In this document: piece after piece, positions 1-64,000 of the stretch
Layout: every line of letters starts with the position of its first letter
Numbering within the stretch: the first letter of the stretch is position 1
Source of the DNA: Cornus controversa
Taxonomy: Eukaryota; Streptophyta; Magnoliopsida; Cornales; Cornaceae
Reading direction: 5' to 3'
DNA: 64,000 nucleotides
Assembly (NCBI GenBank): GCA_026545225.1
Contig: CM048850.1
Coordinates: forward strand, 28,945,797-29,009,796
Notes under the pieces: generated by a model
The model's input: the letters and a program-made list of their open reading frames with translations, nothing else
What the model was told of the DNA's origin: nothing
Databases searched by the model: none
Position numbers and translations under genes: made by a program

Positions 1-962
1 TTCATGAAGTAACATATATCTTTACCTATACATGTGAAACCTAGCATGTTATACACATATGAAAATGAATCCCACTTAAGAACATTTTAGTCATGTTTCA
101 CCAATGCATACATTTTCTATAAAAAGATAGCATGCATTTAACTCATAGGACAACACATAACACATACATGCTCTCATTCTTCCACATTTTCATGCATTTC
201 TCCTTCATATCATGCATACTAGAAGATACACATCTATTGCATACAAGAGACTCAAGAGAAGAAGAAAACAAATTATCCCACCCCTCTTACATCTCTAAAA
301 CATGCAATACAGAGCCTTAGCTCTTACCGCTTCACCTGAAACCCTAGAATCGACAAGTAAATAAGAAGGAGAACTCCTACCTCGAAAATGAAGGCCTTTT
401 TAGCACTTCTAAAAATCACAGCAATGTCAACCTTGTCGAACCGCAACTTTGATCAGTTCAAAGGGAAGCCCTAGCTGTCCCCTTCCAAAATCTAGAAAGA
501 AGGAAGAGAGGAGAAGAGGGAAAGGTTTAGAGAGAGTGATCCATGAGAAATGGCTGGGACTCTCTCAGCCATATGTTTTAAAAGGTATCTAGGGAGCAAA
601 AAGACTAAAATGCCCCTAAGTCACTTAACGCACCTTCCCGGATTCCGTTTTCGATTTTAAAAACTCCTATGGCCTCAAAATCACTTCCTCTACTCTTTAA
701 ACATTTCATTTAATCTATTCCCAAAAGTAAAAAATTTCAAAAAAATTTCAGATTCCCGGACCCACTTAAGTCACATTCCGGGCCCCAATTTGACCAAAAA
801 GTCAAACTTCTCCAAATCTTTTGAAAACTTTCAAAAACACTTAAAACACTTCCCAAACATGCGTCCCACACTTAAAATACGTTAAGCTACACTCAAAATG
901 CATTTATGGCAATTATAATGCAAAAAATGCAAAACCGGTCAAAATTGGTCACGGTCTCTACA
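1..962 (-). repeat. 3' LTR of element G (inner part only)
   Basis: This stretch aligns by eye with about 7790-8786 of the other LTR, and both end in TCTACA on the + strand. The outer part of this LTR lies left of the window. It borders the polypurine tract directly. Confidence 0.9.
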
Positions 963-977
963 ACCTCCCCTCCTTAA
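963..977 (-). promoter_or_regulatory. Polypurine tract of element G
   Basis: On the minus strand a purine-rich run (AAGGAGGGGAGGT) directly precedes the LTR start TGTAGAGACC. In LTR retrotransposons this primes plus-strand DNA synthesis. Confidence 0.8.
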
Positions 978-1054
978 GGGAATTTTGTCCCCGAAATTAG
1001 AAACATACCTCAAGTAGTGAACAACTAGGGATATTTTGAGTGAACTTCTTGTTC

Positions 1055-1561
1055 TCACTCCCACATGGTTTCCTCGACTCTATGATGCCTCCAAAGGACC
1101 TTAAGCAATGGAATGGTCTTGCCCCGAAGCACTTGCTTCCTAGAATCCATAACCTGTATCGGTCTTTCCTTATAAGACATATCCTCCTCTACCTCAAGAT
1201 TTGTCCAATCTAACACATATGAAGGATCTAGCTCATACTTCCTCAACATCAAAACGTGGAAAGTGTTGTGCACACTTGACAATTGTGGTGGCAATGCCAA
1301 GCGGTATGCAACCTCACCCACACGATCCAATATCTCGAATGGACCGATAAATTGAGGGGCTAGCTTCCCGCTACGCCTAAACCTCATCAAACCCTGTCGT
1401 GGCAAGAATTTCAAGAAGACATGGTCCCCCACCTCAAATGTAAGAAGCCTCCGCCTTCTGTCAGTATAGCTTTTCTGACGACTCTGAGCTGTAAGAAAAC
1501 GCTGCCGTATGATCTTGATCTTTTCTGTAGTCTCCCTGATTATATCTGGCCCCAATGCCAC
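1055..1561 (-). pseudogene. Integrase C-terminal and chromodomain-like region of element G
   Basis: The minus-strand reading contains the gypsy integrase tail: a KVGDHVFLK-like motif (here FEVGDHVFLKFLP), the block IGPFEILDRVGEVAYRLALP, then VHNTFHVLMLRKY. It ends in a chromodomain-like segment (VMDSRKQVLRGKTIPLLKVLW). Chromodomains in this lineage direct integration to heterochromatin. Part of a broken element. Confidence 0.85.
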
Positions 1562-1579
1562 TGTCTCACTAACCTCTAT

Positions 1580-2395
1580 TCAATAAACCATTGACCTACA
1601 AGGCCTACCGTATAATGCCTCGAATGGAGCCATCTCAATACTAGTTTGGTAGCTATTATTGTATGCAAACTCCACTAATGGAAGGTGATCCTCCCAACTG
1701 CCCTGAGAATCAAGTGCACATTCTCTAAGCATATCCTCCAAGATTTGTATATTACGCACTGATTGACCATCTGTTTGGGGATGAAAAGCAGTACTGAAAT
1801 GGAGGTCCGTATTAAGTGCAGCCTGAAAACTCTGCCAAAACTGTGACGTGAATCTCGAATCCCTGTTAGACACAATAGAAACTAGCACTCCGTGCAGTCT
1901 CAAAATCTGATCTATGTACAACCGACTAAGAATGTCCACATCATCCGTCACTCGAATAGGAAAGAAATGAGCCACCTTAGTCAGTCTATCCACAATGACC
2001 CAAATTGCGTCGTTACTCTTCCTTATTTTGGGTAACCCCGTTACAAAGTCCATAGTGACGTGTTCCCACTTCCACGTAGCAACTGGTAAGGGCTATAACA
2101 AACCTGCTGGTCTCTGATGCTCAGCCTTCACTTGTTGACAAGTGAGACACCTTACCACAAACCGTGCGACGTCCTTTTTCATACCTTTCCACCAATACTG
2201 TCTACGAAGATTGTGGTACATCTTGGTACCACCGGGATGTACTGCAAGCCTGGAATTATGAAAATCCTTTAGAACCTCATCTCTACAAACCAACGGAACA
2301 ACTATTTTGCCTCTGAACCTCAGACCTCCATTTGAATGAATAACCCAATCTTCCACTATCTCAACACCCAAAATTCGAGTGCAAAAACTCTCCAA
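1580..2395 (-). pseudogene. Integrase zinc-finger and catalytic core of element G
   Basis: An HHCC-type zinc-binding segment (HPGGTKMYHNLRRQYWWKGM, followed by CLTCQQVK) is followed by the integrase core. The core has VDRLTKVAHFFPI, then FTSQFWQSFQ and HPQTDGQS, and the LVEFAYNNS segment typical of plant Ty3/gypsy. In an active element it joins the DNA copy to the host chromosome. It sits after RNase H, as expected for gypsy. Part of a broken element. Confidence 0.9.
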
Positions 2396-2443
2396 CTTAC
2401 TGTAATGCCTCTACTCCTCCACCAACATACTCACTAGAGTTGG

Positions 2444-2828
2444 TTACGCTATAAGTGTGAACAAAGTGGCCTGTTCATCACTCTCACTGAAGCACAATCC
2501 CATTTCTGAGATGTCTTCCATCATCTTCCACTCACGGATAACAGTACTAGCTAGAGTGCCATGTGACTTTTGACTCAATGCATCGGCAACCACATTAGCC
2601 TTTCCTGGGTGATACTGAAGATCAAAGTTGTACTCTTCCATGTATTCAACCCATCTCATCTGTCTCATATTCAAGTCCTTTTGAGTAAAAAGGTACTTCA
2701 AACATCTTATAATCGGAGAAAATCTTAAATTTCTCTCCGTAGAGATAATGCTTCCACGTTTTCAAAGCAAAAATTATCGCCGCCAACTCCAAGTCATGAG
2801 TCGGGTAATTTTGCTCGTGGATCTTCAA
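2444..2828 (-). pseudogene. RNase H region of element G
   Basis: Two overlapping minus-strand stretches carry RNase H family signatures: [20 protein letters not shown] and [19 protein letters not shown], then the [20 protein letters not shown] and NVVADALSQK motifs that close the gypsy RNase H domain. It degrades the RNA of the RNA/DNA hybrid in family members. Confidence 0.88.
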
Positions 2829-2990
2829 CTATCGGGAACCATATGTAACAACCCTCTTGGTTTGCATCAACACACATCTCAAACCATCCCGTGAAGCGTC
2901 ACAGTAGATGATGTAACCCAAACCATGCTCTGGAATAATCAAGATCAGAGCACTAGTCAATCTACGCTTTAATTTCATAAAGGAATGCTC

Positions 2991-4069
2991 TCAAGCCTCG
3001 TTCCACTCAAACTTAACTCCCTTACGAGTAAGCTTGGTCATCGGCATCGCTAACTTTGAAAAGTCTTTCACGAAACGTTGGTAATATCCTGCCAAACCCA
3101 AGAAGCTACGTATTTCGAATACATTCTTAGGCCTCTCCCAATTCATTATCGCTTCTATCTTAGAAGGGTCTACCGATACTCCTCCTTCTGACACCACGTG
3201 TCCTAGGAATTTCACCTCCGTTAGCCAAAATTCACATTTTTTGAATTTGGTATACAAATGGTGCTCTCTCAATATCTGTAACACTGTCCTCAAGTGGATC
3301 TCATGTTCCTCTATAGAAGAAGAATAGACAAGAATTTCATCCACAAAAATCACCACAAACCTTTCCAAGTATACCCTGAATATCCGGTTCATCAAATCCA
3401 TGAATGCTGCAGGTGCATTCATCAATCCAAATGACATCACTAGAAACTTATAGTGGCCATATCTAGTCTGAAAGGTTTTCTTCAGAATGTCCTCTTCCTT
3501 TACCCTTAATTGGTAATACCCTGACCTCAAGTCGATCTTCGAAAACAAGTCGAACCCTTAAGCTGATCAAACAAGTCGTCTATCCTTGGCAAATGATATT
3601 TGTTCTTAATCGTTACTTGGTTCAACTTACGGTAGTTTATGCATAACCGTAAAGATCCATATTTCTTTTTAGCAAAAAGGACTGGAGCTCCCCAAGGTGA
3701 TGTACTAGGTCGTACAAATCCCTTATCTAATAATTCCTACAATTGATCTTTTAACTCCATCAACTCTACCAGTGCCATCTGGTATGGTGCAATAGAGATA
3801 GGCGCGGTACGAGGAGCAAGATCAATGTTAAATACCACATCTCTCATTGGAGGTAACTTTGTCAAGTCCTTTGGAAACACATCCATAAACTCACTAACCA
3901 TCGGTGGAAATCCTCCACTAGTTATAATCTCATCTTCCTTGGCTAATAAGTTAGCTAGGAAATATCCAACCCTGTCCCACACACCAGAACTAAGCAAAGA
4001 TGGAACGTAGAAATCATCCCGCTCACCCACAAAGTAAAAGCAATCACCCTCAGGTATGCACACCATCAC
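2991..4069 (-). pseudogene. Reverse transcriptase region of element G
   Basis: The right part holds the entry to the domain (PPMRDVVFNIDLAPRTAPIS). The left part holds the palm motifs: [15 protein letters not shown], then [15 protein letters not shown] with [11 protein letters not shown], the region that normally carries the catalytic aspartates ([13 protein letters not shown]), and [20 protein letters not shown]. These are standard Ty3/gypsy RT signatures. Part of a broken element. Confidence 0.9.
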
Positions 4070-4170
4070 TCTCCTATGGAGATAATCAATTGTGGCTCTA
4101 AATGTATATAGTCAGTCCATACTTGGAATGACATCAAAAGTGGTCGTGTCTAGCAACACAAAGTCAAACA

Positions 4171-4428
4171 CTAGTCGACGCCCAACAACCTCAATCTCAC
4201 AAGACCGACATACTCTATCCAGGGTCTACCCCCAATTGGTGTATCAATGGACAATGGTGACTCCAGTGATGACACCCTCAGCCCCAAGGCATAAGTAAAT
4301 ACAATAGATATGAATAAATGTGATACATCCGAATCTATTAACACCCTACCCCACGAGCTAGAAACCAGGACAATACTTCTGACCACTGACGGTCCTAGTA
4401 TGTCCTCTTCTGGAGCAAGCCTGAACAC
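4171..4428 (-). pseudogene. Aspartic protease region of element G
   Basis: A minus-strand segment between the gag zinc knuckles and RT reads GRVLIDSDVSHLFIS and LGLRVSSLESPLSIDTPIG. This is the usual position and surrounding sequence of the plant gypsy retropepsin. Called from position and flanking motifs. Confidence 0.7.
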
Positions 4429-4479
4429 ACAGCCCCGTGACTGCTGACCCTGCTGGCTAGTCCCCTGTAATCCTGACTG

Positions 4480-5620
4480 CTAACTAGAAGCAGGCATGGG
4501 ACCTCTCGCTACCCGCGATCCCTGAACTGATTGTGCTAGTAGGGGCATTGGTAATACCCTGAAACCAGATTGAACTGTAGTCATCTGCCCAGTTCTCTGT
4601 TGAGTCCTTGTATCACTCTGTAATACCTGCCTCCGTGAGCAGTTAGCTTTTATATGCCCAGGTTGTTTACAAAAGAAGCATACCCTTTCCCCCATTATCC
4701 CTATTATCACTGGTGCCACTGTATATCTCTGTGGGCACTCCCTGTTGAAATGGCCAATCTGATGGTAATTATAGCACACCACAGAAGATCGTGAAGATCC
4801 AGTAGGCAAGGCCAATGAAATTATCGGGCGAGCTTGTTGCTGCCTCTGAAAAACTTGCCTTCCTTGTTCCTCTTCCGTCACTAGCTACTCGAAGATGCCC
4901 CCACACTCTTCACTTTTTGTTTAGAGCCCCACATCCTTTGGGTGTCTTTGTCATCCTCAGTCGCTAAGGCTTTGTCAACTACTTCATTGTAGGTCCTCAA
5001 ACCTAAAATGGAAACCCTCTTTCTGAAAGAGGTTTTCAATCCCCTCATGAACCTTTTCACTTTCAACTCTTCGTTCATCACCATCTCTGGGGCCAAACGA
5101 GCCAATGATGTGAATTTGGTCTCGTACCCCATAATGTCTAAGTCCCCTTGGACTACATTTATGAACTCTTGCCTCATCTGGTCTCTTATCGAAGCCGAAA
5201 AGAACTTGTCAAAAATAACCCCTTAAAGGTTTCCCAGTCCATGACCTCGGTATTGTGGACATACCCAATGAATTGCCACCACCGATCCGCTTCTCATTGT
5301 AAGTGAAGCTCTGCCACTCCCACTTTTAGATCCTCATCAATTGTTAAGGCAACCATGAGTTTGTGAGTCTGATCTATCTAACTCTCAACCACTAGTGGGT
5401 CACGTGCACTAACAAAGGTAGGCAGCTTGAATTTCACATACTCCCTCATTGCCACCATTTGGCAGCTCAAGGCAACTCTAGGTAATGCCTGAACCTCTTC
5501 TTCTCTGGTTTCCTTAGCCATCCATATCATAGTGTCAGCCATGTCACGCATAAATTGCGTTCCATCAGTTGGCTCCTGAGGATCATCAACGCCTGTGTCT
5601 CGTGCTCTTCTTGGAGGCAT
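4480..5620 (-). pseudogene. gag region of element G with two zinc knuckles
   Basis: The likely gag start codon is at 5618-5620 (minus strand), giving MPPRRARDTG, a common start for plant gypsy gag. Next come a capsid-like segment (FINVVQGDLDIMGYETKFTSLARLAP, shown only in part) and two CCHC knuckles, CYNYHQIGHFNREC and CFFCKQPGHIKANC, near 4640-4780. Gag forms the particle and binds RNA. The region is broken. Confidence 0.85.
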
Positions 5621-5864
5621 TTTGCTATATGTACAATAAGTAAAATTTAGAACCAAAGAATGTATACTTCTTATATCATTTTCATCATGCTTACACACAC
5701 CATGTCAATTAAGTCCATATAGGCATGTTAAGAAAGCGTAAGCATACATTAAGTTCCACATAAGCAATTTACAACTACAAGTCAAAATCATTATGTGAAT
5801 CCAATCTTCGCAATTCACACATGATGTGATTGTCACTCGTCGCCCCTAGGCATTCTAACCTACT

Positions 5865-5876
5865 GCTCTGATACCA
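5865..5876 (-). promoter_or_regulatory. Primer-binding site of element G (initiator tRNA-Met type)
   Basis: The minus strand reads TGGTATCAGAGC, the complement of the 3' end of plant initiator tRNA-Met. It lies four bases inside the 5' LTR boundary. Confidence 0.9.
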
Positions 5877-6389
5877 TTCTATCACGCCCTGAAATCTGAA
5901 CCGTCGGGATTCCCCTGGATCGACCCGAAACCCGAGTGTGAACCCGTTCACTTAACCCCATGAATGACCTAACCACACTCATGCAATAGTATCGTACTTG
6001 ATACCATGCTGTCATGACCCGATTTCTCGACGTCCGAAAGATCGGAGGTTAACCCATCCATTAAACCCAATGGATCATCCTTACCCTCAATTACCATAGA
6101 AGCTTAACTCTATTCTTGCACGTAGATGTGCAATTCTCCACCTTATCCGACCATGATGGGTTTTACACCAAATCATACCCCTTAGTGGGAATTCTATTTA
6201 TTCAAACTCCTAAGAATCACTCACTTTCGGGACTTAACAATTTGTGTCTTCAGAATATGAAGATGAAACTTACCCCATTGGATAGAGAATCCAAAAACAC
6301 TCATTTTAAAAAAAAAGCACGCTCAATTTCAATTTAAAACGAAGAAGTTATGCCCGTTTGAAGTTTGGGGCAATTTTCAAGGTATGCTC

Positions 6390-6548
6390 GAAGTGATGAG
6401 TTCGATGCATTGGAGTTTCGATACATCGAACAAGTATCGTCCAAAACCAGCTCTCGAGACCCTTACATTCCAAAATTGTTGTAAGTTTTTGATGCATCGA
6501 ACTGGAAACTTCGATGCATAGAATTGGATGTTTCGATGCATCGAACTG
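6390..6548. repeat. Cluster of TTCGATGCATCGAA palindromic motifs inside the LTR of G
   Basis: Within about 160 bases the palindrome TTCGATGCATCGAA and near copies occur about six times in both senses. The spacing is irregular, so this is not a simple tandem array. A similar cluster built on a different palindrome (CTGAAAG/CTTTCAG) occupies the corresponding part of element C's LTRs. Confidence 0.75.
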
Positions 6549-7399
6549 CCCAGAAGCTGAAACTTTGTAAATGGTCATTTTTGACCTTATAGGCCATTTC
6601 TACCAACATAATTCATTCCAACAACCTCCAAATCATATAAGAAAGGAGTTTACATCATTCACAAGTCCTAAATTATACTCATGATCAAATCATGCACCAA
6701 TATAAGTCATTGTATCTCATAAACCCATTTTATCCAAAAATGAAACTATCCAACAACTATTTTAGTCCATTAAATGAAACTAGATGCTCTTACAAGCATT
6801 GGATAAACAAGTCAATTGTCTTATCATATTTAACAAGCTCATAGTTCAAGCATACACACAAGTTACATTTGTCCAAAATATAACTATAACTCAAAGAGAA
6901 GGATCTCATGCCACAATCTGGCATGGATAGCCACAAAATATACCATATCCAAAATGTATCAAAATATTACAAGAATTTCACTTGGACACTCAAGTCCCAC
7001 CTGCATCAGAGCCTTATCTATAAAAGAGTTTAGAATAAAGGGGTGAGCACCACTACTGCTCAGTAGAGATACCCCAATCCATCTAAGTGTCGACTCAACA
7101 CGACCTACGTGAATGCATGTCACTACATTACATGTTCATCCAACATATTCCATGTTCATTCACAAGCATTGCATATATATATATATATATATATATATAA
7201 GAATCTATTAACACATATCATGCTCCACAATTTAAAATGAAAGCAATAACATATCTTTGTCACTTTCTCAGACTCAACCCGATACCCTAACATGATTTTG
7301 ACCAACCATACGACCTGGGATGCCTTCCACAACCGTCTCACGACTTTGACCTACTCTGCCAACGTCATACTTTAGGGGCAATATTTTGGTTTGCCCATT

Positions 7400-7635
7400 G
7401 GTGATTATTCCATATCAGCATCGTCACCAAATATTTGCTTACTCAAGGTGATTAAACCATATTAGCACCGTCACCGAGTATTAAGTGGCTCAAAGTGGTT
7501 AGTCTATATCAGCACCACCACTGAGCATAATTGAATTCAAGGTGATTAGTTCGTATCAGCACCGTCACCGAATCATTCGGTGGCCCAAGGTGGTTAGTCC
7601 ATGTCAACACCGCCACCGAGCATAATTGACCCAAA
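7400..7635. repeat. 47 bp tandem repeat, about 5 copies, inside the LTR of G
   Basis: Units begin GGTGATTA or GTGGTTAG and contain CACCGTCACCGAG. Unit starts near 7400, 7447, 7495, 7541 and 7589 give a period of 46-48 bases. The flanks match the flanks of the 49 bp array in element B. Confidence 0.85.
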
Positions 7636-8786
7636 TCACCGACACCTAGTCTTGACCATATTTTCCTGTTTCCTCATAATGACCCATATATGCATTTTGA
7701 ACATATAATAATCAAGTATTCAACATTTACACTTCACAATGCATAAGATAATTAGTGTAATAGATAACATGCATTTTCATCTCCACGAAGCCACACAAAT
7801 CTTTACCTATACATGTGAAACCTAGCATGTTATACACATATGCATATAAATTCTACTTAAGCATATTTTAGTCATGCTTCACCAATGCATACATTTTCTA
7901 TAAAAAGATAGGATGCATTTAACTCATTGGACAACACATAACACATATATGCTCTCATTCTCCCACATTTTCATGCATTTATCCTACACATCATGCATAC
8001 TAGGAGATACACATCTATTGGATACAAGAGACTCAAGAGAAGAAGAAAACACATTATCCCACCCCTCTTACATCTCTAAACCATGCAATACACAACCTTA
8101 CATCTCATCGCTTCACTTGAAACCCAAGAATTGACAAGTAAATGAGAAGGAGAACCCCTACCTCGAAAATGAAAGCCTTCCAAGAACTTCTAAAAATTTC
8201 AACAATGTCAACCTTGTCGAACTGCAACTTTGATCAGTTCAAAGGGAAGCCCTAGCCGTCCCCTACATATCTCCCTCATTCGACAAAGCTTGAATCACTC
8301 CCGAAGGCTTCCGAAATCTAAAGAGAAGGAAGAGAGGAGAAAAGGGAAAGGTTTAGAGAGAGAGAGAGTGATCCATGAGAAATGGATGGGACTCTCTCAG
8401 CCATATGTTTTAAAAGGTATTTTGGGCACAAAAAGACTAAAACGCCCCCAGGTCACTCTACGCACCTTCTCGGACTCCGTTTTTGATTTCAAAAACTTAT
8501 ATGGCCTCAAAATCACTTCCTCTACTCTCTAAACATTTCATCTAATCCATTCTCAAAAATAAATATTTTTAAAAATTTTTCGGATTTTCGGGCCCACTTA
8601 AGTCACATCTGGGGCCTCGATTTGACTAAAAAGTTAAACTTCTCCAAATCTTTCGAAAATATTCAAAAACACTTCCCAACACATGCTTTCCACACTCAAA
8701 ACACGTTAACCATCACTCAAAATGCATTTATGACAATTATAATGCAAAAAATATAAAATCGGCCAAAATTGATCACGGTCTCTACA

Positions 8787-8822
8787 AATAGGCTCGGCTC
8801 AGCTAGGCTCATTTGCAGCCCT
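8787..8822. mobile_element. End of a hAT-type non-autonomous element, target of G
   Basis: Directly outside G's LTR is GGCTCGGCTC...GGCTCATTTGCAGCCCTA. This is the typical terminus of a GAGCTCGAGCTC-rich hAT-like plant repeat, also seen at 16351-16709 and 20251-20563. The rest would lie on the far side of G, outside the window. Confidence 0.55.
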
Positions 8823-9068
8823 AGCTATAACTGTGATGTTAAGATGAATGAGTAGAGTGACTAGAAGTTATAGAGCCAATAAAATTGACATGGAATGAGG
8901 TTTCTAAATATGATGATGAATTATTGCATAGTCCATTAGTGGTTAGTATGGCTATTACTCAATTCTGGGAATATATTGATGTTCAACAATCAATGGTTCT
9001 TTCTTAACAAAGTGTTGTCTTAGTCAATTATTTAGCTCAATCTTGTTATTGCTAGCATCCCCTTAGCC
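8823..9068. other. Unassigned sequence upstream of an RNase-H-like pseudogene
   Basis: About 250 bases with no recognisable gene. It may be degraded sequence upstream of the RVT_3 fragment, but nothing decisive is seen. Confidence 0.4.
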
Positions 9069-9640
9069 CTAGGTTTATCAAATGTAATGTGAATACTTTG
9101 TTTAACCATGCACCCCAATCCGGAGGGGGCGAAATTTTTTTTAGAGATTGCTCTAGATCTTCTGTCAAGGTTCTGGTTTTCAAGCATTTCTTAGCTTCTA
9201 ATGCAGTCTTTCTTAGCTTCTAATGTGATCTTTCCTGAAGCCATTTGTTTTAGAAAAGCAATCAAGAGGGCTAAAGATTGTGGCTTTTCGCATGTTTGCT
9301 TTGAGAGAAATTCATTGATAGTTTGCAAGGCGACTTTAGGGCTTATTTCGGGGCCAACAAAGACTCATTCTATCATTTTGACATTAAGTTTGCTTTGTGG
9401 AATTTCACCTGTGTCTCAATTAGTCATGTGCTCAGACATGACAGTGGTGTTGCTCACCTAACATTATTGGGTACCCTGGGGGTACCTACTATATAGTACC
9501 CCTCACCAATAACAAATCTCTATTTCTTATCATCAAGAAAAATAGAAATATTTCATTGGTCAGGGTGTTGCTAACACAGTAGCCAAGTCATCGATGAATC
9601 ATTTTACTGTTGGTTTATATCATATTTCTTGTGATATTTT
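9069..9640 (+). pseudogene. RNase-H-like (RVT_3) domain pseudogene
   Basis: Plus-strand readings show the plant RVT_3 layout in order: PRFIKCNVNTLFNHAP, then GGGEIFFRDCS, then EAICFRKAIKRAKDCGFSHV followed by CFERNSLIVCKA, then SHVLRHDSGVA, and NTVAKS after the insertion at 9455-9563. Such domains occur at the 3' end of LINEs and in stand-alone plant genes. It is a pseudogene. A short direct duplication near 9185-9225 (the phrase CTTAGCTTCTAATG occurs twice) shifts the frame, another shift lies near 9420, and the domain is split by a MITE-like insertion. Which parent it came from, LINE or host gene, is unclear. Confidence 0.6.
9455..9563. mobile_element. Small palindromic MITE-like insertion with 9 bp direct repeats
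   Basis: The nine bases GGTGTTGCT occur at 9446-9454 and again at 9564-9572, bracketing a 109 bp insert in the RVT_3 fragment. Inside, 9499-9566 forms a long imperfect hairpin (CCCTCACCAAT against ATTGGTCAGGG, with matching inner arms), and a GGTACC-rich palindrome lies at 9469-9500. A 9 bp duplication fits Mutator-like elements, but clear terminal inverted repeats at the exact ends were not found. Confidence 0.5.
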
Positions 9641-11279
9641 GATCTTGTTGATAATGACTATAATAATTCTTTTGTGTGTTACTTGTTGTTGCCAGGTTAA
9701 AAAACAGAAACACAAAATGCAAATAATATAAAGGGTTAAGTGAAAAAAAAACAAAAGACGCCTCAACTACAATTTTTTTTCTCTAAACTAATGATTTGTT
9801 GCATTATAGAACAATCTGTAACCTGCTTCTAACGAAAAAAAATTCAAAAGACATTTTTACCCTTATTAAAAAGGACCTCGTTTTGAAAGTTATAAACTTA
9901 ATGTCAATTTGTGGAAGGGGATAATCTCACATACCAATGAAAGCTCCACATCACAACCTTGTCACAATGTCATAATAATAATAATAATAATAATAAATTT
10001 TTGTGAATCAACCAAATTTTTGTTAAATTTTTTGATTTTCAATTCAAACAGAGTTTGTGTATCTTAAAAAAAAAAAAAAAAAAAAAAAAAGACTATTTTC
10101 AACAGAGCCTGCATATCTTAAAAGAAGACCGTATATTTTCAACAGTAGCACAACATTCAGGCTCTCAACGAATGTCACTATCACCATTCATTATGTGAAG
10201 TGAAGACAACCATAATTCATGTCCATTAAACCATTTCGTAAAACAAAAAATTTCCGTACAACTTATGCGGAGGGCTGCAATAATTAGCACCGAGGCACTT
10301 CTCGTCTTTAAAAAAAAAGAAAGAAAAAAAAGTGGGGTCCAAGTCCTCGAGTAAGATTGATAAAGAAAAAAACTGATTAAACATGTGAACAAGGACTCGT
10401 TTGCTCAACAAAAATGCTTAGACAAAGTCGAACTATTCATAAATTGCTAATTTCGTTTGCATACTCAAACAAGAGAGTAAATGGTATTGAAGAGCACAAT
10501 ACTACAGTACTTGGAAGAACTAAAAGCATATTGAAACTTATCCTTAGGACGTCAAGGAAGGAAATAAGTACCTGCCAGTTTTCAAGAAATAGGCAGTACG
10601 TGCCAGTCTCATTCATTTCAACCACCCAAACACTTCAATAAAAGTACACAACGTATACCAGTATCACAGCTACTAGTGGAAAGAGAGACCCAACTACCCA
10701 ACTCATATCACTTATCCCAGTTTCATTCAATTGAAAGCTAAAAAATACAAACGCTTCATCAAAGATGTTGTATTTGTATTGAACATTCGAACACTGTATC
10801 GAATATTTATCAGATACGTGTTGGATATTTTGTAAAAATGTCTTAACATTTTTCTTTTTAGGACGCTTTTCGGATACTCACTCATTCAATACTTCTTGGA
10901 CACTTTTCAAAGACGTATCGAACATTTCATAGTAATGATGTATATTCAAATATTTCGAATGAAAATTATATGATATTAAGTTATGATTAAAATATAAACT
11001 AAATATATGTAAAAGACTAAATAAGTCTGGTTCTTTAATTTATTTTAATCTATTTGTCTATTTTTGTTTATAAGTTTGTTTAATTCTTAATTGTTTGATA
11101 ATGAATTGAAGTACTTTTGTAATTTAATATTTTTTTTATTAAATAATCAATATATATTAATATATTATATTATTATTTTATAGTGATATCTTTACCTTGT
11201 CCGTCTCCTATTTGTTTAAAATTTTTTGTATTATCGTGTTTTATATTTGTATTCGTATTTCTTAGATTGAAAGCAAACA

Positions 11280-11310
<31 letters not shown>

Positions 11311-12000
11311 TTTTGTTTAACAAAAAATTTCATAAATAAACACAACGGTAAGATACTGGCAATCAAAGAAAACCTTATTAATGATTTTAAATACTAGGAT
11401 AACACGAAGAGATTGAATAACCCAACACAAAGGCACATCCATAAAGTTTTCTCTTCTACCCATTCATAGTCATAATCAGACGGTGCTCAGATTGAATAAA
11501 TGCATCTTGTGGGCCACATGAACAGCTTCCATATACCAAACAGCTCATTGGCATTTAAGAAACTTTGTATTGGATCACAACTTTGTACTGACAACCATGA
11601 ATTTAGATTCAGTAAACACTATCTTTACAGATTGGAAACCCATCTCACCACCGATTGTTAGGCATGCTGGAACCCACTAGATGGTGATCTACAGTGGTTA
11701 CTTTTGGAGTAAACTATTATTCAAAAGTAGATGAATTACTCATATGGGATACAGATGTAAAATATGTGTTGAAGGTCTCATACTCAGCACCGGTCACATG
11801 TGTCTGACTCTATGTGCGCTAACAATAATCAATTAGGTACACTAACGAAACAACACGTGACAATTTTACGTGTGTGATTAGACTTTAATTTATTATTAAG
11901 AATGATTTAACGTATTTATATTTATTTATGCATTACCGACATGTAAAGGCGGTAAAGTTGAATGTTTCGAAATTATGAATAATGTGTCACACGATAGATA
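9641..12000. other. AT-rich intergenic DNA upstream of the subtilase
   Basis: No gene recognised. Contents: an ATA microsatellite near 9968-9996, a poly-A run near 10066-10090, and a diverged dispersed repeat at about 10790-11240 with CGAACACTGTATCGAATAT- and GATACG-type motifs. Part of that repeat resembles sequence at the right end of the window. There is also a (TA)n run at 11278-11300. Short open frames around 10165-10640 match no family I know. Confidence 0.5.
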
Positions 12001-12002
12001 TA

Positions 12003-12004
12003 TA

Positions 12005-12043
<39 letters not shown>

Positions 12044-12301
12044 TTTACACCAGTAACTTACACCGCCACAGCCTTAGTTACTGCTGGAGAGCCTGGAGTG
12101 AAATACCCAAGCTACTCTCTTGTATCAATAAGTGACATTCATGAGACAACTACCATCTTTATTACCTGCACAAGAAGACAGATTAAAGGTCCCTCCTCTC
12201 AGTATTTCGGGTCTTGAAAACCAGCCCAAAAAACACTTCTCAGTTGCCTCCTCATCTTCTTCACACCCACTTCAATTTTCTCTTTCTTTCCTACCGAAAA
12301 A
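12003..12301 (+). promoter_or_regulatory. Proximal upstream region of the subtilase gene
   Basis: A (TA)n tract at about 12003-12038 lies some 265 bases before the start codon and could serve as or obscure a TATA element. The 60 bases before the ATG are rich in CT (ATCTTCTTC, TTTCTCTTTCTTTCC), typical of a plant 5' UTR. The transcription start cannot be placed. Confidence 0.4.
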
Positions 12302-14635
12302 ATGACTGGAATTCCAGTCAAATGGATGTTTCTCTTCCTCACAAGCTATATGTTTCTCATCCTTGTCGTCTCTGCAAACACCCCATTAACAAAAAACACT
12401 TATATCGTCCAAATGGACAAATCAGCAATGCCAGAGACGTTCTCTGACCATGTTGGATGGTACTCATCGACTATAAAATCAGTAGTCTCTAAACCAGAAG
12501 AGGAAGAAGATACCGAATATGAAGAAAGGATAATTTATAGTTACCAGACGGTCTTTCATGGTGTTGCAGCTCGACTTAGTAAAGAAGAAGCGGAGAGACT
12601 AGAGAAACAACATGGTGTGATGGCCATATTTCCCGAGACTTCATACCAACTACACACCACAAGAAGTCCAAATTTTCTTGGGCTAGATCATGAAGACAGC
12701 AAAACTGTTTGGTCCGATAAAGTATCCAGTCACAATGTCATAGTGGGTGTGCTCGATACAGGGATTTGGCCAGAGAGCCAAAGCTTCGCTGACACCGGCA
12801 TGACACCAGTTCCAACTCATTGGAAAGGAGCATGTGAGACGGGCCGAGCATTTGCTACACATCACTGCAACAAAAAAATTGTTGGTGCCAGAGTATTCTA
12901 CCATGGGTACGAGGCTGCTACAGGTAAAATCAATGAGCGAGATGAGTACAAATCACCACGAGATCAAGACGGCCACGGCACTCATACTGCAGCAACAGTC
13001 GCGGGCTCTCCGGTTCGCAATGCAAACCTTTTGGGCTATGCTTATGGCACTGCCCGAGGGATGGCCCCTGGTGCAAGAATTGCAGCTTATAAGGTTTGCT
13101 GGGTTGGTGGGTGCTTTAGCTCAGATATACTTTCCGCAGTTGATCGAGCTGTGGCCGATGGCGTGAATGTCTTGTCCATCTCTTTAGGTGGTGGAGTTTC
13201 ATCTTACTATCGTGACAGTTTGTCCATAGCGGCTTTTGGAGCAATGGAGATGGGAGTGTTTGTTTCTTGCTCAGCTGGAAATGGTGGCCCTGACCCAATC
13301 AGCCTTACAAATGTATCGCCATGGATTACCACGGTTGGAGCCAGCACAATGGATAGAGATTTTCCAGCTACGGTTAAGCTGGGGACTGGCAAAACCATAG
13401 CTGGAGTTTCACTCTACAAAGGCCGAATGAACTTGTCGAAGAAAAAACAATACCCACTAGTTTATACAGGGAGTAATTCCAGCAGCATCGATCCGAGTTC
13501 GTTGTGCTTAGACGGTACCTTGGATCCACACATTGTTGCTGGAAAGATTGTGATCTGCGACCGTGGCATTACTCCTCGAGTTCAAAAGGGTCAGGTGGTG
13601 AAAGATGCGGGTGGAGTAGGCATGGTTTTGTCAAATACTGATGCCAATGGAGAGGAGCTGGTTGCGGATTGCCACCTTCTTCCGGCAGTCGCTGTTGGAG
13701 AAACAGAAGGAAAAGAAATCAAGCAGTATGCTATAACAAAAGCAAATGCAACCGCAACTCTTGCATTTTATGGAACTAGGTTGGGAATTAGACCGGCTCC
13801 GGTGGTGGCCGCATTTTCATCCAGAGGACCTAATCTCCTCACGTTGGAGATTCTGAAGCCAGATGTGGTGGCACCAGGAGTGAACATTCTAGCAGCTTGG
13901 ACTGGTGAATTGGGTCCATCAGGTTTGCAAACGGATCACCGAAGAGTAAAGTTCAATATATTGTCTGGAACTTCAATGTCCTGCCCACATGTGAGTGGAA
14001 TTGCAGCATTGGTTAAGAGCAGGCACCCAGAATGGAGTCCAGCAGCAATCAAATCGGCATTGATGACAACAGCTTATGTTCATGACAACACCTACAACCC
14101 TCTGAAAGATGCCTCAATAGGTGCACCTTCGACCCCATATGACCACGGTGCAGGACACATAAGGCCATTGGAAGCTCTTGACCCTGGTTTGATATATGAC
14201 ATTGAGGCGCAAGATTACTTTGATTTCCTGTGCACCCAAAACTTAACTCCAAGCCAGCTGGAAGTTTTTGCTAAGTTCTCCAAGAGGTCCTGCCGACACT
14301 CTCTAGCCAATCCAGGGGACTTGAACTACCCAGCCATCTCAGCTGTGTTCCCAGAAAACACAAACACCACAGCTGTCACCCTTCACAGAACTGTCACCAA
14401 TGTTGGGTCCCCAATTTCAAATTACCATGTTGTTGTTTCACCATTCAAGGGTGCTTTCGTCAAGGTTGAGCCAGCAACACTTAAATTCACCAGCCAGCAC
14501 CAGAAGTTATCTTACAAGGTTACATTCATGACAAGATCTCGTCAAACAGCACCTGAGTTTGGAGGTTTGATATGGAAAGATGGAGTACACAGGGTAAGAA
14601 GTCCAATTGTAATCACATGGTTGAGTCTAATATAA
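12302..14635 (+). CDS. SBT1.3: Subtilisin-like serine protease (subtilase), SBT1.3 orthologue
   Basis: An uninterrupted 777-residue reading frame of family-typical length, apparently a single exon as is common for SBT1 genes. Seen in order: a hydrophobic signal peptide (about 1-25), inhibitor I9 prodomain (about 34-115), mature start near TTRSP (119), and the catalytic triad Asp152 (VLDTGIWPES), His225 (DGHGTHTAA) and Ser558 (SGTSMSCPHVSG). Oxyanion Asn327 lies in SAGNGGPDP. A PA domain is inserted at about 384-465 and an Fn3-like C-terminal domain at about 673-775. Known: plant subtilases are secreted, self-process by losing the prodomain, and cleave apoplastic or cell-wall proteins and peptide precursors. 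By recalled similarity the sequence follows Arabidopsis SBT1.3 (At5g51750) closely along its length, including VCWVGGCFSSDILSAVD. All key residues are present and no damage is seen. Substrate and expression cannot be read from the sequence. Confidence 0.97.
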   Translation: MTGIPVKWMFLFLTSYMFLILVVSANTPLTKNTYIVQMDKSAMPETFSDHVGWYSSTIKSVVSKPEEEEDTEYEERIIYSYQTVFHGVAARLSKEEAERLEKQHGVMAIFPETSYQLHTTRSPNFLGLDHEDSKTVWSDKVSSHNVIVGVLDTGIWPESQSFADTGMTPVPTHWKGACETGRAFATHHCNKKIVGARVFYHGYEAATGKINERDEYKSPRDQDGHGTHTAATVAGSPVRNANLLGYAYGTARGMAPGARIAAYKVCWVGGCFSSDILSAVDRAVADGVNVLSISLGGGVSSYYRDSLSIAAFGAMEMGVFVSCSAGNGGPDPISLTNVSPWITTVGASTMDRDFPATVKLGTGKTIAGVSLYKGRMNLSKKKQYPLVYTGSNSSSIDPSSLCLDGTLDPHIVAGKIVICDRGITPRVQKGQVVKDAGGVGMVLSNTDANGEELVADCHLLPAVAVGETEGKEIKQYAITKANATATLAFYGTRLGIRPAPVVAAFSSRGPNLLTLEILKPDVVAPGVNILAAWTGELGPSGLQTDHRRVKFNILSGTSMSCPHVSGIAALVKSRHPEWSPAAIKSALMTTAYVHDNTYNPLKDASIGAPSTPYDHGAGHIRPLEALDPGLIYDIEAQDYFDFLCTQNLTPSQLEVFAKFSKRSCRHSLANPGDLNYPAISAVFPENTNTTAVTLHRTVTNVGSPISNYHVVVSPFKGAFVKVEPATLKFTSQHQKLSYKVTFMTRSRQTAPEFGGLIWKDGVHRVRSPIVITWLSLI

Positions 14636-14675
14636 AATGTTACTAGATGTTCAACATGAATCTGTATGGTCCCAT

Positions 14676-14681
14676 AATAAA
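14676..14681 (+). terminator. Candidate polyadenylation signal of the subtilase gene
   Basis: AATAAA lies about 40 bases after the TAA stop, a plausible plant near-upstream element. Further T-rich sequence follows. Confidence 0.5.
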
Positions 14682-15281
14682 CATTTCTTTTGTGAAGAGC
14701 CCCATGGCTCCCTCATTTTTCTAAAATGGAATGCTTTTCTCCCATAGCTTTCTTGTAATGTTATGGGCTATTGTTCAGATAATGCTAATATTATTACAAC
14801 TGCTCCAACTAAAGCTGTACCTCAATTATGTTTTGCACAAAATTTAATCAGAACTTGCAGAAAGCAATCTGAACATTACTCAATTCTTACTTTGAAATAA
14901 CATTAGAAAATGGGTGTTATATGCTACAATTGCTAAAAAGATGGCACGAGGAAGAAGAAAAGAACATCTCTATAATACTTCTTAATCTCATAGTTAACTG
15001 GAAAAAAAAGAAGCTTATAATTGTCATAAACCTATCTTAGTTTCTCTGATAGTTGGGGAAACAACAGATTCACAGAAATAGTGTACATTTGTGCAATTGT
15101 TACGAAGACTAACTTCTAGTTGGCTCGATCACCCCTAAACCAAGCCAATGCTATTTCATCCTGGAGGTGTTTGCATGCATTAAATGACCATTAGCTTCCA
15201 CGTCGTAATTTTGGCATCAGCCTTATTAGAAATTAAACATTTTCAAACACACTGATTGTTAGTACCCATTTTCTAGATTAT
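14682..15281. other. Intergenic sequence downstream of the subtilase
   Basis: Six hundred bases, AT-rich, with no recognisable coding region, RNA gene or repeat end. Confidence 0.5.
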
Positions 15282-15652
15282 TGTAATTCGTTAGGCGCTT
15301 GCCCTCTGACTCCAAACCTTAATCCATTGGGTAGTGCTGCATATCCACCTATATATATCTAACACTCTTTTCATCCGGATAAAATGTGGAACAAAGAAGA
15401 CCCTCTAACATTCTCTCCTACTCAAACTTGCAACGTCTTCGTTGCGGTCGGACCACCCTGTCTATCCGAGTGGGCAAATTCAGACGCTTTCAAATCGGGT
15501 GCTTGACATGACACTGTATCAAGGACTGAATCTGACTCTAATACTAATTGTAACGAATCGGACGCTTGCCCTCTAACTCAAAAGCTTAAGCCATTGAATA
15601 TGCAACACTACTCAATGATATAAGCTTTTGGGTTAGAAGGCAAGCCCGTCAC
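15282..15652 (-). mobile_element. TRIM-like small LTR element or cluster
   Basis: TGTAATTCGTTAGGCGCTTG (15282) and TGTAACGAATCGGACGCTTG (15549) start two related stretches that both continue CCCTCT.ACTC. Between them are about 160 bases ending in a diverged primer-site-like string (CTCTAATACTAAT), just before the second copy. The right copy folds on itself (15563-15646) because an inverted partner, GGGTTAGAAGGCAAGC, follows. This fits a terminal-repeat retrotransposon in miniature with extra inverted sequence, old and broken. Confidence 0.45.
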
Positions 15653-16350
15653 AACTATCCACTCATGGATCACTCCAAACAACATGTGAAAAACTTTCAT
15701 CTTTGATAATGGATTGAACTAAATGCCTGGATCTTCCCATTTAATCTATCTCCAATATGAAATGGTTTAGAGGTTTGGTGGTATGGTAGGTCAAGACATG
15801 TTCAAGCTCATAAGAATACAAGAACTTGCTTGGTTATTAAGTGATTTCGCAGATATTCATGTTGCATTAATAAACATACGGGATAAGTTGAGCAAGGATT
15901 TTTTTTTTTCACCTCTTTTTCATGACAATTAGATACTTAATGCGGTAAGCCTCGAAAGTTTCAAAAGAGACATCTTTATCCAGTGGCCCCAAACAATTTG
16001 CAATATCAGTGACATGGCCCAAGACTAGAATGACCGGTTAAGGTTACCCTTTCAATATGACCTTACAGCCCACTTCTTGTATTGACTCATTTACTTTCGA
16101 GCAAGGATATCAAGAGAGCTCTCAAAACAAGAGCCACGAGTTCTCTTTGTTGATTATTAGATTGAGATATTTATTAAAAGATTCATTTGACTTTTCACAC
16201 AACGGAAAATGTCTTGATCAAGTGATTAATAAAGAAAACTTACGGTTCACCTGGAGAAGGAGCTCTTGATAGTCTTACTCTTTACTTTCTAATATATTAG
16301 ACATTCTATCTTTTCGGTGTAAATTCCTATGCCTAGCCTATGGCCGTGGC
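15653..16350. other. Unassigned intergenic sequence
   Basis: About 700 bases without a recognisable gene or repeat; one short plus-strand frame (16057-16269) has no family features. Confidence 0.45.
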
Positions 16351-16709
16351 TAGGGTTGCGTGGTTTTGCTTGATTAAAACTCGGTTCAAGCTCGTACTCA
16401 AAGCAAATGAGTCAAGCTCAAGCTCATTTTTTAAGCTCTGTAAAAAACGAGCCCAGCCCGAATAACCCATGGCTTAGTTCATTAGGCTAGCAAACTTGTT
16501 CACAAATATCGAAAATGTTCATGAATAGGTTGGTGTTCATGAACAAGTTCATTAAGACTAGTGGACATGACACATTTATCCGAGCTCGTGGTCTGAAGCT
16601 CGAGCTCGAGTAGAGCGCAAAATAGCTAACCGAGCCAAATAAGTCGAGTTCGCATTTGATGAGCAAAGTTCAAGCCGAGCTCAAACACTAAATCTGGGTT
16701 TGAGCCCTA
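16351..16709. mobile_element. hAT-type non-autonomous element (GAGCTCGAGCTC-rich)
   Basis: Begins TAGGGTTGCG and ends TGAGCCCTA, which are inverted termini of the kind found on this plant repeat. The inside is full of AAGCTCGAGCTC and TTCATGAACAAG-type palindromes. About 359 bases. A clean 8 bp target duplication was not seen, so the exact ends are uncertain. Confidence 0.55.
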
Positions 16710-16779
16710 GCCAAGGTTCCTTTCCGATCCCATCCTTATTGTTAGCTACACAACAAGATTTGAATCTTCGACACTCCAA

Positions 16780-17195
16780 ATGGTAATGCTGATACCATTC
16801 AACTATGAGCAATGGTTGTTGGACAGAGATGGTTGTTGTTATCCTAAAGTCTCTCTTCTTGTGCTTTGAAGTTGATGTTGATTGTTATCTTGAAGTTGAA
16901 GCTGGCTTGCTTGCTGATGTTCGGCTGCTTTGAGATTGAGTCTGGATTTTTGGGTTGATTCGCTCCTTTTATTTAATCTTCATCATGAAATGGAGGGGTT
17001 TTTGATTTCTCCTGCTGTATTTCAGCGTTTGGGTTCATTGCATTAATGTTGTAGGTTCTTTGCTGGCATGTTGGCCAATTTGGAGCTACTCCTCTCTTGT
17101 TTGCCTGAATGGCTGTATGTCTCTTTGAGACCCCTTGTATATTCTCTTTGTTTCTTTATACTACTTACCCATTTTATCGGATAAAAAAACTATGA
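16780..17195 (+). other. Possible 3' tail of a LINE or processed sequence
   Basis: GT-rich, gene-like sequence with TTGTATATTCTCTTTG near the end and an ATCGGATAAAAAAAC run at about 17174-17190. This resembles the 3' end of plant L1-type elements. No RT motif is visible, so this is a guess from texture and the terminal A run. Confidence 0.25.
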
Positions 17196-17208
17196 GCCAT
17201 GTTAGTGC

Positions 17209-17352
17209 ATCCGAGACAATCAGCCGAAATAGCTAACCAGCTGTTTTTAAAACAATGTGATGCACTGTAGTGAGACTCGTGTAGGTCCCACAGCAGTGCA
17301 TCAAATGTTTAAAAAACAATCTGTTTGTTATTTCGGCTGTTTGTTTCATCCT
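17209..17352. mobile_element. MITE with about 46 bp inverted arms
   Basis: The left arm CAGCCGAAATAGCTAACCAG... (17221-17267) pairs with the right arm ending ...GTTATTTCGGCTG (17294-17339), with few mismatches and matching inner ends (GATGCACTG/CAGTGCATC). The match weakens outward to about 17209 and 17352. No coding. The superfamily is undetermined because the target duplication is unclear. Confidence 0.65.
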
Positions 17353-18560
17353 AAAATTATTTTCCTTAAACTATATTGTCTATGGAATTTGTGTATTCTA
17401 TCATATACCTTTCAAGCTTAGGGCAACAAATATGCATACATGATACCTATAAAGGCTACATCAATGAAATCAATCAAAAGAGTTCAGGCAACTCTTACTG
17501 CCTTACTAATGCAGGATTACAGTTACACTGTAGCTAAGTTGCATTGTTACCAGTGATTTCAATCTACCAAGACATATGTTAGTAACTTGCAATCATAAGA
17601 AGTAAGAACCAAAGAGAATAGCAGAGTTTTACAACAAAGGCATAGTCTTTACATTTATGGTGCCCCTCAGATCGGTATATTTCAGTTATTCCTTCAAATC
17701 ACTAACAATCAGGCAGTCAACAACTGAGAAAATGAATTGAGATCACAACCAGATTACTGTACTACCCCTGATAATATCTAGAAAGAGTTTGACCTATGAC
17801 AGACATTTGATGCATGTCCATGTAATATATGAGGAGCAAGTGTAGAAGTAGGTATAACAAGCTTTTTGAAGTTTCTAGATAGGCTTACTGCAATAAAAGT
17901 AGCTAAAAGAGCTTTATAGTTTAGAGAACTTCCCAAATCTGAACCATATATATTAACTCCATTCATTGTGACTAGAGTAAAAAATCCTCCACTGCAGCTC
18001 ATTCATATTTCAATTTCATAGTAGTCTAATCAGTGGAAATGATAGCATACTGCAACAGGAAAAGTAAATTTGGGCCTAGTGGGGTTGGTCAAGTTTTAAA
18101 TCAGGCTTGGCCTTAGAAGTTTTCCTCATTAATCTGGCTGAAGCACAAGCAAAGTTTTATACAGAGCCATACTTGGGGTACACATTTACAAGCCTGGCAT
18201 GGCCCAGCTAACTAAGTACTATTAGTTCTTAAGTTTTAATATGTATAAATAGTATTCCTACAATTTATATCAGCTTTTAGAGGTAAAATATTTTGTTATA
18301 TTGCTATTTAAGTCAATTGATTATAAGGTTTCTACACTATGAAGGTTTAGGAACTATAGCTAATTGGTTAAGATTTCAAACCCTTAGCATTTAGAACTGA
18401 AGACAATATGACCTCTAAAAGCCTCTTATGTCTTGGCCCAGGCCTAATAAGCCCACCCCCTAACCAGGGTGAGTAGAACCTGTAGTGCACATGTATGTAT
18501 TAGAAGCATGGTCCAGCCAACTGGTAAATCTATCTGCAACTTCATGCTTCATTTTTCTGT
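17353..18560. other. Intergenic or intronic sequence with a possible terminal exon on the minus strand
   Basis: No family is recognised. On the minus strand a pyrimidine-rich TTTTATTGCAG acceptor-like string near 17890 is followed by an open stretch of about 37 codons ending at a TAG at 17778. With the candidate exon at 19566-19696 this could belong to one host gene, but neither piece matches a protein I know. Confidence 0.2.
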
Positions 18561-18568
18561 GTAGATAC

Positions 18569-19315
18569 CAGGGCGGACTCAACACAATTTGAGGCCTAAG
18601 GCAGAAAAACAACATACGACCTATTATTTAATTTATTAATATAAAATTATATTAACAAATTATTTATAAATCATACTTCTTGCCTCTTTAAATACAAAAG
18701 CACTAGTTAAATGTTGTATTGAAAGTATTTTTAATATTTCTTGTGCATTTGAGTATATAATTAACACAAGTTAATACATATTTTCTTATCTTTTTAAATT
18801 GTTTCACATTTAAATTAACATTTGTTTTTTGTATGTTGGTAAAAAAAATTACAAATAAAATAAAAAAAATAATTTAAGTTAAAAGAAGAATAGAACTTGT
18901 TAAAAGTTAATATTGGAAACTGTTGTCAATTCCCACAATTAAAGAAAAAAAAAGTTAATATGGGAAAGTTTTATCAATTCCCACAATTATTCATGTGATA
19001 TATATTAAATAATTAATATAACGCGGCTATGTAACAATAGAGAAGAAAATAAAACGTGGGATGAGGAGAGGAGAAAAAAAAGGAGATGAGATAAGGAAAG
19101 AAATAAGAGTTTTAATAGAAAGTAGAATAAAAAAATTTAAGAAATTATTAAATTATTTGAGCTCACTATTAAATCTCTATCATTGGTTGGGGCCTAATAT
19201 AAAGAAATAAAATTTTTAGAAAATCTAATCCTATATAGAAATAGAAAATTAGGGGCCTTCTATTAGTTGGGGCCTTAAGCGACTACCTAACTCGCGTAAG
19301 GCTCCAACTGGCTTG
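18569..19315. mobile_element. Non-autonomous hAT element (Tip100-like ends) with perfect 8 bp TSD
   Basis: GTAGATAC occurs at 18561-18568 and 19316-19323, exactly flanking a 747 bp AT-rich insert. The insert starts CAGGGCGGACTCAACAC and ends GGCTCCAACTGGCTTG, an imperfect inverted pair. Inside each end are GAGGCCTAAGG and GGGGCCTTAAG phrases typical of plant hAT-Tip100 relatives. No transposase reading frame remains. Confidence 0.7.
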
Positions 19316-19323
19316 GTAGATAC

Positions 19324-20250
19324 TAACCTATAAATTTTCTTTTTATCCTCGTGGTTCCTAACTAAAACTTGTCCCTTCATGCCACTTGCAACATTTAAAA
19401 TTCATCACTCAATTTGTATTCATCAGATATTTTTAATGTGAATAAAACCTTCAATAAAATAACAATAATAAGAAGAGAGAACTTATCATCACCAGTTCTC
19501 AGACAAATCACAGAAGCAATTTATAGTATCAGTTATGTAGTATGTGGAAGGAGTGTTGAACTTACATTTTGGAACAAATATATAATGTTGTAGCAGTCCC
19601 CATTAAATGCAGCTCAATTCTCATCCCTTCTCTTAGGTCCCAAATTCTTTTATATGCCAACCGTGTTCCTGAAAGCCTAGAGGGAACTGGTTTGGGCTAT
19701 CGAAACAACGCCAACAACATCACAGCAGCTGAATCAGTCAAAAGGAAACATATTTAGATTAAATTTTAACCATTGTTAGAAAACATTCATGAACCATCCC
19801 AAAAGTGAAAGAATTAAACAAATGCTGCATTGGACTCAAGGGTTCATGCAGGATGTCCAGATAACCTTTCGATGTGTTAAAATACATGAACACAGCACAC
19901 AACCTTAAATTTTAGTCCCCATTGCATTTTGCACATTGGTAATCCTTGATGCCTATAGCTAGCACCTCACAATTTAAAGTAAGAATCACATACCCTCGAG
20001 ATAAAGCCAACTTTGTGGCTAAATTAGTACAGATATTTCTCCAAACCAAGCATGGCCTTTTTGGCCTTTCCCATTTCATTCTAAGCAAGTATACCACTGA
20101 TTGAAACACACAGCTTCAAGGTTTGAACATAAATTGCAAAATCACCCGAAATAAGTTCCATAATCCCCATGAACAGTAATTGTTAATATGCAAATAAGAA
20201 ATGAAATTAGGACAAACCCACGTCAATAACCAAATAAACAAGAGTATAAC
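19324..20250. other. Intergenic or intronic sequence
   Basis: Apart from the candidate exon at 19566-19696 no gene is recognised. A second weak exon-like stretch on the minus strand lies near 19995-20085, with an acceptor-like TTGCTTAG and a donor-like GGGTATGTG, but it has no recognisable protein content. Confidence 0.3.
19566..19696 (-). CDS. Candidate host exon, function unknown
   Basis: On the minus strand an open stretch of about 43 codons (containing TRLAYKRIWDLREGMRIELH) ends at a consensus-like donor, AAAAT|GTAAGT. It begins after an AG at 19697-19698, or alternatively after the better pyrimidine-rich acceptor CTTTCAG about 25 bases further in. The composition looks coding, but I do not recognise the protein. 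Neighbouring exons could not be linked with confidence, so a chance open frame is quite possible. Confidence 0.25.
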
Positions 20251-20563
20251 TCGGGTTGCAATTGAGCCCAGCTAAGAGTTCAGCTGTTTGAGCTCGGCAA
20301 TCACACTCGAGCTCGAGCTCAAGCTCAAATTGAGCGAGTGTTCAAGCTCGGCCCGAACATTACTCATCGAGCTTGAACTTGGCTAGTTTGGCTTGTTTAG
20401 CCAATTTCAAACTCAACTCAAACTCATTAAAAAGACCAATATTGATAAGTTGTAATTTTGATTATAGATTCAAACAAAACAAACGAGTCATGTCCAAAAA
20501 CCTTAACCTTAACAAACTTGTTAATGAACAAGTTCGCGAGGCAATCGAATGGAGTCATGGGTT
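20251..20563. mobile_element. hAT-type non-autonomous element, left part, target of copia E
   Basis: Starts CGGGTTGCAATTGAGCCC, a hAT-like terminus, and is rich in GAGCTCGAGCTCAAGCTC and TTAATGAACAAG motifs. It is interrupted at 20564-20568 by element E. Related sequence resumes at 58254 after the same five bases. Confidence 0.6.
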
Positions 20564-20568
20564 GTTAG

Positions 20569-21219
20569 TGTTGGAAAAAATTAATGTACAGAGCAAAGTG
20601 CTGATTTGGACAAGAAAATAAATAGGAATATATAATAAATAAAATTATATATAAACTTAGTTAAGGCATGAAACATTGCCCTTAAGAGTAGATCCTCCCT
20701 CTGAGACGACGTCTCGGTGTAACAGGATACGACATCCTGCCCTACAAGATACAACAACAAAATCTTACACTCATAATGTGGAAGAAGTCGAACAATTCAG
20801 TACAATCATCTGGTGATAATATAATTGTAGAACACTAACAATAGAAGCCTATAGTATTTTGCAGAATTTGAATACGTGAAAAGATTTTTGTAAAACTGTA
20901 ATAATGAAGGAATTTAAGAGTGAAAGCCTAAACGTATTTTTTTGTTGTATCAACTTCGTAGAACTTAGCTTTATTTGTAGCCAAAGTGTACAGCGGCTAT
21001 GCGCATAATATTAGCAACTAAATGCACGATTAGCGTCAATACATGCACAATATTGGGACTCAACATGAAAATATCATGTCTATAAATGCATGATATTTGC
21101 ACCAAACCCACCCACCTGATAATTTGGGACATGGGCAATTGACATAGTATTTGTGAGAAAATAAAAGATTCCTAATATATATTGTTATATATATTTTGAA
21201 ATATCTCAAATATACAACA
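20569..21219 (-). repeat. 3' LTR of copia E (651 bp)
   Basis: Bounded by TGTTGG and ATACAACA. Directly right of it is the minus-strand purine tract ATGTGAGGGAT (21220-21230). Its right 160 bases match 58088-58248. Confidence 0.85.
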
Positions 21220-21774
21220 ATCCCTCACATATTTCAAAATACAAAAGTAACTATAGAGTAATCAAATGTAACTAGAGGATCATGAGAACCCAATGCATCG
21301 GAACTGGTGTCTTTTGGACTATGAACTAGCCCTAAGGGAAGTAAGTCACCATTTACAGAAAAATTGGTGAAACTATGTTTCTATGAACCAAGATTTCTTA
21401 TTGTAGATCAGACAACTAACCACCCACATTGTTAACTCTATACCGAAGCTGTTCATATTGGGTTGGCACGAATAGGCTTGGCACCCTACCTGGATATTCA
21501 TGAGTGCTCTAGAGAGTCTGCCTACACTCTCATGGGGGGCGGCCCCACCTCCACACTTATATAGGTGAATTCATTAAGTGTCTACTGTAACTAAACACAT
21601 CACCTATTAGGGCTATGATATTCATTAAGAATTTTAATTCAACCTTTACGTTACAGTCTTGCACTATCTACACAATAAGGAGGAATTCTCAAAAGATATA
21701 GATGATAGTGCACTCTGCCTAATCAACTAGTAACTTATTTTTACCCATATGAACCTACTTCATGGGATCTCCAT

Positions 21775-22869
21775 TCACATAGGTTGGTCACCATCACTAT
21801 TGACCTTTGTTATAGGCATAAGTCCTATCCCCCTCGATGTATTCATCGCTAGCTTTTTGCCTAGCAGTTTTGTAAGAGAAGAGGCCAAATTAAACTCTGA
21901 CCTCACAAATTCTAGGGATATCTTCCCAGTAGCAAGCATTTGCTTCACAATATTTTGTCTTAGGCTCATATGCTTGATTTTCTCATTTTGTCCTTTGCTC
22001 TAGCTATCACAACTTGGCAATCACAGTGCATAGACACGGACAAAGCGGGTCTCATCCATGTAGGGATATCTACTATGTGAATTTTAAGCCATTTAGCCTC
22101 ATAATCAGCCTCCTCTAAGACTATGAATTCAGATTCCATAATGAACCGAGCTATGCATGTATGTTTGAATATTTTCCATAACATTGCATCCCCACCAAGA
22201 GTGAATACACATCCACTTGTGGATTTCATTTCATCTGAATCAAAAATCCAGTTAACATCACTGTACCTCTCTCGGATAGCGGGTAATCCACTATATTTTA
22301 ACTCATACTCATGAGTACCTTTCACGTATTTGAGTACTCGGGTTAGAGCTTTCCAGTGTTCCTTTTTAGGATTCTGAGTGTACATACCTGTTCAATCCAC
22401 CAACTGCATTTGCAGTGTGAGTCATAGAACATTTCATCAATACATCAATTAAATTGAGCATACTCAGATTATGACACGCTTTGCTCTTTAATTTTTCTTT
22501 AATTGAGAGTTATCATCATAAGGAAATGAAATAGGTTTACTCTCAAAGTAACCAAATTTTCATCATAAGGAAAGGAAACAAATTTACTCTCAAACTAACC
22601 AAATTTCCTTAGTATATTTTTAACAAAATATCATGATACCATCACATGTTCTAGTTAATTTCTAGATTCACATCTACTTCTCCCATATCTTTCACATTAA
22701 AGTTAGAGGTCAAAAACATCTTAGTCTCATTGACCATCTCAAGATTTGTTCCTATAATAAGCATGTCATCCTCACACAAACATATAGACATTGTTATTCA
22801 TAGATTTATAATATAGAGTTATCTGCCTCATTAATCAGAACAACATTTGATAATAACACGCTATCCATG
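21775..22869 (-). pseudogene. Copia E pol: 3' part of RT and RNase H
   Basis: The minus strand reads copia motifs in order: DDMLIIGTNLEMVNETKMFL near 22730-22790, then NPKKEHWKALTRVLKYVKGT, YSDVNWIFDSDEMKSTSGCVF, ARFIMESEFIVLEEADYEAK and IVKQMLATGKISLEFVRSEF. These belong to the end of RT and to the copia RNase H domain. Part of a broken element. Confidence 0.88.
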
Positions 22870-22874
22870 CTTAT

Positions 22875-24914
22875 TGTCACACCCTGGATTTTTGAGGAAA
22901 CCCAAATGTGAAAGATAAATAAAATAATGAAAAAATAAAAATTAAAACAAAAATTAATGAACAAATACACATTGATCCAATATCTATCCAATAAATCCCG
23001 TATAAATTCTAATACATTGGAAAAAATATTAAATATATTTCTTCCTTACAAATTCTCAGAATAATACAATCTCTACCAAATTCTGAAAAAAAATATAATA
23101 CTAATGATCCCACACTACTACCTTTTTAACCGGTACTACCAAGTCCCGTAATTATCCTTGTGTCAGCGTCCTAACTTACAAAGTCTGAGAGGGGGTGAAC
23201 TCAAAGCTCAACAAAGATATGCTGAACAATCTTTCATTGCTTCAGTAAGTTGACAATTGCATCATAATCTCAAAATATAAAAATAATTGATATTTTTATA
23301 AATAACACATTCACAAATATACAATTTATCATTTCATAACAATTAAGCATTGACAATTTATAATGCACAAACCACCATCAATATATAATTAAATGTACAA
23401 CACGTTCACAAGTAAATAAGCACACATCCACAAACTGTGCCCATAAAATAACACAATTGAAATGCACCAATTTACCAAACAAGTACATAATTAAATGCAC
23501 AAAATATCAATAAGTACACACATACACATTAACAAGTTGTGAACATAAAATAATGCCACAATTGCACTTAAACATCAATGCCACGTAAATAAATTTACAA
23601 CACAAAATATACTTCACATCCATAATTCAATTAATTGCAAAACATAATTTAAATAAGCAATTAACATTAACACATTCACATTCATCAATATGTATATATA
23701 TATAATTATATATATATATAATTATATATATATATATATATATACATTTATATATATATTATTATATAAATTTAATACAAGGCAACAATTATGCAGATAT
23801 ATCAAATTATACGAAAATTAAATGTATTATTAATAGGAGAAGAGAGCAAGTATCAACTTGCCTTGGCTTTTATCCGAAAGCCCGCGAATCCATTGTTGTC
23901 TAGAAATCCAAAGCCCTCCTTTTGGCTCGGTCCAATGTCAAGCCAAGCGCACAAAATCAATCCATTTCATTTTAAATCGATACTGGGCCTATTTTAAATT
24001 TCGCCCAGTTCAATTTACCAAGCTCAATAAACCAGCGTAAATCTTTGGTTCATTTATCTAGTCCACTCTATAGGCACCCAAATGTCAAAGCCCAATACTG
24101 CCTATGTTCAGATTTCAAGCCTAGTTTAATTAGGCCCAGTTAGATTGTGCAAGCCCAAATAATGCAAAATGGCACCCCAAATACATCAAAAATTAATTTA
24201 TGGTCCTAACTCACTTATTGCCCATGACCCACAACCTAACTCAGCCCACACAATTAACCCAATTGAACCATCACCAGCAGCAACTGCTGCAACATCGGCG
24301 CCACCACCTTTGGCTGGATCAGAAGCATAACAATTTCAATCACAACCTTCACAACCTTTGTCAAAAAGTTGACACTGATGGGCTAAACTTGAAACTCCCA
24401 TCTACCTTGGTCATAAAACCAAAATAGGCTGTAAGCTAACTACCAATCAATAATCAACAGAACACCCACTTCTCACCAAACTATGAACCTTCAGGACACC
24501 ATACCTTCACCACCTCAGCCGCTTGAAGGAGACCCACCAACAATACTCCCATGGCTACCGAGCCTAGTTTCCCACTTTCGCAAGCCCGTTCGCCATGCCT
24601 CAACTGCCATTAGTCGCCTAACAAGCTGTCATAACTGTGACGGTCAAGTCATCACAAGACCTATAATCGGCCACCTTAAACTCACGGTTGAGCCCCACCA
24701 TCAATACCCACCATCATGAGTCACGCTGGCGCCACCATCCTTACTGCCACAATGCAACCGAAACACCCAGCCGAGTCCCTCTTCTCTCTCTTGACTTCTC
24801 TAATTTTCTCTCCCCCTCATCTTTTTTCTCTAGAGATCTTTCCCTTCAGTTGATGGAGTACCCCTTCACCAAAACCCTAAACTCGAAGGAGAGCCCACCT
24901 TATTACCTTTCTCT

Positions 24915-24968
<54 letters not shown>

Positions 24969-25425
24969 ATAAATACTAAGAGAAAAATAAAAGGGAAAAA
25001 TAATAATAGATATATACCCAGTCCAAACCTAAACAATTATAATACAACCTAATCCAGCTCAAACTCAACCCAAATTCAAATAATCCAACCCAAACTCCCC
25101 CCTAGCTTAACTTGAAGAGAATTAAAAAAATAAAGAACATAAGTATGGTCCAACAAAGTAATAAAACACCGACATATTTTTACTAAAAAAATATAAAATA
25201 CATTTACAACAAAAACTGCACACATTAATAAAGGCTATCAACACTTAATACCTCTATATCAAACATCTATATTAAGCAATAAAGAACAGACATTTGAAAT
25301 TTTTTTAACTAAAGCGTTTAAACAAAAAAAAAATTTAACTAAAGCATTTAAACACTCACAAAAATAAACAATTTAAATAAATGAAAAACTCAAATTAAAT
25401 AACTTCAAAATTACGGGGTATTACA
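22875..25425 (-). repeat. LTR 1 of element A (3' LTR)
   Basis: Starts TGTCACACCCTGG and ends GGGGTATTACA. It contains the GGGGGTGAACTCAAAGCTC box near 23190, AT-rich simple repeats near 23690-23760, and a promoter-like zone at 24868-24962. It borders E's RT at 22874. Confidence 0.88.
24868..24962 (-). promoter_or_regulatory. Putative LTR promoter of element A: TA tract, CT/GA initiator zone, telobox
   Basis: On the minus strand a (TA)n tract (about 24919-24961) is followed by GAGAGAAAGG and, some 45 bases on, by TTTAGGGTTTTGG, a telobox-like motif frequent near plant transcription starts. The same arrangement recurs near 30018-30087 and 48585-48665 in the other two LTRs, with different TA-tract lengths. 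Function is inferred from position only. Confidence 0.45.
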
Positions 25426-25994
25426 TTCTTCCCCCATAAATAACTTCAATATTACATTCATCCTCCCTTTCCCAAGTGGATTCCACCTCATAAACCCAGA
25501 ACATGACCAAATGGGACTGACTATTGGTCACCACTATCATATGGGTGATTTTACTGTCCACTGTCTATTTCTTTTCCATTATTGGACCGACAAATTTCTA
25601 TCTCCCATAAAGAAATTTTATAAATTTTTCAAGGCAAACATTTATATAATAAAGTAAAAATTTTCTTCCTCACAAATTTTCAAGCCTAGTCCGATAGAGA
25701 ATATTACTCTCCTCAGTAAAGATCACTCTCACTTTCTATACTAGGTATTGCACACCTAACTCAACATATATATTTTTAAATTAAAATAAACATGTAATCA
25801 CGAAACGTATTGCACTTAATCAAATATCTACACATAAATGTGCAACTCATAAGAATTTAATAGCAATTTATAAATATAAAATCCAGCAGGAATTTCAACC
25901 TTGATAGAAAATAATTAAATGTATAATCAAGCAACTCATAATCTTTAACCGCATTTTATGAATATAAAATTTAGCAATCAATGCAATTATTACT

Positions 25995-26850
25995 GGTAAA
26001 TTTGTGAAATTGACAATCCCAACATACCTGTAAATAAATATTTGTAAAATTGGTAATCCCAACATGCCCGAAAATAAATATTTGTAAAGTTGGTAATCAC
26101 AACATGCCCAAAAATAATTATTTGTAAAATTCCAATCCCAACATGCCTGAAAATAAATATTTACAAAATTGGCAATCCCAACATGCACAAAAATAAGTAT
26201 TTCTAAAGCTGGCAATTCTAACATGCCCAAAAATAAATGTTTGTAAAATTGGCAATCCCAACATGCCCGAAAATAAATAGGTGTAAAAATTGGCAATCCC
26301 AACATGCCTAAAAATATATATTTGTAAAATTGGCAATCCCAAAATGCCCGAAAATAAATATTTGTAAAATTGGTAATCCCAACAAGCCCGAAAATAATTT
26401 GTAAAATTGCAATCCCAACATGCCCGAAAATAAATATTTATAAATTTGGCAATCCCAACATGCCCAAAAATAATTAATTATAAAATTGGCAATCCCAATA
26501 TGCTCGAAAATAAATATTTATAAAATTGGCAATCCTAACATGCCTGAAAATAAATGTTTGTAAAATTGGCATTCCCATCAAGCCCGAAAATAAATAGTTG
26601 TAAAAATTGGCAATCCCAACATGCCCAAAAATAAATATTTGTAAAATTGGCAATCCCATGATGCCCAAAAATAAATATTTGTAAAATTGCAATCCCAACA
26701 TGCCCGAAAATAAATGTTTATAAAATTGGCAATCCCAACATGCTTGAAAATAAGTGTTTATAAAATTGGCAATCCCATCATTCCCGAAAATAAATGTTTG
26801 TAAAATTGTCAATCCTAACATGCCCGAAAATAAATGTGTACCCTATTTAT
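25995..26850. repeat. 40 bp minisatellite, about 21 copies
   Basis: Unit core on the + strand: AATCCCAACATGCCCGAAAA, then TAAATATTTGTAAAATTGGC. Copies differ by substitutions and small length changes. Since 40 is not a multiple of three, repeated peptide frames on the minus strand are a by-product. Confidence 0.92.
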
Positions 26851-27379
26851 ATGAGGCAATCCTGACATGCTTATTCCCATACTTCACTGATACCTTGTTA
26901 GGCATTTGGCAATCTTGACATGCCTCCGGGCAATCCTTACATGTCTCCCTTATTAACAAATTAAATACCCAACTATATAATTGGCAATCATCACATGCCT
27001 CCCTTATTAACCTTGAATACCTTATTAGGTATTGGCAATCCTGACATGCCTCCTACATTCTTGACATGTCCCCTTTATTAACCTTGAATACCTTATTAGG
27101 TATTGGCAATCTTGACATGCCTCCGTATTACTTTTAAATAGTATAACTCTATATCTAAAACAACATTAAATCATAATTATAAAAATCACAGTAGACAACA
27201 TAACAGACAACTTATTTATGTCTACAAAAGAAAATCTAGTCCCCCGACAAGGGCTTATACTTAAACCCACAATTCCAAACTTACGTAAGTTTGGATTCTA
27301 ACTCTTCGTCCGAAGGTTTTCAAACCTAAATTCCAACCTAACGTGCCAAAGCCGTAGTCCTAGGGTGTTTGAATGTAAA

Positions 27380-27391
27380 GCTCTGATACCA
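27380..27391 (-). promoter_or_regulatory. Primer-binding site beside LTR 2 of element A
   Basis: The minus strand reads TGGTATCAGAGC (tRNA-Met type), two bases from LTR 2. LTR 2 therefore acts as the 5' LTR for internal copy 1. Confidence 0.88.
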
Positions 27392-27393
27392 TC

Positions 27394-30300
27394 TGTCACG
27401 CCCCGAATTTTTGAGGAGACCTGGAATGTGAAAAATAAATAAAATAAAAATTAAAAAAAAAATTAAAGAACAAATACACATTGATCCAATATCTATCCAA
27501 TAAATCTCATATAAATGTTAATACGTAGGAAGGAATTCATTAGGATGACTCAAATTTCTATTGTGATTAGGTTTCTATTATAGAGTTGTATCTTATTAGG
27601 TAATTTCTTAGTAGGCAAGCCTTGGCCTCAAGGAAGGAAAGTACGTGTTAGGTAAGTCTGGGCTCTCAGGAATTGTAATCCAAGTCCACAAAGGAATTGA
27701 GTTTTGGGCTCTATAAATAGTTACCTATGTTATAGGTTGAGATGAGTGAGAAGAAAATAGGCAATACTTTCATTGTATTTGAGAGGTTACTCTCATTGTT
27801 TTGAGAGGGCAACTCTTGCGTAGAGGTAATACTCTCATTGTTATTGAGAGGACACTTAGAGAGAGAATTCTTATTTAGAATTTGTGATGTCCTTTTGAGT
27901 TAGATTAGGTATACAAGGGTTATGGGTTAAGAGTTAAGCGTACTCTTGATACAATCTTTTTTCTTTTACTGTTACAATCTATATAGTGAAATCAGGCTCT
28001 GTGGACATAGGCTTGTTTAGCCAAACCACATATAATTCTTGGTGTGCTCTTGCAAATTTCTTCGTGCTTGTTTACTTATCATCACATCGTAATATTTGGT
28101 GATTTGCGATTGGGGGCTTATTTCACAACAGAAATATTAAATATATTTTTTCCTTACAAATTCTCAAAATAATACAATCTCCAAAATCTTGAAAAAAAAT
28201 ATAATACTAATGATCCCACACTGCTACCTCTTTAACTGGTACTACCAAGTCCCGTAATTATCCCCATGTCAGCATCCTAACCTGCAAAGTTTGGGAGAGG
28301 GTGAGCTTAAAGCTCAACATGGATATGCTGAATAATCTTTCATTGCTTCAGCAAGCTGACATTTGCATCATAATCTCAAAATACAAAAATAATTGATTTT
28401 TTTTATAAATAACAGATTCACAAATCTAGAATTTATCATTTCATAACAATTAAGCATTGATAATTTATAATGTACAAAACCACCATCAATATACAATTAA
28501 ATGTACAACACGTTCACAAGTAAACACATACACATCCACAAACTGTGCTCATAAATTAACACAATTGAAATGCACCAATTTACCAAACAAGTACACAATT
28601 AAATGCACAAAATATCAATAAGTACACACAAACACATTAACAAGTTGTGCACATAAAATAATGTCACAATTGCACTAAACATCAATTTCACGTAAATAAA
28701 TTTACAACACAAAATATACTTCACATCCGCAATTTAATTAATTGCAAGACATAATTTAAATAAGCAATTAACATTAACACATTCACATTCATCAATATTT
28801 ATATATATATATATATATTTATTCACATTTCTATTTAATAAATATATACACATCAATTTATATATATATTTTTATATAAATTTAATACACGGCAATAATT
28901 ATGCACATATATCAAATTTTATGAAAATTAAATGTATAATTAATAGGAGAAGAGAGCAAGTATCAACTTGTCTCGGATTTTTATCCGGAAGCCCGTGAAT
29001 CCATTGTTGTCTAGAAATCCAAAGCCCTCCTTTCGGCTAGGTCCAATGTCAAGCTAGGCCCACAAAATCAATCCATTACATTTTTAATTGATAATGGGCC
29101 TATTTTAGATTTTGGCCTAGTTCAATTTACCAAGCCCAACAAACCAGCCTAAATCTTTGGTTCATTTATCTAGTCCACTCTGTAGTGACCCAAATGTCAA
29201 AGCCCAATACTACCTATGTTCAGGTTTCAAGCCCAGCTTAATTACGCCCAGTTAGTTTGTGCAAGCCCAAATAATGCAAACAGGCATCCCAAATAAATCA
29301 AAAATTAATTTCCTGTCCTAACTCACTTACTGCCTATGACCCACTGCCTAACCCAGCCCACACAATCAACCCAGTTGAACCATCACTAACAACAACTGCT
29401 GCAACATCGGTGCCACCACCTTTGGCTGGATCAGAAGCATAACAATTTCAAACAGAACCTTCACAACCTCTGTCAAAAAGTTGACACTGATGGGCTAAAC
29501 TTGAAACTCCCATCTACCTTGGTCATAAAACCAAAATAGGTTGTAAGCCAACTACCAATCAATAATCAACAGAACACCCACTTCTCACCAAACTATGAAC
29601 CTTTACGACACTAGACCTTCACCATCTCAGCGACTTGAAGGAGACCCACCAACCATACTCCCATGGCTGCTGAGCTTAGTTACCTACTTCCACGAGCCCA
29701 TCCGCCATGCCTCAACTGCCATTAGTCGCCTAGCAAGCTGCCATAACCGTGACTGTCAAGTCATCACAAGACCCAACCGAAATGCACCTACGTACCAAGA
29801 ACCCATAATCGGCCACCTTAAACTCACGGCCTAGCCACACCATCGATACCCACCATCGTGAGTCACGCTGGTGCCACCATCCTTACTGCCACCATGTAGC
29901 CGAAACACGTAGCCGAGTCCATCTCTTTCTCTCGACTTCTCTTTCCTTATCTCTTTTTCTCTCTCTCTCCCCTTCTCTTTCTAGAGATCATTCCCTTCAG
30001 TTGATGTAGTTCCCCTTCACCAAAACCCTAAACTCGAAGGAGAGGCCACCCTATTCCCTTTCTCTCTATACTATATATATATATATTAGAAGAATAAATA
30101 CTAAGAGAAAAATAAAAGGAAAAAATAATAATATATATATACCCAGTCCAAACCTAAACAATTATAACACAACCTAATCCAGCACAAACTCAGCCCAAAT
30201 TCAAATAATCCAACCCAAACTCCCCCCTAGCTCAACCCGAAGAGAATTAAAAAAGTAAAGAACATATGTGTGGTCCAACAAAACAGTAAAACACCTACAT

Positions 30301-30548
30301 ATTTTTACTAAAAAAAAATAAAATAAATTTACAACAAAAACTACACACATTATTAAAGGCTATCAACACTTAATACCTCTAAATCAAACATCTATATTAA
30401 GCAATAAAGAATAGACATTGGAAATTTTTTAACTAAAGCATTTAAACAAATTTTTTTTTTACTAAAGCATTTAAACACTCACAAAAATAAACAAATTAAA
30501 TAAATGAAAAACTCAAATTAAATAACTTCAAAATTACGGGGTATTACA
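27394..30548 (-). repeat. LTR 2 (middle LTR) of element A
   Basis: Starts TGTCACGCCCCG and ends GGGGTATTACA. It has a primer site on its left and a purine tract on its right (GGGGAAAAA on the minus strand at 30549-30557), so it is 5' LTR to one internal copy and 3' LTR to the other. Longer than its partners because of the insertion at 27538-28130. No target duplication of its own. Confidence 0.86.
27538..28130 (+). mobile_element. Solo LTR of copia type inserted in LTR 2
   Basis: LTRs 1 and 3 lack this block. It ends TTTCACAACA, contains a TATA box (CTCTATAAATAG near 27708) and GAGAGG/TTGAGAG repeats. It is flanked by GAATT (left) and GAAAT (right), a near-match duplication. No internal region or coding, so it is read as a solo LTR; the left end is uncertain by a few bases. 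Confidence 0.65.
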
Positions 30549-30928
30549 TTTTTCCCCTTAAAAAGAGGAATTTCGTCTTCGAAATTCACCCCACACCTGA
30601 AATGAAAAGCTCTGGATACTTTGCCATTATTTCATCCTCCTTTTCCCAAGTGGATTCTACCTCATCAACCCAGAACATGACCAAACGATACTGACTATTG
30701 GTCACCACTATCATATGGGTGATTTCACTATCCACTGTCTATTTCTTATCCATTATTGGACCGACAAATTTCTGTCTCCCATAAATAAATTTTATAAAAT
30801 TTTCATGGTAAACATTTGTACAATAAAGTAAAAAATTTCTTACTGACATTTTCCCAAGCCCAGTCCGATAGAGAATATTACTCCCCTCAGTAAAGATCAC
30901 TCCCACTTTCTATACTAGGTGTTACACA
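30549..30928 (-). other. Element A, internal region copy 2, left part
   Basis: Homologous to 25426-25757, starting with the purine tract and GAATTTCGAAGACGAAATTC (minus strand). It is interrupted by element B and resumes at 44586. Confidence 0.82.
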
Positions 30929-33900
30929 TGTCACGCCCCGGAACCCGGATCGCCGAGACTCCCTCGGACCGACTCGAATCCCGAGTGTGAACCCGTGAGA
31001 TCACCCTCACGCTATAACCACCACTTGATCATACAATCTCAATTTCTTATTATTTTCACAAAAATTGGGCATAACCCAATCTAATAAATCGGATCTTGAT
31101 ATGTCATTCCTGCTTTCAATTCAAATGGACACTTATGGGCACGTGTTCCCTCAGCATTTATATCTAACAATCAAAATGGACAGTTCTAGGCACGTGTCCC
31201 CCCCAACATTCCTCCAACATGCATTAAACAATTGAAATAATAACTCAGTCCCTGAATGTCTGTCTCATATACATACATCAAATGTACAACTGGGATAAAT
31301 TACCCAACATAAAATGTCCAGCTACATTTAATCCAAATGTACAACATCTATCTAAAATCCTGGACATAAATTAGATTCTAAGGAGACTAATCACTACCTC
31401 TACAACTGGTACTACCAATCCCCCAAATGACTCCAAAATTAGCAACACCTGCAAAACTTGGGAGGGGGTGAGCTCAAAGGCCCAACAAGGTATGTAGAAC
31501 CATACTATCACTGCTGCAGCAGGTCGATCCTCACATATTCTCAAAAACATACACATTTAAATATGTCACAATATTTAAATCATGCTCCACCTAGCATATA
31601 CACACCAACAATGCATATGGCCAACCTAGCACATATGAACATATAAACCAACTACGCATGATTTTTGAAATCATTTTCAACATGCTTGAAAGCAGTAAAC
31701 ATCCAACACCAATATGTATATAGAACATATATGTCGAAACATTTACATAAACCAATGTAAATCAATCATCACGTCCCCTACTCGACAAGTAGCAATCTCA
31801 AATGTAATGAAGATGCATTTAAACCATAAAACATGCTTAAAAGAAATAGACATCCAACATACATCATGTTCCATCACAAGCAACGTATATATATAAGAAT
31901 GCGTTAAACACTTAGAATGCTTCACCAATGCACACATTTTTAATATACATATAGCATGCATTTAATTCATATAAACCCACACGTAATCACGTACATGTCA
32001 ATTGATGCATATAAATCACCTATGCACATACACTAGCATAAATATAGTCATGCTCTCATTCAATGCATACATTCACTACAAGTAGCCAACATCCATTCCA
32101 ATCACAATATATATACACATATATATATATTTCGTCACTTATATACGTAATAAGAACATATAGAACAATTAGCACATCATAATCATGCTCTTCAAATGCT
32201 CGCCAACACTATAATCATATATAGCATGCATTTTCACTACTACCACAAATATATAATCACATATATATTTAACACCATGCATAAAAGCCACATACGCATA
32301 CGAAACAACGCTTAGCTAAACATATATTATTTAGCATACTTTTCATAGACTTTAATCTATACTATACATGCATATCACAATGCAAAGAAGCATTTAAATT
32401 TAATCATGCCTTCACATCCCAAATATATATACGCACATATATATATATTTTCACTCACATCCCATGCATATACAATATCCACCTTTATATATATATATAC
32501 ACACACACATATATATATACAAATGCCACATATGATTAAATTAAGAGCATATGTAAATTAATCAATATAATTAAAGTATAAACGTAGGAGATAGAGGTAA
32601 GAATCAATTTGCTTTAGGTCCCACTTTCACTAAGTCCGTGCCTGCAAATCAGTCCATCTCCAAGTCCCGATCCAGTCCTTTGTCGAATCCCACATGAATA
32701 ATTTAACTAAACCGTTTTCCTTTCTATTTTCCATGTTTGAGCCAACTCAAATTATGAACCCAAACCATAAACCAAATTCAGCCCAATTTCATTTTATTTG
32801 AATCTAAACCCGGCCAATTCCTTGGGCCTAACCCAAACCAATCTTTAACCCAATTCAAGTCTTGGGTCCATTTCAATTTAACAGTCATCACCTAGCTACT
32901 ATCACCATTATCCTTCCCATTGAAATCGGCCAATACCACACTGTTCAACCATCGTTAATTACCATCTTCCTCACCAACCGGGAGCGAATCCATTCCAGAC
33001 ATTGGAGCTGCCGCAAGCCCCACCCGAAACCATCATAAACAACAATAAACAACCAAGGAGATCCATCAAAATAAGCTATTCGAACAGCTGTGAGGAACAA
33101 CCATCGGGTCACCCAAGACCGCCATTTCCAATCGCGGACCAGCTATGCCAAACACAGCCTTTAACCGCGCTGCACTTCCACCACCAAGGCCGAGCAAACC
33201 CCCAACCAATTTCAGCCACCACAGGCTATCCAAAGAAAAACTAAACCCATCTCCATCGGAACCAACCGAAACCAGCCCCTTCGGTACCACCATGGACCCC
33301 GAAACCATGAGCAACCCAAGGAGAAAACCCATCATCAGCCGAGCCTCCACCATCCACGGTCCCCTGTCCAAGAAGACCCGTGAGCCTAGCCATAACACCA
33401 CCCAAACAGGCCACTTCTGGCCACCACAGCACCCAACTGACAGCCACCAAGCTCCCTCAACTGAGCCACCAAGCAGGCCACTCAACCACCGAACCCACCT
33501 GCAACCATAGCCGGTCACCCACCATGGAAGACCCATCCGAACTGTTATAGCTGAACCCAACCGAGCTCAACCCAAAATCAAACCAAACACATCCTCACCA
33601 ACAAAGAGCCCAAATAGTCCACGTGGTCGAACCCAATCGCGAGCATCCGTCGGACCCTCATGATCGGACCACCAACTGACTAGCTCACAGCCCAATCGTG
33701 AGCCACCACCGTTGCCCAAGCTCCACCATGAGCATCACCCAATCGCGAACAGCCCAGCCAAACTGAGCCACCATGCGACACCGAACAACACCATCGTGAA
33801 CAGACGACAACCACAATCGCCGTCGACACCACCACCGAAAATGACCTCCACCGCTTCTGCTAGGGCCGCTGAAATGGATCCCCCTTTTCTCTCCTTCGGT

Positions 33901-34303
33901 TTCTCTCTCTCCCGATTTCTCTCTTTTTCCCTTTCCATTTTCTTCTTTTCTTTTTCCTTTTCTTTCCCTCTCTTTTCTCTCCTCTCAGCCGGACCACTCA
34001 TGTGGTCTTCCTTCTCTTTATTTTTGAATCCTTTTTAATACGCACCACATATTTTGTCAACTAACCTTAACCACATAAATATATATGTATATAATATAAC
34101 ATATAATACCATATAGGTGAACACACTCTTCCACTTATATATATATATCCCACACATATATATATACATCCCCAACATATATATAATTGCATATATATAT
34201 ATATACATGTATCTCCACATTTTTCCAAAATTAATTAATTCAAAAAATATTAAATCCGGTCCAAATTCACCCGGAATAGTCAACATTAATCCGGGTCATT
34301 ACA
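30929..34303 (-). repeat. 3' LTR of element B (3.4 kb)
   Basis: Starts TGTCACGCCCCGG and ends CCGGGTCATTACA. It contains GGGGGTGAGCTCAAAGG (about 31465), many (TA)n runs, a GC- and CCACC-rich zone (33000-33850), a CT-rich zone (33890-33990) and a TATA-rich zone (34080-34210). It lacks the 49 bp array present in the other LTR. Plus-strand open frames in the GC-rich zone are discussed in the findings. Confidence 0.87.
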
Positions 34304-37300
34304 ACCTCCCCACCTTCAAGGAATTTCATCCTCGAAATTAGCATACTCAAGGTTTTTCCAAAACCAATCCATACCGGATGTCATTCTTTCCAATGATCAT
34401 CACTATCTCTTCCCAAATACCCTAGGCGCTACACTTGCAACACCTAACTCATAACACTCAAGTCTGACACAATCAGTGCATCTCGACTGCTCTAAAGCAG
34501 TGTAACCATGGGATGGTCTAGCTAATGTGAGTGGATAACTCTGAGACAATCACAAGTTGCATAGACAATTCCAAATGATCAAACCTAGTGGATAATTAAC
34601 CACTTCTGTGACATGGTTGGGCAACTCTGAACCCATGTACGGTTCACTTCCACGATTTCCTGAAGTACTTGCTCCCTAGAGTCCACAGTCTCTACCTCAA
34701 GACCCATCCAGTCCATCTCTATCTCTAGTCTAAGGCAACACCTCCGACTAATCATACCTATCACTCACAGTGATACGTCCTTATCATCTGGGATTATCAA
34801 TACTCAAAGTCATTCTTTCATTATCAAACATGACTTTCAATCTCTGGCATACCATTCCCAGGCTTAGTCCAATATCCTGGGCATCATTGCAACACAAATC
34901 ATATCAATCCAGTGCACATCACAAGCGCACTCACTAGCAAGGCACATGATAGTGTACTCGCCGATAAAAATAACATAAACAGTGTATTTACTGCAGCAAG
35001 CCACATAATCCTGCCTGGTCTCATAGACTACAACCCACTAGAATCCAATGCCAAGTCCAGGATCTTACATCCCACTGATTTCACAATCTCATTACTCAAG
35101 AGGAGAACCATTTTCCATTTTTATCCTTCACACCAAGGAACCAGTGGATAATAGAGAGAATTCCTTTCATATTAGCACTTCACTTTAGATAACCTTTACC
35201 AATGAGAGTTCGAGGTCACCTACAGTAGCCAAACAACAGCCATATAGTGGCTGCAGCCCACTGCATCTACACGTCCACTGCGTCCAACTCTTCCCTCTCA
35301 CGGCAAGAAACTATCCTCACTTCAGATACCATATGTCAGGATCCTCGTCCACTATTAATGCATCCTTCTCTTAACATCATATCCACACTATGATCCAACT
35401 ACATCAAACATGTGCATATCACAGCACACCATTGGGCTCAAGGCACATAAGAATTGCACTTATCAAAACAAATCATCTAGTTCTGTCCATCTTTGTGGAC
35501 TATAATCCATTGGCATTTAGTGCCAATATTAGGGTTTTACATGTCCTGAACTTCACAATCTCATTTCCTAAGGAATGAATCCGACTTACTCGTCCATTAA
35601 TCCTAACGGACGTTTTCGACTTCTCGAATATCTATCCATTCCTTTCTAGCATCTCACTTGACAACCCAAGATCTTAACTGCTTCGTCTAGGACCCCACAA
35701 ATCTTTCCATGTATCACTATTGCACTAATCAACATCTAGGCATTATGATGCATCATAATGCATATAATCCAAATGTCTTATACTCTTCAGACATCAAAGT
35801 CATCACATGTCTGCTGACTCCAAGAATTAAATCAATTCTGAGTCCTCATCCGACTATCCAAATAACATATCTTAAACATACCCCGTCTAGAATCCCGGTA
35901 TCACAATACTACTGATAGTCTTAGTCAACTAACTAACATTTAGTCTTTAATAGTCGTGCAATTACTGTAACTCAAATTTGAATCACCAAACTCTCAGTTT
36001 GGAAATTCCCAAGGCAAATCAAGCCCTTCTTCATCAACACTAGACTCCTACTCTCAAGGCTTATCATAACATGTCCATTTCAACATCGCCAATCAATTCA
36101 ACCCTAAACCTCTACCTAGGTTTGCTAATTCTTAAAGTCTAGGATTTTTAAACAATGGCTACATGCCACTACTGACCACGTGACGCATAATGCAACACTA
36201 AGATTAATGTATAGTCACATGAGTCAAATCTACCACATAACATATAATAAACAACATGCTAAATTAAATAAACACGTTCCATGCATGATATGACATATGA
36301 TGCATCAAATCAAATCAAAACCCTAGCTCTCGGGCTAAAATTAGGAAAATACCCCTGACCACACATAATCCTGGTACTTCCTCTGCTTGAGCAAGTGTGA
36401 AAACACTGCCTAGTCCCCCTAGTACACACACATACTAGAACATAAAATCTAGAGAGGTTCAAACCAACCAACTCTCATCCTCTGTACTCATTGGTAAACA
36501 CCTACCAATTGTAATACCCCAAAAAATTTGGACGTCTATTATTTTAAAGAATTTAAATTTCCTTATATTATTATTATTATTATTTTTCAATTCATGTGGA
36601 ATGCCTTTATATGCATTTTTTCATTTCATGTGAATTGCTCTATTTTTATTTTTATCAATTTATATGAATTGTTTATTGATTGTGTATTATTTGATTTAAA
36701 TATTTTAAATGCTTTGGATTGGGCTAGGGAGGAATCTGGGCTGGAATGGTTGGGCTAAGGATATGCTTAAGTTGTTGGGCCATGGTTATAGTTATATTAT
36801 TTTGGTTATTATTATTATTATTTTTTAGTTATTTAGTTTTTAGAAAAATAATAATAATAATAATATAACAAAAATGATTAGGACAAAAGATAATAGAAAC
36901 TAGGGTTTCTGCCGTTTGCATTACGCACAAAAATCAGGAGAGTAAACGAAAGAGAGAAGGAGTTCGGGTGAACGAGTGTTTGAATCATCAAAGAGGCAAG
37001 TTTGATTCTTCTCTTCCCCTTTGAATCCGTATGCATAGTCTAGATTTGAGGATTGTGTTTATTTTGAAAATTTGTATATAATTGTATGTTTTTTTTTTCT
37101 CTGTTGATAAATTTTGTGAGAATTAATTATGCTAATTGTATAGACATGTTGCTAGAAATTTGTATACATTTAATTATGAAATTAAATAATTTTGCATGCT
37201 AAGATAATTCTGTGAATTAAACATTAGGATTTTGGAGTTTTGGTATTGTTTTAGGGTATTTTTGCATATGTATATATGATTGTATAGGCGGGTGTATATA

Positions 37301-37809
37301 TATACGAACATGAAATTTGGGTCTACTGTGTTTATCATTTTTGAGGGATTTTGTTCCGATTAAAAGGTAGATCTTACTTCCAAGAACAATCCTTGAAAGT
37401 TTCGTTATGAACTGTTGGGTAGATTGACGGGAAATTGAGTTTAAAATTTTAGATTTTCGAAACTTGAAATTGGGCGTTTTTGATTTAGTCTGCGAGAGGG
37501 GATAATTTTGGTACCAATACGTAGCTTAGATCGATACGAGTTCAATGTTATATTCATATGCGCGATTCGGTGCTCGAAAGTGATCGGGAAGTGATTGGCA
37601 AGCTCGGCCTCCATTGTTGGCCGCTAGAGCTTCAGCCGGGGAAGAAGGAAGAAGAAAGAAAAAAAAAAAAAAAGAAAAAGGAAAGGGGCCATGCGTTCGC
37701 CGGCACCGGTGGCCGAAAAATTATTCTTGGGGCCCACTCTCGGGGGCCCACCTCTGGGTCCAATATGGGCCCATTCCAAATTGTTTTAATATTTATTTTG
37801 TATTTTTGA

Positions 37810-38460
37810 AATTTTTGGGAAAACTTGAAAATCTGGAAAAATGATTTTTTAAAAATACTTTTATAATTCTAAAAATTCCCAAAATTTTATGTCAACTTCC
37901 TGGGAGCTTAAGGCGCTTGGGGTTTAAATTTCATATCAAAATTATTTACCATTGTCCTTAAATTAATTTTTAAAGTGTCTAAAAACTGGATTTTTTCAGC
38001 CTCTTTAATTTTAGAAAATAGTTATAAATTTCCAAAAATTCTGAAATTTTTACTATAGCTCTCTGAAGGCTAGATACACTTGAGTTTAAATTGTCAACTG
38101 AAAATGATCTTTCCTTGTTGTTCAATTGATTTTTAAAGTGTCCAAAAGTTGGGTTTTTCACATTCTGTAATTTTAGAAAATACTTTTATAATCCCAAAAA
38201 TTCCCAAATTTTTACTGTAATTATATGGAGGATAAATACACTTGGGTTTAAATTTTCAACTCAAAATAATCTTTCCTTGTTGTTCAATTTATTTTTAAAG
38301 TGTCTAAAAGTTGGATTTTCACCTTCTTTTATTTTTAGAAAATATTTTAAAATTCCAAAAAATTCTAGAAACATTTAGGTAACTTTATAGGACTAAAATG
38401 CACTTGGGTTTTAAATTTCATGTCAAAATGAGTCTCCATTGTGATTGTGTTGGTTGTGAA
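37810..38460. repeat. 162 bp tandem repeat, about 4 diverged copies, inside D
   Basis: AAAGTGTCTAAAA-type strings at 37972, 38135 and 38297 mark a 162-163 base period. Each unit also carries an ATTTTAGAAAATA-like string and a CACTTGGGTTTAAATT-like string. Confidence 0.8.
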
Positions 38461-38874
38461 AGTATGCCTCGAATTATGTTTATTTTCTTTTTGCTAGAAT
38501 AATATCTTTTTAAAATTTCCAAAAATTCTAGGAAATTCCAGCATGATTTAATAGGGTTATTAGCAGTAGAATATGCGCAGAAACCTAGATAAAATTTAGG
38601 TTTAGACTCCCTCATATATTTGGGTGCATTGAAGGTTGAATTGGGAAATTACTTCTTTAAATGGATGTTTGAGCTATTTGATTTACTTGAATGTAATTTT
38701 CTTTAAGGATATAAATGCCCATCAAATACTTGATTATAGTCTACTTGTGAACGATTTATCTTATGATGATAATTTCATGTTGGATGATTTGAAATAACGG
38801 TTTGTGCAAATTAAATCATAATGCACCTTGTTATTTTGTATTGCATATTGGAATGTATCTATGCATTTTATTTT

Positions 38875-39000
38875 GTCATGTAAGGATTGCCCGGCGTGTC
38901 AGGATCGCCCATACCTAATAAGGTATCTATGTATTTTATTTGGCATGTAAGGATTGCCCGGCGTGTCAGGATCGCCCATACCTAACAAGGTACCTATACA
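38875..39000. repeat. Direct duplication with GGATTGCC and GTGTCAGGATCG motifs, inside D
   Basis: Two nearly identical copies of about 65 bases contain ATGTAAGGATTGCCCGGCG and ATACCTAA(T/C)AAGGTA. They echo, in reverse orientation, the GGCAATCCTGACATGCC and CCTTATTAGGTATTGG motifs inside element A. Confidence 0.75.
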
Positions 39001-40543
39001 TGTATGCATATGTTTTCTTTATTTTGAACTTAAAGAATGTGTTCATACCTATTAAGGTATCAAAAGATTAAATGATGGCATGTTAGGATTGCTTAAACTT
39101 GATATTATTTCATGTTATGTTTATTTCTGCTGAACTTAAGAAATGTGATCACTTTTGCGTAATAAGGATTTGGGTGGAATATTATAATTAATGACTGTTG
39201 TTTTGAAAACATGAAACTGGAATAAGAATAGCTTGTATGTTAAATATATTATTTTCTTTTGTGTCCCTTATACTGAGGGTATGTATATTGGTTCTCTGAT
39301 TGGGATGTAGTAGATAGAACTTGCTCGTGTGTTTAACCCACTTTGTTGATATTTCAGGTTTCAGACAGGTTCCACCGCGAGGATAGAGTTTTAGGGTTTG
39401 GTTGTAGCAGACGTCTCATCTCATCAGTTATAGGGTAGGAACTTGTCTTCTTCAAGAGTCATACTATGACCTTTTGAGACTTTGATTGTTGGTATTAATT
39501 TTAGAATTAAAAACTTTGGTTCATTTTGGTTAAGGGGTCCTTGGGTTACAGGACTTCCAAATTGTATTACCGGACATATACTTGTTTAGTTAACAGTTAT
39601 TTTAATTCAGAGGAACTTTCTTTTCTGCAATTAGAAAATTGTTCATTATATCTTTTGTATTCTATGCTTGTTGCTACCAGTTGTATGTATCTTCCAGGTT
39701 TTGTGTATGAGACTGGCCACCTCATGCGCGAAATTTTCTGGGGGGTATTTCACCAATCTGTCCACATCCATTGTCTAAGGCAGTATCCTTAACTATCTAT
39801 ACTGATCACTTCCGGTGATATCCCCCTACTATTGGGAATCATTTATCCATCGTCACCTAGACTAAACAACTCAACAACCACAAGGGCCAGTGTATTGTAA
39901 GAGGAGCGCTAATCTAAGAAAAATGTCTGGCCAAGCCACTATTCCCAATTAGTCCAACTTTAGCAATATGCCTTCCTTGTATCCTCTTTCAATCTCAATT
40001 GCCATCCTCGGCAATACACTTACCAATAACATATCATAAGCCCCTAAGTATCTATAAGGACTTAAACACTCGCAACATTCTTTGCGTTATCTCTTCATTG
40101 TTCACTAACAGGACTTAATCATTAAGTCAAAATCTAAACTCAACCAACTCCGGGAGTTATTACCAATCGAAACCAATTTCACACACCAATACTTTGATAT
40201 TTCATTTGGATTGCTCGAACCGAGCAAATCATTCCACTACCGTCCATAGGTAATCAAACGTATCATCTTGGGAGCTACCAACCGTTGAATATCTCCAAAC
40301 CAACACGTGATTTGACCATTCGTCCTTAGGTATTCGAACCTATGACTTTGATACCCTAGGTTTTCCAACCTAATGCTTTACTAGCAATTCAGAAATCCTC
40401 AAATCCTCAACCTTTACCTGTTGCCCCTAGGTATTCCAACCTAGTGCTCTAATACCATTCTGGTATCAGGTACATAATCCAACCTTCTTAACCATACACA
40501 CGATATGTCCATTCCCCATCGTCTCTAGGTATTCCAACCTAGA

Positions 40544-40555
40544 GCTCTGATACCA
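40544..40555 (-). promoter_or_regulatory. Primer-binding site of element B
   Basis: The minus strand reads TGGTATCAGAGC (tRNA-Met type), three bases from the 5' LTR. Confidence 0.88.
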
Positions 40556-40558
40556 TTC

Positions 40559-42751
40559 TGTCACGCCCCAGAACCCGGACCGCCTAGACTCCTCCAGACC
40601 GACCCGAATCCCGATTGTAAACCCGTGAGATCACCCTCATGCTATAACCACCTCATGATTATACAATTTCAATTTTCTATTACTTTCACAAAAATTGGGC
40701 ATGACCCATTCTAATAAATCAGATCCTGATATGTCATTCCTGCTTTAAATTCAAATGGACACTTATGGGCACGTGTCCCCAAGCATTTATATCTAATAAT
40801 CAAAATGGTCACTTCTAGGCACGTGTCCCCCCCAGCATTCCTACAACATGCATTAAACAATTGAAATAATAACTCAGTCCTTGAATGTCCATCTTATATA
40901 CATATATCAAATGAAATGTACAACTGGGATAAATTACCTAACATACAATGTCCAGCTACATTTAATCCAAATGTACAACATCTATCTAAAATCCTGGACA
41001 TAAATCATATTCTAAGGAGACTAATCATTACCTCTACAACTGGTACTACCAATCCCCCAAATGACTCCAAAATTAGCAACACCTGCAAAACCTGGGAGGG
41101 GGTGAGCTCAAAGGCCCAACAAGGTATGTAGAACCATACTATCACTGCTGCAGCAGGTCGATCCTCACATATTCTAAAAAACATACACATTTAAATATGT
41201 CACAATATTTAAATCATGCTCCACCTAGCATATACACACCAACAACGCATATGGCAAATCTAGCACATATGAACATATAAACCAACTACGCATGATTTTT
41301 GAAATCATTTTCAACATGCTTGAAAGCAGTAAACATCCAACACCAATATGTATATAGAACATATATGTCGAAACATTTACATAAACCAATGTAAATCAAT
41401 CATCACGTCCCCTACTCGACAAGTAGCAATCTCAAATGTAATGAAGATGCATTTAAACCATATAACATGCTTAAAAGAAATAGACATCCAACATATATCA
41501 TGTTCCGTCACAAGCAACGCATATATATAAGAATGCGTTAAACACTGAGAATGCTTCAGAATAGATAATGCAAGCAATCTCATAATTTTGTCTCTTTCTC
41601 TCGGGTCCCACCCGACAGCTTAACATGATTCTTGACCAACCATGTAACCTGGGACACTCCCCACACCAGTCGAAATCAATGATCAAGAACATCGGTCCTA
41701 CCAGGTGATGAGATAATTTCAAAATGCACCACCAAAAACATCGGTCCTACCAGGTGATGAGATCGTTTCTGAATGCACCACCGAGAACATCGGTCCTACC
41801 AGGTGATGAGACATTTTCAAAATACACCATCGAGAACATCGGTCCTACCAGGTGATGAGACCTTTTCAAAATACACCACCGAGAACATCGGTCCTACCAG
41901 GTGATGAGACCACTTAAACACCGTGACCGAGTATTGACCTAATCTGGGTGATTCAACCACACTTCCCTGTTTCCTCACAACGACCCCATATATGTATTTC
42001 GAACATATAACAATCAAGCATTCAATGTTCATGCCTCACAGTGCATAAGCTAGTTAAAAGTACATAGCATGCATTTCAACTCTACAAAGCCACACGCATA
42101 TTTACCTATACATGTAAAACCCAGCATATAGTTCGTATATGCTCACAAACCTCATTTAAGCACATTTTAGTCATGCTTTACCAATGCACACATTTTCAAT
42201 ATACAGATAGCATGCATTTAATTCACATAAACCCACACATAATCACGTACATGTCAATTGATGCATATAAATCACCTATGCACATACACTAGCATAAATA
42301 TAGTCATGCTCTCATTCAATGCATACATTCACTACAAGTAGCCAACATACATTCCAATCACAATATATAAACACATATATATATATATATATATATTTCG
42401 TCACTCATATATGTAATAAGAACATATAGAACAATTAGCACAACATAATCATGCTCTTCAAATGCTCGCCAACACTATAATCATATTTAGCATGCATTTC
42501 CACTACTACCACAAATATATAATCATATATATATTTAACACCATGCATAAAAGCCACATATGCATACGAAACAACGCTTAGCTAAACATATATTATTTAG
42601 CATACTTTTCATAGACTTTAATCTATACCATACATGCATATCACAATGCAAAGAAGCATTTAAATTTAATCATGCCTTCACATCCCAAATATATATATGC
42701 ACCTATATATATATTTTCACTCACATCCCATGCACATACAATATCCACTTT

Positions 42752-42787
<36 letters not shown>

Positions 42788-44580
42788 TATGTATACAAAC
42801 GTCACATATGATTAAATTAAGAGCATATGCAAATTAATCAAAATAATTAAAGTATATACGTAGGAGAAAGAGGCAAGAAACAACTTGCCTTAGGTCCCGC
42901 TTTCACTAAGCCCGCGCCTACAAAGCGGTCCATCTCCAAGTCCCGGTCTAGTCCCTTGTCGAAGCCCACAAGAATAACTTAACCAAACCGTTTCCCTTTC
43001 TATTTTCCATGTTTGAGCTAACTCAAATTGTGAACCCAAACCATAAACCAAATTTAGCCCAATTTCATTTGATTTGAATCTAAACCCAATTCCTTGGGCC
43101 CAACCCAAACTAATCTTTAACCCAATTCAAGTCTTGGGTCCATTTCAATTCAACAGCCATCACCTAGCTACTGTCACCATTATCCTTCCTATTGAAACCG
43201 GCCAATACCACATTGTTCAACCACCGTGAATTACCATCTTCCTCACACCAACCGTGAGCGAATCCATTCTCGACATTGGAGCTGCCACAAGCCCCACCCA
43301 AAACGATCATGAACAACAATAAACAACCAAGGAGATCCATAAAAATAAGTTATCCGAACATCCGTGAGGAACAACCATCAGATCACCCAAGACCGCCATT
43401 TCCAATTACGGACCAGCCGTGCCAAACACGGCCTTTAATCGTGCTGCACTTCCACCACCAAGGCCGAGCAAACCCCCAACCAATTTCAGCCACCACAGGC
43501 TGTCCAAAGAAAAACTGAACCCATCTCCATCGGAACCAACCGAAACCAGCCCCTTCGGTACCACCATGGACCCCGAAACCATGAGCAACCCGAGGAGAAA
43601 ACCCACCATCAGCCGAGCCTCCACTGTCCACGGTCCCCTATCCAAGAAGACCCGTGAGCCCAGCCATAACACCACCCAAATAGGTCATTTCTGGCCACCA
43701 CAGCACCCAACCAACAGCCACCAAGCTCCCTCAATCGAGCCACCAAATAGGCTACCTAACCACCGAACCCACTTGCAACCTTAGCCGATCACCCACCACG
43801 GAAGACCCATCTAAACCGTCATAGCCAAACCCAGCCAAGCTTAACCCAAAATCAGACCAAACACAACCTCACCAGCAAAGAACCCAAATAGTCCACGTGG
43901 TCGAACCCAATCGCGACCATCCGTCGGACCCTCATGACCGGACCACCAATTGACTAGCTTACAGCCTAGTCGTGAGCCACCACCATTGCCCAAGCTCCAC
44001 CGTGAGCATCACCCAGTCGCGAACAGCCCAGCCGAACTGAGCCGCCATGTGACATCAAACAACACAACGGTGAACAGCCGGCAACCACAGTCGCCGTCGA
44101 CACCACCACCGAAAACGACCTCCACCGCAGCTGCTAGGGCCACCGGAATGGATCCCCCCTTTCTCTCCTTTGGTTTCTCTCTCTCCCGATTTCTCTCTTT
44201 TCCCCTTTCCTTTTTCTTTTTTTCTTTTTCCTTCTCTTTCCCTTTCTTTTCTTTCCTCTTAGTCGAACCACTCATGTGGTCTTCCTTCTCTTTATTTTTG
44301 AATCATTTTTAATATGCACTACATATTGTGTCAACCAACCTTAACCACATAAATATATATGTATATAATATAACATATAATACCATATAGGTGAACGCAC
44401 TCTTCCACTTATATATTTATATCCCACACATATATATATATACATCCCCAACATATATATAATTTCATATATATATATATGCATGTATCTCCACATTTTT
44501 TTGAAATTAATTAATTCAAAAAAAATTAAATCCAGTCCAAATTCACCCGGAACCGGTCAACATTAATCCGGGTTCTTACA
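40559..44580 (-). repeat. 5' LTR of element B (4.0 kb)
   Basis: Starts TGTCACGCCCC and ends GGGTTCTTACA. It is collinear with the 3' LTR but has an additional segment at about 41560-42190 that includes the 49 bp array; that segment matches the LTR of G on both sides. The GC-rich (43260-44150) and CT-rich (44155-44260) zones recur. Confidence 0.87.
41684..41912. repeat. 49 bp tandem repeat, 5 copies, in the 5' LTR of B
   Basis: AACATCGGTCCTACCAGGTG starts at 41688, 41737, 41786, 41835 and 41884, giving an exact 49 base period. A CACCACCGAG string closes each unit, recalling CACCGTCACCGAG in the 47 bp array of G. Confidence 0.93.
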
Positions 44581-44849
44581 ACACACCTAACTTAACATAT
44601 ATATATTTTAATTAAAATTAACATGTAATCACATAATCATGTCACCACGAAACATATTACACTTAACAAAATATCTACAGATAAATGAGCAACTCATAAT
44701 CATTTAACAGCAATCTATAAATATAAAATCCAGTAGGTATTTCAACCATGATAGAAAGTAATTAATTGTATAATCAGGCAATTCATAAACTTTAACTGCA
44801 TTTATGAAGATAAAATTTAGCAGTAAATGCAATTATTACTGTTAAATTA

Positions 44850-46165
44850 TTAAAATTGACAATCCCAACATTCCCGTAAATAAATATTTGTAAAATTGGC
44901 AATCCCACATCCCGAAAATAAATATTTGTAAAATTGGTAATTCGAACATGCCCGAAAATAAGTATTTATAAAATTGATAATCCCAACATGCCCGAAAATA
45001 AATGTTTGTAAAATTGGCAATCCCAACATGCCCGAAAATAAATAGTTGTAAAAATTGGCAATCCCAACATGCCCAAAAATAAATATTAGTAAAATTGGCA
45101 ATCCCAAGATGCTCAAAAATAAATATTTGTAAAATTGGTAATCCTAACAAGCCTGAAAATAATTATTTGTAAAATTGCAATCCCAACATGCCCGAAAATA
45201 AATATTTATAAAATTGGCAATCCCAACATGCCCGAAAAAAAGTATTTATAAAATTGGTAATCCCAACATTCTCGAAAATATATATTTAAAAAATTGGAAC
45301 CCCAACATGCCGAAAATAAATATTTGTAAAATTGGTAATCCCAACATGCCCAAAAATAAGTATTTATAAAATTGACAATCACAACATGCCCGAAAATAAA
45401 TGTCTGTAAAATTAGCAATCCCAACATGCCCGAAAATAAATAGTTGTAAAAATTGGCAATCACAACATGCCCAAAAATAAATATTAGTAAAATTGGCAAT
45501 CCCAAGATGCTCAAAAATAAATATTTATTGAAATCCCAACATGCCCGAAAATAAATATTTATAAAATTGGTAATCCCAACATGTTCGAAAATAAGTGTTT
45601 ATAAAATTGGCAATCCCAACATTCTCGAAAATAAATATTTAAAAAATTGGCACCCGAAAATGCCTGAAAATAAATGTTTGTAAAATTGGCAATCCCATCA
45701 TACCTGAAAATAAATAATTGTAAAAATTGGCAATCCCAACATGCCCAAAAATAAATATTTGTAAAATTGGCAATTGTAGTAACCCTTGTGGACGGATGTG
45801 AGTGGGTGGGTGCGAAGACAGACACTGGACTGAGCTACCACACTAACAGGGTACAGGGTGCTCAATCCCACATCGCCTGGGTGTTAAAAGGGGATGTGCT
45901 TATATGTGGTATGTTCTCTTCAAATGGTATGAGGGCCTTTTGGGGTAAAATCCAAGAGCAAAACCGTGCGGGCTCAGGCCCAAAGTGGACAATATCATAC
46001 CATGTGTTGGAGCGGGGTGTTACAGCAATACCAAGATGCCTGAAAATAAATATTTATAAAATTGCAATCCTAACATGACCGAAAATAAATATTTATAAAA
46101 TTGGCAGTTCCAACATGCCCAAAAATAAATGTTTGTAAAATTGGCAATCATAACATGCCCGCAAT
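44850..46165. repeat. 40 bp minisatellite, second array, about 27 copies
   Basis: Same unit as 25995-26850, interrupted by a 250 bp solo LTR at 45775-46024. Some higher-order structure is suggested, since blocks near 44880-45120 and 45320-45520 share the same order of variant units. Confidence 0.9.
45775..46024 (+). mobile_element. TRIM-like solo LTR (250 bp) inserted in the minisatellite
   Basis: GCAAT at 45770-45774 and 46025-46029 flanks the block exactly. It begins TGTAGTAACCC and ends GGGTGTTACA, and contains TCCCACATCG, GGGCCTTTTGGG and CCCAAAGTGGACAATATCAT, phrases typical of a widespread plant TRIM LTR. No internal region. Confidence 0.85.
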
Positions 46166-46748
46166 TAATTGTGTACCCTATTTATATAAGGTAATCCTAA
46201 CATGCTTATTCTTGTACTTTACTGATACCATATTAAGTATTTGACAATCCTGATATGCCTCCGGGCAATCTTTACTTGCCTCCCTTATTAACACATTAAA
46301 TACCCTCCTATATAATTAGCAATCCTCACATGCCTCCCTTATTAACCTTGAATACTTTATTAGGTATTGGCAATCCTGACATGCCTCCTACAATCCTGAC
46401 ATGCCTCCCTTATTAACCTTGAATACCTTATTAGGTGTTGGCAATCCTGTCATGCCTCCATATTACTTTTAAATAGAATATATATATATATATGTATATA
46501 TATATGACTCTATATCAAAAACAACATTAAATCATAATTATGAAAATCACGACATACAACACAGCAGACAACTTATTTATGTCTACAAAAGAAAATCTAA
46601 TCCCCGAGAGGGTCTTATACTTAAACCCACAATTCCAAACTTACGTATGTTTGGATTCTAACTCGTCGTCCGAAGGTTTTCAAATCTAAGTTCCAACCTA
46701 ACGTGTCATTGGGACCTAACCCGTAGTCCTAAGGTGTTCAAACCCAAA

Positions 46749-46760
46749 GCTCTAATACCA
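46749..46760 (-). promoter_or_regulatory. Primer-binding site beside LTR 3 of element A
   Basis: A tRNA-Met-type site lies two bases from LTR 3, at the same spacing as the site beside LTR 2. Confidence 0.8.
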
Positions 46761-46762
46761 TC

Positions 46763-48635
46763 TGTCACACCTTGGTTTTTTGAAGAAACTTGGAAAGTGA
46801 AAAATAAATAAAATTAAAATTAAAACAACAATTAAAGAACAAATACACATTGATCCAATATCTATCCAATAAATCTCGTATAAATGTTAATACATTGGAA
46901 GGAAATATTAAATATATTTCTTCCTTACAAATCCTCAAAATAATACAATCTCTCCAAAATCTTGGAAAATATATAATACTAATGATCCCACATAGCTACC
47001 TTTCAATTGGTACTACCAAGTGCTGTAACTGTCCCCGTGTTAGCATCCTAAGCTACAAAGTCTGCGAGGGTGTGAGCTTAAAGCTCAACAAGGATATGCT
47101 GAACAATCTTTCATTGCTTCAATAAGTTGACATTTGCTTTATAATCTCAAAATATAAAAATAATTGATTTTTTTATTTATAAATAACACATTCACAAATA
47201 TTCAATTTATCATTTCATAACAATTAAGCATTGACAATTTATAATGCACAAAACCACCATCAATATACAATTAAATGTACAACACGTTCACAAGTAAACA
47301 CGTACACATTAACAAACTGTGCCCATAAAATAACACAATTGAAATGCACCAATTTATCAAACAAGTACACAATTAAATACACATTTATTCACATTTGAAT
47401 TTAATAACTACATACACATCAATTTATATATATATTTTTATATAAATTTAATACATGGTGACAATTATGCACATATACCAAATTATATGAAAATTAAATG
47501 TATAATTAATAGGAGAAGAGAGCAAATATCAACTTGCCTAGGATTTTTATCCGGAAGCCCGCGAATCAATTGTTGTCCAGAAATCCAAAGCCCTACTTTC
47601 GACTCGGTCCAATGTCAAGCCAAGCCCACAAAATGAATCCATTTCCTTTTAAATTGATACTGGGCCTTTTTTAAATTTTGGCCCAGTTCAATTTACCAAG
47701 CCCAATAAACCAGCCTAAATCTTTGGTTCATTTATCTAGTCCACTATGTAGTGACCCAAATGTCAAAGCCTAATACTGCCTATGTTCAGATTTCAAGTCC
47801 ATTTTAATTAGGCCTAGTTAGATTGTGCAAGCCTAGATAATGCAAACAGACACCCCAAATAAATCAAAAATTAATTTCTAGTCCTAACTCACTTACTGGC
47901 CAAGACCCGCAGCCTAACTCAGCCCACACAATCAACCCAACTGAACCATCACCAGCAGCAACTACTACAACACCGGCGCCACCACCTTTGGTTGGATTAG
48001 AAGTATAATAATTTCAAAGATAGCTAAGAAACCTTTGTCAAAAGGTTGACACTGATGGGCTAAACTTGAAACTCCCATCTACCTTGGTCATAAAACCAAA
48101 ATAGGCTGTAAGCCAACTACCAATCAATAATCAACAAAAGACCCACTTCTCACCAAACTATGAACCTTCACAGCACCAAACTTTCACCACCTCAGCCGCT
48201 TGAAGGAGACCCACCAACCATACTCCTATGGCTGCCGAGCCTAGTTACCCATTTTTGCGAGTCCATCTGCTATGCCTCAACTACCATTAGTCTCCTAGTA
48301 AGCTGCCATAACCATGAATGTCAAATCATCACAAGACCCAACCGAAATGTACCCACCAAGAACCCATAATCGGCAACCTTAAACTCACAGCCCAACCACA
48401 CCATTGATACCCACCATCGTGAGTCATGCTGGTGCCACCATCCTTGCAGCCACCATACTGCCGAAACACCCATTTATGTCCCTCTTCTCTCTCTCTCGCG
48501 GCTTCTCTTTCCTTTTCTCATTTTCTCTCCCTTTCCTCTTTTCTCTTTAGAGATCCTTCCCTTCAGTTAATGGAGCCCCCCTTCACCAAAACCCTAAAAT
48601 TGAAGTGAGAGCCCATCATTTACCATTTCTCTCTG

Positions 48636-48666
<31 letters not shown>

Positions 48667-49086
48667 TGGAAAAAATAAATACTAAGAGAAAAATAAAAGG
48701 GAAAAATAATAAAAGATATATACCTAATCCAAACCTAAACAATTATAATCCAACCCAAACTCCCCCTTAACTCAACCTGAAGAGATTAAAAAAAATAAAG
48801 AACATAAGTATGGTCCAACAAAATAATAAAACACCAACATATTTTTACTAAAAAAATATAAAATACATTTACAACAAAAACTGGACACATTATTAAAGGC
48901 TATCAACACTTAATACCTCTAAATCAAACATCTATATTAAGAAATAAAGAACAGATATTGGAAAATTTTTAACTAAAGCATTTAAACATAATTTTTTTAA
49001 CTAAAGCATTTAAACACTCACAAAAATAAACAATTTAAATAAATAAAAAAATAAATTAAATAAGCTCAAAATTACGTGGTATTACA
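46763..49086 (-). repeat. LTR 3 of element A (5' LTR)
   Basis: Starts TGTCACACCTTGG and ends GTGGTATTACA, then CTTAT. It is collinear with LTRs 1 and 2, with a CT microsatellite followed by (TA)n near 48630-48665. Confidence 0.87.
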
Positions 49087-49091
49087 CTTAT

Positions 49092-49507
49092 TGACTGAGA
49101 ACTTGTTTTTAGACCATAAAATGATTTTACTCATTTACACATTTTATGCTAATGACCAGAAGCTACATAATCTTTACATTGATCTATATAAATTTCTTCT
49201 TCTAATTCTCCATTAAAAAATGCAGTTTTAACATCCATTTGGTAAATAACAAGATTGTTTATAGAAACTAAAGCAATCAAGACTCTAATAGAAGAACCTT
49301 AGTTAGGCACCCCCACATTTTCATATATGACAAATTAGGTGCATAATCTTTTCCACAACTCATATGATGTTTTACCATTTTTCTTATATGAGATTCTATT
49401 TTGTATATGACAAGTTGACATAATGGCCTCCTCCACAAGTTAATAATTATCCCAAAAATTACAATGTTTACTCCATTCACGTACAGTGAATACATTCTCT
49501 CAAACAA
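49092..49507 (-). pseudogene. Copia E pol: RT entry and integrase tail fragments
   Basis: The minus strand reads YQMDVKTAF-type RT sequence near 49190-49260, and a copia integrase tail (KDYAPNLSYMKMWGCLTKV) near 49290-49370. It continues E on the far side of A. Part of a broken element. Confidence 0.75.
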
Positions 49508-50709
49508 TTGTTAAGGAAGTTATTAAAAAATTATATTGTAATTGATATACAATATTTCTCTATTCTTACCTTCGAAGTTTCAAGGCATATCTCCTAGAGA
49601 ACTTCACTAATTTTGAAACTCCTTATCTTACTCGACAATGGATCACAACTAAGTGGATCTCGTGGCCTTGAGTTTAAAATATGTCCAATGTTACATATCT
49701 ATATATGTATACTAAACACCCATCTAAAACTCCCTTCAATCACATATATACAGTTAGCATCCAAAGAAAATAAAGGACACTAATAACATCATTTGGTCTT
49801 GTGAGCAACGAATTAGAAGAGAAAAAAGTTTTTATCTATATTTATATATGAAAAATATAGACACAAGTGCATCAATCACAAATACCCATACCCACTTTTT
49901 CTTTCTCTATCCATGCGTCAGACCAAGACTCCGCTTTCTATTCTCTTTAAATTTCTTTTCAAAGTTATATTATAAGAATAGTGGAAATATTTTCATCCTT
50001 TTTAGTTTAGTGTAACCAAGGAAAAGCTGAAGCTTGTACCACCTACAAACCCTTTTAGTTAGCAACTTTGTCTATTTTTTTTTCTTTTGGATATCTTATA
50101 CACTTTTCAGTATCTCTATCCATATATATATATATACATGGAAAGTTCCACTAACTATAATGACATATCATAAATACAATACATCATGCACATCATTAGT
50201 TCTCAATCAACAGAAAACAAAGATTAAAAATTATCTTTCTTTTCTCTCACTATGCTGACACCACTTCTTATCTCTTTGAGATATTTATTTCACAACACAC
50301 ACACACACACACACACACAAATATATAGATACACACCATCGACACTCTAGCAATTAATTAATGCAAGTGGGATTTGCTTTTATGCATAAGTCTACACAAT
50401 GAAACTCCTCTCTTAATTTTAATACCTACAAGATTGTAAAGCTATGTTGAGAATATATATATATATATAAAATCTCCTGATCCCTCTTTCACTTTTGTCA
50501 CGTACCACATAGTATACTATTAACATTTCAAAATACTTTCTCCACTGAATACACATGATTGTTTATAAAATCACATATTCCAATATGTCCAAACAAAGAC
50601 CCATAGACAAATAAATCACATCATTTAATTCTCTTCAATCATTTTTATATGTCCAAATGAAATAAGTTTATTTGAGAATAACACGTACAATACTAATCTT
50701 GATATCTAC
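49508..50709. other. AT-rich sequence, probably decayed interior of copia E
   Basis: No domain is recognised. It contains a (CA)n microsatellite at about 50296-50320 and short (TA)n runs near 50120 and 50455. Its place between E's pol and element C suggests decayed E interior, but this is inference. Confidence 0.4.
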
Positions 50710-50917
50710 TATCACACCCCGATTTCTGACTCTCAGAAATCGAGGGTGATCAAGTCACAAACCCATCTCAAAATCGGAGAAAGTTATCATAATCACATTA
50801 TTACGTATGCACAGTCCTGCAACGCTCATCTCAATGGGTCCACACATGGCCACACACACACCTAACTTCACTCATTCTATTTATCAAGTTAGCGAAGGCT
50901 ATAATCAGCACCAGCTT

Positions 50918-51055
50918 TTTTCAGTCAGCTGAAGAAGTGCTCTAGAAATGCTTGTTTCATTCTGTATCTTTCAGTCGCCTGAAAGTGGACTTTCAGCAAG
51001 CTCAAAGTGAACTTTCAACAAGCTCAAAGTCGACTTTCAGCAAGCTGAAACTACC
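50918..51055. repeat. Cluster of CTGAAAG/CTTTCAG motifs in the LTR of C
   Basis: TTTCAGTCAGCTGAAG, TTTCAGTCGCCTGAAAG and several GACTTTCAGCAAGCT copies lie within 140 bases, partly in tandem at about 22 bases. The incomplete LTR repeats this at 57960-58087. It occupies the place of the TTCGATGCATCGAA cluster in G. Confidence 0.75.
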
Positions 51056-51884
51056 TGGGCCTGAATTTTTTGCTGTATTTACTCAACCTGATACATTGGT
51101 CATTTTTGTGTCTAAATCTCATCTTAACACCCCGGATCATTCATACAACACCTATAGAATTTATAAATACTGAATCATCATGCACATATTCTAAAATCAT
51201 GCATTTAAAATAATAATAAGCCCACAATCCTTATACATCTTCTATACAATTTCACAATAAACATAAATGAATCTATTGTCTTTACTTACGAACTTCGAAT
51301 GATAAATATGAGTTACATATATAAGAATGTAACTACTAAGTCTACATGATTCACATGCCACATGCCGGCATGGATGGCCAAGTATACAATCTATATATAA
51401 AGATCTCAAAATCTATCCGAATGTTCAAAGTGACCGGTTATGTCCTTCCCATCTGTCCTTAGGCATTATCTGAAAAATGTTAGGGGAGAAAGGGGTGAGC
51501 ACCATGGCAGCTCAGTAGAGATACCCAAACCAACCTATGCATCGACTCGATGGAACCTACATGAATGCAAGCATGGCATCCCTGTACTATATGGTATACT
51601 TCCAATGCATGTAAAATGTTTTCATGACATTCCTACACGTTACATGGCATACAATAGTGCGCATGCTCAATGAGGTTTCAATTTAAAGCTTAAATGGGAA
51701 AGCATGTTCAACATTACTCACTTTCAAGTAAAATGCCACACAATATCAACACAATTATCACAATTCAATAATAACACTTAAACACCAAACCACGTAAGTT
51801 TTGAAATCACATGAGAGTGGGAGTAGTCGTAGGTCATGGGTCAAAAGCCTTCGAACACTTTTCCCAATATTTTATTTCACAGGC

Positions 51885-52003
51885 TAAAATCCGAGGGTCT
51901 AGACAAAACTCGATATTCTACTTTATGGGTGATCAATCCGAGCGTTTAGACAAAACCAATATTCTATTTTATGGGTTACTAACCCAAAGGTCTAGCTAAA
52001 ACC
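51885..52003. repeat. About 48 bp tandem repeat, 2.5 copies, in the LTR of C
   Basis: Units share GGGTCTAGACAAAACTCGAT-like and ATTCTA(C/T)TTTATGGGT-like strings. The location matches that of the arrays in G and B. Confidence 0.65.
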
Positions 52004-54120
52004 CCCTTGGCCAAATTCCGAGCTCGATGCCCTTTTTCATTTCTGACCTACTCCCAAAATCAACAACCAATCACATCGGTTTGAAGTATGGCAACACATG
52101 CAATTTCAAATGTATCATAAGTCACTTAACCCATATGCTAAAACATGTAATTTCATTCATTTTATAATGCAACCATGCCATAGTTCAAGTGCATTATAAG
52201 CCATTTAATTCACATTCTAAACTATGTAATTCCATGCATATCACAATGCAACATTTGAAGGAAATGATCATTCTCATACATATTATCAAACATATAACAT
52301 GTATTATATACACAACATGGTCTCTACACTACAATTCATGTTATGAAGAAACAATACTCCACAATTAGTAACACTTAAGCATATAAACATAATTCAATAC
52401 ACATGAATTCAACAACACCATCAATTATCATGAAATGACCCAATTAAAAGTGCAAGACTCACATTCTCATAATTTTAGACATGCTAAACAATACAACTCC
52501 CATCAATTATTAAGGAATCGATGATAAGATGGAGAGAATACCCCTACCTCAAGTTTGGAAGCCTTCCAAGCAATCTCCAAAAATCACCAAACTTTAAGTT
52601 TGTCCAAATTACGATTTCTTTCTGTAGAACCGTAGATCGGGTTGAGGAGAACACACTTTCCTTCTTGGACGAAGCCCGAATCCAAACTTTAGTAACTCTC
52701 AATTTTCAGAACTCTCATTTGGGGGATTTTGAGCCCACCAATGTGTAGAGGAAGGAGAGAGAAGAAGCTTTCTCTCTTAAGACAAGGCCCAAACACACTT
52801 TAAAGTGATGAAAACCAAGAAGGAAGCTTCGGGAAGAAGGAGAGATTTTAATGACTGGAATCTGTTTGTATCACCTCTGCCCCAACAATATATATATGTA
52901 TATATGACACCTCACTAAGGGTAAATGACCCTTTTGCCCTTAAGTCTCTTAACGTACCTTCCCGGACTCTGTTTTTGATTTCAAAAACTCCTATGGTCTC
53001 GAAATTACTTCCTTAATTCATTAAAAATTTTGTTATATCAAATTTTAAAAATAAATATTTCTCAAAATTTTTTAAATTTTCGGGCCCACCCGGACTGTAT
53101 CTTGGGCCCCGGTTTGACCAAAAAGTCAAACTTCTCCAAATCTTTTGAAAACTTCCAAAAACCTTATAACATATTTAAAAACATGTTTTCCACTCTCGAA
53201 ACATCCATATGATCATTTAAAATGTATTTATAGTGAAAAATGATAAAAAAAGAAAATCGGCCAAAATTGGTCACAGTCATTACAACCTCTCCTCCTTCAA
53301 GAAATTTCATCCTCGATATTAGGAACATACTATAAGTTTTCAAATTTTATCACAAAACCTTTGGTGACCTCTCTTAACTCCCTGCCGGTCTCCAAGACTC
53401 GGCTTTCACTCCTTACCCAATGAGGCTTTTAGTTTCCCTCATGTACAACTTCATTCCAAGTCCATGAAACATTTTAGGTATTAGTAAACCTTAACTACGT
53501 CCAGATATCACCAAAGTTATAGTGAAGTCTCCATACCATGAACCCACATGTCACTATCACTTCCTAACCTAAGTTCAGGAAGGATCAACACTATAATCAA
53601 CCAACTTTTGAAACAATGAAAGTATGGGCACATACCTCTGTCCACTAACTCATTTACATTGAGTTACAATTTTCAAAATCCTTTCTTTAGACCACATCAT
53701 GTGTACAAGTCTAAACTCTCATTCCTCATTCCTCATATCTGGCCTATAGCCAACACTTCCTAAAGAGCTATAACACAATCCTCAACGAATTTGATCACGT
53801 TCCTCTTCCCAATGAAAAGTAAGGATAATTTTTTCTAAGGTGGTGCTTCAAAACACATGAAACTCTCATTTTCCTATATCTTGTAATTGATCCTTGGATC
53901 TCTCCAACCCTGTTAGTACCACAAGGTACGGCATAGTAGAATCTCACTATTTATTTGTCACCTATTGCTTGGTCAATGATTAAACAAAAACAAAACTAAC
54001 GGTATCCCCACTATTATCCTCTCATGACGTCGAAACAAATCATGCTCTAAAAATTGAGTCAACTTCTTTACAATAATCATAACTTGATCTCTTAGGGTTA
54101 TATTACCCATAATGATACCT

Positions 54121-54490
54121 CAATAGACAAAACTGTGTCCAGAGATAAAATCCCATCTCAACGAATGCGTCAATAGACAAAATTGTGTCTACTTGATGAC
54201 AAGTACTTTCTTAGATATGTTAATGGAGAAAACTGTCCCCAAATAACAACCTACCAAACTAAGGGTAGAGTCACAGACAAAACTGTGTTTTCAGTGACGA
54301 CAATAAAAAACAACGAATGGGTCAGTGGACAAAACTGTGTCCAAAAATGATACCAATCCCTCATCTAACGTGTCAATAGACAAAACTGTCTCTTAATGAC
54401 AACATCGTCCTCATCGGCATGTCAATAGACAAAATTGTGCCTATATTAACAGTAACAAACGCAATAGATATGTCAATAGGAAAAATTATG
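54121..54490. repeat. About 50 bp diverged tandem repeat, 8 copies, inside C
   Basis: CAATAGACAAAACTGTGTC and variants recur near 54121, 54171, 54222, 54272, 54322, 54367, 54421 and 54473. The spacers are less conserved than the core. Confidence 0.8.
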
Positions 54491-57400
54491 CCTTAAGGAC
54501 ATTCTCCTTTGATAACCATTCTGAAATCTATTACTTTCTAAGAACTCTAGCCTGTCTCCTCAAGTACTCTATCAAGCACTGCAATACAACCTTAAGAGTG
54601 GTTTAAATTCAACCTACTATTGTTATCATGAACACTTTGACAAGAATTTTCTTGCTCATCTCAGTTATAATTTCATCTATGAGTAAAATTTCTTTCATAC
54701 TCAAAACCATCCAAATCTCATTTTCTTACTCATCAATACCTAACGAGTCAATTCCATAACTATCTGTATCTAGCACATTGTAAGAGAAGCACTAATCAAA
54801 GAAAAATGTCTGGCCAGACCATTTTCCCTTGTTAGTCTAACTCTGGCAATATGCCATACTTGTCCTCTCAACCTCTGTTCCATCCAACCTGGAACTATAA
54901 TCAATTCTCAGATTTCCCACCTGAGAAACACTATATTCTACCCTTCTCAAAGTTCTATGCTCACTCCTGGAATCTATTACGACCCATCCACCTCAAGTAT
55001 CACAACTTACCCAAGCCAAAACTTTTGGCCCGTCTCGTTAAGCCTCAGAACTAAAATCCCTATGCGGTAATGATACGCCTAATAATACCATGTGACTTCT
55101 AATGTAACCGCCTATACCCTCTGCACAATCATATAAACCACACCAATAATATAGCATATCTCACATTACATCAAGAATACTCTAGGTTTTCCTAAAACCA
55201 ATCCCAACAAGGCATTTTTATCTCCAATAGTCATCACTTTTCTCATTCCATACATCCTAGGCATTACACTTGCAACACCTAACTTATAACACTTGAGTCT
55301 AGTACAATCAGTGCACCTCAACTGCTCTAAAACAGTATAACCACGGAATGATCTAGCTAATGTGAGTGGACAACTCTGAGTCCTAGGCCTCAGCCTCAGT
55401 ATGATGAGATAATTTTGATAGTCATACCCTAATGGATAATTACACAACTTTTGTGACATGATTAGGTAATCCCAAATCCCATGTACAGTTCACTTTCATA
55501 ATACCATGAAGCACTTACTTCCTAGAGTTCACACTCTCTACCTCAAGACCTATCCAGTCTATCTTTATCTTTAGTCTAAGGTAATATCCTTGACTAATCA
55601 TACCAATCACTCACAGTGATGCGTCCTTGTCATTGGGATCATCAATACCCAAAACTTTCCACCATTATCTAGTATGACTTTAACTATTACACTATTTCAG
55701 GTATCGTCCAAAATCTCTTACCTCACTGTGACACAACTATACCAAACCAGTGCACTACCTAGAACAAGGTATATAAAGGGTGCATTTGTAAACACAATTC
55801 ATAGGGTTCTGTTCGCCTTTATAGATTATAATCCAATGGGCATTTAATGCCATATCTAGGGTTTTACATCCCCTTCACTTCACCGTTTCATTTCATCACT
55901 ATCAATCATGATTGTCCGATGCATCATCACTACAAACCGCATCATATCCAGTGCACTTAGCATAATAAGCGCACTAACCAAACAAGTCACGTGATAATGT
56001 ATTTGCTAGGATGAACCACATATATAGTGTACTTGCTGCAACAAGTCACATAACTCTGCCCAATTTCATAGATTACAACCCAATATAATACAACATCAAA
56101 TCTAGGATCTTACGTCCTACGAACTTCACAATCTCATTATCCAAGAGGGGAATCATTCCTCTTTTCATCCTTTCACTCCAAGGAACTAATTCACAGTTAC
56201 AAAGAAGTCCTTCCTATAACACTTCACTTTAGGCAACCTTTACTACTGAGATTTGAGGTCGCCTACTGTAACCTACAATCACACACAACCAACCTGGTGT
56301 ATAATTCTGGACTGCGTTCATTGTACCCATTTCTTTCTCCTTATGAAAGGTATTTTTTTTCTCACCTTAGACACTACATATCAAGGTTTTCACACACCTT
56401 AAGCATCATACTCACACTCATGATACCACTGGTCAACTTATTCTTTACTTAATCATCATATCCACACAAATGACATAACTTTAAACTCATCTCACATAGT
56501 TCAACTTCTCATTTTTAGACGTGCAATGTCATCACATGTCCATTGACTCAAAGGAATTCGATAAATCCTGAGTCCTCATCCGACTATTTTAATAGTACCT
56601 CTTAGACACACCTTGTCTAGAATCCCGATATCATAATACCACCCACACCTCAGTTGATTAACTAACCTCTAGTCCTTTACTAGTCGTGCAAATTACAACG
56701 TCACTTTAAACCACTACCAAACTCTTGGTTTGGAAATCTTCAAGGTAAATCATACCCTTTCCAACAACCTTAGGCTCACGCTATCGAAGTCTATCACACA
56801 TGTTCATCTCAACATCACAATCAACTCAGTTCCAATCCTCTTCCTAGGTTTACCAATCCTTAAAATCTAAGATTTATAAGCGGTGACTTCATGCCACTAC
56901 TAAACATGTGACGCATAATGCAACGCTCATATGTAATGTTCAGTTACATAAATCACATAATTCATAAAGCACATAACATACAACATGATAAATCAAATAA
57001 ACACATACGATGCATGACATGATATATGATGTATCTAAACAACCTAATTCCTTAGCCCTTGAGATACAACTAGGAAAATACCCCAAACCTCGCATGGTCC
57101 TGGTACATCTTTTGCCCGAGCAAGCGTGAAAACACGAGCCAGTTTCTCCTAGTACACTAACACATACTAGAATTCACCACACCAAGAGTGGTTGTCTTCA
57201 ACCTCAACCTCAAATGAACACATGTTCAATTTCTCATTCTTCGTCCAAGGTAATCATACCTATCACTTTGATATACTTTTGCGATCACATAGTTCCAATC
57301 TAATACATGATTGGACTTCATCTTACATCTTTAAGTTTTCAACCTATAGCTTTAATGAAATTCTAGTACTCACCGTACATCCTCAATTTCATACGTAATC

Positions 57401-57737
57401 CAACCATTATTCTCTTCTCTAGGTATCCCCATTTAGAGCTTTTCCAATCAACTAATACCTGTTGTCCCCAAGTATTCAAACCTAATGCTTTAATAGTAAT
57501 TGGGAAATCATTAATTCCTCTCAATTCAAATTAGGATTCAACTTTGACCCATCACCTCTAGGTACCCCAACCTAGTGTCCAGACAAACTACAAGTCAATA
57601 CTTTCTTCCAATCTAACACGTGACCAAGTACTTAGGTTTTTGGACCAAGTACTTTGACACCATTCTGTTACTTAATACATCATCACAAATCCCTACATGG
57701 TTTGACCTCCCTTCGTCCCTAGGTGTTCAAACCTAGT

Positions 57738-57749
57738 GTTCTGATACCA
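57738..57749 (-). promoter_or_regulatory. Primer-binding site of element C
   Basis: A tRNA-Met-type site lies three bases from the 5' LTR start, close to the form seen in A, B and G. Confidence 0.75.
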
Positions 57750-57752
57750 AGT

Positions 57753-58087
57753 TGTCACACCCCGATTTCGAACTCCCAGAAACCAAGGGTGATTAAGTCA
57801 CAAACCCATCTCAAAATTGTAAAAAGTTATCATAATCACATTATTACGTATGAACAGTCCTGCAACGCTCATCTCAATGGGCCCACATATGGCCATTCAC
57901 ACACCTAACCTCACTCATTTTATTTATCAAGTTAGCTAAGGCTATAATCAGCACCAGCTTCTTTCAGTTGGCTGAAAAGAAAGTTTCAATCGGTTGAAGA
58001 AGTGCTCTAGAAGTGCTTATTTCATTCTGTATCTTTCCATCGCCTGAAAGTGGACTTTCAGCCGCCTAAAAGTGGACTTTCAGCAAG
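57753..58087 (-). repeat. 5' LTR of element C, incomplete
   Basis: Starts TGTCACACCCCG and matches the first part of the 3' LTR through the CTGAAAG cluster. It is followed directly by the LTR end of copia E. Confidence 0.8.
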
Positions 58088-58248
58088 CTCAACATGCAAA
58101 TATCACGTCTATACATGCATGATATATGCACTCAACCCACATGCCTAATAATTTGGGATATGGGCAATTAACTTAGTATTTGTGAGAAAATAAAAGATTC
58201 CTAATATATATTGTTATTTATATTTTGAAATATCTCAAATATACAACA
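58088..58248 (-). repeat. 5' LTR of copia E, outer part
   Basis: Matches 21059-21219 closely and ends ATACAACA, followed by GTTAG, the same five bases that precede the left LTR. Confidence 0.88.
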
Positions 58249-58253
58249 GTTAG

Positions 58254-58311
58254 GACTTGGCTCATTTACTAAATGAGCTTGAGGCAAGATTCATGAACTA
58301 CTCAGTTCATG
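58254..58311. mobile_element. hAT-type element, right part, beyond copia E
   Basis: TTGGCTCATTTACTAAATGAG and TTCATGAAC.ACTCAGTTCATG-like text, ending GTTCATGTGCAGCAC, continue the repeat that stops at 20563. Confidence 0.55.
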
Positions 58312-58807
58312 TGCAGCACTATGTATTGATAGCTAGAAGGTATGAACACTTCATCTAGGGGTGTCGTGGTGGTGTCGGACACGTGTCGGACACTCCTTAG
58401 AAGTGTCCTGTAATTTTTTTTTGGACACATGGGGGACACAGATTGGACTTGGTGGGGTATATTTTGTAATTTTTAAAAGTTCATAAAAACCAATGAACTT
58501 TTCCAAAGTAGCAAAAAGACTTCCTGAACTATTTTTTGGAGCATTTCTGCCTCATATCTTCTAAAAGTTGACAACTTGACCTCTTGGAAGAACTATATTG
58601 ACATATATACCCTTTAATATCATCATTATGCCAATTTCTCTATAAATGTAGTGTTTTCTAAATAAAAATTCGGAAACATAAAAAATAGTTAGATAAAATT
58701 CCTAAATTATAAGTTTAGAAACAAAAAAAAAAGAAGCCCAATTGAACTTTATTTAACATAAAACTATGTTGTTTTGTTTGGTATTTTGTATTTAAAATTA
58801 TTTGTTG
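58312..58807. other. Intergenic sequence with a GTGTCGGACAC-type repeat
   Basis: GTGTCGGACACGTGTCGGACA at 58372-58392 is a dispersed plant repeat motif. It resembles diverged text near 10790-10930. The rest is AT-rich without a gene; copia F is inserted at its right end. Confidence 0.45.
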
Positions 58808-59032
58808 TGTTGGAGACCATATTTTACCCAATATAGAAGATTGTTGGAGATCATATTTTACCCAATATATAATTTTAGGATCGCATTAATTACGATCCTA
58901 TAATTAAGGTATTGGTTTGACTTCCAGTTTTTCATTTATTTAATTTTATTTCTTTCCTTATATATAATTTTCTCAATTTATATAAATATAGATGCAGGCT
59001 CCTCAATTGAGCAAGCCATTCTAAAATTCTAC
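58808..59032 (+). repeat. 5' LTR of copia F
   Basis: TGTTGGAGA to AAAATTCTAC. It contains an internal duplication of its first 40 bases (TTGGAGA.CATATTTTACCC occurs twice) and a perfect hairpin GGATCGCATTAATTACGATCC. A TATAAATATAG string lies near 58981. Confidence 0.9.
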
Positions 59033-59033
59033 T

Positions 59034-59046
59034 TGGTATCAGAGCC
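59034..59046 (+). promoter_or_regulatory. Primer-binding site of copia F
   Basis: TGGTATCAGAGCC, the tRNA-Met-type site, lies right after the 5' LTR. Confidence 0.92.
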
Positions 59047-59495
59047 ATCGTAACTTGTTCAGCCCCATCGCATCTTCGTGACCCTTTCTCATTTCCTCTC
59101 TTGGTGCAGCTTCCCAGCTTTTCTCCCTCTTTTAATGCAAACCCCCAGTCCTCTCTCTCTCTCAGTGTAGCCCTTTTCTTCTCTTTCTTCTAGTCGCACA
59201 TTGCGATAGAGCAAGGGGAGGGTTTAAGCCCTCTTTTTGACCCCTGTGTAGGGGCATTCCCTTAGTTCACTCTATGAACTAAGGGTCCTTTAAAAATTTC
59301 AACTTTGTGAGGCTACTGGTGTGTTCGACAACATCTTTCCGGATCATTCTTCATCGATTTATTTTTTCTTCGGCAGATTTGTAAATTGCTCTCCGGATAT
59401 GTATTTGTGGGCTGAGTTTGTGATAATATTCTTTTTATTTTTTGCGAAGTCCTATTCTTTGTTATGGGGGATTCTAACATACACCTACTCAGCGT

Positions 59496-60240
59496 GTGAC
59501 TAGTGTACTGTTAAATGGTATAAGCTTTGTTTTGAGGTCTCAATCATTCCGTCTGTACTTAGGTCGAAAAGGAAAGACAGGTTGGATCCTTGGCACTGAG
59601 AAAAAACCTAAGGTGGGAGATTCTAAATTAATCAAATGGGATATGGAGAGTTGTACTGTTCTTGGTTGGCTATTTAATTCTATGGGACCTAGGACATACA
59701 AAATGTTTATGTTTAGGACATACACAGATGTATGCTCATGCTCACAATGAAATGAGACTTTGGGAGCTTTACTAAGATATCTCTTAGGTTCTTAGGCTAC
59801 CTTGCAGTTATCAGTGGTCAATTATTTTGGATATTTGCAGACCAGGTGGCAAGAGTTGACCCAATATGATCCTTTGAGTTAGTTTTCTATAGAGGCAGCC
59901 ACTATAACATTTAAACGACTTACTATCATCTCACATACCAATTTTGATGGGATTGAAGCTTGTGTTTGAGCCTCTTTGTGCTCAGATCCTCAACACATCA
60001 CCTAGGGCATTTCTGTATGACACTTTTGCTACTATTAAAAGTGATAAGTGTAGACTTCACTTACTTTAGATGCATTTTCCTCCTGCTTATTCCCCTAAGT
60101 CAGTTATTGTTCCTGACCAGATGGCTTTTGTTGCTCACATTGGCTCTTCTCCTATTGGAAACACTCTAATATACAGTTATTGTAGGGTAACTGGTCATCT
60201 TTTGGCTCAATGCTTCGAACTTTATCCCGAGTTAAAATAA
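59496..60240 (+). pseudogene. gag region of copia F
   Basis: Contains the copia gag phrase KWDMESCTVLGWLFNSM and a CCHC-like knuckle near 60175-60225 (YCRVTGHLLAQCFELYP). Part of a broken element. Confidence 0.75.
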
Positions 60241-60405
60241 AAAATTTTGAGGAACAAAATCTGAGGATCTTCTCACTCTGTTGCTATTGCTGAGATTACT
60301 TCTAGACTAGCCCCTCCTCTCCCAAACATGAGCCAACTTCAGTCACAAATTAGTCTTTTTTAGAGTCAGCTAGGATCTCTTCTCCAACGCCCTTCTGGTA
60401 CTAGT

Positions 60406-61660
60406 GTGACTCCTACTGCCACAGTTGCTATAGGTACTCTCTCTGGTTTCCATGTTAGGATTGCGACACTTACTTGGGTTCTAGATTTTGGAGCCAATGA
60501 TCACATGACCGGTGAGTTATCAGTTTTCTCCTCTCCAGTCACTTCTGTTCGTCAGTCGATTAGTCTCGCTAATGGATCCACCTCACAGATACATAGTAAA
60601 GGAACTATATATTTGACTCCCCAAATTACTCTATCCTCTATTCTCCACGTCCCATACTTTGCATTCAACCTTTTATCTATTAGTAGACTTACAAAGAAAT
60701 TTAATTGTGCTGTCATTTTCTTACATAATCGCTGTTTGTTACAGGACCTTAGTATGAGGAGGATTTTTGGCAGGGGATATGAGCGTGATAAGCTGTCCTA
60801 CTTTGGAGATCCTCTAGCTTTACCACCTGATGCATCAGTTCTTTAAGTCACTGTGTTACCTGAGTCTTATTCTTATGTTTTCTTTTTCAAAACATCGTAT
60901 TTATGGCATGCCCATTTGGGACATGCAAATTTTCAGTCTTTAAGCAAGTTATTTCCCTCGTTAATAAAGGCTTGTAAGACTCATAACCTTCAGTGTGTGG
61001 TTTGTGAATTGTCAAAACATGTTCCTACTAGTTACATTCCGCACATGCATCGTGTATATGCCCCATTTGATTTAATTCATTCTGATATATAGGGACCCTC
61101 TCCGATTACTGCCTTATCTGGTCATCAATATTATGTAACATTTATTGATGATTATTCTAGATGTACTTGTGTTTATCTTCTTAAGAAAAAATCAAAAGTA
61201 TTTCCTTTATTTTTTTAATTTTTAAAAATGATTCAAACTCAATTCTTTGTCACTGTTCAAAATATTCAATCTGATAATGGCCATGAATATATTTCCAATG
61301 ACTTTTGCTCCCAATTAAATCAATAGTGCATTTTACATCAACTCACTTGTCCATACCCTCCTGAACAGAATGGTGTGGTGGAACGCAAGAACCATCATAT
61401 TATGTCTGTTGTTCGATGTCATTTGTGTAGTATGGTAGTTCCTAAATATTTTTAGTACATGGTTGTCCTAACTGCCACATACTTGATCAATCACACTCCT
61501 AGTCGAGTCTTATCTGGTAAAACTCCCCTCCAGCTTTTTCAGCTCGATCGTGTTCTTTTTTTTATTCTTCATAGGGTGTTTGGTTGTACTGTTTTGTGCA
61601 AAATCGTAATCCTACTCGCACCAAATTGGATGACAAGTCCGTTCGTTGTGTCTTTTTAGG
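60406..61660 (+). pseudogene. Protease and integrase regions of copia F
   Basis: Protease-type text (TWVLDFGANDHMTGELSVF, ISLANGSTSQIHSKG, LHVPYFAFNLLSISRLTK) is followed by the GAG-pre-integrase zinc motif (LWHAHLGHANFQSL and CVVCELSKH). Next comes the integrase core, with FIDDYSR-type and SDNGHEY-type text near 61140 and 61275 and QNGVVERKN near 61370. The integrase tail follows (YLINHTPSRVLSGKTPLQLF). Part of a broken element. Confidence 0.85.
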
Positions 61661-62149
61661 ATACTCTGATTTTTCTAAAGGGTATCGTTGCTATGATCCT
61701 GTGTCTACACATATATATCACTCATTGGATGTTACTTTTTTGGAAGAACTTCTATTTTTTGGTGTGTTTGCTCCTGTTCAGGAACCTCTTCCTGTCCTTG
61801 CTGAAGATTCATCCTTAGTTTATCCTCTACCTATCTTTGAGTCTTCGCTGGAACTGACGTCACCTACCTCTATTCCTCCTCGCCTATAGGTTTAGTCCAG
61901 GCGCCCTCATCCTTAGACTCCTCTACCAGAAGCTCCCTTAGATTCACGTGTACCTTCTTCTCCCTGTCCTATTCCTAATCATATTGTTACTTCTCGTTAT
62001 CCCTCTCGTAATTGTAAACCCCCCATTGGTATGGTTTCTCTAATAACACTCACCATCCTATCTCCCAGTTTGTTTCTTCTAATTCTCTTTCTGATTCTTA
62101 TCAGGCATTCTTAGGAAAACTTGATTATGTTTCCATTCCCCACTCTATC

Positions 62150-63400
62150 TTTGAGGCATTTCAGCATCCACAGTGGGTCACTGCTGTGCGGGCAAAGATA
62201 GAAGTTCTTCAGGACAATCACACATGGGATCTTTTACCTCTTCCTTCTAGTAAAAAAACTATGGGTTGTAAGTGGGTTTTCAACCTGAAGTATATGCCTA
62301 ATGGTTCTATTGATCGATAGAAAGTTCACCTAGTGGCTAAATGATTCACTCAGGTTCTAGGGAACAATTTTAGTGCTACTTTTGCCCCTGTGGCGAAGTT
62401 GACTACGGTCTGCCTCCTTGTGTCCCTAACAGCTTCCCATTCTTGGCCTCTTCACCAACTCGATGTCAATAATGTCTTTTTAAATGGTGACTTGCTTGAG
62501 ACTATTTATATGGACCCACCTTTGGGATTTCAGGCTACGGGGGAGTATGTTGGGAAGGTTTCTTATCTCCGAAAATCTCTTTATGGGTTAAAATAGTCTC
62601 CTCGGGCATGGTTCAGTTGATTTAGTGATGTGGTTTTATCCATGGATTTCGTGCACTTTCACTCTGACCACATGTGCTTTGTTCGTCGGCAATCTGATGG
62701 ACAGTGTATTATTCTCTCGGTGTATGTTGATGATATTATCATCACTGGAGATGACTCAACTGGTATTGCTCAGGTTAAGAAGGATCTTGGATGTTTTTTT
62801 GATGTTAAGAATTTAGGTCTTCTTTGTTACTTCCTTGGAATAGAGGTTGCCAGATCCTACCATAGGATATCTCTCTCCCAAAGGAAGTATACTTTGGATC
62901 TTTTGATAGATACATGGTTACTAGGATGCAGACTAGCCTCCTTTCCAACGGATTCAAATCAAAACCTCTCTTCAGAGTCAGGAGATTTACTAGATGATCC
63001 TACTTTATATCAACGCTTAGTAGGTTGCCTTATATATTTGACCAACACTAGACCAGATTTAGCTTTGCAGTTAGTATTGTGAGTCAATTCATGCATGCTT
63101 CGCAAATAGCTCACCTGGACGCAGTCTATCACATTCTGTGGTACCTTAAAGTATACCCAAGCCTTGGATTATTCTATGCTTTAGGTAACTAGTCTGGAAT
63201 CTCTTGTTTTACAGATGTCGACTATGATGGGTCTAAGATGGATGGACGATCTACTTACGACTTCTGTACTTTCTATGGTAAACATATTTTATCATGGAAA
63301 AGTAGGAAGCATGTTGTTGTTTCCCAGTCCTCTACCGAGGCAGAATATGTAAGCTTCTCTAGATTCGATCTATGCTTGCCAAGTTGGGATTTACTCAGAT
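62150..63400 (+). pseudogene. Reverse transcriptase and RNase H regions of copia F
   Basis: RT motifs in order: KWVFNLKY near 62270, WPLHQLDVNNVFLNGDLLE, VSYLRKSLYGLK, LSVYVDDIIITGDD and LGLLCYFLGIEVARS. RNase H motifs: DYDGSKMDGRSTYDFCTF and SWKSRKHVVVSQSSTEAEYV. Part of a broken element. Confidence 0.88.
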
Positions 63401-63651
63401 GGATTCTTCTAATTTAGTCTGTTATAAAAAGTCTACCATAATGCTTATTTTTTACTCAGTTCTCTATGAAAGAATGAAACACATTGAAGTGGATATCCAC
63501 TTTATTCAGGAGAAAGTTCAAGTGGGGATTATTACTCCTTCATTTGTTTCGTCAGAACAGACAACAGTTATGTTCACCAAGTTTGTTGGTCCATCAGTAT
63601 TGGAGTCCTCCATAGTCAAGCTCGGCTTGATTAACATCTTCGCTCCAGCTT

Positions 63652-63660
63652 AAGGGGGAG
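63652..63660 (+). promoter_or_regulatory. Polypurine tract of copia F
   Basis: AAGGGGGAG directly precedes the 3' LTR start TGTTGGAGA. Confidence 0.9.
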
Positions 63661-63885
63661 TGTTGGAGATTATATTTTACCCAATATAAAAGATTGTTGG
63701 AGATCATATTTTACCCAATACATAATTATAGGATCGCATTAATTACGATCCTATAATTAAGGTATTGGTTTGATTTTCAAATTTTCCTTTATTTAATTTT
63801 ATTTCTTTCATTCCATGTAATATTCTCAATGTATATAAATATAGATGTAGGCTCGTCAATTGAGCAAGCCATTCTAAAATTCTAT
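63661..63885 (+). repeat. 3' LTR of copia F
   Basis: Collinear with 58808-59032, including the internal 40-base duplication and the GATCGCATTAATTACGATC hairpin. Confidence 0.9.
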
Positions 63886-64000
63886 TGTTTGTTATTAGAA
63901 AAATGAATAACATGCAAGGTTCTAGCAGTGGTTTTGAACCCAATGACATGTTAATTGCTTGATAATTAATTGAAGTATTTGTGTAATTTATTACTTTTTT
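63886..64000. other. AT-rich flank at the right window edge
   Basis: No gene. About 50 bases (TGATAATTAATTGAAGTATT and the text around it) resemble 11090-11140 and may be a copy of the same dispersed repeat. Confidence 0.35.

Follow-up and report, generated by a model that had tools for sequence, protein, structure and literature searches.

A nested stack of LTR elements with a three-LTR tandem as its second level

The block at 20564-58253 of the window (the whole 64-kb stretch of DNA analysed here) is a real stack of LTR elements inserted one into another, in DNA that is probably from a plant, and the less obvious feature of this nest is that its second level, element A, is a tandem with three end-repeats. 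The nesting itself is ordinary; nests and tandems of LTR elements have both already been published in plants. The account proposed here, considered very probable as a whole, is that the copia element E would have inserted first and that A, an LTR element with no detected coding sequence, would have entered the reverse transcriptase gene of E; A is read as a tandem of two units with the middle LTR common to both. A third LTR element, B, would then have gone into the second internal region of A, and D would have inserted into B, where it would persist as a single LTR. Separate insertions would have brought H and a further short sequence into A; F would have inserted into the right part of E, with a later deletion joining the LTR of F to the tail of the E LTR. 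The locus illustrates layered insertion cleanly, and the window supplies its own controls: an uninterrupted target copy and a reverse transcriptase gene flanking A.

The main levels of the nest are bracketed by 5-bp target duplications: GTTAG around E (20564-20568 and 58249-58253), CTTAT around A (22870-22874 and 49087-49091), ACACA around B (30924-30928 and 44581-44585), and CCAAT around D (36505-36509 and 39753-39757). These duplications had been put forward in a sequence-only reading of the DNA, and all four are exact; the order E, A, B, D that it drew from the nesting also stands, as it follows from the nested positions. Each of the four elements begins with TG and ends with CA, and for A and B the ends agree within 0-3 bases with the limits of homology between the element's own LTR copies. 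Both A within E and B within A consist of an inner element that lies, together with its target duplication, inside the sequence of the outer element. The same reading had taken each level to be dated by its duplication; however, a duplication marks a separate insertion and gives no age, so the levels are not dated in this way. Its four-level nest is real, but a simple stack of four it is not: one level, A, is a tandem, and insertions beyond those four (H, F, and one in the middle LTR of A) bring the block to at least seven (E, A, B, D, H, F, and the LTR2 insertion), with a fifth target duplication, GCAAT, at H inside A. The region is highly repetitive, as would suit an assembly mis-join of separate repeats; this explanation is nevertheless considered extremely improbable, as a mis-join would not be expected to leave exact duplications at the ends of five elements, reverse transcriptase sequence on either side of A, and an uninterrupted B target within the window.

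E is a minus-strand Ty1/copia relic. Its left LTR (20569-21219) is complete, and its final 161 bp have a 91.3% match in 58088-58248; this 161-bp homology fixes the right end of E, where only 161 bp of the truncated right LTR survive and are followed by GTTAG. Within the 64 kb of the window, GTTAGTGTTG is found at a single position, the proposed left end of E. The left internal part (21220-22869, minus strand) carries an RVT_2 fragment at 22654-22797 (Pfam; E 6.7e-6, 26.3 bits; model positions 164-207), and the right internal part (49092-49510, minus strand) carries a second at 49152-49298 (Pfam; E 1e-9, 38.8 bits; model positions 62-102). The curated cutoff is 31.6 bits, which the second match exceeds and the first does not reach. 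Two further pieces, which gave no Pfam match, are presumed by eye to be RNase H-like (21969-22391) and integrase-like (49280-49510). No identity was found for 49511-50709, which lies between the internal piece of E and F.

A is flanked by RVT_2 matches, the right-hand one covering model positions 62-102 and the left-hand one 164-207. A is therefore inside the reverse transcriptase of E, and the earlier proposal that A lies within recognisable E sequence is borne out. When the A site is closed by joining 75 bases of each flank over one CTTAT, the right-hand RVT_2 frame reaches a stop after a further 22 residues of left flank; these 22 residues are taken by eye to be copia-like. There are stops in both flanks and the continuity is short. 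The left RVT_2 match is not in the frame that reads across the closed site, which places a later frameshift between the two.

A had been taken as one element; a single two-LTR structure was rejected, as three LTRs and two internal regions were found. All parts are on the minus strand and follow the layout LTR-INT-LTR-INT-LTR within a single CTTAT duplication: LTR1 (22875-25425) and LTR3 (46763-49086), both defined by LTR homology; INT1 (25426-27393), with tandem repeats of about 40 bp, a PBS-like site adjoining LTR2, and an uninterrupted homologue of the B target within 25725-25785; the middle LTR2 (27394-30548), common to both units; and INT2 (30549-46762), interrupted by B (with D) and H. 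LTRs and internal regions therefore alternate, with an LTR at both ends and one target duplication, as in a tandem LTR retrotransposon. The PBS-like motif, a label that rests on presumed resemblance, stands directly before LTR2 (27383), LTR3 (46752), the right LTR of B (40547), and the right LTR of F (57741); in the forms searched it occurs eight times on that strand, three of these beside no recognised LTR (16789, 40449, and 46222). A is probably non-autonomous; of the 23 minus-strand pieces listed across INT1 and the right-hand part of INT2, one was scanned against Pfam and gave no match.

Two smaller insertions interrupt A. LTR2 contains a private insertion of about 600 bp (27534-28131) that is absent from LTR1 and LTR3 and lacks a clean duplication; by eye, and from its ends only, it is presumed to be perhaps a decayed copia-type solo LTR. 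H is a 250-bp solo-LTR-like insertion (45775-46024, minus strand) in the 40-bp repeat array of INT2, bordered by GCAAT; its solo-LTR label is likewise an assumed resemblance.

B (30929-44580, minus strand) is an LTR element in INT2 of A, with LTRs at 30929-34303 and 40559-44580. Its target can be read uninterrupted, as INT1 reads TACTAGGTATTGCACACCTAACTC where INT2 reads TACTAGGTGTTACACA-[B]-ACACACCTAACTT; INT1 is homologous to INT2 and is therefore an uninterrupted copy of the insertion target of B, which upholds the claim that B lies within A. B and H are confined to INT2, the insertion of about 600 bp is confined to LTR2, and the divergence of B is lower than that of A, so B probably arrived after the doubling of A. 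If one homologue had B and the other lacked it, a crossover between them would also yield an empty INT1 copy; such an event is formally compatible with that copy taken alone.

The left LTR of B is shorter than the right by about 0.6 kb. An insertion in the right LTR was considered for this 615-bp difference and is less likely, as the extra stretch partly matches the right LTR region of G, an element that lies at the window's left edge (41956-42225 against 7655-7926, 79%). Together with a short-homology junction in the left LTR (ATGCTTCA/ATGCTTTA), this match favours a deletion in the left LTR of B, which would fit the sequence better.

F (50710-58092, minus strand) is an LTR element akin in DNA to B and G; its left LTR extends to about 53284, by homology with the edges of B and G, and its right LTR is cut to 57753-58092. 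The right LTR of F is fused to the E LTR at a CTCAA common to both, and the right flank of F and any target duplication are lost; F is therefore placed as a probable insertion into E on its position, with a deletion likely to have followed. Pol domains from Pfam were found in none of eight B pieces (one of them in an LTR) and none of eleven F pieces, these being minus-strand stop-to-stop stretches of at least 45 aa. G has gypsy-type RVT_1 and SH3_Tf2-1 matches; the only link of B and F to gypsy is DNA similarity to G, with no pol match of their own, so B and F are not assigned to Ty3/gypsy. The Pfam scans of B, F, and one A piece returned weak, unrelated matches only.

D is a 3,243-bp solo-LTR-like insertion in B (36510-39752, plus strand) with TG..CA ends and the CCAAT duplication. 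The duplication is exact but not significant alone, as matching 5-mers flank 92 of 62,088 TG..CA pairs at least 200 bp apart in 34306-40558; the terminal inverted repeat of D (10 of 12 bases) is the best of those 92 matching pairs (the next has 9). The GC skew, at 250-bp resolution, changes sign at both borders (from -0.33 to +0.17 on the left and from +0.15 to -0.34 on the right) and is near zero in the middle of D; with the terminal repeats, this supports the earlier placement of D in B. Sequence flanking D on both sides matches F, which supports reading the two flanks as parts of one B-type element. An empty D site was sought by comparing B with F and none was found; to the right of D, the matches come in a different order.

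The ends of D, its target duplication (weak alone), and the lack of an LTR pair of its own suggest a solo LTR; beyond these points the label is an assumed resemblance. D could instead be another type of insertion, or an element with its own unrecognised LTRs; no second copy of D is present in the window, and D contains 162-bp tandem repeats. This alternative is considered unlikely given the TG..CA ends combined with the 10/12 terminal inverted repeat and the 5-bp duplication, the change of skew at both borders, and a search within D that found no terminal direct repeat.

Divergences are given as K2P distances with block-bootstrap intervals. For A, the values over 2,257 three-way columns are 0.114 (0.094-0.140) for LTR1-LTR2, 0.130 (0.109-0.155) for LTR2-LTR3, and 0.124 (0.104-0.145) for LTR1-LTR3; INT1-INT2 is 0.120 (0.095-0.142; 1,126 columns), with the 40-bp arrays (26000-26837 and 44851-45775) excluded. 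The LTR pair of B is at 0.070 (0.059-0.080; 3,378 columns), with 41559-42172 excluded for want of a left-LTR partner and the 8 bases at 31917-31924 of the left LTR counted in both B parts. The remaining values are 0.093 (0.045-0.153; 161 columns) for the LTR pair of E, 0.106 (0.071-0.148; 318 columns) for that of F, and 0.120 (0.091-0.148; 953 columns) for G.

The LTR ages had been expected to fall in the order E, A, B, D; the comparison settles this for A and B. A is clearly older than B: the LTR1-LTR3 distance exceeds that of B by 0.057 (bootstrap interval 0.033-0.083), with 0 of 4000 replicates reversed. E (0.093 on 161 bp) falls nominally below A (0.11-0.13), which is not significant; 84% of bootstrap replicates put E lower (interval from -0.086 to 0.036), and a binomial comparison on the 161 bp gives P 0.12-0.18. 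E is below B in 17% of bootstraps. When transversions alone are counted, E stands at 0.044, level with A at 0.042-0.047, against 0.015 for B. D has no LTR pair to compare, and its place in the order is set by nesting only. As an observation in its own right, the LTR divergence of E counts nominally against the account, being lower than that of A although E must be older; on 161 bp the difference is not significant. According to PMC7251063, 1042 of 4126 nested pairs have an inner element that is more diverged than the element around it, so a reversal between E and A would not be unusual.

The ratio of the INT1-INT2 divergence to that of LTR1-LTR3 is 0.97 (bootstrap median 0.94, interval 0.72-1.23; the bootstrap used 46187-46762 as the last INT piece instead of 45776-46762, giving 1,112 versus 1,126 columns). 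As the internal regions of A are as diverged as its outer LTRs, the doubling of A is about as old as its insertion; it probably took place at or soon after that insertion and before the arrival of B. Two routes to the tandem are discussed in PMC11899658. Doubling after insertion, in which unequal recombination on sister chromatids or homologues would have joined one LTR of the element to its other LTR, is given an even chance; a single CTTAT duplication surrounds the whole array, and LTR2 leans to LTR1 on the INT2 side, as expected of a crossover product, with LTR1-odd to LTR3-odd sites at 62/56 on the left of the best breakpoint and 44/80 on its right. However, this sign of a mosaic is marginal: a directional permutation test gives p 0.067, Fisher's p (0.038) comes from a split picked after the windows were seen, and the left side of LTR2 has no clear lean to LTR3; the crossover must also have been early, given how diverged the internal regions are.

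Insertion of A as a ready-made tandem, via a tandem transcript or cDNA, is a serious possibility that falls short of an even chance. The divergence of INT1-INT2 equals that of LTR1-LTR3 and the three LTRs are nearly equidistant, as this route would have it, but an early unequal crossover fits the same values and the marginal mosaic signal in LTR2 points the other way. These data do not separate the two routes. It is put forward tentatively, as a rather doubtful reading, that the old tandem A was doubled at the same time as it inserted; if true, this would favour insertion of a ready-made tandem over a later crossover, a point left open in PMC11899658. At about 12% divergence and with later insertions, A holds enough substitutions and time marks for testing the origin of a tandem; it is a datable case for insertion as a tandem versus later formation, which a single locus cannot decide.

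Structurally complex LTR elements with nested insertions are reportedly handled by LTRtype (PMC5379124), and the tandem arrangement of the Wukong TRIMs (PMC4528315) is said to be attributed to unequal crossing over. The nested plant LTR retrotransposons described in PMC6911290 and PMC7251063 resemble the present nest in their ordered insertions with target duplications; the present one differs in having a tandem as its second level and in comprising at least seven insertions. Tandem LTR elements are common in plants according to PMC11899658, which leaves insertion as a tandem versus recombination open. Its rice elements TLI1 and TLI2, like A, have two internal regions and three LTRs in one short target duplication, and TLI2, as A does, sits inside another transposon. 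Identity is 94% in the internal regions and 85-89% in the LTRs of TLI1 and 99% in TLI2, compared with 88-90% in both LTRs and internal regions of A; unlike TLI1 and TLI2 as described there, A is itself interrupted by later insertions.

The gypsy-type element G lies on the minus strand at the left edge of the window (1-8787) and is truncated by the window start; it features RVT_1 and SH3_Tf2-1 matches along with a weak integrase-core match, and its LTRs differ by a K2P of 0.120. Comparison within the window shows that the DNA of G is related to both B, the LTR element inserted in the second internal region of the tandem element A, and F, an LTR element in the right part of the outermost Ty1/copia element E. 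Between G and the nest is an uninterrupted 805-aa subtilase frame (12218-14635, plus strand) with matches to Peptidase_S8, Inhibitor_I9, PA, and fn3_6. Approximately 0.55 kb to the right of the nest lies a further copia element (58807-63884, plus strand), which displays 225-bp repeats that are 92% alike, TGGTATCAG at 59034, and matches to Pol_BBD and RVT_2.

Within the nest, a ~1.2 kb segment (49511-50709) is flanked by the integrase-like piece of E and by F; it has no convincing match in the rest of the window, and may be either E sequence or another insertion. Arrays of ~40-bp tandem repeats are found in both internal regions of A, at 26000-26837 in the first and 44851-45775 in the second, and differ in layout between the two. 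The right LTR of B contains 49-bp tandem repeats (41637-41930), which fall inside a segment absent from the left LTR. Transitions predominate between the B LTRs (30929-34303 and 40559-44580), with a ts/tv of 3.4, whereas the ratio is lower for the A LTRs, at 1.3-1.7.
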